Shown in pieces: positions 1 through 64,000 of a stretch of DNA of 64,000 nt (positions are counted from its first letter, which is position 1; every line of letters starts with the position of its first letter). The stretch comes from an uncultured Acidobacteriaceae bacterium (lineage in GTDB: Bacteria; Acidobacteriota; Terriglobia; Terriglobales; Acidobacteriaceae). The stretch is from the NCBI GenBank assembly GCA_903842065.1, contig CAIMKZ010000100.1:62001-126000 (forward strand). The letters are read 5' to 3'. A program made the position numbers and the translations under genes. The notes beneath the pieces were generated by a model that was not told the DNA's origin, ran no database searches, and saw only the letters and a program-made list of their open reading frames with translations.

Positions 1-173
1 GTAAATTTGAGTCGCTGAGCATGAATGGATCTATGGTGTCGGACATAAGCGAAACGAACTATGTCTGGATTGACGACGATGCGACCGCATCATCGGCCCC
101 GCAGGGGCGGCGCGAAACAGTTAACCTGGCCTTAAGTTCCGAATCGGCGACGACTCGCCCTCAACGCGAGTAG
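1..173 (+). CDS. Possible 3' end of an upstream gene, unknown function
   Basis: The frame is open from the window edge and closes at TAG 171-173. Its last 50 codons begin at an ATG at position 21. The product is hydrophilic with an acidic patch (WIDDD) and resembles no family I recognise. The frame runs through a small perfect hairpin, GCCCC-GCA-GGGGC at 96-108, like the repeat hairpins seen elsewhere in the window, so part of this tail may be repeat-derived. There is no codon-usage test here, and it may be a chance open frame. Confidence 0.3.
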   Translation, partial: KFESLSMNGSMVSDISETNYVWIDDDATASSAPQGRRETVNLALSSESATTRPQRE

Positions 174-228
174 CGGTCTCGGATTGACCGGTGCCAACAG
201 AACGTCTATTCTTGCAGCCATATCAACC

Positions 229-696
229 ATGAGTGCAGAACATTCATCCCAGTTCCGCAGGACTGGAATCATCTTTTTTCTCGTCGCGGTGCTGGCGTCG
301 ATCGTCCTTGCCGCGATCATTCGATCAAATTGGGATCGAGTGTCGGTTAGACAATATGAGATGAGTGTGGCTTTCGATGGTAAAGCGCCATGGGGTGATG
401 TAGGGCCGGAATCCGATGGCGAACCGGCTCCGACTGTGCTCTACCGCAAGCTTGGAACGAGCTATTGCTACACGGCTTTTCAATTGCCGAGCTTGTCTTC
501 TCGCTTGAAGGAATCGGGTAGAAGTCAGTTCCATGTTGAGTACAACGTTTTCTCAAGTTTCGGTCATGTTGGAAGGTATACTCTGCGCTCGGTAGACGGT
601 GTTCTGCTCGCCGACGGGAAGCGAATTGTCGAAGCTGTTCACGAGTTTGGGGCGCAAGTTCTTTTGGAAGGAAATGAGCCTTCTACCTGCTCATAA
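229..696 (+). CDS. Hypothetical membrane-anchored protein
   Basis: I do not recognise this 155-aa product. It has a short charged N-terminus, one hydrophobic segment at about residues 11-29 (IIFFLVAVLASIVLAAII), then a soluble domain with two cysteines and aromatic beta-rich stretches, ending in TCS. This suggests a protein held in the inner membrane by one helix with its domain outside. I chose the ATG at 229 because it places the charged residues directly before the helix; a start at 184 would add 15 residues. The stretch is more AT-rich than the neighbouring core genes, which may mean recent acquisition. Confidence 0.5.
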   Translation: MSAEHSSQFRRTGIIFFLVAVLASIVLAAIIRSNWDRVSVRQYEMSVAFDGKAPWGDVGPESDGEPAPTVLYRKLGTSYCYTAFQLPSLSSRLKESGRSQFHVEYNVFSSFGHVGRYTLRSVDGVLLADGKRIVEAVHEFGAQVLLEGNEPSTCS

Positions 697-751
697 AATG
701 TCGTTCCGAGCGCGCACAGCCTAACTGTCAGTTACATCGCACCAAAACGCA

Positions 752-1090
752 CTAGCCCGGCGGCCACGCCATCTGCCTTCCGCCCATCACGTGCAGGTGC
801 AGGTGGTCCACAGCCTGCCCGCCGTTCTTCCCGTTGTTGACCACAACACGATAGCCCGCGCCAAGGCCCTGTTCGCGGGCAACTTCGGCGGCAACCCACA
901 TCAGGTGGCCAAGCAGAGCCTTCCTGCTCTCGTCGGCCTCTGACAGCGCCGCGATGTGCTCCCGCGGAATCACCAGTACATGCACGGGAGCCTTGGGGTC
1001 GATGTCGGCAAAGGCGTAGCTCAGCTCGTCCTGATGAACGGCCTTTGAAGGAATACTGCCCTCAACGATCTTGCAGAAGATGCAACTCAT
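752..1090 (-). CDS. HIT family protein (histidine triad nucleotide hydrolase)
   Basis: Small cytosolic HINT-type enzyme, expected to hydrolyse nucleoside phosphoramidates such as AMP-lysine. The 112-aa product has the HIT signature HLHLH at residues 96-100, the family's usual N-terminal CxxC (CIFC, 3-6), and the conserved core HVLVIP and RVVVNNG. Length matches the family. The frame stays open upstream to 1270, but the MSCIFCKIV start at 1090 is the normal HIT N-terminus. TACACT lies 9 nt upstream on the minus strand, suggesting a very short or absent leader. It is divergent from the molybdopterin enzyme. Confidence 0.93.
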   Translation of the reverse strand: MSCIFCKIVEGSIPSKAVHQDELSYAFADIDPKAPVHVLVIPREHIAALSEADESRKALLGHLMWVAAEVAREQGLGAGYRVVVNNGKNGGQAVDHLHLHVMGGRQMAWPPG

Positions 1091-1099
1091 AGCGAGGCC

Positions 1100-1105
1100 A
1101 GTGTA
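1100..1105 (-). promoter_or_regulatory. -10-like element of the HIT gene
   Basis: On the minus strand TACACT ends 9 nt before the ATG at 1090. There is no Shine-Dalgarno sequence in the gap, and no convincing -35. Confidence 0.45.
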
Positions 1106-1210
1106 CACGCACGCACCCCGCGGGCCACAGGTGCTGCCCTGTCCACATCCATACTCTAAAAAAATGCGCCCGAGTGACTTCTGTCCCTGAATCGAGAATC
1201 CGGCTTGCCC

Positions 1211-1216
1211 TACAAT
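1211..1216 (+). promoter_or_regulatory. -10-like TACAAT, probable leaderless start
   Basis: TACAAT ends exactly 6 nt before ATG 1223. Transcription would begin at or next to the A of the start codon. No Shine-Dalgarno sequence fits in between. The -35 region is weak. This spacing recurs at several other genes in the window. Confidence 0.6.
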
Positions 1217-1222
1217 CAATCC

Positions 1223-3373
1223 ATGGGCCTCTCTTCCCCGCTGCGCACGGTCCACGCGGTCTGCAATCACGATTGCCCGGACACGTGCGGAGTGCTAGTC
1301 ACAATCGACGCCAACGGCCGTGCCGTGAAGGTTGCCGGCGACCCTGCGCATCCTGTTACGCAGGGCTTTCTGTGCGGCAAGGTTGCCAAGTATCTTGACT
1401 TGGTCTACTCGCCGGACCGCGTGCTCTATCCGCTACGCCGCAAAAAGGGTGTGCCGAAGGGGCCGCTCGTGCGCGGGCGCGAGCTGGAGGCCTTTGAGCG
1501 CATAGGCTGGGATGAGGCTCTGGACGAGATCGCGGCGAAACTCAATGAAACGAGCGAGCGCTACGGCCCGGAGTCGATTCTGCCTTACAGCTATGCGGGC
1601 AACTCGGGCGTGCTTGGCTACGGGTCGATGGACCGGCGGTTCTTCCACCGCCTTGGCGCAAGCCGGCTGGACCGCACCATCTGCTCTGAGGCCGGGGGCG
1701 TGGCGTGGAACCTGGTCTACGGAAAAAAGCTCGGCGTTCCGACCGAAGACTTCAGCCACGCAAAGCTGATCGTTGCGTGGGGCGCGAACGTACACGGGAC
1801 AAATATTCACTTATGGCCGCAGATCGAAAAGGCCCGCCGCAACGGCGCGCGGCTGATCGTGATCGACCCTTACCGCACGCGCACAGCGGCTCTGGCTGAC
1901 TGGCACATCGCGATTCGGCCTGGCACGGACGCGGCTCTCGCGCTGGGCATGATGCACGTGATCCTTCGCGAGGCCCTCGAAGACCGCGAGTACATCGCCC
2001 ACATGACGGCAGGCTTCAGCGAGTTGGCCGAGCGCGTGAAAGAGTACACGCCACAGCGCGTGGCGGAGTGGACCGGCCTCACCCCGGCAGAGATTGAGCA
2101 GCTTGCGCGCGAGTACGCAACGGCGAAGCCTGCGGCGATCCGTCTGAACTACGGCGTGCAGCGCGCGGAGTACGGCGGCGCGGCGGTGCGGGCCATCGCC
2201 ATGCTGCCGGCCATCACCGGCGCGTGGAAGCATCGGGGCGGCGGAGCGCAGTTATCCACCTCGGGTGCCTTCGCGTGGAATAAACAAGTCTTGGAACGGC
2301 CCGACCTGCAACTCAAGTCTCCACTCGCCCGCGAGGCGCGGCTGGTCAATATGTCTGCGCTCGGCGAAGCATTGAAATGCAGGGATCAGGCTGGGGCGGA
2401 CGTTCATGCCCTCTTTGTCTACAACTCGAATCCCGCGGCGGTTGCGCCGAATCACAACGCGGTGCGAAGGGGCCTGGAACGCGCGAACCTGTTCACGGTG
2501 GTTCACGAGCTGTTCCTCACCGACACTACCGACTACGCCGACTACGTTCTGCCCGCGACCTCGTTTCTTGAGCACACCGACGTCGAGGGCGCGTACGGCC
2601 ACTACTTTGTGCAGCTCTCTCAACGTGCGATTGAACCACGCGGCGAGGCGCGATCGAATGTGTGGCTCTTTGGGCAGCTCGGCGTACGCATGGGCTTCAC
2701 CGAGCCGTGTTTCAAAGACAACGCCGAAGATCTGATAGCGCAGGCGCTGAACGTGGACGCAAACGGTCGCTCGCAAAGCCCGCAGATGGCTCACATCGCA
2801 TTGGCTGAGTTGCGCGAGCGCGGACACCTGCCGGTGGACTTCCATCGCGAGCCGGAAGCAGCACCGTTTCTGCCCTTCTCTTCCGGTCCGCTTACTACGC
2901 CTTCTGGCAAGGTGGAGTTCGCCTCGCCGTCTCTCGCCGCCGAGGGCCTCGATCCCCTGCCCGGATTTACTCCAGCCACAGAGTCGCGCTGGGGCGCGGA
3001 CGCGGCACGGTTCCCGCTCGAGTTGCTGGCGCGCAAGGCGGACAACTATCTGAACTCGTCGTTCGCGGGTCTCGAAGGCCACCGGAAGATGGAGGCCGCG
3101 AACTGCCGGCGCATCGAACTGCATCCGGCCGACGCGGCTGCGCGCGGCATCGCGGATGGAGATCGCGTGCGAGTCGCAAACGATCGCGGCTCGATCGAAC
3201 TGATTGCAAGAGTGAATGCAAACCTGCCCACGGGAGTGGTGGCGGGCTGGCTCGACTGGCCCAAACTGCATCCGGAGGGGCGCAACATCAACGTCCTCAC
3301 CAGCGAGCGGCTGACCGACATCGGCGCGGGAGCCACATTCTACTCGGCATTGGTCGAAGTTAACAAAATCTAA
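1223..3373 (+). CDS. Molybdopterin oxidoreductase, DMSO reductase family, with 4Fe-4S site
   Basis: 716-aa cytoplasmic redox enzyme binding a bis-MGD molybdenum/tungsten cofactor. Four cysteines at residues 14, 18, 22 and 51 (CNHDC...C...C) fit the N-terminal 4Fe-4S cluster. Molybdopterin-binding stretches follow (GSMDRRF, AWGANVHGTN, IDPYRTRTA, YNSNPAAVAPN). The C-terminal dinucleotide-binding domain holds ADGDRVRVANDRG. There is no Tat signal. Substrate is unknown: formate dehydrogenase, thiosulfate reductase and related branches share these features, and no partner subunit is adjacent. The TTG at 1205 is a weaker start. ATG 1223 is chosen because TACAAT lies 6 nt upstream. The rhodanese gene follows after 32 nt and may be cotranscribed. 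Confidence 0.88.
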   Translation: MGLSSPLRTVHAVCNHDCPDTCGVLVTIDANGRAVKVAGDPAHPVTQGFLCGKVAKYLDLVYSPDRVLYPLRRKKGVPKGPLVRGRELEAFERIGWDEALDEIAAKLNETSERYGPESILPYSYAGNSGVLGYGSMDRRFFHRLGASRLDRTICSEAGGVAWNLVYGKKLGVPTEDFSHAKLIVAWGANVHGTNIHLWPQIEKARRNGARLIVIDPYRTRTAALADWHIAIRPGTDAALALGMMHVILREALEDREYIAHMTAGFSELAERVKEYTPQRVAEWTGLTPAEIEQLAREYATAKPAAIRLNYGVQRAEYGGAAVRAIAMLPAITGAWKHRGGGAQLSTSGAFAWNKQVLERPDLQLKSPLAREARLVNMSALGEALKCRDQAGADVHALFVYNSNPAAVAPNHNAVRRGLERANLFTVVHELFLTDTTDYADYVLPATSFLEHTDVEGAYGHYFVQLSQRAIEPRGEARSNVWLFGQLGVRMGFTEPCFKDNAEDLIAQALNVDANGRSQSPQMAHIALAELRERGHLPVDFHREPEAAPFLPFSSGPLTTPSGKVEFASPSLAAEGLDPLPGFTPATESRWGADAARFPLELLARKADNYLNSSFAGLEGHRKMEAANCRRIELHPADAAARGIADGDRVRVANDRGSIELIARVNANLPTGVVAGWLDWPKLHPEGRNINVLTSERLTDIGAGATFYSALVEVNKI

Positions 3374-3405
3374 CCGGCAAGAGCTAGAACACTGGGAGCG
3401 ATGCG

Positions 3406-3771
3406 ATGAATTGGACTTTCTACGTTGTTGTAATTGTTGTTATGGTTGCCGTTCTGCTGATGCGCCGGGGGCGTCAGATTACCGTGCAGTCGGCGCAGAC
3501 ACTGCTGCGCGAGGGCGCTACAGTCGTCGATGTGCGGACGGCGGGCGAGTTTGCTTCAGGCCATCTGCCCGGGGCCATCAACATTCCGCTGGACAGCATC
3601 GAGACAAAGCTACCGGCGCGGATTCCCGATCGCAACCAGACAATCCTGCTGCACTGTCAGACGGGGATGCGCTCCGGCATGGCGGCAAAGAAGCTGCGCG
3701 CTCTGGGCTACAACAACGTCCATAACATCGGCGGATACGCGCGTGCTGCAAATGTGGTGGGCGGAAAGTAG
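3406..3771 (+). CDS. Membrane-anchored rhodanese-like sulfurtransferase
   Basis: 121-aa protein: one N-terminal helix (about 5-19, YVVVIVVMVAVLLM), then a single rhodanese domain. The active-site loop is CQTGMRS with the catalytic cysteine at residue 84, and the CH2A-like VDVRTAGEFASGHLPGAINIP precedes it. It should carry persulfide sulfur on that cysteine at the inner face of the membrane. It starts 32 nt after the molybdopterin enzyme, and sulfur transfer to a molybdenum cofactor enzyme is a plausible but unproven link. An alternative role is general sulfide or cyanide handling. Confidence 0.85.
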   Translation: MNWTFYVVVIVVMVAVLLMRRGRQITVQSAQTLLREGATVVDVRTAGEFASGHLPGAINIPLDSIETKLPARIPDRNQTILLHCQTGMRSGMAAKKLRALGYNNVHNIGGYARAANVVGGK

Positions 3772-3811
3772 TCTCGCCCGGGCAAAACCGTCAGCATTAC
3801 CGGCAAAGCAA

Positions 3812-3842
3812 AACGCCCGGAGTCTCTTAAACTCCGGGCGTT
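3812..3842 (-). terminator. Terminator between convergent genes
   Basis: Perfect 12-bp stem (AACGCCCGGAGT / ACTCCGGGCGTT) with a 7-nt loop. On the minus strand it is followed by TTGCTTT, so it best serves the Ig-like gene. It may also stop the rhodanese transcript. Confidence 0.75.
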
Positions 3843-3870
3843 GCCGTGTGTATTCGTTTTTCTGCTTGCT

Positions 3871-4842
3871 CTACTTGACCGTAAGCACCAGGGTGGTGGA
3901 GGCGGCGAGCGCGGAAACGCCGTCGCTGGACTGGCCCGTAAGCGTGACCGTGTACGTGCCCGAAGGTGTTGCCGGAGTAACTGGTGGTCCGTGGTTGTAG
4001 TAGTGGTAGAGCGGGCTGCACGCCGTCATGCCGAGCGAGGCAACCAGTGCCACAAGCGCCATGAGCGCCATGCGCTGGAGCCAGCGGCGGCGGCGAGCGC
4101 CAAAGGCGAGTCCACCAAGAGCCAGAAAGCCGGGCAGCAGAACCGCCCACGCAACGGGATTCGAACTCCGCGGTCCGGGCGTCATCTGCGCGGTTGCGGC
4201 CACAGTCTGAATCACCAGCAGGCTCACCGGCGGGCAGGCCGAGGGCAGCGAGCCGGAGGCGCAACTGGTTGGCGTGGAGGGCAGAATCTCAACGTTGTCC
4301 GGCGCAAACGAGCAGGTGGAGTTGCTGGGCAACCCCGAGCAGGAGAGCGTTACAAACATCGGCGCGCTGAGCGACCCGTTGTTTACCGGCGTCACGGTCA
4401 CGCTGAGCGAGCCGCTCTGCCCGGCTGTCAGTGACAGCGGCAAGGTGGAGGGAGATATGGCCGCAACAGAAAGCGTGTAGCCGGGTACGCCGCCGGGGAT
4501 CATCGGCTGCGCAATGGCCGAGGCCGATACCGCGGGCTGGTGCGTGGCGTCGCCGGCATAGACGGCGCGGAGCGTGTGCTCGCCCGAGGCGAGCGTGAGC
4601 TTAACCTGCGCCTGGCCTTCGGCGTCGAGCAGGGCCTCGCCGAGGATGCGATCGCCTTCCTCAATGCTGACCACGCCCGAGGCGGGGTGGCTCAGAACGT
4701 CGCTCACCGACACCGTTGCCCGGCCGCTGCCGTCCACGGTCAGGGTGGCGCGAGTGGCCGTTTGCTGCGCGTAGGCTGCCGGGATCAGTATTGCCACTCC
4801 CAGCGCTGCCATCCATTCAAGCCGCAATTTGCGGCGGATCAT
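3871..4842 (-). CDS. Exported Ig-like repeat protein with internal membrane anchor
   Basis: 323-aa protein with an N-terminal signal (RRKLRLEWMAALGVAILIPAAYAQQ). Next comes a bacterial Ig-like 3 type domain (LTVDGSGRATVSVSD to YAGDATHQPAVS), then a second beta domain (YTLSVAAISPSTLPLSLTAG). A hydrophobic stretch GFLALGGLAF, the charged ARRRRWLQR and a second hydrophobic stretch ending in MTACS follow, then a last short Ig-like strand (GTYTVTLTGQ). Acidobacterial Ig-like cell-surface proteins commonly end this way. Function is unknown, probably envelope or adhesion. Start taken at ATG 4842, where the signal peptide begins; the frame extends to 4920. Confidence 0.7.
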   Translation of the reverse strand: MIRRKLRLEWMAALGVAILIPAAYAQQTATRATLTVDGSGRATVSVSDVLSHPASGVVSIEEGDRILGEALLDAEGQAQVKLTLASGEHTLRAVYAGDATHQPAVSASAIAQPMIPGGVPGYTLSVAAISPSTLPLSLTAGQSGSLSVTVTPVNNGSLSAPMFVTLSCSGLPSNSTCSFAPDNVEILPSTPTSCASGSLPSACPPVSLLVIQTVAATAQMTPGPRSSNPVAWAVLLPGFLALGGLAFGARRRRWLQRMALMALVALVASLGMTACSPLYHYYNHGPPVTPATPSGTYTVTLTGQSSDGVSALAASTTLVLTVK

Positions 4843-5072
4843 GCCTGTCACGTGCACCTGCTCCAACTGCCCAAAACTAGAGGGCTGACACAAGGACTCA
4901 TCCGGGCAGACACTGCCCACCCGATCTATTGTCCCAGACCATTATTGTATCCGGCGGGACCGCTGACGGGCCATTCCCTCACGCCGCCGGCCCACCCCTT
5001 GATCCCGGCCTCTGCTCCCCTGGTCCCCCAGTCCCTGCTTTTCAGCTATGCTGTCTGTTTGAGGGAATCGTC

Positions 5073-6287
5073 ATGACTCAAACTGCTCCCCGCCCCCAAC
5101 TCGCCCACCTTACCGCCGTTCTAAACGACCTGCGCGCCAAAGGAACCCACTTCCGCCTGCGCGTGCTTGAAGATCAGCAGGCCCCGGTGTGCCACTACGA
5201 CGGCAAGCAAGTCATTAATCTGGCCAGCAACAACTATCTTGGCCTCGCAAATCATCCCCGGCTGATCGAGGTGGCCGTGGCCGCCACCGAGGCCTTCGGC
5301 GTAGGCTCCGGAGCCGTCCGCACCATCGCCGGAACCATGCGCATCCACATGGAGCTCGAAGAAAAGATCGCCGCCTTCAAAAATGTCGAAGCCTGCGTCG
5401 TCTTCCAGAGCGGGTTCACGGCCAACGCGGGAACCGTAAGCTCGATCCTCGGCAAAGAGGATTACATTATCTCGGACGAGCTGAACCACGCCAGCATCAT
5501 CGATGGCGCAAGGCTCTCCCGCGCCAACATCAAGGTGTTCCGGCATAAGGATGTCGCGCACTGCGAAGAGATTCTCGCCGAACTGGCTAACAAGCCGGGC
5601 CACAAGCTCGTCATCACCGACGGCGTCTTTTCAATGGACGGTGACATCGGCCCCGTCGACAAGCTCGCTCTTCTGGCTGAAAAATACGGCGCCATCATGA
5701 TGGTGGACGACGCGCACGCCTCGGGCGTTCTGGGGCGCAACGGGCGCGGCAGCGTGGACCACTTCAAGATGCACGGCAAGGTGGATGTGCAGGTGGGCAC
5801 GCTGTCAAAGGCCATCGGCGCGCTGGGCGGCTACGTCTGCGGCAGCAAAGATTTAATTGACTACCTCTATCACCGCGCGCGTCCGTTCCTGTTTTCGACC
5901 TCGCATCCGCCGTCGGTTGCGGCAACGTGCATCGAGGCCTTCAACATTCTGGAGCAGGAGCCGGAGCGCATCGAGCGGCTGTGGACGAACACGCGGTACT
6001 TCCAGGCCGAGCTCAAGCGCGTGGGCTTCAATATCGGCGGCATCAACACGCCGGCAACCGAGACGCCGATTACGCCGCTGATCGTAGGCGACGGCGGCAA
6101 GACGATGGAGTTCTCGCGCGCGCTCTTCGACGAGGGCGTCATGGCGACTGGAATCGCGTTCCCGACGGTGCCGGAAGGTAAGTCGCGCATTCGCATGATC
6201 CTCACCAGCGAACACACCAAGGCCCAGCTCGACCAGGCGCTCGAAACATTGGAACGTGTCGCCAAGAGGATGGGGATTCTACAATAG
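5073..6287 (+). CDS. kbl: PLP-dependent glycine C-acetyltransferase (KBL) family enzyme
   Basis: 404-aa alpha-oxoamine synthase, fold type I PLP enzyme. It shows the family's SNNYLGL (52-58), GSGAVRTIAGT, SDELNHASIIDG, VDDAHASGVLGRNGRG (around 211-226) and the PLP lysine K246 in VGTLSKAIGALGG. Best fit is 2-amino-3-ketobutyrate CoA ligase, which makes glycine and acetyl-CoA from the threonine breakdown product. BioF and serine palmitoyltransferase are sister families and cannot be fully excluded. No threonine dehydrogenase is adjacent. ATG 5073 follows a GAGGG ribosome site; the upstream extension to 4929 lacks family similarity. ruvA begins 6 nt after the stop. Confidence 0.82.
   Translation: MTQTAPRPQLAHLTAVLNDLRAKGTHFRLRVLEDQQAPVCHYDGKQVINLASNNYLGLANHPRLIEVAVAATEAFGVGSGAVRTIAGTMRIHMELEEKIAAFKNVEACVVFQSGFTANAGTVSSILGKEDYIISDELNHASIIDGARLSRANIKVFRHKDVAHCEEILAELANKPGHKLVITDGVFSMDGDIGPVDKLALLAEKYGAIMMVDDAHASGVLGRNGRGSVDHFKMHGKVDVQVGTLSKAIGALGGYVCGSKDLIDYLYHRARPFLFSTSHPPSVAATCIEAFNILEQEPERIERLWTNTRYFQAELKRVGFNIGGINTPATETPITPLIVGDGGKTMEFSRALFDEGVMATGIAFPTVPEGKSRIRMILTSEHTKAQLDQALETLERVAKRMGILQ
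6280..6285 (+). promoter_or_regulatory. Possible internal -10 for ruvA inside the kbl stop region
   Basis: TACAAT overlaps the last codons and stop of kbl (CTA CAA TAG) and ends 8 nt before the ruvA ATG. It could give ruvA its own nearly leaderless transcript. It may equally be coincidence, since the bases are coding. Confidence 0.35.
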
Positions 6288-6293
6288 GCAGCA

Positions 6294-6887
6294 ATGATCG
6301 CTCACTTACGCGGCAAGCTCATCTCGAAGCAGCCCGGCCAGGCCATCGTTGAGGCCGCTGGCGTCGGCTACGACGTTTGTATCTCCGTGCCCACCTTCAC
6401 CGCGCTGCCCTCGGTGGGCGCTGAGGCGGCGCTGCACATCCACACTCAGGTGAGCGAGGACCAGATCGCCCTCTTCGGCTTTCTCGATTCCGAGGAGAAG
6501 CGGCTGTTTCTGCGGCTGATTACCGTCTCGGGGGTCGGCCCCAAGCTGGCCATCAAGATCCTGAGCGGCCTCAACTCCGAGCGCGTGGTGCAGGCTCTCC
6601 GCAGCCAGGATCACGCGCAACTCACGCGCATCCCCGGCGTGGGCAAAAAGCTCGCCGAGCGGCTGGTCGTCGAACTCAAAGACAAGCTCGACGACTTTGC
6701 GGTAGCTCCGGCAGAGAAGACCGGCGCGCAGGGTCCGGCGGTTGACGATGTGCTCTCGGCGCTGGTGAACCTGGGCTATCAGCGCGTGGCGGCGGAGAAG
6801 GCCATCGAGCAGGCCGTCGCCAAAGATGAAGCGCTCTCCGGCGACTTCGATGGCTTGTTCCGCGGGGCGTTGAAGGTGATTCGGTAA
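6294..6887 (+). CDS. ruvA: Holliday junction branch migration protein RuvA
   Basis: 197-aa RuvA subunit that binds four-way junctions and loads the RuvB motor. The N-terminal OB domain (MIAHLRGKLISK, GVGYDVCISV) is followed by two helix-hairpin-helix motifs, VSGVGPKLAIKIL and IPGVGKKLAERLVVELKDKL. An acid/alanine linker and the C-terminal RuvB-binding helical domain (DVLSALVNLGYQ, ending GDFDGLFRGALKVIR) complete it. Length is normal. Neither ruvB nor ruvC is adjacent. It follows kbl by 6 nt. Confidence 0.97.
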   Translation: MIAHLRGKLISKQPGQAIVEAAGVGYDVCISVPTFTALPSVGAEAALHIHTQVSEDQIALFGFLDSEEKRLFLRLITVSGVGPKLAIKILSGLNSERVVQALRSQDHAQLTRIPGVGKKLAERLVVELKDKLDDFAVAPAEKTGAQGPAVDDVLSALVNLGYQRVAAEKAIEQAVAKDEALSGDFDGLFRGALKVIR

Positions 6888-6988
6888 AAACAGCTTTTAG
6901 CTCTTAGCTTCTAGCTTCTAGTTGTGTTTGTGGCGAGAATAGTCTGAGGATATTCTTCAAGGCTGAATTTCATCGCAAGGGTGAGTAG

Positions 6989-7291
6989 ATGAAGCGAAAG
7001 AATTTCGGCGACGAAGTTGTTGAATCCATGAAAGAGGCACTTGCCATCGTTCAAGGCAAGGTCAAACCCGCCCGCGTGACTACCTTCAAGCCGTCGATTG
7101 GCTTGGAGATTCGCAAGATCCGGCTTGCTACCGGTCTCAGCCGCACAGAGTTCGCAAAGCGCTACGACCTCGACGCTCGCACTCTTCAAGACTGGGAACA
7201 GGGCCGCCGCCGCCCGGATCGCGCCGCTCGGGCTTACCTCACAGTGATTTCGAAGAAGCCCAGGGCGGTAGAAGCGGCGCTGGCAAGCTGA
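6989..7291 (+). CDS. XRE-type DNA-binding protein, HigA/NadS antitoxin-like, orphan
   Basis: 100-aa protein. An N-terminal segment (FGDEVVESMKEALAIVQGKVKPARV) precedes a helix-turn-helix at about 45-85 (IRKIRLATGLSRTEFAKRYDLDARTLQDWEQGRRRPD). This matches antitoxins that normally follow a RelE/HigB-type toxin gene. Here the 101 bp upstream hold only a short open remnant ending in GAGTAG just before the ATG and a small repeat (agctcttagcttctagcttct). No toxin is visible on either side, so this is an orphan regulator or the survivor of a decayed pair. Confidence 0.75.
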   Translation: MKRKNFGDEVVESMKEALAIVQGKVKPARVTTFKPSIGLEIRKIRLATGLSRTEFAKRYDLDARTLQDWEQGRRRPDRAARAYLTVISKKPRAVEAALAS

Positions 7292-7344
7292 TAAGCTTGC
7301 ACGGACATATTTTTCATGCACTTAGCCGGACAAGTTCCCTGGCC

Positions 7345-7896
7345 CTACTCCCGAACCCTAAACCGATCCAGCATCGGAAACAGAACCGCCGCGATCCCCG
7401 CGTTGATTACCGCCTTCGCCAGTTCGGCCAGGCCGCGCCACTCGATCTCTAACCCCAGCAGGAATCTGGCCACGACCAGGTAGATCGCGCTCGCCAGCAT
7501 CGAAAACCCAAAATTGAGCAGCAGGCGAATGGTGTGATTGTCTACATCCACGCGCACGCCGATGCTGGCGCCCAGGTAGCCCACCACCGTCTTCGCGATT
7601 CCGTTCAGGCCGATCGGGTAATGCGTCATCGCGTCCTGAAACAGCCCCATCAGCGCGCCCATCAAGGTACCTTGCATGGGGTTGCGACGCCCCAGCGCAA
7701 AGTAGACGGTGACAAGCAGCGGCAGATCAAAGAGCGCCCATCTTGAAGCCCACGGGGGCAGCCACATTCCCAGCGCGCGCGGCAACCACGACTGCAAGAT
7801 CACCGCCACCAGCGGGATCAGCACATAGACGATCAGCGGGTAACGATGAATCTCAAGTTCGCGCCGGCCATCGGCTCCAAGCAGTGAAATTCTCAT
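7345..7896 (-). CDS. mreD: Rod shape-determining protein MreD
   Basis: 183-aa integral membrane protein of the elongasome, linking MreC to cell-wall synthesis. The sequence is mostly hydrophobic with about five or six helices (PLIVYVLIPLVAVIL, LLVTVYFALG, GTLMGALMGLFQDAM, FGFSMLASAIYLVVARFLLG). The conserved GLFQD is present. Its ATG overlaps the mreC stop by 4 nt, so translation is coupled. No penicillin-binding protein 2 or rodA follows; the operon stops here. Confidence 0.92.
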   Translation of the reverse strand: MRISLLGADGRRELEIHRYPLIVYVLIPLVAVILQSWLPRALGMWLPPWASRWALFDLPLLVTVYFALGRRNPMQGTLMGALMGLFQDAMTHYPIGLNGIAKTVVGYLGASIGVRVDVDNHTIRLLLNFGFSMLASAIYLVVARFLLGLEIEWRGLAELAKAVINAGIAAVLFPMLDRFRVRE

Positions 7897-9110
7897 TGCG
7901 GCCGCCCCTTTGTGGCGGATGGGCTTGCCGCCGGTTTCGTGCTCGGCGCAGTGCTGGGAGCGGCAGGAGTTGCCGCGCCTGCGGGAGTAAACCTGTCAGG
8001 ATGCGCCGTGGGGATGAGCTTGGGCGCGGGCGGAACAGCCGGTGTGGTGGTTCCGTTCTTGCCTGCCGCATTCGCCGCGGGCGTATTTGCCGCCGGCTCA
8101 GCCGCTGCCGGAGGAGCGTTGGGATCGGTCAGCCCGGGCAGCCGTTCGGCCATGATCTCCGAAGCCTTCATCTGCTGCACGATCGCCGCCGCTTCGGCGC
8201 CCTTCAGCGTTTCGCTGGTCCCCATGTCCTGCGCCGCCACTGGCGGGAAGCGCGGCTGGGTCGAAGTCACCACCAGCACCTCATCCAGCCGCTCCAGATG
8301 CGCCGCCGGAACCAGCGTCACCACGATAAACGAGTCGCGATCCGGATCGGGAGATACCTTCTGCACGGTCCCCACCGGCAGCCCGCGGGGAAAGATCAGG
8401 TCACCGCCGGCGGTCAAAACCCTCTCGCCCGGCTTGATGCGCTGATCGGCCATCAACCCGACAACCTCAAGCTGCCCGGCCGAATTGCCCTTCAGCACGC
8501 CGCGAATGCGCGTCGTCTCCAGAATCACGCCCGCGCCGCTGGTCTGGTCGTTGACCACCAGCACCTGCGAAGTGTGCTCGAAGACGGTTCTAAGCTTGCC
8601 CACGACGCCGTCGGCCGAGATCACCGGCATGTCCGGCTTCAGCCCGTTGGCCGCGCCCTTGTCGATGTAGAAGACCTTGGACTGGTCCGCCCCGCTCGAT
8701 CCGTAAACCTGCGCGGGAACCGTGGAGTAGATGTACTGCTGCTCAAATGCGAGCAGCGCCTGGAGCCGCTGGCCCTGGTGCGCGTCTTCCAGCAGTTCAG
8801 CCTGTTCCAGCTGCAGCCGGTCGATGGTCTTCTTCAGCTCCCGGTTTTCGCTGTCCACATGCTGTAGATCGGCATAGTGGCTCCACCAGTACGCAATCCC
8901 CAGCCGCGAACTGTGAATCATCCGCTGCGGCGGGCCCACCACCATCTGCGCCCAATACCGGATCAGCCGCACACTGCGGCTATCTTCTTCGGTCAGCGAG
9001 TTGTTCTGCCTCCCGGAATGGCGCACCTGCGTGGCCAGCCCCACGATTTGCACGAGGAGCACGGCCAGCAGCACCACATGATTCCGGTAGCGGACGAAGA
9101 AGGATTCCAT
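7893..9110 (-). CDS. mreC: Rod shape-determining protein MreC
   Basis: 405-aa bitopic protein that scaffolds the periplasmic side of the cell-wall elongation complex. One N-terminal helix (about 8-26) is followed by a coiled coil (SENRELKKTIDRLQLEQAELLEDAH) and the beta-barrel domain with KGAANGLKPDMPVISADGVVG and FPRGLPVGTVQKVSPD. The last 85 or so residues are a proline/alanine/threonine-rich tail, longer than in textbook MreC and probably disordered. mreB lies 45 nt upstream and mreD overlaps its end. Confidence 0.94.
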   Translation of the reverse strand: MESFFVRYRNHVVLLAVLLVQIVGLATQVRHSGRQNNSLTEEDSRSVRLIRYWAQMVVGPPQRMIHSSRLGIAYWWSHYADLQHVDSENRELKKTIDRLQLEQAELLEDAHQGQRLQALLAFEQQYIYSTVPAQVYGSSGADQSKVFYIDKGAANGLKPDMPVISADGVVGKLRTVFEHTSQVLVVNDQTSGAGVILETTRIRGVLKGNSAGQLEVVGLMADQRIKPGERVLTAGGDLIFPRGLPVGTVQKVSPDPDRDSFIVVTLVPAAHLERLDEVLVVTSTQPRFPPVAAQDMGTSETLKGAEAAAIVQQMKASEIMAERLPGLTDPNAPPAAAEPAANTPAANAAGKNGTTTPAVPPAPKLIPTAHPDRFTPAGAATPAAPSTAPSTKPAASPSATKGRPQ

Positions 9111-9119
9111 AGCGAATAC

Positions 9120-9149
9120 AGGGACTAGGGCCCTGCTTTATTAGTCCCT
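9120..9149 (-). promoter_or_regulatory. Small hairpin between mreB and mreC
   Basis: AGGGACTA and TAGTCCCT form an 8-bp perfect stem with a 14-nt loop in the 45-bp gap; a second copy of TAGTCCCTA follows directly. It may set the mreB:mreC ratio through attenuation or RNA processing. This is inferred only from position. Confidence 0.4.
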
Positions 9150-9155
9150 TAGTCC

Positions 9156-10220
9156 CTACTCGATTTTGATCTTACGCAGCAGACCGAAGTTCGACAGCAT
9201 CTTGCCAGTGCCGATCACCACCGAAGTTAACGGGTCGTCCGCCACGCTCACCGGCAGGCCGGTCTCTTCGCGGATGCGCTTGTCCAGGTTCTTGATCAGC
9301 GCGCCGCCACCGGTCAGCACAATGCCGCGGTCGCTGATGTCGGCGCTCAGCTCCGGCGGAGTCCGCTCCAGAGCCACGCGAATCGCGTTCATGATCACGG
9401 CGATGCACTCTCCGAGCGACTCGCGGATCTCGCTGTCGTCCACGGTGATGGTCTTGGGCACGCCCTCGATCAGGTTGCGGCCCTTGATCTCCATGCTCAG
9501 CGGCCGCTCCAGCGGGAACGCCGAACCGATCTCCATCTTGATCATCTCGGCCGTACGCTCACCGATCAGCAGGTTGTACTTCCGCTTCAGATAGTTGGTA
9601 ATGGCCTCGTCCATCTGGTTGCCGGCCATACGCACGGAGCGCGAATACACAATACCGCTCAGCGAAATCACGGCAATGTCCGTGGTGCCGCCGCCGATAT
9701 CGACAACCATGTTGCCGCTCGGCTCGGTGATGGGCAAACCCGCACCGATAGCGGCCACCATGGCCTGTTCCACCAGATACACTTCGCTGGCCTTGGCGCG
9801 ATAGGCCGAATCCTCAACCGCGCGCTTTTCAACCTGCGTAATCTCAGAGGGCACGCCGATCACGATGCGAGGATGCACCAGCATCTTGCGATTGTGCGCC
9901 TTCTGGATAAAGTAGTTGAGCATCTTCTCGGTGACTTTGAAGTCGGCGATGACGCCGTCCTTCATGGGCTTGATGGCCACGATGTTGCCCGGCGTACGGC
10001 CGAGCATATCCTTGGCCTCTTTGCCCACCGCTTCCACTTCGCCCGTGCTCTTGTTGATAGCCACGATGGAAGGCTCGTTGACAACGATGCCCTTGCCCGC
10101 CGCATAGACGAGTGTGTTGGCCGTCCCAAGATCGATGGCCAGGTCAGAAGAAAACATACTGAAGAGCGAGCGCAACCCGTGCGACCGCGAAGAGCGCGAA
10201 GGATAACTGTTCATTGGCAT
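9156..10220 (-). CDS. mreB: Rod shape-determining actin homologue MreB
   Basis: 354-aa bacterial actin that polymerises under the inner membrane and directs lateral wall growth. The nucleotide-binding motifs are intact: [10 protein letters not shown] (phosphate 1), [15 protein letters not shown] (phosphate 2) and [15 protein letters not shown] (adenosine). The first 20 or so residues ([20 protein letters not shown]) are an extra serine/arginine-rich leader before the usual start at [10 protein letters not shown], so a later start is possible. First gene of mreBCD. A 10-bp palindrome ACAATATTGT lies upstream at 10241-10250. Confidence 0.97.
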
Positions 10221-10372
10221 GGAAAAGCGGTGTTACCTCAACAATATTGTACGGCCAAGGGGGTTGAACGGCCTTTAATAAGCTGATGCCTCCCCGTTCA
10301 GGCCTCCGATGCCTCGAAAATCGCTCGCCGGAAGCGCTCTCGCGCACCATGGCGCCCAAATCCTTTCCGCGC

Positions 10373-10378
10373 TACAAT
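10373..10378 (+). promoter_or_regulatory. -10-like TACAAT of the antitoxin gene, leaderless geometry
   Basis: TACAAT ends 6 nt before ATG 10385. There is no Shine-Dalgarno sequence. Confidence 0.6.
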
Positions 10379-10384
10379 CTCCCC

Positions 10385-10621
10385 ATGGAGCACTCCTTCG
10401 ACGAGGTCCGCCAGTTTGCCAGCGAGTTGCCTGAAGAGCAGCGGCTCATTCTCGCCAACACCCTGCTCGAAAGCCTCACCGAGGAAGCCGCCGACGCCGA
10501 GTTGGCAGCGGCCTGGGATAAAGAGATCGCGCTCCGCGTTGCTGAACTCAAGGCTGGAGCCGCTGCCACCTGTTCCTTCGAGGAACTGGCAACCGATCTG
10601 CGGGCGATCGCTCGTCGATGA
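10385..10621 (+). CDS. Addiction module antitoxin, TIGR02574-like
   Basis: 78-aa acidic protein of the family named putative addiction module component. It has the helical pattern FDEVRQFASELPEEQRLILANTLLESL and the conserved AAWDKEIALRVAELKAG, followed by a C-terminal toxin-binding tail (CSFEELATDLRAIA). It would neutralise the RelE/ParE-type toxin encoded next. Stop and toxin start overlap by 4 nt (ATGA), the usual coupling for such pairs. The start is fixed by TACAAT 6 nt upstream; an extended frame to 10286 has no family similarity. Confidence 0.9.
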   Translation: MEHSFDEVRQFASELPEEQRLILANTLLESLTEEAADAELAAAWDKEIALRVAELKAGAAATCSFEELATDLRAIARR

Positions 10622-10923
10622 GATCCCTGCGGGTCGACGAACGCGCCCGCCGCGAAGCTAAAGAGGCGGCTGAGTGGTACGCCGAACGCGGCGCCGGTTT
10701 ATCCGGCCTGTTCACAGATGAACTTCTGGCAGCTATTTCCTTCGCGCACTCACATCCGCTCCAATGTTCGCCTTATCTGCACGGAACTCGCCGGGCGTTC
10801 CTCAAGAAGTTCCCCTATTTCGTCGTACTCCTTGAGTTCAAAGACACTGTGTACATTGTTGCGGTAGCTCACGCCAAGCGGAGGGAGGGCTTCTGGATGG
10901 GGCGGGTAACGGAGAAGCAATAG
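10618..10923 (+). CDS. RelE/ParE family toxin
   Basis: 101-aa basic protein with the family pattern: N-terminal RVDERARREAKEAAEWYAER helices, then LHGTRRAFLKKFPYFVVLLEFKDTVYIVAVAHAKRREGFW. The FPY and AHAKRREGFW blocks are the conserved core strands and C-terminal segment. The target is either mRNA at the ribosome (RelE) or gyrase (ParE); the sequence does not settle this, though the fold branch and the TIGR02574 partner are usually annotated ParE/RelE. Translationally coupled to the antitoxin. Confidence 0.88.
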   Translation: MRSLRVDERARREAKEAAEWYAERGAGLSGLFTDELLAAISFAHSHPLQCSPYLHGTRRAFLKKFPYFVVLLEFKDTVYIVAVAHAKRREGFWMGRVTEKQ

Positions 10924-10971
10924 GCCGCATCCCAGATGGGATACTCGTATTGCATCCCAAGGAGCCTCGCC

Positions 10972-12006
10972 ATGCCCTACGTCCCTGCCCCCGACCGCTA
11001 CGACCACGCCACCTTCCGCCGCTGCGGCCGATCCGGCCTGGTGCTGCCCGCCATCTCGCTCGGCCTGTGGCAAAACTTCGGCGGCGTAAACTGCTTTGAA
11101 ACCGGCCGCGCCATCGTCCGCCGCGCCTTCGATCGCGGAGTCACGCACTTCGATCTGGCCAACAACTACGGCCCGCCCTACGGCTCGGCGGAAGAGAACT
11201 TCGGCCTCATCCTTGAAAAAGACCTCCGCGACCACCGCAACGAGATGCTCATCTCCACCAAGGCCGGCTGGGACATGTGGCCCGGACCCTACGGCATCGG
11301 AGCGTCGCGCAAATATCTCCTTGCCTCGCTCGACGACAGCCTCAAGCGCATGGGTCTCGATTACGTCGACATCTTCTACGCCCACCGCCCCTGGGATAAC
11401 TGCCCGCTTGAGGAGACCATGGGCGCGCTGGCCACAGCCGTCCAGCAGGGCAAGGCCCTCTACGTCGGCATCTCTTCGTACAGCCCGGAGCGCACCCGCC
11501 AGGCCGCCGCGATTCTCAAATCCCTTGGCGTGCCCCTGCTCATCCACCAGCCCTCGTATTCGCTGCTCAACCGCTGGATCGAGACCAACCTCCTCGACAC
11601 ACTCGATTCGCTCGGCGCCGGCTGCATCGCTTTCACCCCGCTTGCTCAGGGACTGCTCACCGACAAGTACTTGAACGGCGTACCGGCAAACTCCCGCGCC
11701 GGTGGCGCAAACACCTCCATGCCCGCCGAAGCCCTCACCGAAGAGAACCTCAACCGCGTCCGCGCGCTCAATGAAATTGCAAAGTCCCGTAGCCAGTCTC
11801 TGGCTCAGATGGCCCTGGCCTGGGTCCTGCGCGACACTCGCATCACTTCAGCCCTCATCGGCGCGCGCACGGTGGAGCAGCTCGACAACTCCCTCGACGC
11901 GCTGAAGAATCTTGCCTTCACCGCCGAGGAGTTAGCCAAAATCGACTCCATCGCCACCGACGGCGGCATCGACCTGTGGAAGAGCGCGCGCGAGCAGATG
12001 AGCTGA
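10972..12006 (+). CDS. Aldo/keto reductase, YghZ (glyceraldehyde 3-phosphate reductase) type
   Basis: 344-aa NADPH-dependent TIM-barrel reductase. The catalytic tetrad can be placed: Asp and Tyr in HFDLANNYGPPYG, Lys in MLISTKAGWDMWPG, His in VDIFYAHRPW. The long YghZ-like features (GASRKYLLASLDDSLKRMGLDYVDIFYAHR, GLLTDKYLNGVP) place it with L-glyceraldehyde 3-phosphate reductases, involved in carbonyl detoxification. ATG 10972 is chosen for the AAGGAG ribosome site 8 nt upstream; the frame is open back to 10936. It is 48 nt from the toxin and probably has its own promoter. Confidence 0.92.
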   Translation: MPYVPAPDRYDHATFRRCGRSGLVLPAISLGLWQNFGGVNCFETGRAIVRRAFDRGVTHFDLANNYGPPYGSAEENFGLILEKDLRDHRNEMLISTKAGWDMWPGPYGIGASRKYLLASLDDSLKRMGLDYVDIFYAHRPWDNCPLEETMGALATAVQQGKALYVGISSYSPERTRQAAAILKSLGVPLLIHQPSYSLLNRWIETNLLDTLDSLGAGCIAFTPLAQGLLTDKYLNGVPANSRAGGANTSMPAEALTEENLNRVRALNEIAKSRSQSLAQMALAWVLRDTRITSALIGARTVEQLDNSLDALKNLAFTAEELAKIDSIATDGGIDLWKSAREQMS

Positions 12007-12089
12007 TAAGCTCGATGGACATGATAGGAATCACACCCTTAGTACCTCGATAGCTGGCGGCACGAGTGATCTTTGCAAGGGGCGCAGTA

Positions 12090-12599
12090 ATGAGTCTTTT
12101 GAATACTTTCGTTCCGATAGTCTTTGCTTGCGCATGGTTCTCGATCTTCGCGATTCCGATTGCTGCAATACCCTCAGGCTTGCTGGCTTTCATTTTCAAA
12201 GCCAGGGATCGAAGCAAGAGAGCGCTTGTTGGCAAACATGAGGCCCGGAAGATTCCTCATTTTGTGCTTGGCCTGATAGGTGGCATCGCCGGCGAATGCA
12301 TGGCCGTGTTTTCGCTGTTTCTCTCCACGGAATTGAGCTGTATTCGTGGAGGACAGCTTTGCCATGATGGGCAAGCCGGGATGGAACTGATGCTCACCGT
12401 TCCACTTTTTAGCCTGCTTGGAAGTGTCGTCGCAATCCTATGGACCCGGCTGACCCTTCAGTTCTCTTCGCAGAAAATCTATGCCTCAATCTTTACGTAT
12501 GCCGGGCCTTCGCGAACTCTGAACTTATCGGTGAGCTTGGCATCTGTCTTTGCCATGTGGCTGATTTCCGCGTTTCTGGCGACAGTAATGATTCCGTAG
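12090..12599 (+). CDS. Hypothetical integral membrane protein
   Basis: 169-aa protein with about four hydrophobic segments (TFVPIVFACAWFSIFAIPIA, IPHFVLGLIGGIAGECMAVF, MLTVPLFSLLGSVVAILW, SVSLASVFAMWLISAFLATVMIP) and a short cysteine-containing loop (CIRGGQLCHDG) that could form a disulfide outside the membrane. I do not recognise a family. Start at ATG 12090 after AAGGGGCG; a GTG at 12066 is possible. The DNA is more AT-rich than the reductase gene before it. Confidence 0.55.
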   Translation: MSLLNTFVPIVFACAWFSIFAIPIAAIPSGLLAFIFKARDRSKRALVGKHEARKIPHFVLGLIGGIAGECMAVFSLFLSTELSCIRGGQLCHDGQAGMELMLTVPLFSLLGSVVAILWTRLTLQFSSQKIYASIFTYAGPSRTLNLSVSLASVFAMWLISAFLATVMIP

Positions 12600-12654
12600 G
12601 CTTGAACAGTGGATGGCGGAGGTCTCAAGGAACGCCTGACTAACTACTGAAACT

Positions 12655-12840
12655 GGCTTCCCCAGGTGCCTCGCCTTTGGGCACCTGGGAACCCCATACC
12701 CTCAACCCGCCCCGAACCTTCACCCCGTAGGGGTGAATCGATAGTAGCCCCGGGTGAAGTCCGGCGCTCGCAAGCGCCGGACGGAACCCGGGGAATAGCC
12801 ACCAACCTCCCCGGCGTCCCGTAGGGCCGCCACGAAATCC
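12655..12840. repeat. Cluster of intergenic hairpin repeats (copy A)
   Basis: Four palindromes in 186 bp with no coding frame. (1) CCCAGGTGCC / GGCACCTGGG, 12661-12689. (2) TTCACCCC-GTA-GGGGTGAA, 12719-12737, perfect. (3) A two-level stem: outer CCCCGGGT 12748-12755 with ACCCGGGG 12786-12793, inner GTCCGGCGCT 12759-12768 with AGCGCCGGAC 12773-12782. (4) TCCC-GTA-GGG near 12817-12826. The outer stem of (3) recurs unchanged at 63449-63489 around a different inner stem. The role is unknown: REP-like repeat, RNA processing signal or nonautonomous element. Confidence 0.8.
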
Positions 12841-12867
12841 ACCTCAGCCCCCAAACACAAATCGCGC

Positions 12868-12873
12868 TACAAT
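12868..12873 (+). promoter_or_regulatory. -10-like TACAAT before the ATA-start antitoxin frame
   Basis: TACAAT ends 6 nt before ATA 12880, the same hexamer and spacing as the antitoxin at 10385 and the oxidoreductase at 1223. The flanking GCGCTACAATC closely matches CCGCGCTACAATC at 10385, suggesting a shared ancestry or promoter. Confidence 0.55.
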
Positions 12874-12879
12874 CCAGCC

Positions 12880-13125
12880 ATAAGTCCCGACGCCCAACGA
12901 CTCCTCGAACAGGCCCGCCTCCTGCCGCCAGACCAGCGAGCCTGGCTGGTGGAAAGCCTCTTGAACGAAGACGACAGCGTCTCCGCCGCCGAGGTCGAAG
13001 CCGCCTGGGGCGATGAGATCAAGCGCCGCCTCGACGAGATCGACTCCGGCGCGGTCCAGATGATTCCACACGAAGAAGTCCTGGCTCGTCTCGACGCCCG
13101 CATTGCAAGCAAGCGGCAGCTTTAA
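12880..13125 (+). CDS. Second TIGR02574-like antitoxin, apparent ATA start, orphan
   Basis: The frame encodes about 81 residues with the same architecture as the 10385 antitoxin: RLLEQARLLPPDQRAWLVESLL, then VEAAWGDEIKRRLDEIDSG and a C-terminal VLARLDARIASKRQL. No ATG, GTG or TTG lies in frame upstream of the conserved part. ATA at 12880 sits exactly where a leaderless ATG would be, 6 nt after TACAAT. Either ATA (or ATT-class) initiation is used, or a recent ATG to ATA change silenced the gene. No toxin follows; hairpin repeats begin at once. Family assignment is firm, expression is not. Confidence 0.65.
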   Translation: MSPDAQRLLEQARLLPPDQRAWLVESLLNEDDSVSAAEVEAAWGDEIKRRLDEIDSGAVQMIPHEEVLARLDARIASKRQL

Positions 13126-13139
13126 AACACTTCCACTAC

Positions 13140-13375
13140 ACTCCGCGCCGTAGGCGCAACGGTTGTTAGCCCCGCGCTTCAGCGTGGCGAAAGCAAACAA
13201 AGAGCATGAAGATTGATAAAGAACCCACTGTTTTGAAAGGGCACGACTTTAGTCGTGCCGCTAAAGCCAGCTAAATAAACAGGGCTTTAGCCCCTGAGGG
13301 ATGGGCTTTGGGGTTTGTCAGCAGCCTGGAGCATGAAGAGTCCCGTAGGGGCGGCCGAGAATCTCCTTCCCAGCC
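13140..13375. repeat. Intergenic hairpin repeats (copies B and C)
   Basis: Two units. The first holds GCGCC-GTA-GGCGC (13145-13157) and CCGCGC-TTCA-GCGTGG (13172-13187). The second holds GGCACGACT-TT-AGTCGTGCC (13240-13259), CAGGGC-TTTA-GCCCCTG (13280-13296) and TCCC-GTA-GGGG (13341-13351). The GTA and TTTA/TTCA loops stay constant while the stems change with complementarity kept. No gene lies here. Confidence 0.75.
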
Positions 13376-13504
13376 CACGTCCCACGAATCACGCACCACG
13401 ATTCACGACGTGTTGCCGATAATTACCCCCATTTGTTGCACCCTGTAGATAGACCTCAATCAGGTGGAGGCAACATGACCGGAATCCAGAAAATCTCGCA
13501 ACCT

Positions 13505-13733
13505 CTTTATAATCTGCACTTGCGTTACAAGAAATACGTAAAACGTTTATTATCTACATCTTGCGAATGTTTCTCCACCATGCAATCCCGCATTTTCAAC
13601 TCTAGCCAACACGATAACTCTCAATTTATCAACAAGATAAAAATTAACCCCTTTAGAATCTGCACTTGCGAGGGTAAAAAAGGTAAACCGTTTATTTTCT
13701 GCACTTATGCGCATCCCGTGCAAAACTTGCACC
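13505..13733. promoter_or_regulatory. Array of TCTGCACTTGCG boxes, possible Lrp operators
   Basis: An AT-rich 230-bp stretch holds a near-duplicated module. The first copy has AATCTGCACTTGCG at 13511-13524 and TATCTACATCTTGCG at 13551-13565. The second has AATCTGCACTTGCG at 13657-13670 and TTTCTGCACTTATGCG at 13696-13711. A GTAAAACGTTTATT / GTAAACCGTTTATT segment precedes the second box of each. AACTTGCACC follows at 13724-13733. The same core recurs upstream of the adjacent Lrp gene. Binding by that regulator is inference. Confidence 0.5.
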
Positions 13734-13786
13734 AAAAGACTCAGCCTCAGCTCTCTCTGTCCCTCGGTCCCTGTTCCCTGCCTCTC

Positions 13787-14308
13787 TCACCCTTCCAGCA
13801 CATCCCTGAGCGCAAAGCTCGTCTCCAGCCGCCGCACCCCCGGCAACCGGCTCAGCTCGTTCTGGTGCAGGTGGCCGTAGTCGTCCATGCCGGAGACGCG
13901 CGCCACCAGAATGTAGTCGTACTGGCCGGCCAGCAGGTGGCAGCTCACGATGTCGTGGCAGCTCCTGACGCCCGCCTCAAAGGCGGCAAGCACCGGCGCC
14001 GACTGCCGGTCGAGAGTCACGCGGATGTAGACCGTGAGGGGCTTGCCCAGTTGCCGGTCGTCGATTACCGCACGGTAGCCGCGGATCGCCCCCGATGCCT
14101 CGAGCGCCTGAATCCGCCTGGAGGCTGCCGAGGCCGAAAGCCCTGCCGCCTCGCCCACTTCGTAGTTCGTCGCCCGGCCATTCTTCTCCAGATAGTGGAG
14201 AATCGCCGAGTCCAGCTCGTCCAAACCGGACTGGGTTGCAGGCTTGATCGGTTCTTTCGTCAGATCGTGCAATAAACCGTCTGATACATCACGATTCGTT
14301 CTCATCAT
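13787..14308 (-). CDS. Lrp/AsnC family transcriptional regulator
   Basis: 173-aa regulator: an N-terminal extension, then a winged helix (LDELDSAILHYLEKNGRATNYEVGEAAGLSASAASRRIQALEASGAIRGYRAVID) and a RAM ligand-binding domain (TVYIRVTLDRQ, CHLLAGQYDYILVARVSGMDDY). These proteins bind amino acids and regulate amino-acid catabolism as octamers on multiple sites. It is divergent from ald, encoding alanine dehydrogenase, and Lrp-type regulators of ald are known in other phyla, so control of ald by alanine is a sound inference. TGCAC boxes lie on both sides. Confidence 0.92.
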   Translation of the reverse strand: MMRTNRDVSDGLLHDLTKEPIKPATQSGLDELDSAILHYLEKNGRATNYEVGEAAGLSASAASRRIQALEASGAIRGYRAVIDDRQLGKPLTVYIRVTLDRQSAPVLAAFEAGVRSCHDIVSCHLLAGQYDYILVARVSGMDDYGHLHQNELSRLPGVRRLETSFALRDVLEG

Positions 14309-14321
14309 ACCCTTTTATCAC

Positions 14322-14357
14322 GAAACTTGCACACATCAACATCGAAATCTGCACTAC
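14322..14357. promoter_or_regulatory. Paired operator-like boxes in the lrp-ald intergenic region
   Basis: GAAACTTGCACAC (14322) and GAAATCTGCACTA (14344) are direct repeats spaced 22 bp, about two helical turns, on one face of the DNA. They lie 14 bp upstream of the Lrp start and share the core of the boxes at 13511-13733. Confidence 0.5.
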
Positions 14358-14510
14358 TATTCCATCCGTAAGTCCTAAAGACTTTAGCCCGGCGCCGAAT
14401 TAGCCCTCCCCTAGAGCGTTACCGGCCGCCGGGCACTTTTTTGGGCCGACTTTAGAACTGACGGAATCCGGCGGCTTCCCCTTTCCCCAGCGCGCCGGGA
14501 GGAGCGAACC

Positions 14511-15626
14511 ATGATCATCGGCGTCCCCAAAGAGATCAAAGACAACGAAGCCCGCGTAGGCATTACCCCCGCCGGAGCGCACGCCCTCACCCAGGCCGGC
14601 CACAAGGTCCTGGTCGAAACCCAGGCCGGAGCGGCCTCAGGCTTCCCCGACACCGAGTACCAGAACGCCGGAGCCGAGATCGTCGGCGAGCCGGGATGGG
14701 TCTGGGGCAAGGCCGAGATGGTCGTCAAGGTCAAGGAACCCATCGAGCGCGAGTACGCCTTCTTCCGCAAAGGCCTGGTTCTGTTCACCTATCTGCATCT
14801 GGCCCCGCTGCCCGAACTCACCAACAAACTGCTCGAGACCGGAGTCATCGGCATCGCCTACGAGACCGTCCGCGACAAGAGCGGCATGCTGCCCCTGCTT
14901 ATGCCCATGAGCGAGGTCGCCGGACGCATGAGCGTTCAGGTGGGCGCAAGCTACCTTGAGAAAGAGCGCGGCGGGCGCGGCATCTTGCTCGGCGGCGTTC
15001 CCGGAGTTCCTCCGGCGCATGTAACCATCCTCGGCGGCGGCATCGTCGGCACCAACGCGGCCCGCATCGCCCTCGGCATGGGCGCAAAGGTCACGATGAT
15101 CGACGTGAACCTGAACCGTCTGCGCGAGCTGGACGACCACTACGCAGGCCGCCTCTACACGCTGGCCTCGAACAGCTACAACATCGCCCACGCCACCCGC
15201 GAGGCCGATCTGGTCATCGGCGGCGTGCTCATCCCCGGCGCAACTGCCCCTAAGCTCGTGACCCGCGAGATGGTCTCACGGATGAAGAAGGGCGCGGTCA
15301 TCGTCGATGTGGCAATCGACCAGGGCGGCTGCGTAGAGACTGCCAAACCCACCTCGCATTCGAACCCCAGCTACCTGGTGGATGGCGTGGTCCACTACTG
15401 CGTGACCAACATGCCGGGCGCGGTTCCGCACACCTCGACGCTGGCGCTGACCAACTCCACCTTCCACTACGTTCTGCGCATGGCTACCCTCGGCGTTCGC
15501 GAAGCTCTGCGGCAGGATCCGGCTCTGGCCTCCGGCCTGAACACCTGGCTTGGCTCGATCGCCCACAAGGGCGTGGCCGACAGCCAGCAGCGGGAGTGGA
15601 AGACCCCCGAGCAGCTGCTCGCATAG
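14511..15626 (+). CDS. ald: Alanine dehydrogenase
   Basis: 371-aa NAD-dependent enzyme that deaminates L-alanine to pyruvate and ammonia, reversibly. The family N-terminus [20 protein letters not shown] is complete. The substrate lysine lies in VVKVKEP and the catalytic histidine in FTYLHLAP. The nucleotide-binding fold has [20 protein letters not shown], and the [17 protein letters not shown] block is conserved. Length is typical. A strong GGGAGGAG ribosome site precedes the ATG. Divergent from an Lrp-type gene that likely controls it. Confidence 0.97.
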
Positions 15627-15659
15627 TCTCTCCTGGGGGTCGATCCCGACCCCACTACC

Positions 15660-15690
15660 CGGCCCCTGGGCCCTTTGCGGCCCGGGGCCG
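15660..15690 (+). terminator. GC-rich hairpin after ald
   Basis: CGGCCCCTGGGCC and GGCCCGGGGCCG pair with one unpaired base around CTTTGC. No U-tract follows, so it may pause or protect the 3' end rather than act as a classical terminator. A smaller GGGGTCG/CGACCCC stem precedes it near 15636-15652. Confidence 0.5.
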
Positions 15691-15724
15691 CCTGCCCCTC
15701 TGGCCCCAAACCCTGACTTCCTGA

Positions 15725-15730
15725 TATACT
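15725..15730 (+). promoter_or_regulatory. -10 TATACT of the rpmH operon
   Basis: TATACT lies 55 nt before the rpmH ATG, leaving a leader with GGAACCCGGGAGC before the start. The -35 is not recognisable. Confidence 0.5.
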
Positions 15731-15785
15731 CGTAAATGCTGCTATAGCAAAGATTCTCCGCAAGGAACCCGGGAGCACATTTCCA

Positions 15786-15941
15786 ATGCCGAAGCGTACG
15801 TTTCAACCCAACCGCCACCGCCGCGTCAAGACGCATGGTTTCCGCGCGCGCATGAAGACCAAGTCCGGCGCAGCCGTTCTCAACCGCCGCCGTGCCATGG
15901 GCCGCAAACGCGTCAGCGTCAGCGCCGGATTCCGCGACTAG
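15786..15941 (+). CDS. rpmH: 50S ribosomal protein L34
   Basis: 51-aa very basic protein of the large ribosomal subunit: [22 protein letters not shown], then [17 protein letters not shown]. The whole family signature is present. Start at ATG 15786. First gene of the conserved rpmH-rnpA-yidD-yidC cluster. dnaA is not adjacent, so this locus need not mark the replication origin. Confidence 0.97.
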
Positions 15942-15997
15942 TTCTTCCCGCCGATTCGGCTGCGCCGAACGACCAAGAGCTGCGGCCGAGCTTCAAT

Positions 15998-16414
15998 ATG
16001 AACTCCCTTTCCAAGCAGGCGCCTCACTCGAGCCAGTCTCTGGCCGGGGTGCGCCTGCGTCGTCACGCCGACTATCAGCGGGCCTATGCCGCCGGGCGCA
16101 AGCGCCAGTCCGCCTCGATGAGCTGGTTTCTGGCCCCCCAATCCAAGGACTTTCCCGCCTTCGGACCCCGCGTCGGCCTCACCGTCGGCAAGGTACTCGG
16201 CAAGGCCCACGACCGCAACCGCATCAAGCGCCGCATGCGCGAGGTTCTGCGCCGCCACGTCGAGCTGTTGCCCGCGGGTTTCGACCTGATCCTGCACCCC
16301 CGCCGCACGCTGCTTACGATCGAGTTCGCGCGGCTCGAGGCCGAGATCGTCCGCATTCTGGAACAGGCCCGCGTGGAAGCCGCCAAGCTCGCCCAGCCGC
16401 AAGGCCAGTCATGA
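15998..16414 (+). CDS. rnpA: Ribonuclease P protein component
   Basis: 138-aa basic protein that binds the catalytic RNase P RNA and tRNA precursors. Core motifs: [45 protein letters not shown] (the RNR RNA-binding helix) and [10 protein letters not shown]- and C-terminal extensions are a little longer than in E. coli. It overlaps yidD by 4 nt. Confidence 0.95.
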
Positions 16415-16659
16415 CCCGCCTGCTGCTCACCCTGCTCGCCTTCTACAAGCGCTGGCTCTCGCCCGCCGTTCACTCTGTCGGCATGGCAAACTGCAAGTTT
16501 CTGCCCAGCTGTTCGGAGTACGCCGCTCAGGCCATCCATATCCACGGTCCCCTGCGCGGATTGGCGCTAGCGGCCTGGCGGTTGCTGCGCTGCCACCCCT
16601 TCACGCCCGGAGGCCTGGACCCCGTGCCGCCGCGCAAAGATCAACGCAACGCTCTCTGA
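16411..16659 (+). CDS. yidD: Membrane protein insertion efficiency factor YidD
   Basis: 82-aa protein with the family signature [34 protein letters not shown] and [17 protein letters not shown]. It is thought to assist YidC in membrane insertion. Its start overlaps the rnpA stop (ATGA). Confidence 0.94.
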
Positions 16660-16720
16660 GCCATTACCATAGGAAAAGGCGGCCTAGCGGCTGTCGTTCA
16701 ATATCACAGGATGTATCCCT

Positions 16721-18574
16721 TTGCCTGAAATTAAGAACCCGAATGCTCAATCCGGCGGCCCCGGCGGCGGCGGCAACAGCACCAGCTCCACCGTGCTTAT
16801 CTGGCTTGTACTGCTGGTCGGTTTCCTCGCTTACCAGACCTTCTACAACAAGCCCAAGCCCGAGCCGACCCAGCAGCCGGCCCAGAACCAGAGCCAGCAG
16901 ACGGCGCAGCCAGCAGCGCCCGCTGCCACAGTGCCCCAGCCGGCCGCTGCCATAGCCGCACCTGCCGCGCAGGCCTCTGGAGTCTCCGCGCAGGCCGAGT
17001 CCATCACTGCGGTTGAGAACGATCTCTACCGCATCGAGATCTCAAACCGCGGCGCGCAGGTTCTGCACTGGATCCTGAAGAAGTACAACACCACCGACGG
17101 CAAGCCCCTCGATCTGGTTCAGCCCCAGTTGGCGAAGTTCGGTCTGCCGCTCTCGCTCTACACCTACGAGGCCGGTCTGACCCAGCAGCTCAACGGCGCG
17201 CTCTATCAGGTCACGGTAGAGGGAGCGCAGGCTGGGGGCGTGGTGCACGCTCCGGCGACGCTCGTCTTTCACTACGCGGCGAGCGGCATCGATGCGGTCA
17301 AGAGCATCCATTTCGACTCTTCGTATCTGGTCGACATCTCCACCGCGGTGCGCCGTAACGGTACGCCGGTCCGCACGCTGGTCCAGTGGCCCGCAGGTCT
17401 GGGCGACATGGAAGAGTTCCTGCCCAACTCGACGACCCGCGCGGTGGTGCGCACCTCGGCCACCTCGCAGTATGTGACCGAGATCAATGGCAAGCAGGAG
17501 ACGACGTCCGCCTCGAAGGTTAGCGGGAACGCAACCTTTGAGCAGCCCTTTGGCTATGCGGCCATCATGGACCTCTATTTTGCGGCCGCCTTCCTGCCCA
17601 CCAACCCCGAGCGCACAACAGTCGTCACGCTGCACAACTCCCTCGACGTGCTCTCAAATCTGAGCGACACCGCAAGCAGCAAGACGCCGGCCGACGTGAT
17701 CGGCCTGGCTGTGGGTGACTCGAGCGGCGAAAACCACCTCCGCCTCTACGCTGGCCCCAAGGCCACCGAGATTCTCACCACCATCCACGCCATCGGCGCA
17801 GGCGGACGGGCCGACGGTCCCTCGCTTGAGTCGCTCATCCAGTACGGCTGGCTCACCGTAATCGCCAAGCCCCTTTACTGGGCGCTGCACATCATCAAAG
17901 ATGCGCTGGGCGCCGGCATCTACAACTGGGGCTGGGCCATCATCATCGTCACGGTCATCTTCAATCTGGCCATGATGCCCACTCGCTTCATGATGATGCG
18001 CTCGTCGCTCAAGATGATGCGCATCCAACCCAAGGTCGAGGCCATCAAGCGCCGCTTCGCGCACCTGAAGATGAACGACCCCAAGCGCAGCGAGATGAAC
18101 GCCGAGATGATGGCGCTCTACAAGACCGAGGGCGTGAACATGTACGGCAGCTGCCTGCCCATGCTGGTGCAGATGCCGCTCTTCTTCGCCTACTATCGCG
18201 TTCTGGGCAACGCCATTGAGCTGCGCCAGGCGCAGTGGTTCTGGCTGCACGATCTGTCGATGCCCGATCCGATCTACCTGCTGCCGATCCTCATCATCGT
18301 CTCGATGCTCGTGATCCAGCTCATTACGCCTTCGCCGGGCATGGATCCGGCGCAGCGGCGCATGATGGCCATCATGATGCCGGCCATCTTCGGCTTCTCG
18401 ATGCTGCACTTTGCCTCGGGCCTGGCGCTCTACTGGGGCACCGGTAACGTCATCAACCTGGCATTGCAGCTGAGTATCAACAGGTCCAGCTACGGCCGCG
18501 AGATGAAGGCCATTGCCGCCAAGAAAGCCGCCAAACAGTCCGGCGGCACAAAGACAATACAGGGCAAGCGCTAG
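16721..18574 (+). CDS. yidC: Membrane protein insertase YidC
   Basis: 617-aa inner-membrane insertase of the Gram-negative type. The first helix (TVLIWLVLLVGFLAYQTFY) is followed by a Gln/Pro/Ala-rich linker, a large periplasmic beta domain (about 90-380) and the conserved core with WGWAIIIVTVIFNLAMMPTRF and the helices up to LYWGTGNVINLALQ. Initiation appears to be at TTG 16721, with ACAGGATG as a weak ribosome site; no in-frame ATG precedes the first helix. The C-terminus is basic (KKAAKQSGGTKTIQGKR), as expected for ribosome contact. Confidence 0.96.
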   Translation: MPEIKNPNAQSGGPGGGGNSTSSTVLIWLVLLVGFLAYQTFYNKPKPEPTQQPAQNQSQQTAQPAAPAATVPQPAAAIAAPAAQASGVSAQAESITAVENDLYRIEISNRGAQVLHWILKKYNTTDGKPLDLVQPQLAKFGLPLSLYTYEAGLTQQLNGALYQVTVEGAQAGGVVHAPATLVFHYAASGIDAVKSIHFDSSYLVDISTAVRRNGTPVRTLVQWPAGLGDMEEFLPNSTTRAVVRTSATSQYVTEINGKQETTSASKVSGNATFEQPFGYAAIMDLYFAAAFLPTNPERTTVVTLHNSLDVLSNLSDTASSKTPADVIGLAVGDSSGENHLRLYAGPKATEILTTIHAIGAGGRADGPSLESLIQYGWLTVIAKPLYWALHIIKDALGAGIYNWGWAIIIVTVIFNLAMMPTRFMMMRSSLKMMRIQPKVEAIKRRFAHLKMNDPKRSEMNAEMMALYKTEGVNMYGSCLPMLVQMPLFFAYYRVLGNAIELRQAQWFWLHDLSMPDPIYLLPILIIVSMLVIQLITPSPGMDPAQRRMMAIMMPAIFGFSMLHFASGLALYWGTGNVINLALQLSINRSSYGREMKAIAAKKAAKQSGGTKTIQGKR

Positions 18575-18599
18575 ACGACATCGCGCGTACCAACACACA

Positions 18600-18627
18600 A
18601 GGGCCGGCAGCTCACGCTGCCGGCCCT
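18600..18627 (+). terminator. Terminator after yidC
   Basis: Perfect 11-bp stem AGGGCCGGCAG / CTGCCGGCCCT with loop CTCACG, followed by ATTCGTTTCG. It ends the rpmH-yidC operon. Confidence 0.8.
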
Positions 18628-18665
18628 ATTCGTTTCGTACGCGCCGATGCGCAGAGAGTCTTTCC

Positions 18666-18907
18666 CTAGGTTGTATCGACATATAGGGGTGGATGGCGTT
18701 GCGAGAGAAAATTGGCTCAAGCTAGGCGGAGTCCGAAGGCTTTGGTGGCTCCAAGGTCGAGGACGAGTCGCCGCGGCGACACGCATGAGCCAATTTTCCC
18801 CGCAACCCGAAGGGACGGGGCCGATTTTGCCGATCTCCGCGTCGCTCCTCGCTCTCGACGAAAATCGGCTCCCGGCGCCGCCATCCCTATATGGCGATAC
18901 AACCTAG
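18666..18907. mobile_element. MITE-like structured element with terminal inverted repeats
   Basis: The 242-bp segment is bounded by terminal inverted repeats. Left: CTAGGTTGTATCGACATATA then GGGG; right, inverted: CTAGGTTGTATCGCCATATA then GGG. They share 22 of 23 positions. Inside are further stems: AAAATTGGCTCA near 18708-18719 with TGAGCCAATTTT near 18786-18797 (flanks also pair), the palindrome GTCGCCGCGGCGAC near 18767-18780, and GCCGATTTT (18820) with AAAATCGGC (18861). There is no transposase. TA just inside each CTAG end would suit TA-target duplication of IS630/Tc1-like transposases (inference). Confidence 0.7.
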
Positions 18908-19389
18908 TCCTTCAGCCCCGTGGTCCCTTTGAGGTGGCTTGTATCCACCGGTTCGGGATCCTCGTAGTCCTTGAACTGTGGCAGCCCGGCGCGCAAGCCG
19001 CTCCAGCCCTCGGCCACCACAATGCTGTTCTGCGCGTTGCCCGGCTGGTAGCGCACCGAACAGGGGAACCCCACGCGCACCTCGGCTGGATCAACGATTC
19101 CCTTCAGTGCCGTAATGTCTTGTGGGCAGGTGTAGTCCACACCGCCGATGCGGTAGTTAAAGACCAGCAGGATGAGCGTGCGGCCGTCCTCGGCTTCCAT
19201 CTCGACGAGGTCCAGCAGCATTCCGTCCACCAGCCGCCCGGACTGCACCAGCTGGAGCCGCCGCCGCTGTTCGATCTCATCTGCCGTCAGCCGGGTACGG
19301 AAGAGCAGCCACGCGAGTGTGGCGCATACAGCGATGCCTCCAGCCACCAGCGCCGCCATCTCCCAGTCGATCCTGCCGAGCCCGTTCAT
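18904..19389 (-). CDS. Hypothetical single-pass membrane protein
   Basis: 161-aa protein with one N-terminal helix (AALVAGGIAVCATLAWLLF) followed by a soluble domain (LVQSGRLVDGMLLDLVEMEAEDGRTLILLVFNYRIGGVDYTCPQDI), probably a small beta fold. I do not recognise a family. Its TAG stop (18904-18906) lies inside the CTAG end of the MITE-like element, so the element abuts the gene end. Either insertion occurred at the stop codon without loss, or the tail was altered. Divergent from hslV. Confidence 0.6.
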   Translation of the reverse strand: MNGLGRIDWEMAALVAGGIAVCATLAWLLFRTRLTADEIEQRRRLQLVQSGRLVDGMLLDLVEMEAEDGRTLILLVFNYRIGGVDYTCPQDITALKGIVDPAEVRVGFPCSVRYQPGNAQNSIVVAEGWSGLRAGLPQFKDYEDPEPVDTSHLKGTTGLKD

Positions 19390-19513
19390 GCCTGTTCAGC
19401 CGCCGTATTCCAGTATCAAGGTTTGATTATCGCAGGTCGGTTCCCGCGCCATCGATGCGCTACGGCACTGCCCGGCCCGCAAGGCCCTGCTCACTGTTTA
19501 TCGGCAGATGGTC

Positions 19514-19519
19514 CTATAC
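19514..19519 (+). promoter_or_regulatory. -10 TATACT upstream of hslV
   Basis: TATACT lies 84 nt before the hslV GTG. It is a good -10 match in the 214-bp divergent region; the -35 is weak. Confidence 0.4.
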
Positions 19520-19603
19520 TGAACACTGCGCCGGCAAAGACGCGGACTTTCCCATGCTCCTAGTCCGCCCGCGCCGGCAGCCTCTTTCAGCCCGAGGAGT
19601 ATC

Positions 19604-20149
19604 GTGAGCCAGCCCCGCCGCATCCGTTCCACCACCGTCATCTGCGTCCGCCGCAACGGTCAGGTCGTTATGGCCGCCGACGGACAGGTCACGCTCGGCG
19701 ACCACGTGCTGAAGCACTCGGCGCGCAAGATCCGCCGCCTCTACCAGGACAAGATTCTGGCGGGATTCGCCGGCTCCACGGCCGACGCCTTCAACCTGTT
19801 CACGCGGTTCGAGTCCAAGCTGGAGCAGTACGCCGGCAACCTGAACCGCGCGGCAGTAGAACTTGCCAAAGACTGGCGCACCGACAAGATGCTGCGCAAC
19901 CTCGAGGCCCTGCTGCTGGTCGCCGACAAGGGCCAGACCTTCCTGATCTCCGGGCAGGGCGATGTGATCGATCCCGACGAGGCTCTGGCTGCAATCGGTT
20001 CCGGCGGCTCCTACGCTACCGCCGCAGCGCGCGCTCTCATGGAGAACACTGAACTTTCAGCTCGCGAGATCGCCGAGAAGGCAATGAAGATCGCTGCCGA
20101 TATCTGCATCTATACGAATGACCATATCCTCGTCGAGGAGCTGGCGTAG
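19604..20149 (+). CDS. hslV: ATP-dependent protease proteolytic subunit HslV
   Basis: 181-aa peptidase of the HslUV proteasome-like complex. The catalytic N-terminal threonine is expected at the [10 protein letters not shown] motif, so the first nine residues (MSQPRRIRS) would be a propeptide removed on maturation; E. coli removes only Met. [35 protein letters not shown] and [14 protein letters not shown] are all present. GTG start after CGAGGAG. hslU is not directly next: a gene of other origin lies between. Confidence 0.96.
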
Positions 20150-20194
20150 AAGGTAGTCCTTTGGGCCCTGGTTTTTCCAGCTCGGTTGCGAGGT

Positions 20195-21196
20195 ATGAGT
20201 ATGCAAGTCAAAATGAAGCCTGAGCCCATGGTTATATTTGAAGGAAAAGTGAGCGATTGGTCTGAGCACGCGCCTATGCTCATGAACGAAGAAGCAAACG
20301 CTTTAGCCGATGAACTTGCAATCGAGCAGGCACGAAAAATAGGACTGTCTGAAGAGGAAATTGCCAAGTACTTACGAGGTTCAGAGATTCCTATTTCGGC
20401 GGAATATGTTTCATGCGTCGACGTTACTGGTTTAAGTGAAAATCTGGAACAGCTCACCAAATGTCTGTTTGGGCTAAGGGAAAAACTTGGAGTGATTGAT
20501 TGGGGGCCTATCTCACGTTATGCAAGAGAGAAGCTAACCCAAGAAGCAGGAAATGAATTCCTCCTTTGTTGTCTCCTGGATTACCAGTCCAAAGCTGATG
20601 CAGCGTGGAAACGAGCCTCATCCTTTTTCCGATCCCAATCAGAGGAAAATCGGCGGGAACTGTGGAAGATGATCGCCTCGATGCCGGAGAAAGAATGGAG
20701 ATCGGAAGATAATTTCAAGCGATGCAACCTCCATTGGATGCGACCCGCACATAACCGTCTTTGGAGAATCTCGCAATGTATTTGTATGTTTTTTGATGGA
20801 GACGCACGAAATATCTGGAAGGGTGAGTCTGTATTTGACGTTATGTGCCGACTTTATTACATCGGCGCAGGTGAGCAGATTGCCAGAATGATAGTCGGAG
20901 CTTTGAAAGACTGCAAATATCTTACGGGCAGAGGCGATGTAAAAGCTGATGTGCATATATGCAGAGTCCTTGGCAGGGCAAGCCGAGGCGAAGCGCTTTC
21001 GCCAATTTCCGTTCTAGCTCTTTCTCGGAAGATGTATCCTCAGGATCCTTGGCTTCTGGATTGGCCCCTATGGGAATTGGGACGATCAAAATGCGATGCA
21101 AAATCTCCTAATTGCAAGACCTGCGAAATCAGCCGTGTCTGTAGATACGCAATAGAACATCCGGTTCATTTGAAATCACTTCCTGACCCCGCCTAG
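20195..21196 (+). CDS. Divergent HhH-GPD (EndoIII-like) protein with 4Fe-4S motif
   Basis: 333-aa protein. The C-terminal 220 residues resemble endonuclease III/MutY-type base-excision glycosylases. A helix FLLCCLLDYQSKADAAW (122-138) aligns with the LLSAQ helix. The helix-hairpin-helix is IGAGEQIARM (223-232). ADVHICRVLGR (251-261) carries the catalytic Asp (D252). Cysteines 300, 307, 310 and 316 form C-X6-C-X2-C-X5-C, the EndoIII cluster spacing. The lysine of bifunctional enzymes is replaced by Gln228, so any activity may be monofunctional or binding only. The N-terminal 100 residues match nothing I know. The DNA is clearly AT-richer than hslV and hslU, suggesting transfer. Confidence 0.72.
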   Translation: MSMQVKMKPEPMVIFEGKVSDWSEHAPMLMNEEANALADELAIEQARKIGLSEEEIAKYLRGSEIPISAEYVSCVDVTGLSENLEQLTKCLFGLREKLGVIDWGPISRYAREKLTQEAGNEFLLCCLLDYQSKADAAWKRASSFFRSQSEENRRELWKMIASMPEKEWRSEDNFKRCNLHWMRPAHNRLWRISQCICMFFDGDARNIWKGESVFDVMCRLYYIGAGEQIARMIVGALKDCKYLTGRGDVKADVHICRVLGRASRGEALSPISVLALSRKMYPQDPWLLDWPLWELGRSKCDAKSPNCKTCEISRVCRYAIEHPVHLKSLPDPA

Positions 21197-21234
21197 GAGT
21201 CCCTGTCAGGATTTAGGATCAAACCAAGAGAATA

Positions 21235-22737
21235 ATGGCCATATACCTCCCAGCATCCGCCGAAGAACAGGACGTCTCGCTCGACGAGCTCACCCCGCGC
21301 GAGATCGTTGCCGCGCTCGACAAACACGTTGTCGGCCAGAGAGCCGCCAAGCGCGCTGTTGCAATCGCGTTGAGAAACCGCCAGCGCCGCCAGAAGCTTC
21401 CCCCCGACATCGCCGACGACATCATGCCCAAGAACATCATCATGATCGGGCCGACGGGCGTGGGCAAAACCGAGATTGCGCGCAGACTTGCCAAGCTCAC
21501 CAACTCCCCATTTCTGAAGGTTGAGGCCTCAAAGTTTACCGAGGTGGGCTACGTGGGCCGCGATGTCGAATCGATCGTTCGCGACCTGGTCGAGATTTCG
21601 ATCGACATGGTTCGCGAAGAGCGGCTCGAAGAGGTTGAGGACCGCGCCGAGATGAACGCCGAGGAGCGGCTGCTCGATCTGCTGCTGCCGCCGCCACCCG
21701 CTCCTGCGCCGGGCCTGGAGGGTCAGCTCAAGCTCCCCGAGGCGGACAGCCACCAGCGTTCCCGGGAAAAACTCCGCGCGCAGTTCCGCGATGGCAAGCT
21801 CGACGACCGCATGGTCGAGCTCGACGTGCGCGAGCGCAACACGCCCCAACTGGGCATCATCTCCGGCCAGAACATGGAAGACATGGAGATGAACCTCAAG
21901 GACATGCTCCCCAACATCTTCGGCGGCAGCTCCAAAAAGAAGAAGATGAAGGTCGAGGACGCCTTCGACTACCTGGTGCAGGAAGAAGAGGGCCGGCTCA
22001 TCGACATGGACACGGTGACGCGGGCAGCCGTTGATCGCGTCGAGTCGAACGGCATCGTGTTTCTGGATGAGATCGACAAGATCGCCGGCCGCGAGGGCGG
22101 CCACGGTCCCGACGTTTCCCGCGAAGGCGTGCAGCGCGACATTCTGCCCATCGTCGAAGGCACCACGGTCAATACCCGCTACGGAATGGTCCGCACCGAC
22201 CACATTCTCTTCATTGCGGCAGGCGCGTTCCACGTTTCAAAGCCCAGCGACCTGATCCCCGAGCTGCAGGGCCGCTTCCCGATTCGCGTCGAGCTGCAAT
22301 CGCTCACCGTCGAGGACTTTCTGCGCATCCTGACCGAGCCCAAGGCCTCGCTGACCAAGCAGTACACGGCATTGCTTGAGACCGAAGGCGTGCGCCTCGA
22401 GTTTTCGCCCGAGGCCCTGCGCGAGATGGCCGAGTTCGCCTTCAAGGTGAACGAGCAGACCGAGAACATCGGCGCGCGCCGGTTGCACACCATCATGGAG
22501 CGCGTGCTGGAGGACGTTAGCTTCCTCGCTCCCGACGTTGCGCGCCGCGCGCCCGAAGGCGAATCCTCTGCCGCTCAGAAGGAGGCGCTTGAGAAGGATG
22601 CCTCCAACCCGCTGCCTTACATCGAGCGCACCACGCAATCCGGCCCGGAGAAGGTCTTTTTGATCGACGCCGCATACGTCAAGCAGATGGTGGCGGATAT
22701 CGTGAAGGATCAGGATTTGAGCCGGTATATTCTGTAG
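21235..22737 (+). CDS. hslU: ATP-dependent protease ATPase subunit HslU
   Basis: 500-aa AAA+ unfoldase feeding HslV. Walker A is [15 protein letters not shown] and Walker [12 protein letters not shown]. The pore segment [13 protein letters not shown], the sensor/arginine block [16 protein letters not shown] and the C-terminal SRYIL that docks into HslV are all present. It is longer than the usual 440-460 residues because of extended I-domain and near-C-terminal ([22 protein letters not shown]) insertions. Separated from hslV by the HhH-GPD gene. Confidence 0.96.
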
Positions 22738-22763
22738 CGCCTGCCGGCATCCAATTTTTGTGA

Positions 22764-22800
22764 CAAGCAACCCTGCGATTCTCCATCGCAGGGTTGCTTG
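22764..22800 (+). terminator. Terminator after hslU
   Basis: Perfect 15-bp stem CAAGCAACCCTGCGA / TCGCAGGGTTGCTTG with a 7-nt loop, followed by CTTTGT. Confidence 0.85.
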
Positions 22801-22870
22801 CTTTGTATGCTGCCCACCCAGCCCGGTCGCAAGGTAGGCAATTAAGAGAGAGCCACAATCTCCGATCCCA

Positions 22871-23695
22871 CTACTCCAGAAACTCCCGCACAAACCCGAT
22901 CTTGCTCTGCATCAACGCTTCGACCCCGCCGTCGAAGATCAGGCGGCCTTCGTCGAGCATGAGGAAGGTTGTGTTGGGGTCGGTCTGGCCTTTGGGCAGG
23001 GGCACGGCTTCGTTGCGCTGTTCGTCGAAGTGGTGGGAGCAAAGCAAGAAGGCGTCCTGAAGGCGGTGGGTGACCATCAGCGAGGGCGTGTGGTGCACGT
23101 CGCGCTCCTTCATCACCAGTTCCATGATGTGCGTGGAGGTGACTGGGTCGAGGCCGCCGGTGGGCGAGTCGTAAAGCACCAGTTCAGGGTTGTTGATGAG
23201 CGCGCGGGCGATGGCGACGCGGCGGCGCATTCCGCCGGATAGGCTTGAGGGAAAGAGCGAGAAGGTCTCTTCTAGGCCGACGAAGCGCAGCGCCTCATGG
23301 ACGCGGACGTCGATCTCCTCGCTGGAGATGGCGGGGTCCTGGAGGAGCTGGTAGGCGGTGTTGTCGCGGACCGAGAGGGAGTCAAAGAGCGCGCCCTCCT
23401 GAAAGACCATTCCGGTGCGGGCGCGCAGCGGGAAGAGCGCTTCCTCGGGCATACGGGTGATCTCTTCGCCGAAGACCCAGATGCTGCCCGCCTCGGGCCG
23501 GATGAGTCCGTTGACCACCTTGAGCAGCACGCTCTTGCCCACGCCCGCTGGCCCGAGCAGGACGCGGGTTTCGCCGGGGGCAACTGTGAAGGAGATGTCT
23601 TCGAGGATGGTGCGTCCGCCAAGCGTGACCGTGACGCCGGCAAACTCGATGACCGGCGAGGCGGCGCGCGAATCGCTGTTGTCGGTTGCTGTCAT
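22871..23695 (-). CDS. ABC transporter ATPase, MlaF-like
   Basis: 274-aa ATPase of a lipid-transport ABC system. Walker A is LLGPAGVGKSVLL, the signature SLSGGMRRRVAIARAL, Walker B LVLYDSPTGGLDP and the H-loop LMVTHRLQDAF. The Walker A has the GPAGVGKS variant. It pairs with the MlaE-type permease upstream, whose stop overlaps its start by 4 nt. The role inferred from the family is retrograde phospholipid transport keeping outer-membrane asymmetry. No MlaD substrate-binding protein is adjacent. Confidence 0.88.
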   Translation of the reverse strand: MTATDNSDSRAASPVIEFAGVTVTLGGRTILEDISFTVAPGETRVLLGPAGVGKSVLLKVVNGLIRPEAGSIWVFGEEITRMPEEALFPLRARTGMVFQEGALFDSLSVRDNTAYQLLQDPAISSEEIDVRVHEALRFVGLEETFSLFPSSLSGGMRRRVAIARALINNPELVLYDSPTGGLDPVTSTHIMELVMKERDVHHTPSLMVTHRLQDAFLLCSHHFDEQRNEAVPLPKGQTDPNTTFLMLDEGRLIFDGGVEALMQSKIGFVREFLE

Positions 23696-24471
23696 GCGGG
23701 AAAGATGCTGAGCAGCACGTGGGTGATGAGAAAGTCGATGGAGATGATGAGCACGGCCGAGGCGACCACGGCCTTGATGGTGGACTGGCCTACGCCCTGG
23801 GTGCCGCCCGTGGTTCTCATACCATAAAAGCAGCCGACCGAGCTGAGCAAGTAGCCGAAGAAGAGCGGCTTGACAGCGCCCTGCACAAGGTCAGAGAAGA
23901 TGATGTGCTCATAGGCCATGTGAAAGTACTGGGTGGCGTTCTGGTGGTTGAGGTAGACGGTGACCGCTGCGCCGCCGGCGATGCCGCAGGCGTCGGCAAC
24001 CACGGTGAGCAAGAGCAGCACCACGATGCTTGAGTAGATGCGCGGGGTGACGAGCTTGCGCAGTGGATCGACGCCGAGGGCGCGCATGGCATCGATCTGC
24101 TCGGTAACGATCATGGAGCCCAGCTCACTGGCCATTGAGGAGGCGTTGCGGCCCGATACCATGACGCCGGTCAACACTGGTCCCAGCTCGCGGATCATGG
24201 TGAGAGCCACAAACTCACCGGTGATGGCGGTGGCTCCAAAGTTGGCAAGCGTCTTGGCCGACTGGAGCGCGAGCACACCGCCGGTAAAGAAGCCCGAGAG
24301 CAGTACGATGGCAACCGAACCGACGCCGATGATGTCGGACTGGATGAGAAAATCCGTCCAGTAGATGGGCGGCCGGAAGATGTTGGTCATGGCCTTCCAC
24401 GCAAAGGCATGGTACTCCTGCATGGTGAGGACGATCTCTTTCGCGGTCCGTTCGATCCTGCTGATCGCCAT
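23692..24471 (-). CDS. ABC transporter permease, MlaE family
   Basis: 259-aa inner-membrane permease. Conserved MlaE segments are present: LSGFFTGGVLALQSAKTLANFGA, RELGPVLTGVMVSGRNASSMASELGSMIVTEQIDAMRALGVDP, and GCFYGMRTTGGTQGVGQSTIKAVVAS. Five or six helices are visible. It forms an operon with the ATPase gene that follows. The response-regulator gene ends upstream at 24541, 69 bp away on the same strand, so cotranscription is possible. Confidence 0.92.
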   Translation of the reverse strand: MAISRIERTAKEIVLTMQEYHAFAWKAMTNIFRPPIYWTDFLIQSDIIGVGSVAIVLLSGFFTGGVLALQSAKTLANFGATAITGEFVALTMIRELGPVLTGVMVSGRNASSMASELGSMIVTEQIDAMRALGVDPLRKLVTPRIYSSIVVLLLLTVVADACGIAGGAAVTVYLNHQNATQYFHMAYEHIIFSDLVQGAVKPLFFGYLLSSVGCFYGMRTTGGTQGVGQSTIKAVVASAVLIISIDFLITHVLLSIFPA

Positions 24472-24540
24472 GCGTGTGCCGGCCTCGGGCGGTGGAGTGT
24501 AGGCGCTTGTCCGTGGACAGGATAGCGCACTGGGCGGCTC

Positions 24541-25983
24541 CTACTCGCGGTTGCCCTTCTTGCGAATCTCTATATTGAGCCGCTTGATCTTCTGGTTGAG
24601 CGTGGAAAGCGGGATGCGGAACTGCTCGGCTGCATCGGTCTGGTTCCAATTGCACCGTTCGAGCTTCTCGATGATGATGCGCCGCTCGATGGTTTCAAGG
24701 ATGTCGAAGAGCGAGGAGTTGGGATTGTGTTCGAGCAGCGCGTCCTGGAAGCTGCGGCCGGTAATGTGGCCGGGGAGCAGTTCGGCGCCGATGGAAGGCC
24801 CAGAGGAGAGCACTACGCCGCGCTCGATGGAGTTCTCAAGCTCGCGCACGTTGCCCGGCCAGTCGTAGTCCACCAGCGCGCGCATTGCGTCGGGCGAGAG
24901 CTTGCGCGGCGGCATGGCGTTCTCGGTGGTGTAGAAGTCGAGAAAGTGCTGGGCCAGCAGCGGAATATCTTCGCGGCGGGCGCGCAGTGGGGGCAGTTCG
25001 ATGGCAATCACGTTGAGCCGGTAGAAGAGGTCCTCGCGGAAGCGGCCCTCGCGAACCTCTTTGCGCAGGTCGACGTTGGTGGCGGCCAAGATGCGCACGT
25101 CCACCTGAATCTCCTGCACGCCGCCCAGGTGCATAAAGCGCTTGTCCTGCAATACGCGCAGGATCTTAGCCTGGGTGTCCATGCCCATGGTGGCGATCTC
25201 GTCGAGGAAGAGTGTGCCGCCGTGGGCGATCTCGAAGAGTCCCTTTTTGGAGGCGATGGCGGAGGTAAACGCGCCCTTGACGTGGCCGAAGAGCGTGGAC
25301 TCGAGCAGCTCCGACGGCATGGCGCCAGTGTTGACGGGAACAAATGGCTTGTCGCGGCGCGGGGAGTTTGCGTGGATGGCCTTGGCGATGAGCTCCTTGC
25401 CCGTGCCGCTTTCGCCCTGAATGAGGACAGTGGAGCGGCTGGGAGCGACCTGCGCGACCAGGTCGAAGATCTTGAGCATGACCTCGCTCTTGCCCACGAT
25501 GTTGATGAAGTTGTAGCGCTGTTTGAGGGTGCGCTTGAGATGGAGGTTTTCTTCTTCGACGCGGTGGCGGGCTACGGCCGAGCGGATGTCGGCGAGCAGC
25601 TTTTCGTTGTCCCACGGCTTCTGAACAAAGTTCTCGGCCCCGGAGCGAATGGCTTCGACGACGTTGTCTACCGTGCCGTAAGCAGTGATCATGATGACCG
25701 GCACGTCGGGCCGCAGCTCCTTGATTCTCGGCAACAGCTCCAGGCCGCTCTGGCCGGGCAGAGCCAGGTCGAGCAGAACGAGATCGTAGGTTTCGGCCCC
25801 GAGCATATCGAGACCCTGCTCACCGTCGACGGCGAGGCTTACCGAGTAGCCCTCGAAAGAGAGCAGCACCTCGAGCGAGTCGCGAATGCCGGCCTCGTCG
25901 TCGATAACCAGAATCGATGCGCCGAGGGCGGCAGAACTCGATGCCGAGGTCTGCTCGTTCAATGGAATTTCTACATCAGGCAT
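24541..25983 (-). CDS. NtrC-family sigma-54-dependent response regulator with GAFTSA loop
   Basis: 480-aa regulator: receiver domain (LVIDDEAGIRDSL, phospho-Asp in DLVLLDLALPG, MITAYGTVDN, KPWDNEKL), AAA+ domain (Walker A GESGTGKE, Walker B GGTLFLDEIATM, REDLFYRLNV, WPGNVREL) and a Fis-type helix-turn-helix (NQTDAAEQFRIPLSTLNQKIKRL). The sigma-54 contact loop reads GAFTSA instead of GAFTGA, which could weaken or alter activation. Its ATG overlaps the end of the sensor kinase by 8 nt, so they form a two-component pair. Targets are unknown. Confidence 0.92.
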   Translation of the reverse strand: MPDVEIPLNEQTSASSSAALGASILVIDDEAGIRDSLEVLLSFEGYSVSLAVDGEQGLDMLGAETYDLVLLDLALPGQSGLELLPRIKELRPDVPVIMITAYGTVDNVVEAIRSGAENFVQKPWDNEKLLADIRSAVARHRVEEENLHLKRTLKQRYNFINIVGKSEVMLKIFDLVAQVAPSRSTVLIQGESGTGKELIAKAIHANSPRRDKPFVPVNTGAMPSELLESTLFGHVKGAFTSAIASKKGLFEIAHGGTLFLDEIATMGMDTQAKILRVLQDKRFMHLGGVQEIQVDVRILAATNVDLRKEVREGRFREDLFYRLNVIAIELPPLRARREDIPLLAQHFLDFYTTENAMPPRKLSPDAMRALVDYDWPGNVRELENSIERGVVLSSGPSIGAELLPGHITGRSFQDALLEHNPNSSLFDILETIERRIIIEKLERCNWNQTDAAEQFRIPLSTLNQKIKRLNIEIRKKGNRE

Positions 25984-28843
25984 GTACCGAGGTCCTCAGG
26001 AGCGGAAACTCCAGGTGGAAAGTGGTGCCTGCGCCGAGCGTACTCTCGACACTGATCTTGCCGGCGTGCTCCTGAATAATGCCATAGGAGACGGCGAGCC
26101 CCAGTCCGGTACCGCGGCGGTCGCCGGGCCGGGGCGTGGTCTTGGTGGTGAAGAATGGATCGTAGATGCGCTTGAGATGTTCGGGCGCAATGCCGGCGCC
26201 GGTGTCGGTGATAATAGCTTCGACGTGGCCGTTTGTCAGCGTGGAGATGCGAAGCTGGCCGCCGTCGGGCATGGCGTCCTTGGCGTTGAGCATCAGGTTC
26301 AGAAAGACCTGTTGCAGCTTGCCGGGGTTGCCCTGGATAGCGGGCAGACTCTCGGCCAGCGAGAGATCGACCGTGATCTTCGCCGTCTTGAACTGGTGCT
26401 CGAGCAGCGAGAGGGTGTCGCGGATGACCTGGTTGAGATGGGTCTCGCGAAATTCCGTGGTGGAGGTGCGCGAGAAGTTCAACAGGCCGTTGGCGATCTC
26501 CGCGGCGCGGAAGCTCTGCTGGGTGATCTTTTCAAGCACCGGAGAGAGCTTGGCATCGGACTTGAGCTGCTTGGCGAGCATCTGCGCGTACGAGGAGATG
26601 ACGGCCAGCGGCGTATTGATCTCGTGGGCCACGCCGGCGGCGAGCAGGCCGATGGAACTGAGCTTGTCGGCCTGGGCCAGCTGCGACTCGAGCGTCACCC
26701 GCTCGGTAATGTCGTCCACCAGCACAATGCGGCCCACCGAGACGAAGTCACGGGAGAGAAGCGGCGCCACTGCGATGTTGGCCGTACGCTGCTCGCCGGC
26801 CCGCGTGATGAGCGGGAACTTGTAGATCTGGTGTACGCCGGGATCGCTGCGGTGCCGGTCAATGGCTTCAACAAACTCCACAGGGAATACGGAACGAAGT
26901 TCCTGTCCGAGGGCCTCGGCGCGGCTCATGGCGTACATGGCCTCCATCTGCGCGTTCCAGCTCTCGATGCGGTTGTCGAGATCGACGGCGAAGATGCCGA
27001 CGTTGATGGACTCGACGATGTTCTCGTTGAACTCCTTGAGCCGCTCGAACTCGGTGATCTTGGCTTCGAGCCGGGTGTAGAGACTGGCGTTCTGCAACGC
27101 GATGCCGATGTAGCTGGCCAGCGATTCGAGCAGCTCGACATCCTCGCTTGAAAGAAAATCGCCGCCCAGCGTGCGGCCCAGTCCGATGACGGCGATGGTG
27201 CGGCTGGAGTCGTTGCGGCCTTCCTGGGCCAGCGCCACGCGGCAGGGCAGGTAGTAGTTCAGGTCGAGCAGTGCGGCCGCGCGTCGCTGGGCCTCGGGCA
27301 GGTGCAGCGCGGCCTGCGTGTTCTCAAGGAAGATGTGCGAATGGTCGCGGGCACGGTCGAAGTCGAGGAAGCCTAGATCGAGCCGGCTCTCGGCGCCGCG
27401 AGCCTCTTCCGGGAGGCCGTGGGAAGCAGCCAGGCGGACGACGCCCTCTTCCGCCATGAAGACCGCGACCCGAGCCACCGCGAGCGTGCGCGGTAACTGG
27501 CGCACGATCGACTGCAAAAGAGCATCTATATCTGTCTCGGAGTTCAGGCCTCGGCCGAACTCCGCCAGCGCCTTGCGGTAGTCGTAGTGCTGGCGATCAA
27601 AGGCTCGGTCTACCCATCCCTGAATGCGGCGCTTGAGGGGATCGAAGACCGCGGCCGTTACCAGAATAGCCAGCACCAGCGTTCCCTCGCGGAGCGCCAC
27701 CGGCGCAACACTGTGCACCATCACGGTGATCAGGGCGATGAGGCCGAAGTAGCCGCCCAGAATCAGGCCCGTGGCCAGCATATAGGCCATGCCGCGCTTG
27801 AAGATCAGGTCGGTGTCCATCAGCCGGTAGCGCACAATGGCCCAGCTGAAGGTGAGCGGCAGAAACACCAGCGATAGCCCGGCCAGGTTGTAGAGCAGCC
27901 GGGGCGGGTTCAGATCCAGAAGATACGGAACCGCGTAGAAGAGCGTGAAGGGAACAACGGCCAGCAGCGTTCCGCGCGTTACCCACTTCAACTGCTGGCG
28001 CAGCAACGGCGAGTCGGAACGGCTGTAGCTGCGCAGGAACAAGAGCGCGGCAAGGATGTAGTAGACGGCGACGTAGGCAGTTCCCAGCTGATCGAGCGAG
28101 TGCTTGAGCAGCTCGGTGGCCTGCCAGAAGTGAATGGCCCACAGCCACAGGCCGAGCACCACCACGCCAGGCGTGTAGACGATCGGCAGCAGCCAGCGCC
28201 GGCCCAGCCGCTTGAGCCTTTCCTCTGGGAAACTTAAAGCGAAGTGCAGAAACAGCGCGGGCTGTAGCGACTCCGCCACCACATTCGACCAGAAGACAGA
28301 CTTGTCGAGCAGGTCGAAGACGCCCGTGTACTTGAGCGCGTACCAGGCGAACGAGACCAGGCAGAAGAGATAGAAGTGCGTGGAGCGCGGCGCGCCCCAG
28401 CGTCGCAGCAGGACATAGAAGCCGATGACCAGATAGATGAGTCCGATGACGCGCAGGCCCAGCGCGAGGCTGCGATCCAGCGGCACCGGAATGACCTTGA
28501 CTGGAGTTTCAAGTGGAATGCCTGCACGGGTGATGCTGTAGGCGACCTGACCATAGCTTCCGGCGCGATAGAGCGACCGTTCGAGATCCGCGATCTGGGT
28601 AACCGGAACTTCGCCGACGGCGGTCAGCAGGTCGTTTTGCTGCACTCCGGCGCGCTGGCCGGGCATACCCGGGAGAACCCGATCGGCGATAAGGCCGCCC
28701 TGGGCCTCGTGCCACCAGACGCCGTCATCGGGACGATCGAAGTGGCGCTCCTCAAGTAGGTTCAGGACTGCCAAAAGGAGGATTGCCGCCGTGGCCACAG
28801 CCAGCAGCGCAGCCTGTACCCGGTTGAATAGGCCGGTTTCCAT
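25976..28843 (-). CDS. Membrane sensor histidine kinase with PDZ, GAF and PAS domains
   Basis: 955-aa kinase. Order: helix at 10-27; PDZ-like domain about 45-120 (VLPGMPGQRAGVQQNDLLTAVGEVPV); about seven or eight helices to residue 390; GAF domain (around 420-590); PAS domain (ENIVESINVGIFAVDLDNRIESWN); HisKA with the phospho-His in GVAHEINTPL (about 740); HATPase with LNLMLNAKDAM, DTGAGI and GTGLGLAV. The extracytoplasmic PDZ suggests that it senses protein C-termini or envelope stress, but this is inference. Cotranscribed with its response regulator. Confidence 0.9.
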   Translation of the reverse strand: METGLFNRVQAALLAVATAAILLLAVLNLLEERHFDRPDDGVWWHEAQGGLIADRVLPGMPGQRAGVQQNDLLTAVGEVPVTQIADLERSLYRAGSYGQVAYSITRAGIPLETPVKVIPVPLDRSLALGLRVIGLIYLVIGFYVLLRRWGAPRSTHFYLFCLVSFAWYALKYTGVFDLLDKSVFWSNVVAESLQPALFLHFALSFPEERLKRLGRRWLLPIVYTPGVVVLGLWLWAIHFWQATELLKHSLDQLGTAYVAVYYILAALLFLRSYSRSDSPLLRQQLKWVTRGTLLAVVPFTLFYAVPYLLDLNPPRLLYNLAGLSLVFLPLTFSWAIVRYRLMDTDLIFKRGMAYMLATGLILGGYFGLIALITVMVHSVAPVALREGTLVLAILVTAAVFDPLKRRIQGWVDRAFDRQHYDYRKALAEFGRGLNSETDIDALLQSIVRQLPRTLAVARVAVFMAEEGVVRLAASHGLPEEARGAESRLDLGFLDFDRARDHSHIFLENTQAALHLPEAQRRAAALLDLNYYLPCRVALAQEGRNDSSRTIAVIGLGRTLGGDFLSSEDVELLESLASYIGIALQNASLYTRLEAKITEFERLKEFNENIVESINVGIFAVDLDNRIESWNAQMEAMYAMSRAEALGQELRSVFPVEFVEAIDRHRSDPGVHQIYKFPLITRAGEQRTANIAVAPLLSRDFVSVGRIVLVDDITERVTLESQLAQADKLSSIGLLAAGVAHEINTPLAVISSYAQMLAKQLKSDAKLSPVLEKITQQSFRAAEIANGLLNFSRTSTTEFRETHLNQVIRDTLSLLEHQFKTAKITVDLSLAESLPAIQGNPGKLQQVFLNLMLNAKDAMPDGGQLRISTLTNGHVEAIITDTGAGIAPEHLKRIYDPFFTTKTTPRPGDRRGTGLGLAVSYGIIQEHAGKISVESTLGAGTTFHLEFPLLRTSVHA

Positions 28844-29209
28844 GGAGGGATCCTGCTAAACAACAATTGAATGCACGTTGGTTGCCAGTTTGGCACAGCC
28901 GCGAGCCCAAGTTGCCGCCGTGATGATAATTCCTAGAGAACAATCAAGATATAGACCCGCCGAAACTGAAATTGTCATCCCGAAACCGGCGCGAAACCGC
29001 AGATTGGGCGGTAGTTACCCTTAAGGCTACCAGAATGCGAAGCTGTATACAAAATTTGGTAGACGGACCAGGGCGGCTTTTCTCTTCTCTACCTGATCAA
29101 GAAAGTCGCTCCATCGTTATGAGCGGCTGAAAATTTGCGTGCGAAAAGGCGCACCGCGCCAACTATGCCGTTTCCGGGGTATGATGTTGCCGGTAGCACG
29201 GAGGATGGA
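28844..29209. other. Divergent intergenic region, 366 bp
   Basis: No convincing gene. It must hold the kinase promoter (minus) and that of the hypothetical gene at 29210 (plus). For the latter, TATGAT at 29180-29185 and a GGAGG ribosome site at 29200-29204 are visible. I found no clear sigma-54 GG-N10-GC promoter. Confidence 0.5.
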
Positions 29210-29902
29210 ATGGGCACAGCTCTTCCAGTGGTGGGCGCACAGGTTCGGAGAAAGTCGGATGGCACTCTCGGCGAGGTCTATGCGATTGACTCTTCACACA
29301 ACCTTCTGAGCGTCTGCTGGCCGACCGTGCCCGGCGCCTTCAACCGGCAGTACTACTCAGCCGAGCAGTTTTCGCGCTCCTGCGAACTGACGGGTACGCT
29401 GGTCGGTCCGGCGCACGAAACCTACACGGCCCTGGGCCTCATCACAGCCCTGGTAGTGGTTTTCATCGTCGTGGCGCTGGTGCACGGCTCGCACACCATC
29501 TCGATCGGCTACGACCCTTACCATCCGGGATCTCAGGGACCGGCCCGCATCGGCCGCAACGCGCAGGCGCTCAACGAGCGGTTCGGAGTCGCGGCTGCCT
29601 CGGCCTGCGCCGGCGGGGCCGACGAGTACATCGGCTCGGTAACGGCGCACCGCTTCCACTGGATCAACACGGTCCAGCTCGCTCCTCGCTTTGACCGGTT
29701 CTCTCCGACTGTCTCCGCACCGGGCGTGCTCACGCTGGTCTCCGATAAGGCAGCCGTCTCTGATGGAAAGGGCAGCTACGTGCCCATCACCGTCAACTGC
29801 AACTACGATACCGACTCGAACGAGGTGCTCTCCTACTCGTCGAGCATCGACTACGAGAAACAGAGTCGCGCGGAGATGGAGCCAACCCAGCCGCCCGAGT
29901 AG
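29210..29902 (+). CDS. Hypothetical single-pass membrane protein
   Basis: 230-aa protein. The first 70 residues (PVVGAQVRRKSDGTLGEVYAID, NLLSVCWPTVPGAFNRQYYSAEQF) look like a small beta domain, followed by one strong helix (ALGLITALVVVFIVVALV, about 80-97) and a soluble C-terminal domain with two cysteines (SACAGGADEYI, VNCNYDTDSNEV). I do not recognise a family. Start at ATG 29210, which has GGAGG at proper spacing and a TATGAT upstream; the frame is open from 29135. The DUF5666-type gene follows after 46 nt. Confidence 0.65.
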   Translation: MGTALPVVGAQVRRKSDGTLGEVYAIDSSHNLLSVCWPTVPGAFNRQYYSAEQFSRSCELTGTLVGPAHETYTALGLITALVVVFIVVALVHGSHTISIGYDPYHPGSQGPARIGRNAQALNERFGVAAASACAGGADEYIGSVTAHRFHWINTVQLAPRFDRFSPTVSAPGVLTLVSDKAAVSDGKGSYVPITVNCNYDTDSNEVLSYSSSIDYEKQSRAEMEPTQPPE

Positions 29903-29941
29903 TCCTGTCAGCCCCGCCGTGCGTCTATCAAGGTGACAGGA
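29903..29941 (+). promoter_or_regulatory. Hairpin that would mask the ribosome site of the next gene
   Basis: TCCTGTCA (29903-29910) and TGACAGGA (29934-29941) pair perfectly. The second arm contains most of the AGGAG ribosome site (29938-29942) of the gene at 29949. It starts at the stop codon of the upstream gene, so ribosomes finishing that gene could open it. Translational coupling is inferred. Confidence 0.5.
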
Positions 29942-29948
29942 GTTCACG

Positions 29949-30809
29949 ATGAATCTGCGTCTCGTCTCCACCCTTGCTATTGCTGTGTCACTCGGCATCG
30001 TCGCCCAAGCCCAGAACGGCGCACCTCCGTCTCCGCCACAGGGCGGGCAGGGGGCAGGCGCGGGAGTGCGCGGAATGGGCGCTATGGGGATGAATATGGG
30101 CCCCAACGGGCGCGGCGTCTCCGGCACTGTGACCGAAGCCGCCTCGGACCGCTTCACCATCAAGACCTTCGAGGGTGAGACGTATACGGTCCGCTTCAGC
30201 GCGAACACGCGCTTCATGAAGCAGCAGGCGGGCGCACGGGCGCAGGGCGCGGGGCAGGGTCAAGGCGCAGGCGCAGGGCCGGATCGGCCGCAACGCCAGG
30301 CTAACGGACAGAAACCCGCCGAGGGCGCGGGACAGAATGGCGCGCGCGGACAGGGGCAGGGAGCGGCCGGAGCCAACTTTGCCGCGCTCACCATCAAGTC
30401 CACCGACATCAAAGTTGGCGACGCCATCGCTGCCATGGGTGAGATTGAGACCGGCAAGAAGTCCATCGGCGCAATGGCCGTGGTCCTGATGGATGCCGAG
30501 CGCGCCAAACAGGCTGAGCAGCTGGCCGAGAGCTTTGGCAAGACCTGGCTGATGGGCAAGGTGACAAAGATCGAAGAGGTAGAGGTCACCATCGACGGCT
30601 CGGCCGACAACAAGCCCCACAAGTTCGTGGCTAATGAAGACACAACCTTCCGCGAGCGCCGCAACCCCATCACACTGGCCGATATCAAGGTGGGCGATAT
30701 GGTTCGCGTCGATGGCGCGATCAAGGACGGGGCGTTCACGGCCACAACAGTGACCGTGATGAGCCTGCAAGGCCAGACGCCACAGGTTCCGCGCGCCAAC
30801 CCGCAGTAA
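29949..30809 (+). CDS. Exported DUF5666-like protein with Gly/Gln-rich linkers
   Basis: 286-aa protein with a signal peptide (NLRLVSTLAIAVSLGIVAQAQ, cleaved near residue 22). Two OB-like beta repeats follow: GVSGTVTEAASDRFTIKTFEG with VRFSANTRFM, and LMGKVTKIEEVEVTIDG with FVANEDTTFRERR. Each is followed by IKVGDAIAAMG or IKVGDMVRVDG, the DUF5666 pattern. Gly/Gln/Ala-rich linkers occupy 23-60 and 100-140. Probably periplasmic; function unknown. Its ribosome site lies within a hairpin formed with the end of the previous gene. Confidence 0.7.
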   Translation: MNLRLVSTLAIAVSLGIVAQAQNGAPPSPPQGGQGAGAGVRGMGAMGMNMGPNGRGVSGTVTEAASDRFTIKTFEGETYTVRFSANTRFMKQQAGARAQGAGQGQGAGAGPDRPQRQANGQKPAEGAGQNGARGQGQGAAGANFAALTIKSTDIKVGDAIAAMGEIETGKKSIGAMAVVLMDAERAKQAEQLAESFGKTWLMGKVTKIEEVEVTIDGSADNKPHKFVANEDTTFRERRNPITLADIKVGDMVRVDGAIKDGAFTATTVTVMSLQGQTPQVPRANPQ

Positions 30810-30839
30810 CAGCAAGATCTAGAGACCTGAACAACAGCT

Positions 30840-30883
30840 GGCCGGAGGACCGTTCTTCTCAATGGGAAGAACGGTTCCCGGCC
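30840..30883 (+). terminator. Terminator after the DUF5666-like gene
   Basis: Two stacked stems, GGCCGG/CCGGCC outside and CCGTTCTTC/GAAGAACGG inside, followed by TGAATTGTTTTG. Confidence 0.8.
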
Positions 30884-30899
30884 TGAATTGTTTTGTGTA

Positions 30900-30928
30900 T
30901 TGACATTTATATTATGTATACATAACAT
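30900..30928 (+). promoter_or_regulatory. Promoter with embedded palindromic operator
   Basis: Consensus -35 TTGACA (30900-30905), 17-bp spacer and -10 TAACAT (30923-30928), which ends 6 nt before the GTG at 30935. A perfect 14-bp palindrome TTATGTATACATAA (30912-30925) fills the spacer and touches the -10. A dimeric repressor there would block RNA polymerase. Autorepression by the XRE protein is the natural inference. Confidence 0.7.
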
Positions 30929-30934
30929 TATGTC

Positions 30935-31222
30935 GTGCAGGAAAATAGCAAGACTCTCGGTCCCGGAGAAAGCGGAATCTACAACCGCATCGCAGTCCTG
31001 CGCGCCGAGCGCGGCACGAGCCGCCAGCAACTGGCCGAGGCCGTTGGCGTGAACTATCAGACGATTGGCTTTTTGGAGCGCGGCGACTACGGGCCGAGCC
31101 TGAAGCTGGCCTTTCAGATCGCCGAGTACTTTTCGCTACCCGTCGAGGCGGTTTTTTCGACGCAGCCTTTCACGCCACTCAGTGTGCAGGTCTACGGCCC
31201 CAATTCAGGAGGATCAAAATGA
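30935..31222 (+). CDS. XRE family regulator of a three-gene membrane-protein operon
   Basis: 95-aa DNA-binding protein with a Cro/C1-type helix-turn-helix (IYNRIAVLRAERGTSRQQLAEAVGVNYQTIGFLERGDYGPSLKLAFQIAEYFSLPVEAVF). It resembles the small XRE proteins often found before a membrane-protein gene. Start is GTG 30935: it lies 6 nt after the -10, leaderless, and no in-frame ATG precedes the domain. The C-terminal tail (TPLSVQVYGPNSGGSK) overlaps the next gene by 4 nt. Likely autoregulated through the 14-bp palindrome in its promoter. Confidence 0.85.
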   Translation: MQENSKTLGPGESGIYNRIAVLRAERGTSRQQLAEAVGVNYQTIGFLERGDYGPSLKLAFQIAEYFSLPVEAVFSTQPFTPLSVQVYGPNSGGSK

Positions 31223-31779
31223 TCGTCGAGTCCTCGCCCTTCCCATGGTTTTCCTGCACTCGCCGCAGAACGCGCCGCATCGTGGTTGCAGTCTACTGGG
31301 TAATTGTGTTGTCTATCTTTGGTCTGTATCAGTGGGTGGTAAGCCTTCACCCGAGCGGCTTCTACGGTCTGGCTCTGCTGTTTCCGCTGCAACTGATCGT
31401 GTTTCTGCCGGCCATTCTTGGCGGCGTTAGAGCCGGTGGCATCGTCAAGCCCTTCGGAAAGGTGCGCCTGCTACCGATGGACGATACATTTACCCGCCTC
31501 AATCCCAATCAGCCGCTGATGGGAAATATCTCCGCTGCGGAGATGACGCTCGACGAGCGCGACGAGTGGGATCGAGATCGCGTCCACTACTTCGCGTACA
31601 CGGCCAGCCGGTGGTTGGTTCTGGCCCTCGCGGTTGTGCAGGTAGTCGCGGGTTTAGCGGGTCCACAGTGGCTGCTTCGCATCGGAGCCGCATCGTTCAT
31701 TCTGATCGCGCTGGTGCTCTGGAGCCTGCCGCAATCGATCATTCTCTGGACCGAGCCGGACATGGAGGAACCCCAATGA
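31219..31779 (+). CDS. Four-helix membrane protein, first paralogue
   Basis: 186-aa protein with two N-terminal helices (RIVVAVYWVIVLSIFGLYQWV, GLALLFPLQLIVFLPAILGG), a cytosolic or external loop, and two C-terminal helices (WLVLALAVVQVVAG, SFILIALVLWSLPQSIILW). It shares with the next gene product GGIVKPF, DERDEWDRDRVHYFAY and the terminal LPQSIILWTEPDMEEP, so the two are tandem duplicates. A strong AGGAGGATC ribosome site is used, and it overlaps both neighbours by 4 nt. I know no named family or function. Confidence 0.75.
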   Translation: MIVESSPFPWFSCTRRRTRRIVVAVYWVIVLSIFGLYQWVVSLHPSGFYGLALLFPLQLIVFLPAILGGVRAGGIVKPFGKVRLLPMDDTFTRLNPNQPLMGNISAAEMTLDERDEWDRDRVHYFAYTASRWLVLALAVVQVVAGLAGPQWLLRIGAASFILIALVLWSLPQSIILWTEPDMEEPQ

Positions 31780-32363
31780 GAGCCGAAATTGCCATCTTCG
31801 GCAAGCGCATCGATATGTCCGCACGCGCACGCCGCCGCGCGCTGGTGGTGCTGATGTACCTGGCCTTCGCTGTCCTGCTGGCGATTCTGTGGAACTCGAC
31901 CCACTGGCGCGCAACCGGCGCATGGGTCATCTGGGCGGTAATAGCTGCCTGCCGCCTGTTTATCGGGGGCTATTATTCCAGCGGCCTGGTGAAGCCCTTC
32001 AACGGCAAGGCGCCACAGCAGTTGTGGCTGCCACCCTCGCTTCAGGCGCTCAGGCTGAACTTCTACCGGCCAGTCCTTGCGGCTGACAAGGAAGCCTATA
32101 GCAACGACGAGCGCGAACTCACTCAACGCGACCGCGCACACTACACTGCCTACCAGATTCTTGCTGCATTCCTGCTGGTGCCGATGTTCGTCGCGTCGCT
32201 GCGAACCTCGTCAGGAAGAGACCTCCTGGACCGGCTTGCTATTCCTCCGGCAGAGTTCTGCTACGGACTGACCATGATCGGCGTCGTGCTCTTCTTCACG
32301 CTGCCGCAGGCGATTTTGCTGTGGACCGAACCCGACATGGAGCCGATGATCGAGGCCAAGTAG
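31776..32363 (+). CDS. Four-helix membrane protein, second paralogue
   Basis: 195-aa paralogue of the preceding product: SSGLVKPF, DERELTQRDRAHYTAY and LPQAILLWTEPDMEP correspond block by block. Four helices are visible (RALVVLMYLAFAVLLAILW, AWVIWAVIAACRLFIGG, YQILAAFLLVPMFVASL, FCYGLTMIGVVLFFTLPQAILLW). Its ATG overlaps the previous stop (ATGA), so equal amounts and a heteromeric complex are plausible. It ends 6 bp before the convergent tyrS. Confidence 0.75.
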   Translation: MRAEIAIFGKRIDMSARARRRALVVLMYLAFAVLLAILWNSTHWRATGAWVIWAVIAACRLFIGGYYSSGLVKPFNGKAPQQLWLPPSLQALRLNFYRPVLAADKEAYSNDERELTQRDRAHYTAYQILAAFLLVPMFVASLRTSSGRDLLDRLAIPPAEFCYGLTMIGVVLFFTLPQAILLWTEPDMEPMIEAK

Positions 32364-32369
32364 GCGGCC

Positions 32370-33608
32370 CTAGCTGATCAACGCGGCCTTCGCCCGCTTG
32401 CCCAACCGCACTACCAACCGCGCAGGCAGCGTCGGAGCCTGAATCGTCATCGACTCCACCACTGAGCCGTCGATCTTCACTGCCTTCTCGGCGATCTTGC
32501 GGTTGGCCTCTGCTCCGCTGGTGGCAAGCTTCAACTGAACCAGCAGTTTGGGCACGCGCAACTGGCCGTCGGGGCCGGCAACGTCGGCAAGAGCAACGGC
32601 AACTTCTTCGAGATCCTCGGCCGCTTCCTTCTGCTGAAACATCCGCGCCCAGTTCTCGTCGGCGCTTTGAGCAGCGGCTTCTCCGTGGAAGCCGGCTACG
32701 ATGGTGCGCGCCAGCTTTTTCTTGGTCTCCATCGGATGCAGAGTCCCGGCCGCAACCTCCGCGCGCATGGCGTCGATCTCGGACTGCTTGAGATCGGTGA
32801 GCAGGAGCCAGTACTTCCACATCAGCTCGTCACTGATCGACATCAGCTTGCCGTACATCTCAGAGGGCGGCTCGTTGATGCCGACTGCATTCCCCAACGA
32901 TTTGGACATCTTCTGCACGCCGTCGAGGCCTTCGAGGATCGGCGTCATGAGGACGATCTGCGGCTTCTGGCCGTAGTGGCGTTGGAGCTCGCGGCCGCAG
33001 AGCAGGTTGAACTTCTGATCGGTGCCGCCGAGTTCGACGTCGCATTCAAGCGCAACCGAGTCGTAGCCTTGCATCACGGGATAGAGCAGCTCGTGGAGGC
33101 TGATGGGCTGTTCGGCGTTGAAGCGCTTCGAGAAGTCGTCGCGCTCAAGCATCTGGCTCACCGTAAAGTGCGCCGTAAGCCGGATCGTTCCCTCGTAGCC
33201 GAGTTTGCCGAGCCACTCGGAGTTGTAGCGAACCTCAGTCACCGATTGGTCGAGGATGCGGAAGACCTGCTGCTTGTAGGTCTCAGCGTTCACGTCGATC
33301 TGTTCGCGCGTCAGCGGCTTGCGGGTCACGTTGCGGCCTGTGGGGTCGCCGATTAGCGCCGTGAAGTCGCCCACCAGGAAGATGACCGTGTGGCCCAACT
33401 GCTGAAAGTGGCGCAGCTTGCGCATCAGCACCGTGTGGCCGAGGTGCAGGTCTGGAGCCGTGGGGTCAAAGCCTGCCTTGATGCGCAGCGGGCGGCCAAT
33501 CGTGCGGCTCAACTCCAAACGCTCGCGGAGGTCGCTGGTGCGGATGATCTCCGCCGCGCCCTTCTCAAGCAGATCCATCTGTTCGTCTACGGGTAGAAAA
33601 GTGCTCAT
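32370..33608 (-). CDS. tyrS: Tyrosyl-tRNA synthetase
   Basis: 412-aa class I aminoacyl-tRNA synthetase charging tRNA-Tyr. The ATP site has HLGH in [15 protein letters not shown] and KMSKS in [10 protein letters not shown]. The C-terminal S4 RNA-binding domain ([30 protein letters not shown]) is present. It is the TyrZ-like branch rather than the E. coli type, judged from HLGH and the long linker. ATG 33608 is chosen as the family start; TATACT lies 10 nt upstream on the minus strand. Confidence 0.96.
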
Positions 33609-33645
33609 GGGTGATTTCAGTATAAATTTGCGCCCCGCGCAGCCC

Positions 33646-35232
33646 CTACTCCGCGCTGTTAGCCGCCATCGCCGCAACCTTCGCCTTCTCCGCCATCGCG
33701 GCTGACCGCTCCATCGCTTTTGAGAGTTTTTGCGTCATCACCTGCAAGTGATAGCCCATCACCGCCATCGTCATGGCTGCGCCAAAGCAGCGGCGATAGC
33801 GCGTCACGGCTGAGGCAAGAAACTTCCAGTAACTCCACTGGTGGCAGCCCAGCACGCCCTGGCGGACGATCGAGTGGATCATAGCGCGCATGTTGTCGCG
33901 CGTGAGCAACGGCGGGCTGGGCTGTTTCTTCTCGCGCTTTCTTCCCGGCCCCTTCTCCGGCCTCGGATACACGCGGCTCAGATAGGTCTTCACGCGGTCG
34001 TAGTAGGCCTCGCAGTTGTAGATGCGCTTGAGTACGCTGCGATAGCCCTCGACCAGTTGTGCCGCGTCCATGTGCGGCAGAAAATTCACCCGGGTTCCGG
34101 TGTTATTGCCGGCGTCGTCGTCCACGATTCTGCCTTCGTGTTTCAATCGCCGGAAGAGCTGCGTCCCCGGCATGGCCTGAAGCAGTCCCACCATGGCGAT
34201 CGGAATTCCGCTCTTCTGGATGAACTCCACCATGCGATCGAAGATGTTCTCTCGATCTGTATCAAAGCCGAGGATGAAGCCGCCCATGACCTGCATGCCG
34301 TAGCTCTGGATGGTGGCAACGCTGTCGAGCAGGCTGCGCCGCGTGTTCTGGAGCTTGTTGCTGGCGATGAGTCCCTCTTCGTCCGGCGTTTCGATGCCGA
34401 GGAAGACCGACCGGAACCCGGCCTGCTGCATCATGCGCATCAGTTCGGGATCGTCGGCCAGATTCAGTGAGGCTTCGGTGACGAAATCGACCTTCCACGG
34501 ATTCTCTGCGCGCCACGCGACCAGTGCCCGCAGCAGTTCTTTGGCCCGCGCCTTGTTGCCGATGAAGTTGTCGTCGACGATAAACACCGACTCGTGCCAG
34601 CCCGCGGCGCGCAACTGCGCCAGCTCCGCCAGCACCTGCTCGACCGCCTTGGTGCGCGGCCGCCGGCCGTAGATCTCTATTATGTCGCAGAACTCGCAGT
34701 TGAACGGGCAACCGCGCGAGTACTGCACGGTCATGGTCGAGTAGCGGTTCATGTGGATGAGGCCCAGATCGGGCAGCGGGCTGGATGTCATCTCCGGCCG
34801 TTCGGCAGCCTGGTAGATTTCTTTCGCAGTTCCCTGTTCGAGATCCCGCGCCAGATCGGCGATCAGATCCTCGGCCTCGCCGATAACTACGTAATCGGCC
34901 TTCAGGTCTTCGCGGGTAAGACTGCTGGCGATCGGCCCGCCAACCACTGTGGGGAGACCCAGCGCGCGGCAGCGCTCCACAATCTCAACCAGCGACTCCT
35001 GCTGAATGTGCATGCCACTGAGCAGAATCACGTCTGCCCATTTCAGGTCGCGGTCACGGAGCTTCTCTACGTTCACGTCGACCAAGCGCTTCTTCCAGCC
35101 CCCGGGCAGCAGCGCGGCCACGGTCATCAGACCAAGCGGAGGCTGCGCCGCCCGCTTGCCCAGAAACTTGAGCGCGTATTTGAAGCTCCAGAATGTGTCG
35201 GGAAATTTGGGATAGATCAGCAGGGCGTTCAT
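33646..35232 (-). CDS. B12-binding radical SAM protein, DUF4070/HpnP-like
   Basis: 528-aa enzyme. The N-terminal cobalamin-binding domain lacks a DxHxxG motif, as is common in this group ([29 protein letters not shown]). The radical SAM domain has the CxxxCxxC cluster motif in [33 protein letters not shown] and GIETPDEEG follow, then a C-terminal DUF4070 region ([11 protein letters not shown]). The layout matches HpnP, which methylates hopanoids at C-2, but many paralogues exist and no hopanoid gene is nearby, so methylase of unknown substrate is the safe call. Start at ATG 35232 with GAGGTGG. Confidence 0.8.
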
Positions 35233-35425
35233 AGGCCACCTCGCAACAGGAGGAGTGGCTGCTCGAGCGCCATCGATTGATGCAGGCTGTACTTCCCGCA
35301 TGGAAGCAATGCGGCCCCGCTCGGTGCGGCAAACAAGTCCTGCGACTATTCTCCCACCGTTTCTCCACCGCGGCGCAAAATTTCATAGTTGGTCAAAATT
35401 GCACACCGGTCTCTCGAAACTGCGC

Positions 35426-35431
35426 TATCTT
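35426..35431 (+). promoter_or_regulatory. -10-like TATCTT, leaderless geometry
   Basis: TATCTT ends 6 nt before ATG 35438. No Shine-Dalgarno sequence is present. Confidence 0.5.
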
Positions 35432-35437
35432 TTCAGC

Positions 35438-36169
35438 ATGGCCAACAGCGCACCCATCAAGCACCAGCCGCGTCCCATGCCCGAGGCGGAGGAAGTCTAC
35501 CGCCGCTGGCTCGAGTTCCTCGACGAAGAGTTCAACCGCCACCAATCTGCCGACCGTCGCGCCGATATCGTCCGCGAGCAGCTTGCCCAGCTCTATCTGG
35601 GCAAGCCTCTGGGTGTAAAGTCCGGCGTGCCGCTCACCTCAGAGCTCGCGGGCCACGTGCTTGCGCTCTCGCTCGATCCGCGCAACATCACGCTTGAGGC
35701 CGAGCACTACACAGACATCGACCAGGACAGGTACGCGCGGCTCAAACCACTGCTCTGGTTCTGGCAGATGTTCGACCGCTCGTCGTTAGGCCTGAATCAC
35801 TGGCTGGGAATTCGGTTCCGCTGCATGTTGGGAAGACACATCTTCGAGCACCTGGGCTCGGGCGTCAAGATCCACCACGGCGTCAATTTCGCCTACGGCT
35901 ACAATCTTTGGATCGGCGACAGCGTCGTGATCCGCCAGCAGGCGATGCTTCAGGACCGCGGCGGCATCCGCATCGGCGATCACGCGCAGATCGGATCGTT
36001 TGCGCGTATCTACTCGCACGTACACCAGTTTGAGCAGCACGACCAGGTGCGGCTTGAGACAACGGTGATCGGCGAGCACGCGCGTATCGCGAGCCACGCC
36101 ATTGTGCTGGCAGGCCAGCATGTGGCACCGGGCGAGACAGTCGGCCACTACCCCGGCGACAGCCAGTAG
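35438..36169 (+). CDS. Left-handed beta-helix acyltransferase, hexapeptide repeat
   Basis: 243-aa protein. The N-terminal half is helical (EEVYRRWLEFLDEEFNRHQSADRRADIVREQL). The C-terminal half has hexapeptide repeats from about residue 140 (VKIHHGVNFAYGYNLWIGDSVVIRQQAMLQDRGGIRIGDHAQIGSFARIYSHVH, TTVIGEHARIASHAIVLAGQHVAPGETV). It resembles maltose/galactoside O-acetyltransferases; H in SHVH could be catalytic. Acceptor unknown, probably a sugar or surface glycan. The start follows from a -10 element 6 nt upstream; a longer frame to 35255 overlaps the divergent gene's leader. Confidence 0.82.
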   Translation: MANSAPIKHQPRPMPEAEEVYRRWLEFLDEEFNRHQSADRRADIVREQLAQLYLGKPLGVKSGVPLTSELAGHVLALSLDPRNITLEAEHYTDIDQDRYARLKPLLWFWQMFDRSSLGLNHWLGIRFRCMLGRHIFEHLGSGVKIHHGVNFAYGYNLWIGDSVVIRQQAMLQDRGGIRIGDHAQIGSFARIYSHVHQFEQHDQVRLETTVIGEHARIASHAIVLAGQHVAPGETVGHYPGDSQ

Positions 36170-36252
36170 GGCTCATCGCCGGGCAGGGCTGCTTCGCTTC
36201 GACATCTGCCAGCGTGCTAACCTGAACTTTCGGTGTTCCGGGAGTGCTTCGC

Positions 36253-36966
36253 TTGCAGTCTGCTGCTTTTCTTATCGCCGTCTTCAAGTTCGTTCTGCTG
36301 TTGTTCTCGCTCAGCTTTCACGAGTGCGCACATGCGTGGATGGCCTCGCGTCTGGGCGACCAGACAGCGCGGATGCAGGGTCGTGTAACGCTCAATCCCG
36401 CTTATCACGTCGATCCCATCGGCACGCTGCTCTTCCCGGCAATCGTGATCTTCGGGCCCCTCTTCGGCATCAACCTCTTTGGCGGATTCCTCATCGGCTG
36501 GGCCAAACCCACGCCGGTTATCACGCGCAACTTCCGCAAGATCGTGCGCGACGACAACCTGACCACGCTGGCCGGTCCGGTCTCAAACCTGATCCTCGTC
36601 GCTGTCTCCTTCGCAATTCTGCTGGTCACCGCCATCGCCGTACCCGATGGCCGCATGATCGTGCGTGGATCGCTCGAAGCGGCCTTCAACCCGGGAGCGG
36701 CGCCCTTCGGCCACCCGGTGGCGGTGCTGTGCACGCTGGCTATCCTCATCAATCTGTCGCTGTTCTTCTTCAACCTGCTGCCCATTCCGCCGCTCGACGG
36801 CAGCCGCGTGGTGCGTAATCTGCTCCCCTACGGCGCGGTGCAACAATACGACCGCATCAACATGTGGCTGAGCTACCTGCTCATGATCACGGTGGGCAGC
36901 TTTCTGCTGCGCCTGCTGCTGTTTCCGTCGCTTACGGTGATCTTTTCCGTGCTGTTGGGCATTTAG
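36253..36966 (+). CDS. Site-2 protease family (M50) zinc metalloprotease
   Basis: 237-aa intramembrane protease. Zinc site: HECAH in SFHECAHAWMASRLGD, and the third ligand Asp in NLLPIPPLDGSRVV. Five or six helices. This short form lacks PDZ domains and matches the group found next to trpS and scpAB in many bacteria. Substrate unknown. The start is a TTG at 36253 after CGGGAG, or a GTG at 36244; there is no in-frame ATG before the first helix. Confidence 0.9.
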   Translation: MQSAAFLIAVFKFVLLLFSLSFHECAHAWMASRLGDQTARMQGRVTLNPAYHVDPIGTLLFPAIVIFGPLFGINLFGGFLIGWAKPTPVITRNFRKIVRDDNLTTLAGPVSNLILVAVSFAILLVTAIAVPDGRMIVRGSLEAAFNPGAAPFGHPVAVLCTLAILINLSLFFFNLLPIPPLDGSRVVRNLLPYGAVQQYDRINMWLSYLLMITVGSFLLRLLLFPSLTVIFSVLLGI

Positions 36967-37089
36967 GCCGCATCCCCCGCTCCCCCGCTACAATGGACTG
37001 AGCCAGTCCAGCACCATTCCCTGTACGGCATCATTCTTTTGGATTCCCGGAACTTCCGGGTTCCCGAATACTATGGAAACGATCAGAAC

Positions 37090-38652
37090 ATGGCAGAATT
37101 AGCGACACAGAATCCCCGTCCCCGCATTTTGAGCGGCATGCGCCCCACCGGCAAGCTCCACCTGGGCAATTACATGGGAGCGCTGGCCAACTGGGTGCGG
37201 CTTCAGAACGAAGGCCAGTACGAGTGCTACTTCTTCATCGCCGACTGGCACGCGCTGACGACCGACTACGCCGATCCGAGCCGGGTGAAACTGAACACAC
37301 TGGATGTAGCTCTGGATTGGCTGGCCGCGGGCCTCGATCCAGGCAAGTCGACTATCTTCATTCAGAGCCATGTTCCACAGCACGCGGAGCTGCACCTACT
37401 CTTCAGCATGATTACCCCGCTCGGATGGCTGGAGCGCGTGCCGACCTACAAGGAGCAGCAAGAAAACATCACCGGCAAGGACCTTAGCACCTACGGTTTC
37501 CTCGGCTATCCGCTGCTTCAGGCCGCCGATATTCTTGTCTACCAGCCTCAGTTTGTGCCCGTGGGCCAGGACCAGGTGGCGCACGTCGAACTCACACGCG
37601 AAGTTGCTCGCCGCTTCAATTCTCTCTACAAGACCGAGGTCTTTCCAGAGCCAGATGCGCTACTGACTCCGTCGCCCAAGCTGCCGGGCACCGACGGCCG
37701 CAAGATGTCGAAGAGCTACGGAAACACGATTGGATTGACCGAAGCGCCGACTACGGTGGCCTTCAAGATTCACAACATGTCAACAAACGGGCAGCGGATT
37801 CGGCAGAGCGATGCCGGCGATCCGGATCTGTGTCCCGTTGCGGACTTGCACAAGGTTTTCAACTCGCCCGATGCGGTTGCCGAGGTGGAGAAGTGCTGCC
37901 GGGCCGCATCGCAACGATGCGAGTTCTGCAAGATGGATGCCGCACGCGCGGTTCACAATGCGATCGGTCACATTCACGACGCCCGCATGTCGATGGAGTC
38001 CCGCATCGACGATACCTGGGAGATGCTGAGAGAGCAGTCGAGGAAGGCCTCGGCTAGAGCCGAGCAGACGATGATGCCGGTGCGCGCGATCTTCGATCTC
38101 TCGCACGATCTGGGGTCTATCCGGCGTTACTTTGCGGTCAACGAGAACCACGATAAAGAGGTTCGCGACCTCAGCCAGCATTCCGATTGGTGGGATCTGC
38201 CCGCCGATCAGCGCGCAAAGCTGCTGCGCAATTACTGGAAAAACAATCTTGTTCCCCGCGACGTTCCTCTTACTCAGGAAAGCAATCGGGAATTCACGAC
38301 TATCGACCGCGAGTTGGAAGAGCCCTTTATCACTGCGAAGAAGAAGCGGGTTTTCGTTTCAACTTCACGCGATATTCTGATGCGGAATCGGTGGCATTTT
38401 GAGATTCCGCTCCGTTCCTATGAGGTTTGGACGCTCCTTTGCTGGAGCGACGAGACCAGAGCACTTTATGATTTTCCAGTCCCACAGAAGACGTTTTCTT
38501 CCGATTTCGCGATGGCGCGCCGAGTTAAGAAGGACGGTAAGATTCCGGTCCAGATAGACCGGACGGAAGAGGGCAAATTTACATTGACCATTGCCGCGCG
38601 GGAAGTTGCCGATATCTCCGCTTTCCAGGGAGACTACGCGCCGCTCAAATAG
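37090..38652 (+). CDS. trpS: Tryptophanyl-tRNA synthetase with a C-terminal extension
   Basis: 520-aa protein. Residues 1-337 are a complete TrpS: GKLHLGNYMGA (HIGH-type, 22-31), KMSKSYGN (205-212), DAGDPDLCPVADLHKVF, CRAASQRCEFCK, and the usual end KASARAEQTMMPVRAIFDL. Another 183 residues follow that are not part of TrpS and match no domain I know. They include many Trp/Arg/Asp residues (DWWDLPADQRAKLLRNYWKN, KKKRVFVSTSRDILMRNRWHF) and are encoded by visibly AT-richer DNA. The frame is continuous. Start at ATG 37090, the family start; TTG 37039 would add 17 residues. Confidence 0.93.
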   Translation: MAELATQNPRPRILSGMRPTGKLHLGNYMGALANWVRLQNEGQYECYFFIADWHALTTDYADPSRVKLNTLDVALDWLAAGLDPGKSTIFIQSHVPQHAELHLLFSMITPLGWLERVPTYKEQQENITGKDLSTYGFLGYPLLQAADILVYQPQFVPVGQDQVAHVELTREVARRFNSLYKTEVFPEPDALLTPSPKLPGTDGRKMSKSYGNTIGLTEAPTTVAFKIHNMSTNGQRIRQSDAGDPDLCPVADLHKVFNSPDAVAEVEKCCRAASQRCEFCKMDAARAVHNAIGHIHDARMSMESRIDDTWEMLREQSRKASARAEQTMMPVRAIFDLSHDLGSIRRYFAVNENHDKEVRDLSQHSDWWDLPADQRAKLLRNYWKNNLVPRDVPLTQESNREFTTIDRELEEPFITAKKKRVFVSTSRDILMRNRWHFEIPLRSYEVWTLLCWSDETRALYDFPVPQKTFSSDFAMARRVKKDGKIPVQIDRTEEGKFTLTIAAREVADISAFQGDYAPLK

Positions 38653-38750
38653 GCAATACCATGATCGAGGTGCGCAACGCCATGAAGATGACGCTGACCA
38701 CCAAACACGGCAGCCGCTGATACCCTACTCCAGCCGACGGAGAACGAACG

Positions 38751-40454
38751 ATGGCCGCAAACACAGCCCCCTGGTGGCGAAGAGCGATTGATTTCGCGAT
38801 CCGGGGAATCCGATCGGTGCTCGGCATCCCCGCCGCTGGCGAGCCAGACTCGGCAGCGCCCGTCGCAATGGAGAGCGGCGTCGTCCCAGACAAGCAGCAC
38901 GAACCGGAAGAAGATATACAGTTGACCGAATCGCTCCCCCAAGTTCCCCCGGAGACCTCTCCCGCACTCGTGCCCGAGTCCGCGCAGCCCGAGCCTGCCG
39001 TCACGTCCGAAATCGCTGCGCCAGTGCAGGCCCCGGCGGCCGTTCCCGCCGAGCCGGAGACCGTTTCCACCACCGAGCCCCAAATTGAGCCTGTACGGGA
39101 ATCTGCGCCTGAGGTTGAGCAAGAGCACATTCACGAGGATCACGACCACCAGGATCACTCCATCGCAGAGCAGCCCGAATCCGAAGCTCACGCGCAATCT
39201 CTGGCCGATGAGCCGACCCCCTGCGAGTTCCATGAGGAGCCCGCGGTTCCACACTACGAGCCTCCCGCACCGGCTGGTTCGATCGAAGAGATCGTAGCCG
39301 CCCCCGAGATGGAAACGCCGGAGACCGCAACAGCGCCGGAGCTGGACGAATCCCACGAAACCTCAGCGTATCTCGAGTCAATCGCCGAAGCCTCTCCGGC
39401 CGAATGGATCGCTGAGCCCGAGATTCTGGCTCAAGAAGAGCCGGAGATGCCGGCCGAACTCCATGAGCCACAAGCAGAGGAGACGATGGACGTTTCCGAT
39501 CCTGAGCAGACCCACACCTCCAGCGAAACTGAGCCTGCCGGAGCTGCCGTACCGGAATCCAAGCCGTCTGTAGCTGCGCCTGCCTCTGAACCTGCGACGG
39601 AGCCGGCGCCTGAGCCTCAGACAGAGCCGCAAGCGGAGCCCGCAGCACCGGCGCGCCTGGCCGTGAAGCGCGAGGACGGCCCCGACAATCTGCCCGTCTC
39701 GATCTTCGTCAGCCAGGTCTACGAAGGCCCGCTCGACCTGCTGCTCGACCTGATCCGTAAGCAGGACATCGACATCTACGACATCCCCATTGCGAAGATC
39801 ACGTCGCAGTTTCTGACCTACGTGAATCACCTCAAGGTCAGCGAGATGGACGTGGCCGGCGAGTTCATCTATACGGCCTCGCTGCTGATCCACATCAAGA
39901 GCAAGATGCTGCTGCCGCGCGAGCCTTCTGCCCTCGAAGACGGTCAGGAAGATCCCCGTCGCGAGCTGGTCGAAAGGCTGCTCGAGCACGAGCGGTTCAA
40001 GAACGCGGCGCAGATGCTCCAGCAGAAGCAGATGCTCGAGGCCGCCAGCTGGACCAACCCCGGCGCACGCGAATTCCGCGGCGACGAGGCCACGGAGCCC
40101 GAGATCGCGGCCGATACGGTCGATCTGGTCCGGGTCTTCCAGGAGATCCTTGAGCGCGCCCGTAACCGGCCTATTATCAACGTGGAAGAGGACTCCATCA
40201 CGGTCGGCCAGATGATCCAGTTTCTCTCCCGGCGGCTCACTATGGAAGATAAGCCGGTGGCCCTGCGCCGCCTGCTGAGCCACACCCACTCCGAACGCGC
40301 CTTGATCGCTATGTTCCTGGCGCTGCTGGAGTTAGTGCGCCTTCAGGCCATTCTGCTGCGCCAGGATCTGCACTTCAGCGAGATCTTCATCAAGAAGAAC
40401 TCCGGCTTTGAGAGCGTCATCGACCAGAACCTGGCCCGGGACGACTGGCAGTAG
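38751..40454 (+). CDS. scpA: Segregation and condensation protein A with long acidic N-terminus
   Basis: 567-aa kleisin of the SMC-ScpAB condensin. The ScpA domain starts only at about residue 315 (LPVSIFVSQVYEGPLDLLLDLIRKQDIDIYDIPIAKITSQFL, FIYTASLLIHIKSKMLLP) and ends with the winged-helix segment (MFLALLELVRLQAILLRQD). Ahead of it lie some 310 residues of Glu/Pro/Ala-rich, apparently disordered sequence with a histidine cluster (EHIHEDHDHQDH) and a short amphipathic N-terminus (PWWRRAIDFAIRGIRSVL) that could touch the membrane. Typical ScpA is near 250 residues. Confidence 0.92.
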   Translation: MAANTAPWWRRAIDFAIRGIRSVLGIPAAGEPDSAAPVAMESGVVPDKQHEPEEDIQLTESLPQVPPETSPALVPESAQPEPAVTSEIAAPVQAPAAVPAEPETVSTTEPQIEPVRESAPEVEQEHIHEDHDHQDHSIAEQPESEAHAQSLADEPTPCEFHEEPAVPHYEPPAPAGSIEEIVAAPEMETPETATAPELDESHETSAYLESIAEASPAEWIAEPEILAQEEPEMPAELHEPQAEETMDVSDPEQTHTSSETEPAGAAVPESKPSVAAPASEPATEPAPEPQTEPQAEPAAPARLAVKREDGPDNLPVSIFVSQVYEGPLDLLLDLIRKQDIDIYDIPIAKITSQFLTYVNHLKVSEMDVAGEFIYTASLLIHIKSKMLLPREPSALEDGQEDPRRELVERLLEHERFKNAAQMLQQKQMLEAASWTNPGAREFRGDEATEPEIAADTVDLVRVFQEILERARNRPIINVEEDSITVGQMIQFLSRRLTMEDKPVALRRLLSHTHSERALIAMFLALLELVRLQAILLRQDLHFSEIFIKKNSGFESVIDQNLARDDWQ

Positions 40455-40786
40455 GCCAGGTTCCGGCCGCCCGACAGCCTCAATCCTCACGCCGCCGGCT
40501 TTTCCACCGTTTCCACCGATACGGCTATCGGGACATTCATGCAGTCTTTACGGGTCTTTTACCGTGCGGGTGTAGAATCGAACTAGCCCAGCACCAGAAC
40601 CCTCATCGCTGGGCAAACAACCGGGGTCTTCGGTTGTTGAGGTTTTATGGACGCCAGCTTATCCCGCGCCTGCTTACTACCCCCCGATCCATCCCCTATG
40701 CATTGCACTTCATCAGCACTTACACCAGGTTCTACCCGGAGGCCCATACTGGCCCGGAGTCTATCCGGCCGTATTGGTGATCTTTA
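40455..40786 (+). promoter_or_regulatory. Intergenic leader of pit with two hairpins
   Basis: No gene in these 332 bp. TAGAAT at 40573-40578 with TTTACG near 40548 is a possible promoter. The leader then holds CCCAGC/GCTGGG (40588-40614) and CAACCG/CGGTTG (40618-40637), followed by TTGAGGTTTTA. The second stem plus the T-rich run could act as an attenuator. A phosphate-responsive leader is only a guess. Confidence 0.4.
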
Positions 40787-42421
40787 ATGGGTGATCTAGC
40801 TACGCTGTTGGAAGTTCTGCCCGAGGCCCCTAAGGTGCCTCCTTCGCCAGTGTTTTTCCCTCCGGCCGATCGTAAGACGCCGCGCAATCGCGCTGGAAAG
40901 TCGGTATTCTTCCTTGTGTTGGTCTGTGGCCTTGCCTATATCGGGGTGCAGGTCGGGCGCGATCTGAACGGAGTGTCGCTGACTAGCGGTTGGCCGTTGG
41001 TCATGCTCGGCCTGGCGCTGCTTATCGCGCTCGGTTTTGAGTTTGTGAACGGCTTCCACGACACCGCCAACGCCGTCGCCACAGTTATTTACACGCACTC
41101 GCTCTCGCCGCATGTGGCCGTCGTCTGGTCGGGCATCTGCAATTTGGCCGGAGTGCTTGCCTCTTCCGGCACTGTAGCCTTTGCCGTCATCACGCTGCTT
41201 CCCGTCGAGTTGATCCTCAAGGTCAGCTCCGGCACGGGTTTTGCGATGGTCTTTGCGCTGCTGATCGCCGCGATTCTTTGGAACCTCGGCACCTGGTACT
41301 TCGGCCTGCCGGCTTCGAGCTCGCACACCATGGTGGGCTCCATCATCGGCGTGGGTCTCGCCAGCCAGTTGATGAACGCGCACGGCCCCTCCGGTCTGGA
41401 CTGGAGCCAGGTCATCAAGGTTCTTGAGGCGCTGCTCATCTCGCCGCTGCTCGGTTTTGCGCTGGCGGCAATTCTCATCCTCATCTCGAAGGCTCTGTTC
41501 AAGTTCCCGGCGCTCTACAAAGCGCCCAAGGGCAAACAGCCTCCACCGTGGCCCATCCGCAGCCTGATGATTGTCACCTGCACCGGCGTGAGCTTCTTCC
41601 ACGGCTCCAACGACGGGCAGAAGGGCATGGGCCTCATCATGCTGATCCTGATCGGCACGGTGCCCACCGCCTACGCGCTCAACCACACAGCGACTCCCGG
41701 CGAGATGCGTGCGTTTGTCGCCGCTTCGGTACAGGCCGAACACGTCCTCGATGCTCACCTCGCGCCCGGCGTTACTGTAGTTGACCCGCGCGGCGATATC
41801 GAACGCTACCTTGAGACCCGCCAGATTGACGCGGCCACGATTCCCGCTTTGCGCCAGCTTGCCTCGGGTCTCGATCGCCAGGTTGCCTCGCACGCTACCT
41901 TCATCGCGCTTCCGCCCCAGGAACAGGCCCAGGTCCGCAACGACATGTACCTGACTGCCGAGACGCTTCGGCAGTTGGACAAGGCTCACAATCCCTCCTT
42001 CACTCCGGTTGAGAGCGCGTCCCTCAAGGCCTATCGCACCCAGCTCGACAAGGCCACTCGGTTCATCCCGCTGTGGGTAAAGATCGCCGTGGCTCTGGCC
42101 CTTGGCCTTGGCACCATGGTCGGCTGGAAGCGCATCGTTATCACTGTGGGCGAACGCATCGGCAACGAACAGATGACCTATGCACAGGGCGCCAGCGCCG
42201 GCCTGATCACCATGGGCACCATCTGGGCGGCAGACACCTTTGGATTGCCGGTCAGTACTACGCACATCCTCAGCTCCGGCATTGCGGGCACTATGGCCGC
42301 CAACGGCAGCGGGCTGCGCTGGGCAACCGTGCGCGCCATCGCCACCGGATGGGTTCTCACCCTGCCGGCGGCGGCGCTGCTCTCCGGATCGCTTTACTTC
42401 CTCTTCCACCTGATCCACTAG
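40787..42421 (+). CDS. Inorganic phosphate transporter, PiT family
   Basis: 544-aa ion-coupled low-affinity phosphate permease. Both inverted-repeat signatures are present: GFHDTANAVATVIYTHSLSP in the first half and FFHGSNDGQKGMGLIML in the second, plus GLPVSTTHILSSGIAGT near the end. About 11 helices. An unusually long hydrophilic loop lies at roughly 300-430 (HTATPGEMRAFVAASVQAEHV...). It stands between scpA and scpB, which are usually adjacent. Confidence 0.93.
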   Translation: MGDLATLLEVLPEAPKVPPSPVFFPPADRKTPRNRAGKSVFFLVLVCGLAYIGVQVGRDLNGVSLTSGWPLVMLGLALLIALGFEFVNGFHDTANAVATVIYTHSLSPHVAVVWSGICNLAGVLASSGTVAFAVITLLPVELILKVSSGTGFAMVFALLIAAILWNLGTWYFGLPASSSHTMVGSIIGVGLASQLMNAHGPSGLDWSQVIKVLEALLISPLLGFALAAILILISKALFKFPALYKAPKGKQPPPWPIRSLMIVTCTGVSFFHGSNDGQKGMGLIMLILIGTVPTAYALNHTATPGEMRAFVAASVQAEHVLDAHLAPGVTVVDPRGDIERYLETRQIDAATIPALRQLASGLDRQVASHATFIALPPQEQAQVRNDMYLTAETLRQLDKAHNPSFTPVESASLKAYRTQLDKATRFIPLWVKIAVALALGLGTMVGWKRIVITVGERIGNEQMTYAQGASAGLITMGTIWAADTFGLPVSTTHILSSGIAGTMAANGSGLRWATVRAIATGWVLTLPAAALLSGSLYFLFHLIH

Positions 42422-42547
42422 CCGGTCGCGGGTTGATATCTCTCCGCGCCCGGCGGCGTGGCGATCCGTGTGTGCCGTTTCCGCAACTGGTCGGATAGCG
42501 CGCTGACCCGTAAAATCCGCTACCATAAAGATTGGTACCTAGTATTC

Positions 42548-43525
42548 ATGAGCCTGAAAGCCAAACTGGAAGCCGTTATCTACGCCGCCGAAGAGCCGGT
42601 CACACTGGCTCAACTCGCCATTCTGTTTGCCGACGAAGCCCTGGCGTGGAAGGCCGATGAAGAGGCCGCACGCGCCGCCGAGGCCGCTGAAGCAGCCGGA
42701 CCGGTCAACGAGGCATTCGATTACGCCGAACTTACCGGCGAAGCCGCGGCGGAGCCCGAGGCTGCCCCCGAAGTCATCGTGCCGCCTGTCTCTGCCCCGC
42801 CAGAGCCCGAAGAGGCCGAGCCTGCCGACGACGAGGCCGACTCCGAAACGCCCGCCGATCAGCCGTTGCAGCCTGAACTCGACGCCGTTGCCGAAGCCCG
42901 CCGCGCTGCTCGGTTGCGCGACCGCGAGGTCCGCGGCATCCTGCGCAAGCTGCTCGACGAGATCGTCGCCTCCTACGCGCTGGAAGCGCGCGGCATCGAG
43001 ATCCGCGAGATCGCCGGCGGCTATCGCATGGCCACCAAGCCCGAGTTCCACGACGCTGTGCGCGCCTTCGTCAAAAGCCAGAAGCCACCGCTCAAGCTCT
43101 CGCTGCCCGCGCTTGAAACGCTGGCCGTCGTCGCCTACAAGCAGCCCGTCACCGCGCCTGAAGTCAATGAGATTCGCGGTGTCGATTCCTCGGGCGTCTT
43201 CGGCTCGCTGCTCGCCCGCAAGCTCATCGCCACGGCCGGCCGCAAGCAAGTCATCGGCCGCCCCATCCTCTACAAGACCACCAAAGAGTTTCTGCTTCGC
43301 TTTGGCCTGAAGGACGTCACGGAACTGCCCTCGATGGAGGAGTTCGAAAAGATGGCCTCCCTCGAGTTGGAAGAGTTCGCCGCGTCTGAGGCCGAGTCTG
43401 CCGCCGCGCCTCCCGAGTTCAACGAAGACGCAAGCGAAGAAACACCTGAAGCACCGCCCGCCGAAACCGAAGAGTCACACTCCGAACCGGATTCCGCCGA
43501 ACCCCCACCCGCAACAGCGGAGTAG
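42548..43525 (+). CDS. scpB: Segregation and condensation protein B with acidic insertions
   Basis: 325-aa ScpB. The N-terminal start of the first winged helix (MSLKAKLEAVIYAAEEPVTLAQLAILF) is interrupted at about residues 30-125 by a Glu/Ala/Pro-rich segment. The domain then resumes with REVRGILRKLLDEIVASYALEARGIEIREIAGGYRMATKPEF and the second winged helix (LSLPALETLAVVAYKQPVTAPEVNEIRGVDSSGVF, GRPILYKTTKEFLLRFGL). An acidic tail of some 55 residues follows. Typical ScpB is about 190-200 residues. Like ScpA here, it carries long disordered acidic sequence. Start at ATG 42548, the family start. Confidence 0.93.
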   Translation: MSLKAKLEAVIYAAEEPVTLAQLAILFADEALAWKADEEAARAAEAAEAAGPVNEAFDYAELTGEAAAEPEAAPEVIVPPVSAPPEPEEAEPADDEADSETPADQPLQPELDAVAEARRAARLRDREVRGILRKLLDEIVASYALEARGIEIREIAGGYRMATKPEFHDAVRAFVKSQKPPLKLSLPALETLAVVAYKQPVTAPEVNEIRGVDSSGVFGSLLARKLIATAGRKQVIGRPILYKTTKEFLLRFGLKDVTELPSMEEFEKMASLELEEFAASEAESAAAPPEFNEDASEETPEAPPAETEESHSEPDSAEPPPATAE

Positions 43526-43538
43526 ATCGAGGCCTTAG

Positions 43539-45914
43539 ATGGCAACAGCAAAAAAATCCTCCAGCGGCAAAGCAAAGCCCGAAGCCGCTAAGAAGCCGCG
43601 CGTCGTGAAGACGCCCGCGGATGCCGCAAAGAAGACCGCCGTAAAGAAGGCCGTCTCCGAGCCAAAGGCCGCAGCAAAGAAACCCGCAGCAGTGAAGAAG
43701 GCAGTAACGAAAGCTCCCGCGAAGAGTGCGGCGACGAAGAAAGCCCCTGCTGTGAAGGCCCCCGCAAAAAAGGCCGCGAAGAGGACCTCCACTCCGCGCA
43801 GTAGAGAAATCGACGAAGCTCCAACCGAGCCGGTCGAGCTTCTTATCGAGGCCATTCCTTCCAAGACACCTGTTCGCGCCAAGGCCAAGCCGGAGCCGAA
43901 GCCGAAGGAGACTGCCCTCGCCCTTCGTGAGGAAGCCGTTGAAGAAGCAGACCAAAGCGTAGACGACACGGAAGAGCCGGAGACCTGGCAGGGCAACAAT
44001 GAGCCCGCCGAGAAGCGTCCCGCGCCTCAACTCGAGCGCCTCCAGAAGATCCTCGCGCAGGCAGGCATCGCCAGCCGCCGCCACGCCGAAGAGATGATCA
44101 CCGCCGGTCGCGTCATCGTGAACGGTCAGGTTGTCACGCTGCTCGGCGCCAAGGCCGACGCCAACATCGACCACATCCGCGTCGATGGCAAGCTCATCGA
44201 GCGCACCACACACTACCGCACCTTCATGCTCAACAAGCCCCGCGGATATGTGACCACGGTCAGCGATCCCGAGGGCCGGCCCACCGTCGCCGACTTGTTT
44301 GCCAAGTTCAAAGAGCGCCTCTACCCCGTCGGCCGCCTCGACTTTCTGAGCGAGGGCCTGCTGCTGATGTCCAACGACGGCGAGCTGGCCAACCTGCTCA
44401 CCAAGGCCGCCTCAGGCGTCGAGAAGACCTACCTTGTGAAGGTCGCGGGACAACTCACCCCCGAAGAGCTCGACAAGCTGCGCGAGGGCATCTCGATTGA
44501 AAAGGCTGAGCCGGGATCGAAGCGTGTTCGCACCGCTCCCGCCGCTGTCCGCCAGATTCGTCCCGGTGACAACCCCTGGTATGAGGTAGTCCTCATTGAG
44601 GGCCGCAATCGCGAGATCCGCAAGATGTTCTCCGCCACCGGCCACTTCGTCGAAAAGATTCGCCGCGTCGCCTACGGCCCGCTGGTTCTCGATGTGGAGC
44701 CGGGCGGCTTTCGCGAGCTGGCCGAAGACGAGCTTGAAGCGCTGCGTCGCACCGCCGTGGGCAAGCTCAAGCCCCGCCGCCCCAACGCCTCCATGCTGCT
44801 GCCCAAGGAAGCCGGCATCCCCATGGAAGAGCGCCCCAGCATCCTTCGCAAGCAGCGCATGAACAGCTACAAGCGCGGCGATAAGCCCAGCTTCACCAAG
44901 CGCCCCTACAGCTCCGATCGCCCCGCCCGCCCCGAGGGCCGCTCTTTCGCGCCGCGTCCACAGTTCGGACCCCCGAGGACCGGCGGCTCCGATCGGCCCA
45001 GCTTCGATCGCCGCCCGCCGTCCTCCGCTTCTGACCGCCCCGGCTTCGCGCCCCGCCGCGATCAGGGCGACAGCCGCGAGCGCCCCTTCACGCCGCGCGG
45101 ACCCAAATCGTTTGACCGCCCGCGCACGTTCGATCGGCCTCGCAGTTTTGACCGCCCCAACCGCCCCGCAGAAGGCGAACAGCGCTTCACGCCGCGCCCC
45201 GGAGGCGAAGGTCGCCCCAGCAACTTCGAGCGCGGACCGCGTCCAGGCGGCCCTCGGCCCGGCTTTGGTTCACGTCCCGGTGGAAGTTCGCGGCCCAGCT
45301 TTGGACCTCGTCCCGGTGGCAGCTCGCGCCCTGGCTTCAGTCCCCGTCCGGGCGGCTTCAGCAAGCCGGAAGGCGGAGAGCGGCCCTTCAAGCCTCGTAC
45401 GCCCGATGGCGATAGGCCCTTTACTCCGCGCTCGGCAGATGGTGCACGTCCCTTCAAGCCCCGCTCCGGACCCGGCGGCAGGCCTGGCTTCCCTGGCAAG
45501 ACATTCGGCCCGCCCCGCGGCGGCGACGACCGCCCCAGGCCCGCATTCCGCCCCCGCGTAGACGTCCAGCCAGCCGGCCCCGGCGACCGGCCCAGTTTCG
45601 ATAAGCCCCGCAGCTTTGATAAACCGCGCAGTTTTGATAAGCCCCGTAGCTTCGATAAGCCGGGCAGCTTTGATCGCCCTCGCGCCCCGCGCCCGCCCCG
45701 CGAGGGTGGTGCGCCGGGTTTCAGCGGACCAAGGCGGGAAGGCTCCTCGGCACCGCGCTTCAACGGACCCAAGCGCGAAGGCTCCGGCCCTCGCTTTAGT
45801 GGAGCGAAGAGCGGCCCGCCCCGCAGCGGCAGCTCACGGCCCAGCAACTTCCGCAGCAAGCCCGGCGGATTCCGTAAGCCCGGCGGCGGTCCGCCCCGCG
45901 GCGGTCGCAGTTAG
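43539..45914 (+). CDS. RsuA/RluB-type pseudouridine synthase with low-complexity tails
   Basis: 791-aa protein with three parts. Residues 1-90 are Lys/Ala/Pro-rich, like histone H1 tails, followed by an acidic linker to about 160. The enzyme core has an S4 domain (LERLQKILAQAGIASRRHAEEMITAGRVIVNG) and the synthase domain with catalytic Asp in GRLDFLSEGLLLMSNDGELAN and GRNREIRKMFSATGH. From about 430 to the end it is Arg/Gly/Pro/Phe/Ser-rich, with repeated SFDRP, SFDKPR and PGGSSRPSFGPR units. The enzyme modifies rRNA, probably 23S. The tails should bind RNA and may promote condensates. It follows scpB by 13 nt. Confidence 0.9.
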   Translation: MATAKKSSSGKAKPEAAKKPRVVKTPADAAKKTAVKKAVSEPKAAAKKPAAVKKAVTKAPAKSAATKKAPAVKAPAKKAAKRTSTPRSREIDEAPTEPVELLIEAIPSKTPVRAKAKPEPKPKETALALREEAVEEADQSVDDTEEPETWQGNNEPAEKRPAPQLERLQKILAQAGIASRRHAEEMITAGRVIVNGQVVTLLGAKADANIDHIRVDGKLIERTTHYRTFMLNKPRGYVTTVSDPEGRPTVADLFAKFKERLYPVGRLDFLSEGLLLMSNDGELANLLTKAASGVEKTYLVKVAGQLTPEELDKLREGISIEKAEPGSKRVRTAPAAVRQIRPGDNPWYEVVLIEGRNREIRKMFSATGHFVEKIRRVAYGPLVLDVEPGGFRELAEDELEALRRTAVGKLKPRRPNASMLLPKEAGIPMEERPSILRKQRMNSYKRGDKPSFTKRPYSSDRPARPEGRSFAPRPQFGPPRTGGSDRPSFDRRPPSSASDRPGFAPRRDQGDSRERPFTPRGPKSFDRPRTFDRPRSFDRPNRPAEGEQRFTPRPGGEGRPSNFERGPRPGGPRPGFGSRPGGSSRPSFGPRPGGSSRPGFSPRPGGFSKPEGGERPFKPRTPDGDRPFTPRSADGARPFKPRSGPGGRPGFPGKTFGPPRGGDDRPRPAFRPRVDVQPAGPGDRPSFDKPRSFDKPRSFDKPRSFDKPGSFDRPRAPRPPREGGAPGFSGPRREGSSAPRFNGPKREGSGPRFSGAKSGPPRSGSSRPSNFRSKPGGFRKPGGGPPRGGRS
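45590..45680 (+). repeat. Tandem 18-bp coding repeats in the pseudouridine synthase tail
   Basis: About five tandem copies of an 18-bp unit (AGCTTTGATAAGCCCCGC and variants) encode SFDKPR. Copies differ mostly at silent positions. This is coding repeat, not a CRISPR: there are no spacers. Confidence 0.8.
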
Positions 45915-45937
45915 CTCTTTCCTGTTGGAGTCGATTC

Positions 45938-46888
45938 ATGGCAGACCCGCTCATCCTCGTCACCTCTACCGACGACGATCCGCAGCTCAAGATGCTCGCG
46001 GGTCTGCCACACATCATCGCGCACACGGCTGAAGAAGCCGCGGCCGTCACCAGCGCCGAGGTCCTGCTCCACTGGGAGGGACCCCGTTCGCTGGCAGAAG
46101 CCGCATTCCACGCCAACCCGCAGGCGCGCTGGATGCACTCCCGCTTCGCCGGCCTCGACCGCCTCCTCTTCCCCGAGCTGGTCCAAAGCCCCATTCCGCT
46201 CACCAACGGCACCGGCATCTTCTCGCAGTCCCTCGGTGAGTTCGCGCTGGCCATGATGCTCTACTTCGCCAAAGACTTTCCCCGCATGATGCGCAATAAG
46301 GCCGCTCAGCGCTGGGAGATATTCGACGTCGCCGATATCTCCGCGCAGACCGTCGGCATCGTCGGCTACGGCGACATTGGCCGCGCTGTTGCATGGCGCG
46401 CACACGCCATGGGCATGAAGGTTCTTGCAGTGAAGCGCCACGCGCCCACAGAAGGCAACCAGCTTATTGCGCAGTTCTATCGCCGTGAAGACCTCCACGC
46501 CATGTTCGCCGAGTGCGATTACATCGTCTTCAGCCTGCCTCTCACGCCTGAGACCCGGCACATGATCTCGGATGCCGAGTTCGCCGCGATGAAGCCCACC
46601 GCAGTCGTCATCAACATCGGCCGCGGTCCGGTTATCGAGCAGGCCGCACTGGTCCGCGCACTTGAAGAAAAGAAAATCGCAGGCGTCGGCCTCGACGTCT
46701 TCGAGGTGGAGCCGATCCCTGCCAACGACCCCATCTGGAACTTCGAGAACGTCTTCATCTCGCCCCACACCGCCGACCACGCCCATGGCTGGGTCGATGA
46801 GGCGATGAAGTTGTTCCTGCGCCTCTACGACCAGTTCCGCAGGGGAGAGCCGCTCGATAACGTCGTCGACAAGCGGCTCGGCTACTGA
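45938..46888 (+). CDS. D-2-hydroxyacid dehydrogenase (NAD(P)-dependent)
   Basis: 316-aa oxidoreductase of the D-isomer-specific family. The Rossmann motif is VGIVGYGDIGRAVAWRAHAMGMKV. The catalytic Arg lies in VINIGRGPVIEQ, Glu in VGLDVFEVEPIPANDPIW and His in ISPHTADHA. The substrate is not predictable; glyoxylate, hydroxypyruvate or bulkier 2-oxoacids are possible. It starts 23 nt after the pseudouridine synthase with GTTGGAG and may be in the same transcript. Confidence 0.92.
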   Translation: MADPLILVTSTDDDPQLKMLAGLPHIIAHTAEEAAAVTSAEVLLHWEGPRSLAEAAFHANPQARWMHSRFAGLDRLLFPELVQSPIPLTNGTGIFSQSLGEFALAMMLYFAKDFPRMMRNKAAQRWEIFDVADISAQTVGIVGYGDIGRAVAWRAHAMGMKVLAVKRHAPTEGNQLIAQFYRREDLHAMFAECDYIVFSLPLTPETRHMISDAEFAAMKPTAVVINIGRGPVIEQAALVRALEEKKIAGVGLDVFEVEPIPANDPIWNFENVFISPHTADHAHGWVDEAMKLFLRLYDQFRRGEPLDNVVDKRLGY

Positions 46889-47032
46889 CTCCTTCAAAAT
46901 GCTATGATTGCCTGACCAAGGTCGGCCGCATCGCCCCCATTTCATTCCCCCGGCATCATCTTTTTTGATGTGCGCGGTGAAGCTGTGCCGGTTCGCCGCG
47001 AAATACGATAAGCCAACCTTGGAGGAGTCACC

Positions 47033-48076
47033 ATGCTTCAGCATTCCCTCGGCCACCGCCGCCGGTTCGCGCGCGCCGTGGCAGCAACCATTGCTCTCAC
47101 TTCGTTTTCCGTTCTAACCGCCACCGCCCAGAACTACGAGGGCCCGCAGCCGCCTATCATCGATGTCCATGTTCACGGTTCGATGGGCGCGCAGCCCACC
47201 GCCCAGCCTATGTGTCCGAATGAGCCGGGCTTCGCCGCCTCCGATCCTGCCACGCAGGAGTCGGCAAACGGCTGGGTCAAGGTAGCGTGCTCGAATCCCA
47301 TCGTGCCCGTTCCTCCCGCCGAGTACCTCAAACAGGTTGGCGCGGACATGAAGCGGCTCAACGTTACCGCCGTGGTCTTCGGCGATGCCGCCAGCACTGC
47401 CAAATACGAAGAGGCTGCGCCCGGACGCATCATCCCCGGAACCTCGTTCAACGCACCTGGCCGCGATGCGACCTTTCTGCCAATCGAGCAGGTTGAGGCA
47501 GCGTTTGCCACCGGCAAGTTCAAGGTGATGGGCGAGATCGGGCTTCAGTCCCGCGGGTATTCGCCGAGCGACCCCTCACTCGACAAGTACTTTGCACTGG
47601 CTGAGAAACTGGATATCCCGGTCGCGATCCACATGGGCACCGGCGGCTCTGGCCGCGCCAACATCACCATGCCCAAGTTCCGTGGCTCGCTCGGCGATCC
47701 GCTGCTGCTTGAAGATCTGCTGGCCCGGCACCCCAAGCTGCGTGTCCAGGTGATGCACGCAGGCTACCCGATGATCGACAACATGCTCACCCTGCTCCAG
47801 GCCAACTCGCACGTCTACGTCGATATCGCCGGGCTTGTCTGGAGCTATCCGCTGGTTGAAGTGAACCGCTACATTCAGCGCCTGGTCGAAGCCGGCTTTG
47901 AGGATCGCGTTATGTACGGCACCGATCTGGGCGAGAGCGGCTGGGAAGGCCTGATGGCTTACTCCATCAGCATTATTCAGAACGCCGAATACCTTACGCC
48001 CCAGCAGAAGCGCGACATCCTGTTCAACAACGCCGTCCGCTTCTACCGGCTCGATCCTTCGAAGCTGGCAAAGTAG
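47033..48076 (+). CDS. Exported amidohydrolase (amidohydro-rel 2 type)
   Basis: 347-aa protein. An N-terminal signal peptide (RRRFARAVAATIALTSFSVLTATAQN) precedes a TIM-barrel metallohydrolase: metal ligands HVH in PPIIDVHVHGSMG, PVAIHMGTGG, the HAGYP strand and YGTDLGE. It resembles PF04909 amidohydrolases and decarboxylases. The twin RRR in the signal could indicate Sec or Tat export. Substrate unknown. Strong TTGGAGGAG ribosome site. Confidence 0.85.
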   Translation: MLQHSLGHRRRFARAVAATIALTSFSVLTATAQNYEGPQPPIIDVHVHGSMGAQPTAQPMCPNEPGFAASDPATQESANGWVKVACSNPIVPVPPAEYLKQVGADMKRLNVTAVVFGDAASTAKYEEAAPGRIIPGTSFNAPGRDATFLPIEQVEAAFATGKFKVMGEIGLQSRGYSPSDPSLDKYFALAEKLDIPVAIHMGTGGSGRANITMPKFRGSLGDPLLLEDLLARHPKLRVQVMHAGYPMIDNMLTLLQANSHVYVDIAGLVWSYPLVEVNRYIQRLVEAGFEDRVMYGTDLGESGWEGLMAYSISIIQNAEYLTPQQKRDILFNNAVRFYRLDPSKLAK

Positions 48077-48103
48077 CACGACCTTCGCGTTGGAACTCTT
48101 CCC

Positions 48104-48136
48104 GGGGCGCAGCGGCTCAATGAGACGCTGCGCCCC
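48104..48136 (+). terminator. Terminator after the amidohydrolase
   Basis: Perfect 11-bp stem GGGGCGCAGCG / CGCTGCGCCCC with an 11-nt loop, followed by CTTTCTGTCTGTTT. Confidence 0.8.
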
Positions 48137-48178
48137 CTTTCTGTCTGTTTCTGCTGGCGCTTAACTGGCCCTTCACGT

Positions 48179-48184
48179 CACAAT
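48179..48184 (+). promoter_or_regulatory. -10-like CACAAT, leaderless geometry
   Basis: CACAAT ends 6 nt before ATG 48191. No Shine-Dalgarno sequence. Confidence 0.45.
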
Positions 48185-48190
48185 GGTTCC

Positions 48191-48952
48191 ATGGTTCGAA
48201 AGTTATGCGCGCTTCTCCTGGCGGTTGCATGCGTGCCTGCATGCGTCCGCGCCCAGTCAGGCGATAACCTGCCGGACGCACCGGTTGCGGCCAAAGATGC
48301 GGCCACCATCCGCAACCTGCCCCGCAACATCCTCCACGACCAGCGCGGCATCTGGACTGCGCCCGTGCACATGAGCGACCGCTCGGCCGTCATGGGGCTG
48401 CTGTTTTTCGCCGCGGCCGGCGCGGTAGGGTCGCAAGACACTCCGTTCATGCGCAATCACTTTACCGACCTGAACACCGCCAAACACGCCAATACGGCAT
48501 CCAACGGACTCGCAGGACTGTTCGTCGCCGTCCCGGTCGCCTACTACGGCATCGGCTATATGCATCACAACTCGCGGTACGAGCAGACCGGCATCATGGC
48601 CGGCGAGGCCATGGTCAACTCCGCCGCCATAGTTGAACTCATGAAGATCGCTTCCCGGCGCGAGCGCCCCGGCGTTGACAACGCACAAGGCAAGTTCTTC
48701 CAGCCCGGAACGGGCTTCAACTCTTCCTTTGCGTCGGAACACAGCGCGATTGCGTGGTCTTCCGCCACGGTCCTGGCATCCAGTCAGAAAAATCGCTTCG
48801 TCAAGCTTGGCATCTACGGTCTTGCCGCGGGCGTCAGCATGTCGCGCGTCGTGGGCCGCGACCACTTCCCGTCGGATGTACTTGTAGGCTCGGCCGTGGG
48901 CTGGGCTATCGGCCGTTACGTCTACCGCCACCATCATCTCGAAGAGAAGTAA
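48191..48952 (+). CDS. PAP2 superfamily phosphatase, exported
   Basis: 253-aa protein with a signal peptide (LCALLLAVACVPACVRAQ). The PAP2 motifs can be read as KIASRRERP (KX6RP), FASEHSAIAW (PSGH-like; here SEHSA) and SRVVGRDHFPSDVLVGSAVG (SRX5HX3D). It should dephosphorylate lipid or polyprenyl phosphates on the outer side of the membrane. Start from the -10 element 6 nt upstream. Confidence 0.87.
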   Translation: MVRKLCALLLAVACVPACVRAQSGDNLPDAPVAAKDAATIRNLPRNILHDQRGIWTAPVHMSDRSAVMGLLFFAAAGAVGSQDTPFMRNHFTDLNTAKHANTASNGLAGLFVAVPVAYYGIGYMHHNSRYEQTGIMAGEAMVNSAAIVELMKIASRRERPGVDNAQGKFFQPGTGFNSSFASEHSAIAWSSATVLASSQKNRFVKLGIYGLAAGVSMSRVVGRDHFPSDVLVGSAVGWAIGRYVYRHHHLEEK

Positions 48953-49006
48953 GCCTCGACGGGACGAACGCGCATCCGATGCGTCTGCCGTTTTCTTAAA
49001 CTTTTT

Positions 49007-49378
49007 CTAATTGCCAAACGCCTGCATCGCCTCGGCTGAGAGCGAATTCCTGAACTCGATTCCGACGCAGGTCTCCACTTCGCTGGTGCGGATCAACTGC
49101 ACCCGCCGCACAATCCCGTGGCGGCGCAAGGGTTCTCTGCGTGTGTGCAGTTCCACCACCACACCCATGCCGGCGCTCGCGGGAATGCCCGATCCCACTT
49201 CAATGCCGCATCCGCCGAGGCTTACGTCGCGGATGACGCCCAGAAACTCGCGTTCGTGGGAGGCAAAGCGCAGAATCGCCGTCCCTTTCCAGGGCATGCG
49301 CGGCAGGGCCCGGCGATCGGCGAGCCGTGCGGAAGGCGATGGCGGGGTGCTTACAGTTTCCATTCTCATATCGGCCAC
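49007..49378 (-). CDS. PilZ domain protein, probable c-di-GMP receptor
   Basis: 123-aa single-domain protein. Both c-di-GMP motifs are present: RxxxR in RRALPRMPW and DxSxxG in RDVSLGGCGIEV. C-terminal strands ETCVGIEFRN complete the barrel. It may read out c-di-GMP, whose turnover is also represented by the EAL protein at 56631-57989. Start at 49378; MRMETV two codons in is equally possible. Confidence 0.88.
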   Translation of the reverse strand: MADMRMETVSTPPSPSARLADRRALPRMPWKGTAILRFASHEREFLGVIRDVSLGGCGIEVGSGIPASAGMGVVVELHTRREPLRRHGIVRRVQLIRTSEVETCVGIEFRNSLSAEAMQAFGN

Positions 49379-49468
49379 TGCTTACCTTATCGAACCGAAT
49401 CAGCCATGCATTAGGCCCATCCGCCGCCATCTTTGTATCCCGGCTGCCCGCCCCGGCATCTGAAACCT

Positions 49469-49948
49469 ATGAGCACACAAAAGGCCACCTTCGGCGCGGG
49501 ATGTTTCTGGGGAGTCGAGGCACGCTTCGCCGCGCTGCCCGGAGTTGTTGCAACCGCAGTGGGCTACGAGGGCGGCTCGCTCGAACGGCCCACCTATCAG
49601 GCCGTCTGCACAGACACCACAGGCCACGCCGAGGTTGTCGAAGTCGAGTTCGATCCTGAGAAGATTACCTACGAACAGTTGCTCGACGCCTTCTTCCAGC
49701 TCCACGACCCCACCACGCTCAACCGCCAGGGTCCGGACTGGGGCGCACAATACCGCTCGGCGATCTTCTTCCACTCACCCGAGCAGGAAGCGCAGGCCCA
49801 CTCGAAGATCGAGACGCTCACCGCGATAGGCCGCTTCAAGCCCAAGCGCATCGTCACGCAGGTTGTGCCCGCGCAGACCTTCTGGCGCGCCGAGGACTAC
49901 CACCAGCGCTATCTCGAAAAGCGCGGCCAGGCAAGCTGCCACATCTAG
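49469..49948 (+). CDS. msrA: Peptide-methionine (S)-S-oxide reductase MsrA
   Basis: 159-aa repair enzyme reducing methionine S-sulfoxide. The catalytic Cys is in FGAGCFWGVEARF; GYEGGSLERPTYQAVCTDTTGHAEVVEVEFDP and TLNRQGPDWGAQYRSAIF are conserved. A C-terminal cysteine (QASCHI) can resolve the disulfide. Start at ATG 49469; the frame is open to 49433 without similarity. Confidence 0.96.
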   Translation: MSTQKATFGAGCFWGVEARFAALPGVVATAVGYEGGSLERPTYQAVCTDTTGHAEVVEVEFDPEKITYEQLLDAFFQLHDPTTLNRQGPDWGAQYRSAIFFHSPEQEAQAHSKIETLTAIGRFKPKRIVTQVVPAQTFWRAEDYHQRYLEKRGQASCHI

Positions 49949-50017
49949 CACGGTCGAATCGGCTTCTGTGGAACCATCCGCATCCCTCGCGCGTACAGTG
50001 CTATGTGAGGTGACACG

Positions 50018-50443
50018 ATGAGCAGCCAACCCTACCCCAGCCCCCAGGCGATCTTCTTTCAGCAATATGAGCACGCGCGCCGCGACGAGGTCGCAGGCAT
50101 CCTGCTGGCGCTCTTCCTCGGCACCTTCGGCGTGCACCACTTCTATCTGCGCCGCACCGGCCTCGGCGTCCTTTACTGCTGCTTCTTCTGGTCTGGCATT
50201 CCTTCGATTCTGGGATTCATCGAGTGCTTCTTCATGCCCTGCCGGGTCCGCGAGTTCAACGCCATTCAGGCCGCGACCATCGCCGCCAGCCTCGGCATCC
50301 CCGTCCCCGGCTGGCCGCAAGCGTCCGCTCCCAGTGCCTATGTTCCGCCCCCGGCTCCTTCGCCATCCGGCATCTGCCCTGCCTGCCAGACGGCCAACCC
50401 CTCCGGCTCCCGCTTCTGCTCGGGCTGCGGAAGCGCGCTCTAG
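50018..50443 (+). CDS. TM2 domain protein with C-terminal zinc ribbon
   Basis: 141-aa membrane protein. The TM2 domain is at about 27-70 (VAGILLALFLGTFGVHHFYLRRTGLGVLYCCFFWSGIPSILGFIECF), with its two helices and the conserved GxxGxHxFYL pattern. A Pro-rich linker leads to a zinc ribbon (CPACQTANPSGSRFCSGCG). GAGGTG precedes the ATG. Function of the family is unknown. Confidence 0.85.
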   Translation: MSSQPYPSPQAIFFQQYEHARRDEVAGILLALFLGTFGVHHFYLRRTGLGVLYCCFFWSGIPSILGFIECFFMPCRVREFNAIQAATIAASLGIPVPGWPQASAPSAYVPPPAPSPSGICPACQTANPSGSRFCSGCGSAL

Positions 50444-50459
50444 AAATTCTCAGTCACAC

Positions 50460-50500
50460 AAAAATGGGCTCGCCGAACGTACCTCGGCGAGCCCATTTTT
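50460..50500. terminator. Bidirectional terminator
   Basis: Perfect 17-bp stem AAAAATGGGCTCGCCGA / TCGGCGAGCCCATTTTT with a 7-nt loop. A and T runs at the two ends make it work on both strands, between the convergent TM2 and DUF5916 genes. Confidence 0.9.
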
Positions 50501-50553
50501 GCTTTGATACAACCCATTGCCGGATGCGCGCAGGCGGCTGCGAACATATCCCC

Positions 50554-52914
50554 TCAGAACCGAAACAGATACGAGGCCTTGATGAAGATCTGCCGGCCGT
50601 CGTTCATCATGGGGCCGGCACGCGGCGGGGTGGTATTGTTCGGGTCGCAGAGGCCGCTGGAGAGGCGGTTGCAGAGGCTGCGGTCGAGGTTGGCGAGGTC
50701 GTTGCTGTATCCGATGTAGATGGCCGTGCCGGGATGCGGCAGCCACGTCAGCAGCGCCTGGGAGGCGAACTGGCGTGTCCGCTGAATCGTCGTCTCGGCG
50801 GGGTTGGCATGCGTCGTGTCCCACTCCGCAATCACGCGCGCCGAAAGCGACCGCGTGAACTGGTAGTTCACCTTGGAGCGCATGGTCTGCGCCTCGTAGA
50901 CAAACGCGCCGGTTGCCGACGAGTGGTCGCGATCGAGCAGGTAAGTGTTGTCGATGGTGAGCCGCGAGATGGGCCGTACGGTGAAGCGGAGATTGATCTG
51001 CTCCTGTTTGAGCTGCGCGGGCGGCTTGCCGGCCGCCGGGTTGTAGTTCACGTTGCCGCTTCGGATCGCCTGCATGTCGAAGTCGAGCAGCGACCAGGGC
51101 GAGCCGCGGAAGACGATCCCGCTAAAGTTTTCAGTAAAATTGCGCGTGGCGGCAAGCGCGGAGTAGTTGTCAGGCAGCACCGTATCGGAGTTCTGCCCCA
51201 CTATCGTAGCGAATACGATCTTGCGCGGCAGCATCCAGAAGGGATCGAAGGTTGTGTATCGGTAAACCCGGTTGCCGGAGTGGTCGAAGGCGAAGTCCTG
51301 ATTCCCCTCCAGTCCCCAGCTCTGGTAGAACTTGTTCTTCGGATACCACTGGTAGTTGAAGTGGGTGTGGCTGCTGCGCAGGTTTGAGGACTGAAGGAAG
51401 CCGAGCAGCGTCTCGAAGCCCGTGCTCACATCGTTGTACTCGCTTTGCAGGTTGAAGGAGTGCCCGGAGCGCTGCAATTGCAGTGTGCCGGCTGGGCCGG
51501 CGTAGTAGGGTGGCGGCGTGCCGCTGTCCCTGTCGCCCATGGTGGAGCTGGCGGCAAACAGGCCTCGCGCGGTCCAGTGCTCGCCCAGGCGGGCGGTAAA
51601 ATCCACCCCGCCGATGCGATTCCACCCGCTGCCGAACTCGTAATCCGTGTAGATGGCGCCAACGCTCGAGTCCTTGCCGATGTCCCGGGAGAGGCGGCCC
51701 ACGGCGACCAGCGCGCGCTTTCCGTAGAGCGGGTCTCCGGGCGCATACGCCTGGCCGGGCTGGCGGTCGTCTGAGACCAGCAGCCCCAGGTTGGTGCTGT
51801 TGATCTTGCCTGTTACGCGCAGGCCGTACTCGGGGCGAACGATATTGCGCGTGTAAACCAGCGTGGCTGGCGTATTGAAGTAGCTGGCATTCTCAAGGAA
51901 GAAGGGACGCAGCTCAGGGAAGTAGACCGGATAGCGCTGGTTGACGGTGAACTGAGGCGCCTCGGACTCGACATCGCTGAAGTCGGGGTTGATGGTGGCG
52001 TCAACCACGATCGAATCCTTGAGGATGAGCTTGGCCTCGCCGCCGGCGGTGCTCTCGACGTGACGCGAGCTGATAAAAGGATTGGTGGCGTCGATAATGT
52101 TCAGGCTGCGCTCGTTCTGGCCCAGCGTGTAGGGGTTGAGCTGGAAGTTGCGCGATCCGCTCACGCCTTCAATGCCACCGAGTGTGCCTTCCTGGCTGAG
52201 AGTGCCGGCGATTCGGGAGGTGATGTATGGCCAGTGGTCCTGCTCGGAGTTGCGCGGCAGGTTGCGGGTGAATACGATGCCCCATTCGCTGTGGTTCGAG
52301 CGGAAGCGCAGGCTGCGGAAGGGAATCGCCACCAGCGCCATCCAGCCGGTCGGGGTCACCCGGCCCTCGGAGTCCCATACCGTGTCGTAGCTCCAGTCGT
52401 TGCCGTTATTCTCGCTGTGGGCGGCGTCTGCCTGCACGCCCATCGGGTTCACGCGGAAGGTCGTTCCGGTGCGGCGGTCCTGGAAGGTGTCGAGCAGCAC
52501 AGAGACGTTGTCGTCGTTGAAGATGTTCTCCCGGCGGGCCAGATTGCCGCGAATCAGGTTGGGATGGCTGTCATGGCAGATAAAGACCAGATACAGCGTG
52601 GATCGGGTATGCGCGATCCACACCTCGGTCTGTTCCGTAGCCGGCTGACCGTCGGATGGTTGGCTCTGGAAAAACCCCGATACATGACCGAGTCTGGCGC
52701 GCAGCTCGGCGCTTGGCTCCATGCCCGTAAAGTCCGCGAGGCGCAGGGGCTGGTCGATGAGCGGTGCGAGGGCTGAGTTGTTGGGTCCCTCGGCTGCCGC
52801 CGGCTGCGCATCGGATTGCTTGGAACCTTTGCTGGGTGCGGCTGAAAGAGTCCCGCAAAATAAACAAAAAAAGAGTGCGCCGGCCCAAAGTCTCATAGTA
52901 TTCCAGTACGTCAT
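50554..52914 (-). CDS. DUF5916 outer-membrane protein with CBM9-like domain
   Basis: About 786 aa. Signal peptide (RLWAGALFFCLFCGTLSAAP), then a carbohydrate-binding family 9-like domain (about 60-230: LRLADFTGMEPSAELRARLGHVSGFFQSQPSDGQPATEQTEVWIAHT, NPMGVQADAAHSENNGNDWSYDTVWD) and a large C-terminal beta-barrel ending in aromatic KASYLFRF, the pattern recognised by the BAM machinery. Similar proteins occur in Acidobacteria and Bacteroidetes; function unknown, possibly glycan or protein handling at the surface. Start uncertain: ATG 52914 or 52896 (directly before the signal); 52968 is unlikely. Confidence 0.8.
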   Translation of the reverse strand: MTYWNTMRLWAGALFFCLFCGTLSAAPSKGSKQSDAQPAAAEGPNNSALAPLIDQPLRLADFTGMEPSAELRARLGHVSGFFQSQPSDGQPATEQTEVWIAHTRSTLYLVFICHDSHPNLIRGNLARRENIFNDDNVSVLLDTFQDRRTGTTFRVNPMGVQADAAHSENNGNDWSYDTVWDSEGRVTPTGWMALVAIPFRSLRFRSNHSEWGIVFTRNLPRNSEQDHWPYITSRIAGTLSQEGTLGGIEGVSGSRNFQLNPYTLGQNERSLNIIDATNPFISSRHVESTAGGEAKLILKDSIVVDATINPDFSDVESEAPQFTVNQRYPVYFPELRPFFLENASYFNTPATLVYTRNIVRPEYGLRVTGKINSTNLGLLVSDDRQPGQAYAPGDPLYGKRALVAVGRLSRDIGKDSSVGAIYTDYEFGSGWNRIGGVDFTARLGEHWTARGLFAASSTMGDRDSGTPPPYYAGPAGTLQLQRSGHSFNLQSEYNDVSTGFETLLGFLQSSNLRSSHTHFNYQWYPKNKFYQSWGLEGNQDFAFDHSGNRVYRYTTFDPFWMLPRKIVFATIVGQNSDTVLPDNYSALAATRNFTENFSGIVFRGSPWSLLDFDMQAIRSGNVNYNPAAGKPPAQLKQEQINLRFTVRPISRLTIDNTYLLDRDHSSATGAFVYEAQTMRSKVNYQFTRSLSARVIAEWDTTHANPAETTIQRTRQFASQALLTWLPHPGTAIYIGYSNDLANLDRSLCNRLSSGLCDPNNTTPPRAGPMMNDGRQIFIKASYLFRF

Positions 52915-53005
52915 CCTGCACTGTGGAGTTCCCTTGCATGTGTGACGGAAATCGCGCGCGAATTCCATCCACAGAAATGACGAATCGCCCGCCTGATCCG
53001 TTTGC

Positions 53006-53011
53006 TATCTT
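53006..53011 (+). promoter_or_regulatory. -10-like TATCTT before the DUF2461 gene
   Basis: TATCTT ends 7 nt before ATG 53019. It supports that start over the upstream one at 52923. Confidence 0.5.
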
Positions 53012-53018
53012 CCTTGGT

Positions 53019-53768
53019 ATGCCACTGAATTCGAAAGCCAGATCCAGTTCTTCCCCGGCAGCTTCCCCCTGGCTGCGGCCCGAGGGCCTCACCTTCCTGC
53101 GCAACCTGAAGCGCCACAACGACCGCGAGTGGTTTCAGCCGCGCAAGGCCGAGTTTGAGGCTGAGCTCAAAGAGCCCATGCTGGCCATCATTCGCAAAGT
53201 CACCGACGCCATGATCGAATTTGCACCGAATTTCGTGCGGCCTGCCGAGAAGTGCCTCTTCCGCATCTATCGCGACACTCGTTTTTCATCCGACAAGCGG
53301 CCCTACAAGGAGCACATTGGATCGTGGTGGGCGCACGAAAAAATGCTGAAGACCTCCGGCGCGGGCTTCTACTTCCACATCGCGGCCAACGAGATCATCA
53401 TTGCTGCCGGAGCCTACATGCCGGAAAAGGATCAGCTGGCACAGATCCGCCACTGGCTGCTCGACAATCACAAGGGGTTCCGCAAGCTACTCCAAAACCC
53501 AAAAGTGCGAAGCGCATTCAGTGAGTTCGAGGGCAATGCGCTCACTCGGCCGCCCAAGGGCTTCCCTGCCGAACACCCGGCGATGGATCTGATTCGCTGC
53601 CGTCAGTGGGGCCTGGTGTCAACGCTGCCTGCCAATGCCGCGCTCGAAAAGAATTTCGCTGCCACGGTGATCCGCCACTTCCGCATTGCCGCGCCTATTG
53701 TCGACGCGCTGAACACGCCTGTCGTGGCGGCACAGAAGCCCAAAAAGGTGATGTTCGGGCTGCACTGA
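53019..53768 (+). CDS. DUF2461 family protein
   Basis: 249-aa protein. After a Ser-rich N-terminus the conserved family sequence follows: GLTFLRNLKRHNDREWFQPRKAEFEAELKEPM, CLFRIYRDTRFSSDKRPYKEHIG, GAGFYFHIAANEIIIAAGAYMPEKDQL and LTRPPKGFPAEHPAMDLIRCRQW. It is found in many bacteria and some fungi; biochemical role unknown. Start at ATG 53019 by the -10 element 7 nt upstream. Confidence 0.9.
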   Translation: MPLNSKARSSSSPAASPWLRPEGLTFLRNLKRHNDREWFQPRKAEFEAELKEPMLAIIRKVTDAMIEFAPNFVRPAEKCLFRIYRDTRFSSDKRPYKEHIGSWWAHEKMLKTSGAGFYFHIAANEIIIAAGAYMPEKDQLAQIRHWLLDNHKGFRKLLQNPKVRSAFSEFEGNALTRPPKGFPAEHPAMDLIRCRQWGLVSTLPANAALEKNFAATVIRHFRIAAPIVDALNTPVVAAQKPKKVMFGLH

Positions 53769-54074
53769 GCGCGCGTATTTCTAGCTGTAAAGGGAGCAAA
53801 CTACTGTCTGCATGGGCCTTTGCGCGCGCTGAAATCGAGAAAACCCGCTAAAACCGGGCATTTTACCCACAATTCCCTGAGAAAACTGTGGAAATTCCTA
53901 TGTTTTCGCTTGACTTGATAGGCCGAAAAGCCGCATTGTAAGCATCGCAGGCTACTAAGAAAGACCGCATCAACATTGGGGTTTCGCGATTCCCACCGGC
54001 TTCTCGAACACATCCGTATGCGGTCGGTAACCGGCGGCGAAAGCCCCATTTTTCAACCCGAAGGAGACATCGAA
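53769..54074 (+). promoter_or_regulatory. Intergenic region upstream of the HU gene
   Basis: 306 bp without a gene. TTGACT at 53910-53915 with CATTGT at 53934 (18-bp spacing) is a plausible promoter for HU, giving a leader of about 130 nt ending in GAAGGAGACATCGAA. Nothing else stands out. Confidence 0.4.
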
Positions 54075-54371
54075 ATGGCAACTGGATTGACCAAGACCGC
54101 TCTGATCCGCAACATGGCCGAGAAGCTCGAACTCACCAACAAGCAGGTTGGCGCCTTCTTCGATCTGCTCACCGAGACCGCCGTAAAAGAGACCAAGAAG
54201 AACGGCGTGTTCGTCATCCCCGGCATCGGCCGCCTGGTGAAGGCTGAGCGCAAGGCCCGCATGGGCCGCAACCCGCAGACCGGCGCGGCCATCAAGATCA
54301 AGGCCAAGACCGTCGTCAAGTTCCGCGTGGCCAAGGCCGCCAAGGACACCATCGCGCCCCCGAAGAAGTAG
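54075..54371 (+). CDS. HU family DNA-binding protein
   Basis: 98-aa nucleoid protein that bends DNA as a dimer. The family pattern is complete: LTKTALIRNMAEKLELTNKQVGAFFDLLTETAVKETKKNGVFVIPGIGRLVKAERKARMGRNPQTGAAIKIKAKTVVKFRVAKAAKD, with the MGRNPQTG arm. A slightly extended basic C-terminus (APPKK). ATG 54075 has a strong AAGGAG site. Confidence 0.95.
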   Translation: MATGLTKTALIRNMAEKLELTNKQVGAFFDLLTETAVKETKKNGVFVIPGIGRLVKAERKARMGRNPQTGAAIKIKAKTVVKFRVAKAAKDTIAPPKK

Positions 54372-54397
54372 TTCGGGCCGCACGATCCATCGGATCG

Positions 54398-54428
54398 GAA
54401 GAGGGAGAGCTTCGCGCTCTCCCTCTTC
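54398..54428 (+). terminator. Terminator after the HU gene
   Basis: Perfect 13-bp stem GAAGAGGGAGAGC / GCTCTCCCTCTTC with a 5-nt loop, followed by ATTTCTG. Confidence 0.85.
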
Positions 54429-54530
54429 ATTTCTGCGTTCCTGTCCGCGGATTAGCCTGCACATCGCGATTGGAACGCCGGCTCACAAGTTTGGGCTTCG
54501 CCACCCGACCGGTCTACTCTTAAAGAGCCA

Positions 54531-55856
54531 ATGAATCAAAACCGAACCAAAACCAAAAGACCGAATGCTGTCAGGCCCGAAATGCCCACGCCCTGGCGCC
54601 AGACTTCCCCGGCAGTTACTGAACCCGCGCCGCCACCAGCAACCGGCATCGTCATCAGCCGCCGTGCCGCGGACAGGCTGAGGCAGGGGCACGTCTGGGT
54701 CTACACCTCGGATATTGAAGCCACTAACCTTCCCACGCCCCCGCCGCCTCTCGTTCCCGTTGCCGACTCGCGCGGCCTGCTGCTCGGCACAGCCCTCTAC
54801 AGCCCCGCCTCACAGATCGCTCTGCGCGTGGTCTCCCGTGAGGCTCTCGATCACGGCGCATGGCTCAAGCTCCTCGCCGCGCGCCTGCGCGCCTCCATCG
54901 ATCGCCGCAAACCCCTTCTCGACAAAGGCAACGACGCCTGCCGGCTGTGCTTCAGCGAAGCAGACGAGCTGCCCGGCCTGATCATCGACCAGTACGGGCC
55001 CCTCGCCATCGTCCAGCGCCTCACCCACGGGCTCCTCGCCCCGGGAACCATCGAAGCCATCGTCGCCGTGTTGCGCAACGAGCTCGCCGTCAAGACCATC
55101 ATCGAGCGCCCCGACGCCCGCATCCGCGAGCTCGAAGGCCTGCCCCCGGCCGGCAATGAGCCGCTGTGGAGCGCCAGGGGATCGAAGGCCAGGCACCAGG
55201 TCAAGTTCCACATCAACGGACTCGCCTTCCACTACGACGCCGAGTCCGGCCAGAAGACCGGCGCCTTCCTCGATCAGCGGTTGAACTACGCCGCCGCGCG
55301 CGACTGGGCCGTTCGACTGGGCAAGACCGATCGTGCCCTCGACGTCTGCTGCTACCAGGGTGGATTCGCGCTGCACCTCGCCGAGGTCTGCCGCGGCGTT
55401 ACCGGCGTCGATGCCTCGCACGCTTCGCTTGAAGTGGCCGAGCAGAATCTTGCCGCCAACGCAGCGCACATCCAGGCCAGCGTGGACTGGGTCGAAGCCG
55501 ACGCCTTCGCCATCCTGCGCGACTGGTCCGATGCCGGAGAGAAGTTCGACACCATCGTCCTCGATCCGCCGGCCTTCGCAAAGTCCAAACGCGCCGTCGA
55601 AGGCGCTCTGCGCGGCTATAAAGAGCTGAACCTGCGCGCGATCAAAATGCTTACCCCCGGCGGACTGCTGGTAAGCTGCTCTTGTTCGCACCACGTAGGC
55701 TGGGCCGATCTCGAAGGCGCAATCGCTTCCGCTGCGGCCGATGCAGGACGGCGCGTACGCCTGCTCGAACGCCGTGGAGCCGCACCGGACCATCCGGTCA
55801 TTCTCACTCTGCCTGAGAGCGAATACCTGAAGTGCCTGGTGATGGAAGTCGAGTAA
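54531..55856 (+). CDS. Class I SAM rRNA methyltransferase, RlmI-like, with PUA domain
   Basis: 441-aa enzyme. After a 40-residue Pro/Thr-rich leader comes a PUA-like domain (VISRRAADRLRQGHVWVYTSDIEA). An EEHEE-type domain follows (RKPLLDKGNDACRLCFSEADELPGLIIDQYG), then the Rossmann methyltransferase: KTGAFLDQRLNYAAARDWA, ALDVCCYQGGFALHLAE, VTGVDASHASLEVAEQN, FDTIVLDPPAFAKSK and LVSCSCSHHV. It should make 5-methylcytosine in 23S rRNA like RlmI (C1962 in E. coli), though the site may differ. Start at ATG 54531; MPTPWR 17 codons in is possible. Confidence 0.92.
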   Translation: MNQNRTKTKRPNAVRPEMPTPWRQTSPAVTEPAPPPATGIVISRRAADRLRQGHVWVYTSDIEATNLPTPPPPLVPVADSRGLLLGTALYSPASQIALRVVSREALDHGAWLKLLAARLRASIDRRKPLLDKGNDACRLCFSEADELPGLIIDQYGPLAIVQRLTHGLLAPGTIEAIVAVLRNELAVKTIIERPDARIRELEGLPPAGNEPLWSARGSKARHQVKFHINGLAFHYDAESGQKTGAFLDQRLNYAAARDWAVRLGKTDRALDVCCYQGGFALHLAEVCRGVTGVDASHASLEVAEQNLAANAAHIQASVDWVEADAFAILRDWSDAGEKFDTIVLDPPAFAKSKRAVEGALRGYKELNLRAIKMLTPGGLLVSCSCSHHVGWADLEGAIASAAADAGRRVRLLERRGAAPDHPVILTLPESEYLKCLVMEVE

Positions 55857-55889
55857 GGCGCGGCCAAAAGAGCGTCGAGGGCAATCTGC

Positions 55890-56498
55890 TCACGCGGCGT
55901 GCCGGCCTGACAGCCGCAGCCAGCCAAAGCCAGCGCGCTGCTTTGCTGGCATCTGCTGGGCGGTAGCGCGAAGCTCTGCAAGCGTCTGCTTCACCTGCGC
56001 GCGCAGGCTCTCCGCCTCGAAGGTGCAGGAACGCAGATAGGCCGAGACTGTCATCCCCGCCTCGGTCGCCCGCGCATGCAGTTGCGCATATTCACTCTCA
56101 GTAAGCCTGACCGTAACGCTGGCCCGTTTGCGGCTCTGCTCCAGCCGGTTTTTTTCGCGTGCCGGTGCTACGGCCTGCGGCTCGGCCTTGCATGGCTCGG
56201 TCGGCGTTGCGCTTACCTGATGGAGTTCCTGCCGGCCTGCCGCGGCGCGAAGCTCTGGCTCAGCGAAGTAGTCATGGGGACGAAAGGGCGCGCCATCGCC
56301 GCGCGAGCGCGCATAATGCTCGATCGCACGCTCGTAGCTGAGCGTAGCAACGTCGTCTGCCAGGTCGTCGGTCCAACTCACGCGTGGCTCAGCCGCGGGG
56401 GCTGCATGGTGCGGCTTGCCAGAGGTGAGCGCGGCCAGCAGGCCGGCAAAGGAACTGGGGGCGGGGGAGGACTCGCGATCTCTGCTCTCGGGCTGCAT
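55890..56498 (-). CDS. MobC/NikA-like ribbon-helix-helix protein, orphan
   Basis: 202-aa protein. The C-terminal 90 residues match the relaxosome accessory proteins that bind oriT: SVTVRLTESEYAQLHARATEAGMTVSAYLRSCTFEAESLRAQVKQTLAEL, an RHH domain. The N-terminal half is a Pro/Ala-rich, poorly conserved segment. No relaxase, oriT or other mobility gene is visible, so this is a domesticated DNA-binding protein or a relic of an integrated element. Codon use looks like its neighbours. Confidence 0.72.
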   Translation of the reverse strand: MQPESRDRESSPAPSSFAGLLAALTSGKPHHAAPAAEPRVSWTDDLADDVATLSYERAIEHYARSRGDGAPFRPHDYFAEPELRAAAGRQELHQVSATPTEPCKAEPQAVAPAREKNRLEQSRKRASVTVRLTESEYAQLHARATEAGMTVSAYLRSCTFEAESLRAQVKQTLAELRATAQQMPAKQRAGFGWLRLSGRHAA

Positions 56499-56630
56499 GG
56501 CTTCGAGCGTAGCGGCTGAACGAGCGGCTCAGGAGGAAAAATTCAATATGCCCCGTCGCACAAATTCCAGTTTGGAACCGGCGGCAAGGCTTTCCCGATT
56601 TGCAACCGAAATGCCGCTGACCGATCTGTC

Positions 56631-57989
56631 TTACGCACACCGAAGCTGCTGTTCCGGCTCGGGAAGAACCCCTCCCGGCAGGCGAAGCAGCTTGGTTACT
56701 TCCGCCTCGGGCAGTGGCCTTGAGAACAGGAACCCCTGGCCGTAGCGGCAGCCCATATCGCGCAGCATCCGGTACTGCTCTGCCGTCTCGATGCCTTCGG
56801 CGACGACGTTCATGCCCAGCACGCGCGCCAACTCGACGATGGTGCGCACGATCTGGCGGGGCTGCTCGCCTTCGTGCATGCGCATCACAAATGAGCGATC
56901 GATCTTGAGCAGATCGAAGGGAAACTTGTGCAGGTAGTGGAGCGAACTGTAGCCGGTGCCGAAGTCGTCCATGAGCAGCGAGACGCCGAGCCGGCGCAGG
57001 CTGCCGAGAACCTCAATGGCTATATCGGCGTCGGAGATGAGGCTGGACTCGGTCATCTCAAGGCCGAGCTGCCGGCTGGAGATCTCGTAACGTCGCAGCA
57101 ACTCTTCAACGTGATCGGCGAGACCGGCGCGCGCAAACTGCCGGGCCGACAAGTTAACACAGACACGCAGCGAACTGTGACCGATATCCTCATCCCGCCA
57201 CTTTCTGAGCTGCCTGCAGGTCTCGGCCAATCCCCAGTCTCCGATGGGCAGAATCATTCCGCTCTCTTCCGCGAAGGGTATGAACTCCATGGGGGGAATG
57301 AGCCCGCGTTCGGGATGTACCCAGCGAATGAGCGCCTCGAGGCCGATGATGCGGCGCGTGGCAAGTTCTACCTCGGGCTGGTAGTAGAGTACGAACTCAT
57401 TGCGTTCGAGGGCGCGGCGCAGGTCATGTGTGCGGGGCCAGCCGATGGGCTCTGGTTTTGGAGCCACGGGCGCAGGCTGCTCAACCGGCATGAACGCCTG
57501 CCGCAGCCGCCGCAGTTCTACCTGCGCGGCGGCCATCTCCGCCAGGCTTTCAAGCATGTTGAGCTGGTCGAGCGCCATCTCCTGCCGCGGCTCGCGGCTG
57601 AAGATGGTGAGTGCGCCGAGAATGTGCCGGTCATGCGCGCGAACGGGCACAGAAGCAAACGAAGCGAACTCCAGCCGCCGCATCATCCGGAACCGGCCCA
57701 CGAACTGCGGCTCGAGGCTGAAATCGGCGACCACCACGGGACCGTCTTTGGCGAGCACTCTGTCAAAGATCGAACCGGCGCGCGGAAGCTCGCGCACCTG
57801 TTCGCCCCACGCCGACTTCACCCAGACACGGCTCTGGTCGGCAAAGACAAGCAGAACCGTATCGGCCTGGAAGTACTCGGCCGCTAGACGCGTAATGGCG
57901 TCAAAGCAGCTCTCCGGCGGCGTATCCAGAATCCCTGTCGATGCCAGCGTGTTCAGCCGATCGGTTTCCAGCTGCTCTATCGTATGCAT
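56631..57989 (-). CDS. GAF-EAL cyclic-di-GMP phosphodiesterase
   Basis: 452-aa protein. An N-terminal GAF domain (about 15-165: [27 protein letters not shown]) is followed by a linker and an EAL domain from about 190. Catalytic motifs are intact: [57 protein letters not shown] and [10 protein letters not shown], so it should hydrolyse c-di-GMP in the cytosol. There are no membrane helices. A PilZ receptor lies 7 kb away. Confidence 0.94.
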
Positions 57990-58268
57990 TTCTCGGCCCC
58001 GGTGTTCAGATATCGACGGCTGCGCGGGAGACTAACTCTCGCGGTCTACTTTTGTTCGTTGGCACAGCGTCTCGCGCACCCGCACCCTCCGGAGATCACA
58101 CCGCGCCTGCCGCACAGGCTAGCGCTACCGTGCGACCAGGTGTCCGGAGATACCCATTGCGTATATCGGTACCGGAGCGCTCCCCATCAGTCATGCTGAA
58201 AAATGCACAGCTTTGCTCCGCCGACTGATTCAATTCAGGCCGCTCTATTCTTTGAAAACACAAAGAAA
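57990..58268. other. Intergenic region, 279 bp, nothing convincing
   Basis: No coding frame or repeat I can support. TATCTG lies 17 nt upstream of the EAL start on the minus strand. A small CGGTACCG palindrome near 58168 is not clearly meaningful. Confidence 0.5.
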
Positions 58269-58292
58269 CGGCTTCCCGTTCATGGGAAGCCG
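58269..58292 (-). terminator. Terminator after prolyl oligopeptidase
   Basis: Perfect 9-bp stem CGGCTTCCC / GGGAAGCCG with loop GTTCAT. On the minus strand TTTCTTTGTGTTTT follows. Confidence 0.85.
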
Positions 58293-58317
58293 CTCAGAAA
58301 CATCCTCGCGCCGCTAA

Positions 58318-60444
58318 CTACTTCTGCGCGCTGCCGCTCTCGGCCCACAGAAACGCCATCTGGTCGGCCTGGTCCTCGATGAGCTGTTCGATGCCGACGC
58401 CGCTCGAGTGGCCCCCGCCCATGCCATAGTGCAGCAGGATGGGCTTTCCGCTGGTGCTCGATGCCTGCATCAGCGCCGCCATCTTCCGCGCATGCAGAGG
58501 ATCGACGCGCGTGTCCGATGAACCGGTGAAGAAGAGAATCGCCGGATAGTCCGCGCGCTTCTTCACGTTCTGGTAAGGCGAGTACTTCAACAGATAGCCG
58601 ACCTGATCGGCGTTGTCCGACGAGCCGTACTCGGTAACCCAGTATGCTCCCTTCTCGAACTTCTGATAGCGCAGCATGTCCAGCAGCGGATAGCCGCACA
58701 CAATCGCCGAGAACAGCTCCGGCCGCTGCGTCATCGCCGCGCCCATCAGCAATCCGCCGTTCGAGCGGCCGGTGATGGCGAAGTGCTCGGCCGATGTGTA
58801 CTTGTTCGCGATCAGATACTCGGCCGCCGCCTCAAAGTCGTCAAAGACATTCTGCTTGTGGCTGAACATCGCCTGCTCGTGCCATTTTTCGCCGTACTCG
58901 CTGCCGCCGCGCAGGTTGGGCAGCGCAAACCAGCCGCCCTGCTCAAGCCACCACGCCCACATCGGATTCCACGCCGGCGTCTCGCTCACGTCGAAGCCGC
59001 CGTAGCCGGTCATCAGCAATCGCTCGCTTCCGTCGAGCTTCAGCCCCTTCTTCCCGGCGATGAACATCGGTACGCGCGTGCCGTCCTTGGATTGAAAGAA
59101 GACCTGCCGCACTTCGTAGTCGTCTGGATTCATTGGAACCTTCGGCGCGGCAAACACCTCGCGTTTACCTGTCGTCGTATCCAGCCGGTAGATCGTGCCC
59201 GGTGCCGTAAACGTCTCGAAGCTGTAGAACCCGTAGCGGTCCGTGGTGCGCCCCGCAACTCCGCTGGCAGATCCGATGCTGCCATAGTCGATGGTTCCAG
59301 TAGGCTTGCCGTCGAGCGTATAGATCTGTGTTTCGGTCTTCACGTCGTGCATGCGATTGACGTAAAGCTTGTGCCCGACGATCGAGAAGCCGTCGATGGG
59401 GTCGGCGCCCTCGGCCACGATGCGAGTCCAGTAGTCCGGCATGATGCCCGGATCGGCCTTGTAGATGGCGCCGTTCGGCGTCTTGTAGTCGGTCTTGACG
59501 TACCACGTTCCGCGGTCGTAGTCGACCGAGAAGCGCGAGTCGATGCCCCAGGTAAGCACGTCAAAGTACGAGCCCTGCTTGGTGAGATCGCGATACACGA
59601 TATCCACCCGCTTGGCCGGAACGCCGCGATCGATCTGCACCACCAGATAATGCCCGTCGTCGGTAATCCACGCTGAAAACAGATCGGCCGGCCCCAGCAG
59701 TTCGCCGCGAAACTCGCGGCCGAAGAGCAGTGTGTCCTGCGCGTTCCGCGAGCCCAGAACGTGCTGGTAGAGCAGCGTGCCCTTCTCGTTGGTGCGCGTG
59801 TAGTAGATGCTCTTGGCGTCAAGCGCAAAGGTGACCGAGTAATATGTGCCCGCCGGCAGCTCATCGATGAGAGGCTTGCCTGTCTTCAAATCCCAGAAGC
59901 GCACGGCGGTTTCATCCGCGCCACCCTCGCGCACTTCGTAAGCCATTAGCCCGCCGTCGCGCGAGATATCGGCGATGTGAACCGAAGTGTTGGTGCTCTT
60001 CGAAAACGCAGCGGGATCGATAAGACGCTTGTCTTTGCCCGCCCAGCCCGCGCGCATGTAGATAGAGGCCTGTCCTTCGCCGGAGAGGCGCTTTTGAAAA
60101 AAGTAGTTTTCGCCGCGCGCGATGGGCATGGACCACACCGTCACCTGCTGAAGCGCCGTAAGATCGTCCACGATCTGCGGCCGAATCTTCGCCTGATCCA
60201 TATAGCGCTTCGTGTACGTGTTCTGGTCGTCGATGTATTTTTTGGTTTCGGCGCTCTGCGCGTCTTCGAGCCAGCGATAGTTGTCCACGACCTTCGTGCC
60301 CGAGTAGTTGTCGGTGACCGGTGCAACGTCAACCTTCGGCGGAGCGGGAAGTGTGATGCCCGAACGGCCGCGAATCGTTTGCGCGGATGCGATTGCACAC
60401 CCCGCCAGGATCAACAAACATACCCAACCACAAGTCCGCTGCAT
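58318..60444 (-). CDS. Exported prolyl oligopeptidase, S9A family
   Basis: 708-aa serine peptidase with a signal peptide (CGWVCLLILAGCAIASAQ). A seven-bladed propeller precedes the alpha/beta hydrolase domain. The catalytic triad: Ser in AITGRSNGGLLMG, Asp in GSSDTRVDPLHARK and His in GMGGGHSSGVG. N-terminal DNYRWLEDAQSAET is typical of the family. It cuts short proline-containing peptides, probably in the periplasm. GGAGG precedes the ATG. Confidence 0.95.
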   Translation of the reverse strand: MQRTCGWVCLLILAGCAIASAQTIRGRSGITLPAPPKVDVAPVTDNYSGTKVVDNYRWLEDAQSAETKKYIDDQNTYTKRYMDQAKIRPQIVDDLTALQQVTVWSMPIARGENYFFQKRLSGEGQASIYMRAGWAGKDKRLIDPAAFSKSTNTSVHIADISRDGGLMAYEVREGGADETAVRFWDLKTGKPLIDELPAGTYYSVTFALDAKSIYYTRTNEKGTLLYQHVLGSRNAQDTLLFGREFRGELLGPADLFSAWITDDGHYLVVQIDRGVPAKRVDIVYRDLTKQGSYFDVLTWGIDSRFSVDYDRGTWYVKTDYKTPNGAIYKADPGIMPDYWTRIVAEGADPIDGFSIVGHKLYVNRMHDVKTETQIYTLDGKPTGTIDYGSIGSASGVAGRTTDRYGFYSFETFTAPGTIYRLDTTTGKREVFAAPKVPMNPDDYEVRQVFFQSKDGTRVPMFIAGKKGLKLDGSERLLMTGYGGFDVSETPAWNPMWAWWLEQGGWFALPNLRGGSEYGEKWHEQAMFSHKQNVFDDFEAAAEYLIANKYTSAEHFAITGRSNGGLLMGAAMTQRPELFSAIVCGYPLLDMLRYQKFEKGAYWVTEYGSSDNADQVGYLLKYSPYQNVKKRADYPAILFFTGSSDTRVDPLHARKMAALMQASSTSGKPILLHYGMGGGHSSGVGIEQLIEDQADQMAFLWAESGSAQK

Positions 60445-60517
60445 GGAATGCCTCCGAGCAAAGGATATCGTCTGAGACTCCGCTCATGCAGCGGATAAGC
60501 CCCGTCAACGACTGCCC

Positions 60518-63352
60518 TCACCCCGTATTTCTCAGCCCCGCCGCTATCCCGCTGATCGTCGCGGCAATCGCGCGGTTCACTTCCGGAGTGTCCTCTCCGC
60601 CACGCTTGCGCCTCAGCATCTCCACCTGGATCAGGTGCATCGGGTCCACGTACGGATTCCTCAGCCGGATCGAGCGGGCCAGCACCGGGTTCGTCTCGAG
60701 CAGCTCTTTCTGACCCAGAATCCGCAGCAGCGCCCCCACCGTGCGTTCGAACTCGTCCTTCATCGTCGCAAAGACCCGCCCGGCCAGCGCCGCATCCTCC
60801 ACCAGCGTGGCGTAGTGGCGCGCCGTGGCCAGATCCGCCTTGGCCAGCGCCATCTCCACGTTGCGCAGCAGGTCTATGAACAGCGGAAACTCTCGCGCCA
60901 TCGTCTGCAACAGCTCCAGCTTCTCGGGCCGCATGGTCAGAAACTTATCGAGCGCGTAGCCCACGCCGAACCACGCCGGCACCATCAGCCGCGACTGGTT
61001 CCATCCAAACACCCACGGAATCGCGCGCAGATCGGCGATCTTTGTTGACGACCCGCGCCTTGCCGGCCGCGAACCGATCTTCGCATTCTCCAGCTCGCTA
61101 ACCGGCGTCGACTGCTCAAAGTACGCAATCACCTCAGGGTCGTCGAGAATCTGCCTGCGGTAACAGCTAAAGGCTATCTCCGACAGCTCGTCGAGCGCCG
61201 CCTCCCACTCCCGCTTCAGCATGCCCGTGAAGTGCGCCTCGGGATTGCGCGCATTGGGCCGCGCCAGCGCATCCAGCGACGCCGCGATCATCAGCTCCAG
61301 ATTGCGCTCGGCCAGAATCACGTCGCCGTACTTGAAGTTCAGCACCTCGCCCTGCTCGGTGATACGGATCTGCCCATCGAACGAGTGCATCGGCTGCGCA
61401 AAGATCGCCCTGTGAGTCGGACCTCCACCGCGACCCACTGTCCCGCCTCTCCCGTGGAACAGCCGCAGCCGTACCCCCGCTCCACGCGCCGCCTCGTGCA
61501 GTGCACGATGTGCGCGAAAGATCTCCCAGGTCGAGGTCAGCATCCCGCCGTCCTTGTTCGAGTCCGAGTAGCCCAGCATCACCTCCTGCCAGTTCCCCCA
61601 GCTCGCCATCAGTGCGCGATAGTCTTCGCGGCTCCACAGTTCTCGGCAGATCGCCGGCGCATTGCGCAGATCTTCGATCGACTCAAACAGTGGCACCGGA
61701 ATGATCCCTGGATCTTCCTCGCCGTCGCCTTCCACGCGGAGTCCGGCCAGCCGCGCCAGCCGCACCACCGTCAACACATCCTCCACCGTCGCCGCGCCGC
61801 TGATCACATACTGCCGGATCGACTCCGGCGCGCAGCCCTGCTTCACACGGCCGATCGCGCGGAAGGTCTCCAGCACATTCGCCGTCTCCGGCCTCATCGC
61901 TCCGCTCAGTTTCTCGGCCAGCGAGCCCCCGATCGTATCTTCAAGAGCCGCCGCATGAACCCGTGCATGCTGCCTTACGTCGAGCGTGTGCAGGTGGAAT
62001 CCGAAGGTCCGCGCCTCCAGAATCAGCGGATCGACGAGCGTGCCCGCGATGCGGCTTCCGCGGTTGGCCGACAGCGACTCCCGCATCAGCTCCAGATCCC
62101 CGACAAACTCCGCCGCGCAACGGTAAGGGCTCAGCGCCTGGGCCAGCATCTCGCCTCCGGCTGAGATCGCATAAGCCGTCACCGGCAGCGCCGCGCGATC
62201 CGACCCACCGCCCAGCGTCCGCCGCAACCGCGCCTCCACGCAGATCGCAAACCGCCGATAGAGCTCTGCTTCGTACTGCTCTCCAAAGACCTCTGGAGTC
62301 TGCGCCTGGGCAAGGTACCCATCGAGCCTCTCTAGCAGAGCCGTACTCACTCCCTGCTGCCCGGCGCTGGTCGTCAGCAGGTCGATCACAGCATTCAGCC
62401 GCTGCTGGTAGTGGTGGAACAGGTGTCCCTGCGCCAGCTCCACCGCCTCACGAGTTACGTCCGGCGTCACAAACGGATTGCCGTCCCGGTCGCCCCCGAT
62501 CCACGATCCGAAGCCCAGCACCCGAGGCAGGTCCACGGCCTCAATCTCTACTTCGTACACTGCGCGGATCGCGCCGGCAATCTCGCCGTAGACGGCCGCC
62601 GCGCTCGCAAAGATCGAGACATCGTAGTAATCGAGCCCCGTCTTGATCTCGTCATAGACCGTCGGCCGTTGCGACCGCACCTCGTCGGTCTGCCACAGCG
62701 CCGTAATCTCGGCCATCAGCAGCTCTTCGAGCCGCCGTATCGCTTCTGTGGGCAAAGGAATGCGGTCCAGCCTGCCCAGGTACTCGACGATCCGACGCCG
62801 CTTCACCATCACCGTCCGCCGCGCCGTCTCCGTAGGATGCGCTGTAAACACCGGCGTCACCAGCACCCGGCTCAGGTACTCAAGCGCCTCGGCCGGCCCA
62901 ATGCCCACCTCGCGCATCGCGGTTAGCGTACCCTCGATCGATCCGCGCTGCCGACCGGCCCGACCGCTCAACTGCAAAGCCATGCGCCGCCGCTTGCGGT
63001 GGTTTGTCTCGGCCAGATTGGTCAGCTCGAAGAAGAATGCGAAGGCCCGCGTCAGCAGCGTGGCCTGCTCCACAGCCAGCGACTGAACCAGCCTGGCCGC
63101 CATCTGGCCCTGCCGACCGGCCTCAGCGCCATCGCCGCGCCCCTCGGCCTCGCGCCGCGCAATCGTGCCCTGCCGCAGCGCTTCTACCTGCGCATAAAAC
63201 TCGTCGCCGGCCTGCTCGCGCAGCACAGCCCCCAACAGCGTTCCCAGCGAGCGCACATCCCGCCGCAAAGGCGCGTCTTTCAACTCGCCCGTCTGCGCCT
63301 CAAGCTCCGCCAGACGCTGCTGCCAGTCCTCCGGGTTCCATAAAAGAGCCAT
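60518..63352 (-). CDS. ppc: Phosphoenolpyruvate carboxylase
   Basis: 944-aa anaplerotic enzyme making oxaloacetate from PEP and bicarbonate. Catalytic His in VFTAHPTETARRT, the PEP site GYSDSNKDGGMLTS, the FHGRGGTVGRGGGP loop, and RITEQGEVLNFKYG are all present. The C-terminus ends GLRNTG, the canonical end. Length is slightly above E. coli's 883. On the minus strand GATAAT lies 8 nt before the ATG. Confidence 0.97.
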   Translation of the reverse strand: MALLWNPEDWQQRLAELEAQTGELKDAPLRRDVRSLGTLLGAVLREQAGDEFYAQVEALRQGTIARREAEGRGDGAEAGRQGQMAARLVQSLAVEQATLLTRAFAFFFELTNLAETNHRKRRRMALQLSGRAGRQRGSIEGTLTAMREVGIGPAEALEYLSRVLVTPVFTAHPTETARRTVMVKRRRIVEYLGRLDRIPLPTEAIRRLEELLMAEITALWQTDEVRSQRPTVYDEIKTGLDYYDVSIFASAAAVYGEIAGAIRAVYEVEIEAVDLPRVLGFGSWIGGDRDGNPFVTPDVTREAVELAQGHLFHHYQQRLNAVIDLLTTSAGQQGVSTALLERLDGYLAQAQTPEVFGEQYEAELYRRFAICVEARLRRTLGGGSDRAALPVTAYAISAGGEMLAQALSPYRCAAEFVGDLELMRESLSANRGSRIAGTLVDPLILEARTFGFHLHTLDVRQHARVHAAALEDTIGGSLAEKLSGAMRPETANVLETFRAIGRVKQGCAPESIRQYVISGAATVEDVLTVVRLARLAGLRVEGDGEEDPGIIPVPLFESIEDLRNAPAICRELWSREDYRALMASWGNWQEVMLGYSDSNKDGGMLTSTWEIFRAHRALHEAARGAGVRLRLFHGRGGTVGRGGGPTHRAIFAQPMHSFDGQIRITEQGEVLNFKYGDVILAERNLELMIAASLDALARPNARNPEAHFTGMLKREWEAALDELSEIAFSCYRRQILDDPEVIAYFEQSTPVSELENAKIGSRPARRGSSTKIADLRAIPWVFGWNQSRLMVPAWFGVGYALDKFLTMRPEKLELLQTMAREFPLFIDLLRNVEMALAKADLATARHYATLVEDAALAGRVFATMKDEFERTVGALLRILGQKELLETNPVLARSIRLRNPYVDPMHLIQVEMLRRKRGGEDTPEVNRAIAATISGIAAGLRNTG

Positions 63353-63360
63353 GTGCTTTG

Positions 63361-63366
63361 ATTATC
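63361..63366 (-). promoter_or_regulatory. -10-like GATAAT of ppc
   Basis: On the minus strand GATAAT ends 8 nt before the ppc ATG, with no Shine-Dalgarno sequence between. Confidence 0.45.
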
Positions 63367-63422
63367 CACGAGGCGTACTGTTAGTTCGCTTTTCCTTATA
63401 CGTCCAGCGCAGTCTCAAAAGA

Positions 63423-63523
63423 GTCCCGGAGGGACGCCGCGAAATTAGCCCCGGGTGGAGTTCGCCGACAGGCGAACGGGAACCCGGGGATAGGACAGGG
63501 AAACAACATAGCCCCGTAGGGGC
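63423..63523. repeat. Intergenic hairpin repeat (copy D)
   Basis: GTCCC-GGA-GGGAC (63423-63435), then the two-level stem CCCCGGGT/ACCCGGGG (63449-63456, 63482-63489) around GTTCGCC/GGCGAAC, then GCCCC-GTA-GGGGC (63511-63523). The outer stem and the flanking TAG are identical to the copy at 12748-12793 while the inner stem is different in sequence yet still paired. Confidence 0.8.
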
Positions 63524-63569
63524 GTCCGAACCCAGCCACGAATCTACGCCCCGGACCACAAGGCCAAAC

Positions 63570-64000
63570 TCACCCCTCCAACTGCTCCATCAAATCTTCC
63601 CACTCGGCAGTCAGTGCTTCGAGCTGCCCCCGCAGCTCCTCGGCCAGCACCGTCAGCCGCTGCGTCTCCGCCGCAGAAACATACACGCCCAGTTGCTCTT
63701 CTGTATGCGCAATTGCGGCCTCAAGGCGCGGAATCTCCTCTTCAAGAAACGCACACCGCTCCTCCATCTGCTTCTGCTTGATGGGATTCAGCCGCTTCGG
63801 CTTCGCAGCCTCCTGCTCGTCGTCCGCGCCGCTCTTCACCTCTTCCGCAGCCTGCTTCACAACGCGCTTGTCATCCTGAGCGGAGCGACGGATCTGCGTT
63901 TGCTTTTCGGACGCGGGTGCCCCAGGTCTCGATTCTGAGACCTGGGATTCGACAAGCGACTCCTTCTTTCTCAGGTAGTCCTCGTAGTTGCCCTCAAACG
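63570..64000 (-). CDS. ABC-F ATPase, C-terminal part (cut by the window end)
   Basis: About 143 C-terminal residues. It opens with FEGNYEDYLRKKE, the end of the second ATPase domain of ABC-F proteins, and continues with a charged linker. The last part is a coiled-coil C-terminal domain (PIKQKQMEERCAFLEEEIPRLEAAIAHTEEQLG, TVLAEELRGQLEALTAEWEDLMEQLEG) as in Uup. These cytosolic proteins act at the ribosome or, for Uup, in DNA structure metabolism. The linker is encoded in part by a palindromic repeat. The rest of the gene lies beyond 64000. Confidence 0.8.
   Translation of the reverse strand, partial: FEGNYEDYLRKKESLVESQVSESRPGAPASEKQTQIRRSAQDDKRVVKQAAEEVKSGADDEQEAAKPKRLNPIKQKQMEERCAFLEEEIPRLEAAIAHTEEQLGVYVSAAETQRLTVLAEELRGQLEALTAEWEDLMEQLEG
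63870..63950. repeat. Palindromic repeat inside the ABC-F gene
   Basis: Two repeat-like segments lie in frame: a GTCATCCTGAGCGGAGCGACG stretch at 63870-63890 and a perfect 10-bp hairpin CCCAGGTCTC/GAGACCTGGG at 63921-63946 preceded by GGGTGC. The hairpin resembles the intergenic one at 12661-12689 (CCCAGGTGCC/GGCACCTGGG). It adds roughly 25-30 residues to the linker. Confidence 0.6.

What the first reader, a model, noticed from the sequence alone, without database searches (positions are those of the whole stretch)
1211..63366. Recurrent -10 hexamer exactly 6 nt before start codons: widespread leaderless transcripts
Six genes have a -10-like hexamer ending exactly 6 nt before the start codon: TACAAT at 1211, 10373 and 12868; TAACAT at 30923; TATCTT at 35426; CACAAT at 48179. 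TATCTT at 53006 is 7 nt away. TACAAT at 6280 and GATAAT at 63361 (minus) are 8 nt away; TACACT at 1100 (minus) 9; TATACT at 33619 (minus) 10. The closest cases have no Shine-Dalgarno sequence. Since RNA polymerase starts about 6-7 nt after the -10, these mRNAs would begin at the start codon. The genes vary in function (redox enzyme, toxin-antitoxin, acetyltransferase, phosphatase). Other genes here have strong SD sites, so two initiation modes coexist.
Basis: partly seen in the sequence, partly recalled or inferred. Interest (0 to 1): 0.8.

Follow-up and report, generated by a model that had tools for sequence, protein, structure and literature searches.

The report
Promoters placed directly before start codons
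In this soil acidobacterium about one gene in eight appears to be read from a messenger RNA that begins at, or within a few bases of, its start codon: a known way of starting translation, predicted before for this phylum, that still needs to be measured in it.

Summary
The observation mostly holds. The pattern is not chance. In 928 genes from 1.31 Mb of the same genome, a mixture model with a flat gap prior found a TAnAaT hexamer peaking 6 nt before the start and almost absent at 0-5 nt; 12.6% of genes have it at 6-10 nt, and five of five shuffled controls lack the peak. It behaves as a promoter -10 box: it is rare between close co-directional genes (1 of 126, against 45 of 304 divergent genes), it has a weak -35 signal, and at gap 6 the base before the start is a pyrimidine in 41 of 47 genes. 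In relatives, six window gene families keep it at 6-11 nt in half to nine tenths of homologues. Site 48179 fails, 63361 is unresolved, 12868 has no standard start codon. Best reading: leaderless or very-short-leader mRNAs beside Shine-Dalgarno genes. The kind is known: Zheng et al. 2011 predicted 13.3% leaderless genes in Acidobacteria. Transcript data are missing.

The parts
1211..1216 (+). -10 hexamer TACAAT, 6 nt before ATG 1223 (molybdopterin oxidoreductase 1223-3373)
   Evidence: TA posterior 0.99; 23 of 29 homologues have TANNNT at gap 6-11, 14 at gap 6, SD core in 1
1223..3373 (+). predicted leaderless gene: molybdopterin oxidoreductase family
   Evidence: Pfam PF00384/PF01568/PF04879; start chosen also without the hexamer
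10373..10378 (+). -10 hexamer TACAAT, 6 nt before ATG 10385 (antitoxin)
   Evidence: TA posterior 0.99 given this start, start posterior 0.70; the start is not chosen without the hexamer; same architecture in homologues of the related antitoxin at 12880
10385..10621 (+). predicted leaderless antitoxin gene (PF09720), overlapping a ParE-like toxin gene at 10618-10923
12868..12873 (+). -10 hexamer TACAAT before an antitoxin frame that begins with ATA at 12880
   Evidence: the closest homologue found has ATG at this place (L163)
12880..13125 (+). orphan antitoxin frame (PF09720) without ATG/GTG/TTG before 12949; no matching toxin gene behind it
   Evidence: L163 has a ParE-family ORF at 1743-2042; its DNA alignment with the window ends at the antitoxin's end
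30900..30905 (+). TTGACA, a -35 match 17 nt upstream of TAACAT
   Evidence: sequence read
30923..30928 (+). -10 hexamer TAACAT, 6 nt before GTG 30935 (HTH protein 30935-31222)
   Evidence: TA posterior 0.98; HTH_3; homologues not tested
35426..35431 (+). -10 hexamer TATCTT, 6 nt before ATG 35438 (WcaF-like acetyltransferase)
   Evidence: TA posterior 0.90; only 7 of 29 homologues have TANNNT at gap 6-11, 21 of 29 have an SD core
53006..53011 (+). -10 hexamer TATCTT, 7 nt before ATG 53019 (DUF2461 protein)
   Evidence: TA posterior 0.84, start posterior 0.76; 13 of 24 homologues at gap 6-11
6280..6285 (+). -10 hexamer TACAAT, 8 nt before ATG 6294 (ruvA); overlaps the end of the upstream aminotransferase gene
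   Evidence: TA posterior 0.92; 19 of 29 homologues at gap 6-11
1100..1105 (-). -10 hexamer TACACT, 9 nt before ATG 1090 (HIT-domain protein 752-1090)
   Evidence: TA posterior 0.99; 16 of 29 homologues at gap 6-11, SD core in 9
33619..33624 (-). -10 hexamer TATACT, 10 nt before ATG 33608 (tyrS, 32370-33608): probably a leader of a few nt
   Evidence: TA posterior 0.88; TIGR00234; 26 of 29 homologues at gap 6-11, SD core in 1
48179..48184 (+). CACAAT, 6 nt before ATG 48191 (PAP2 phosphatase): not supported as leaderless
   Evidence: not TANNNT; model prefers GTG 48233 with SD, start posterior only 0.53; 0 of 28 homologues at gap 6-8, 4 of 28 at 6-11
63361..63366 (-). GATAAT, 8 nt before ATG 63352 (phosphoenolpyruvate carboxylase): undecided
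   Evidence: not TANNNT; SD 0.61, TA 0.34; homologues not tested

Best explanation
The hexamers are the -10 boxes of ordinary housekeeping (sigma-70-type) promoters placed so close to the start codon that RNA polymerase begins the mRNA on the start codon (gap 6-7) or one to about five bases before it (gap 8-11). Such mRNAs have no Shine-Dalgarno site, so the ribosome would have to engage the start codon at the 5' end (leaderless initiation). Most other genes use leadered mRNAs with Shine-Dalgarno sites, and genes packed behind a co-directional neighbour rarely use the leaderless form. Shown here: the hexamer's sequence, its distance, its rarity between close co-directional genes, its recurrence in homologues. 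Inferred: the actual 5' ends, and how the ribosome starts.
For: Mixture model on 928 genes: motif T.76 A.87 n A.65 A/C T.92; gap learned from flat: 6 .257, 7 .147, 8 .089, 9 .113, 10 .062, each of 0-5 at most .005; also reached from one of four random initial motifs, the run with the best likelihood of the four. Five of five shuffled controls show no peak at 6-10 (share 0.07-0.16, flat would be 0.13, real data 0.67). Counts without a weight matrix and the whole-genome pattern count agree. Operon test, starts chosen without the hexamer: 1 of 126 genes starting <30 nt behind a co-directional gene has TANNNT at gap 6-10 (that one is ruvA of the window), against 17 of 133 at 30-100 nt, 23 of 310 at >=100 nt and 45 of 304 divergent genes. 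-35: TTGACA matches of >=5/6 at spacer 16-18 in 8 of 124. Pyrimidine at -1 for 41 of 47 gap-6 genes against 336 of 617 SD genes, P 5e-6, fitting a pyrimidine-purine initiation step on the start codon (recalled preference of bacterial RNA polymerase). Homologues with TANNNT at gap 6-11: moly 23/29, tyrS 26/29, antitoxin 18/26, HIT 16/29, DUF2461 13/24, ruvA 19/29, against 2/29 for the SD control gene AlaDH. In the oxidoreductase family the start chosen by alignment shifts by -12 to +6 codons and the hexamer mostly shifts with it.
Against: No transcript 5' ends. The -35 signal is weak: at >=4/6 it is not distinct from shifted frames (21 true, up to 21 at distant shifts), and at >=5/6 the neighbouring shifts +1 and +2, whose spacers overlap, also give 9 and 7. 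The joint model itself puts 4 of 126 close co-directional genes in the leaderless class. SD and -10 compete for the same bases, so their mutual exclusion is partly trivial. The pyrimidine excess is significant only at gap 6. WcaF homologues are mostly SD-led (21 of 29) and PAP2 gives no support; tyrS across the phylum is mostly not TA-led (4 of 26 at gap 6-11, SD core in 13 of 26). Three of four random starts of the model ended in other optima of lower likelihood. A pooled model on relatives' mreB neighbourhoods locked onto another motif.
Confidence: 0.88

Rival explanations
1. The hexamer is not a promoter but an AT-rich ribosome-binding element of the non-SD kind described for the Bacteroidetes group, on an mRNA with a leader.
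For: Non-SD AT-rich ribosome sites are described in bacteria (PMC9581028, passages); the hexamer is tied to the start codon in distance.
Against: A ribosome site should also serve genes inside operons: 1 of 126 close co-directional genes has it (4 of 126 by the joint model) against 45 of 304 divergent genes. The sequence is the -10 consensus with a weak -35 and a pyrimidine before the start at gap 6.
Confidence: 0.06
2. Chance: in 62% GC sequence the reader picked hexamers that happened to lie at similar distances.
For: Two of the 11 do not fit TANNNT, one has no standard start codon, and one (48179) finds no support.
Against: Peak at gap 6 in 928 genes and in a whole-genome count free of gene calling (21 against a mean of 5.6 per other gap); no peak in five shuffled controls; distance kept in homologues of six families.
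Confidence: 0.02
3. The hexamers are real promoters but translation starts further downstream, behind an internal SD site, in a leadered mRNA.
For: For 48191 the model prefers GTG 48233 with SD; start choice is uncertain for some genes, 10385 among them.
Against: At gap 6 the transcription start would coincide with an in-frame ATG or GTG in many unrelated genes, which is unexplained unless translation starts there. Homologous starts mostly align with the window's start in ruvA, tyrS and the antitoxins while the upstream DNA has diverged.
Confidence: 0.04

Closest known systems
TA-led (leaderless) bacterial genes of Zheng et al. 2011 (PMC3160421; outline, passages and section 7 seen)
   Same: TANNNT about 12 bp upstream of the start counted from its first T, i.e. 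a 6-nt gap; its Table 2 lists such genes in 3 of 3 Acidobacteria genomes, on average 13.3% (9.7-19.4); here 12.6% of genes at gap 6-10.
   Different: That study was in silico on genomes available in 2010; this is another genome, with operon, -35, initiator-base and homologue tests.
Leaderless transcriptome of Mycobacterium tuberculosis, Cortes et al. 2013 (PMC3898074, passages seen)
   Same: TANNNT -10 motif; 26% of genes with a primary start site leaderless; toxin-antitoxin modules (32 of 37 gene pairs) and tRNA synthetases (7 of 14) often leaderless; here an antitoxin family and tyrS are among the clearer cases.
   Different: Measured transcripts there, prediction only here; another phylum; no conserved -35 motif was found there, a weak one is seen here.
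Deinococcus-Thermus leaderless genes (as reported in PMC3160421, section 7)
   Same: TANNNT signal near the start, read as leaderless genes.
   Different: About 40% of genes there against about 13% here.

Membership tests
Bacterial leaderless (TA-led) genes | TANNNT -10 box about 6 nt before the start codon, above background | tested here: met
Bacterial leaderless (TA-led) genes | no Shine-Dalgarno site in the same genes | tested here: met
   24 of 141 genes without a likely SD site, against 0 of 363 strong-SD genes, have TANNNT at gap 6; partly trivial because both signals compete for the same bases
Bacterial leaderless (TA-led) genes | found at first or single genes of transcription units, rare inside operons | tested here: met
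   1 of 126 close co-directional genes (4 of 126 by the joint model) against 45 of 304 divergent genes
Bacterial leaderless (TA-led) genes | mRNA 5' end at or within 5 nt of the start codon | not testable with these tools
   needs 5'-end mapping; indirect support from pyrimidine at -1 at gap 6
Bacterial leaderless (TA-led) genes | translation of the leaderless mRNA | not testable with these tools
   needs ribosome profiling or reporters
Bacteroidetes-type AT-rich non-SD ribosome site | signal present also before genes inside operons | tested here: not met
sigma-70-type promoter | -10 near TATAAT with a -35 near TTGACA about 17 nt upstream | tested here: inconclusive
   -10 met; -35 enriched at >=5/6 (8 of 124) but not at >=4/6; clear at 30900/30923

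The most novel reading that the evidence does not exclude
In Acidobacteriaceae the leaderless genes form a conserved set that can be turned up or down together through the state of the ribosome, with toxin-antitoxin modules and some aminoacyl-tRNA synthetases placed in it, as reported in the unrelated M. tuberculosis. The antitoxin frame at 12880 would then be an extreme member that starts on AUA at an mRNA's 5' end.
Probability: 0.08. Interest if true: 0.65.

Novelty: new member of a known kind. Interest (0 to 1): 0.35.

Why it matters
Gene callers tuned to Shine-Dalgarno sites may misplace starts in such genomes. A conserved leaderless set in a common soil phylum would also give a test case outside Actinobacteria and Deinococcus for how bacteria translate leaderless mRNA and why toxin-antitoxin and some tRNA-synthetase genes use it.

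Tried and rejected
Coding-only start calls on the first 636 kb gave a diluted signal; replaced by the joint model. Three of four random motif starts went to other optima of lower likelihood. Pooled model on 80 mreB-neighbourhood loci of relatives: it locked onto another motif (consensus TTCGCT, gap 7), which I take to come from homologous copies of the same genes, so it was not used; the raw count there (26 of 813 at gap 6) agrees but the genes are not independent. Function bias: Pfam families of 113 leaderless-class and 114 randomly drawn strong-SD proteins show no clear concentration in the 25 families listed for each; two HigB-like toxins in the first list, no such toxin family in the second. 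The first set is the 114 of 124 leaderless-class genes with TA posterior >0.6, minus one (window 12844-13200, minus) dropped as a spurious gene opposite the antitoxin frame; that call stays in the 928-gene counts.

Literature: searched for leaderless transcripts, start-site mapping or dRNA-seq together with Acidobacteria names. Of their hits I saw only the listings (20 of 198, 2 of 2, 15 of 185, 1 of 1, 0, 0), and none listed is, by title, a start-site map of an acidobacterium; only this open-access library was searched. Papers opened for passages: PMC9581028, PMC5397173, PMC10783764, PMC9031893, PMC3898074; PMC3160421 also outline and section 7. Two papers were not held. Class Acidobacteriia has 45% SD genes in PMC10783764, lower than the 74% SD weight of my looser model.

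Homologue rows: each search gave at most 30 loci, the best matches among more matching genomes (36 of 150; 37, 79, 78, 67, 64, 76 and 61 of 80; 38 of 41). The window's own copy was dropped from each count. Antitoxin: 27 of 30 loci gave a tblastn hit; the three without (L177, L181, L182) show TACAAT at gap 7, 7 and 6 and are not counted. DUF2461: 5, PAP2: 1 without a start codon in range, dropped. tyrS in the phylum: 28 new loci, 2 without a start, 26 counted, one of them from the same family. One search read minus-strand loci unturned; one search turned them. The operon test covers the 873 of 928 genes with a neighbour in the same stretch.

Full report
What the window is. It lies in a 4.09 Mb genome of 106 contigs. 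Its mreB is 95% identical to those of Acidobacteriaceae such as Terracidiphilus gabretensis and Occallatibacter savannae, so this is an acidobacterium of that family.

The observation. All 11 hexamers are present as stated. Ten are followed by ATG or GTG at the stated distance; TACAAT at 12868 is followed by ATA. Gene families: molybdopterin oxidoreductase (1223), RuvA (6294); PF09720 antitoxins (10385, 12880), HTH protein (30935), hexapeptide acetyltransferase (35438), PAP2 phosphatase (48191), DUF2461 (53019), HIT protein (1090); phosphoenolpyruvate carboxylase (63352); tyrosyl-tRNA synthetase (33608).

Is it more than chance? In the window, 6 of 52 called genes have TANNNT at gap 6-8 with starts chosen without the hexamer, against 1.4 expected, P 0.003. 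I then called 928 genes in 1.31 Mb of the same genome (window plus 80 stretches, 32% of the genome) and fitted a mixture model in which each gene chooses a start codon and one of three classes (SD, TA, none), with a flat initial gap distribution. The TA motif became T.76 A.87 n A.65 A/C T.92. Its gap became 6 (.257), 7 (.147), 8 (.089), 9 (.113), 10 (.062), and almost nothing at 0-5. The SD class has weight 0.74, TA 0.19, none 0.07; adding the TA class raises the log-likelihood from 715 to 873. 12.6% of genes carry the motif at gap 6-10, and five of five shuffled-upstream controls gave no peak there. With starts chosen without the TA term, TANNNT is at gap 6 in 36 of 928 genes against 8.3 per position at gaps 12-38; in 141 genes without a likely SD site it is 24 against 0.96; in 363 strong-SD genes it is 0. 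A whole-genome count without gene calling gives TACAAT-N6-ATG 21 times against a mean of 5.6 for the other ten gaps between 2 and 12.

Promoter or ribosome site? Of 126 genes starting less than 30 nt behind a co-directional gene only 1 has TANNNT at gap 6-10, and that one is the window's ruvA; the figures are 17 of 133 at 30-100 nt, 23 of 310 at 100 nt or more, and 45 of 304 for divergent genes. The joint model, which uses the hexamer, puts 4 of 126, 21 of 133, 35 of 310 and 59 of 304 in the leaderless class. Among 124 leaderless-class genes TTGACA matches of at least 5/6 occur 8 times at spacer 16-18; shifts +1 and +2, with overlapping spacers, give 9 and 7, other shifts 0-4; at 4/6 there is no clear contrast. 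The site at 30900/30923 is a full TTGACA-17-TAACAT. The base before the start codon is a pyrimidine in 41 of 47 gap-6 genes, against 336 of 617 SD genes (P 5e-6), as a pyrimidine-purine start on the start codon would give; gaps 7-10 show no significant excess. The edge at gap 6 is where RNA polymerase geometry puts the first base on the start codon (recalled knowledge).

Homologues. Starts in homologues were chosen by alignment to the window protein, not by the hexamer. TANNNT at gap 6-11 was found in 23 of 29 oxidoreductase, 26 of 29 tyrS, 16 of 29 HIT, 13 of 24 DUF2461 and 18 of 26 antitoxin homologues, and in 19 of 29 ruvA homologues. Background in these six was 0.12 to 0.29 per position. 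The SD control gene, alanine dehydrogenase, had 2 of 29, with an SD core in 22. In the oxidoreductase family the start codon shifts by up to 12 codons and the hexamer mostly follows it. In the acetyltransferase family 7 of 29 have the hexamer and 21 have an SD core, so that gene seems to have changed mode. PAP2 gives 0 of 28 at gap 6-8 and 4 of 28 at 6-11. tyrS across the phylum is mostly not TA-led (4 of 26, SD core in 13). In tyrS of the family the gaps cluster at 8-11, so a leader of a few nt is more likely than none.

Single sites. Supported in this genome and in homologues: 1211, 53006, 6280, 1100. Supported by the joint model and by homologues of its sister antitoxin: 10373. Supported in this genome, no homologue test: 30923. 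Supported in this genome but weakly in relatives: 35426. Supported as very short leader: 33619. Not supported: 48179. Undecided: 63361. Special: 12868.

The 12868 case. The frame from 12880 encodes a PF09720 antitoxin (E 5e-13) but has no ATG/GTG/TTG before 12949, inside the domain. The closest homologue found has ATG there, the same -10 at the same distance, and a ParE-family ORF behind it (L163). In the window the DNA alignment stops at the antitoxin's end. The likeliest reading is an orphan antitoxin in decay, or an assembly error; initiation on AUA is possible but unproven.

What is known. Zheng et al. 2011 (PMC3160421; outline, passages and one section seen) found TANNNT signals about 12 bp upstream of starts, counted from the first T, and report leaderless genes in 207 of 953 bacterial genomes; Acidobacteria 3 of 3, average 13.3%. 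The present figure of 12.6% agrees. Cortes et al. 2013 (PMC3898074, passages seen) measured leaderless transcripts in M. tuberculosis with a TANNNT -10 motif, predominant among toxin-antitoxin pairs. The listings of six searches of the open-access library showed no start-site map of an acidobacterium. So this is a new instance of a known kind, well supported by sequence but without transcript evidence.

Noticed in passing
window 12880-13125: Antitoxin frame (PF09720) whose aligned start codon is ATA, with an intact -10 six nt upstream and no matching toxin gene behind it; the closest homologue found (L163) has ATG and a ParE-family ORF.
   Followed up: partly
L178 around position 1492 (homologue of the 12880 antitoxin): Another PF09720 homologue with TATAAT 6 nt before a non-start codon (AAG) where most others have ATG; a TTG lies directly behind the hexamer.
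   Followed up: no
window 13492-13709: Three to four degenerate direct repeats of about 25 nt (shared core around AATCTGCACTTGCG) between the orphan antitoxin and the 3' end of a minus-strand gene at 13787-14272.
   Followed up: no
window 30883-30940: AT-rich promoter with TTGACA-17-TAACAT and an overlapping palindrome TATGTATACATA before an HTH gene (sequence): possible self-repression site.
   Followed up: no
tyrS homologues L342-L371: TATACT or TATAAT-like hexamer mostly 8-11 nt before the start in family members, SD core in only 1 of 30: a short leader rather than none.
   Followed up: partly
   Followed up: no
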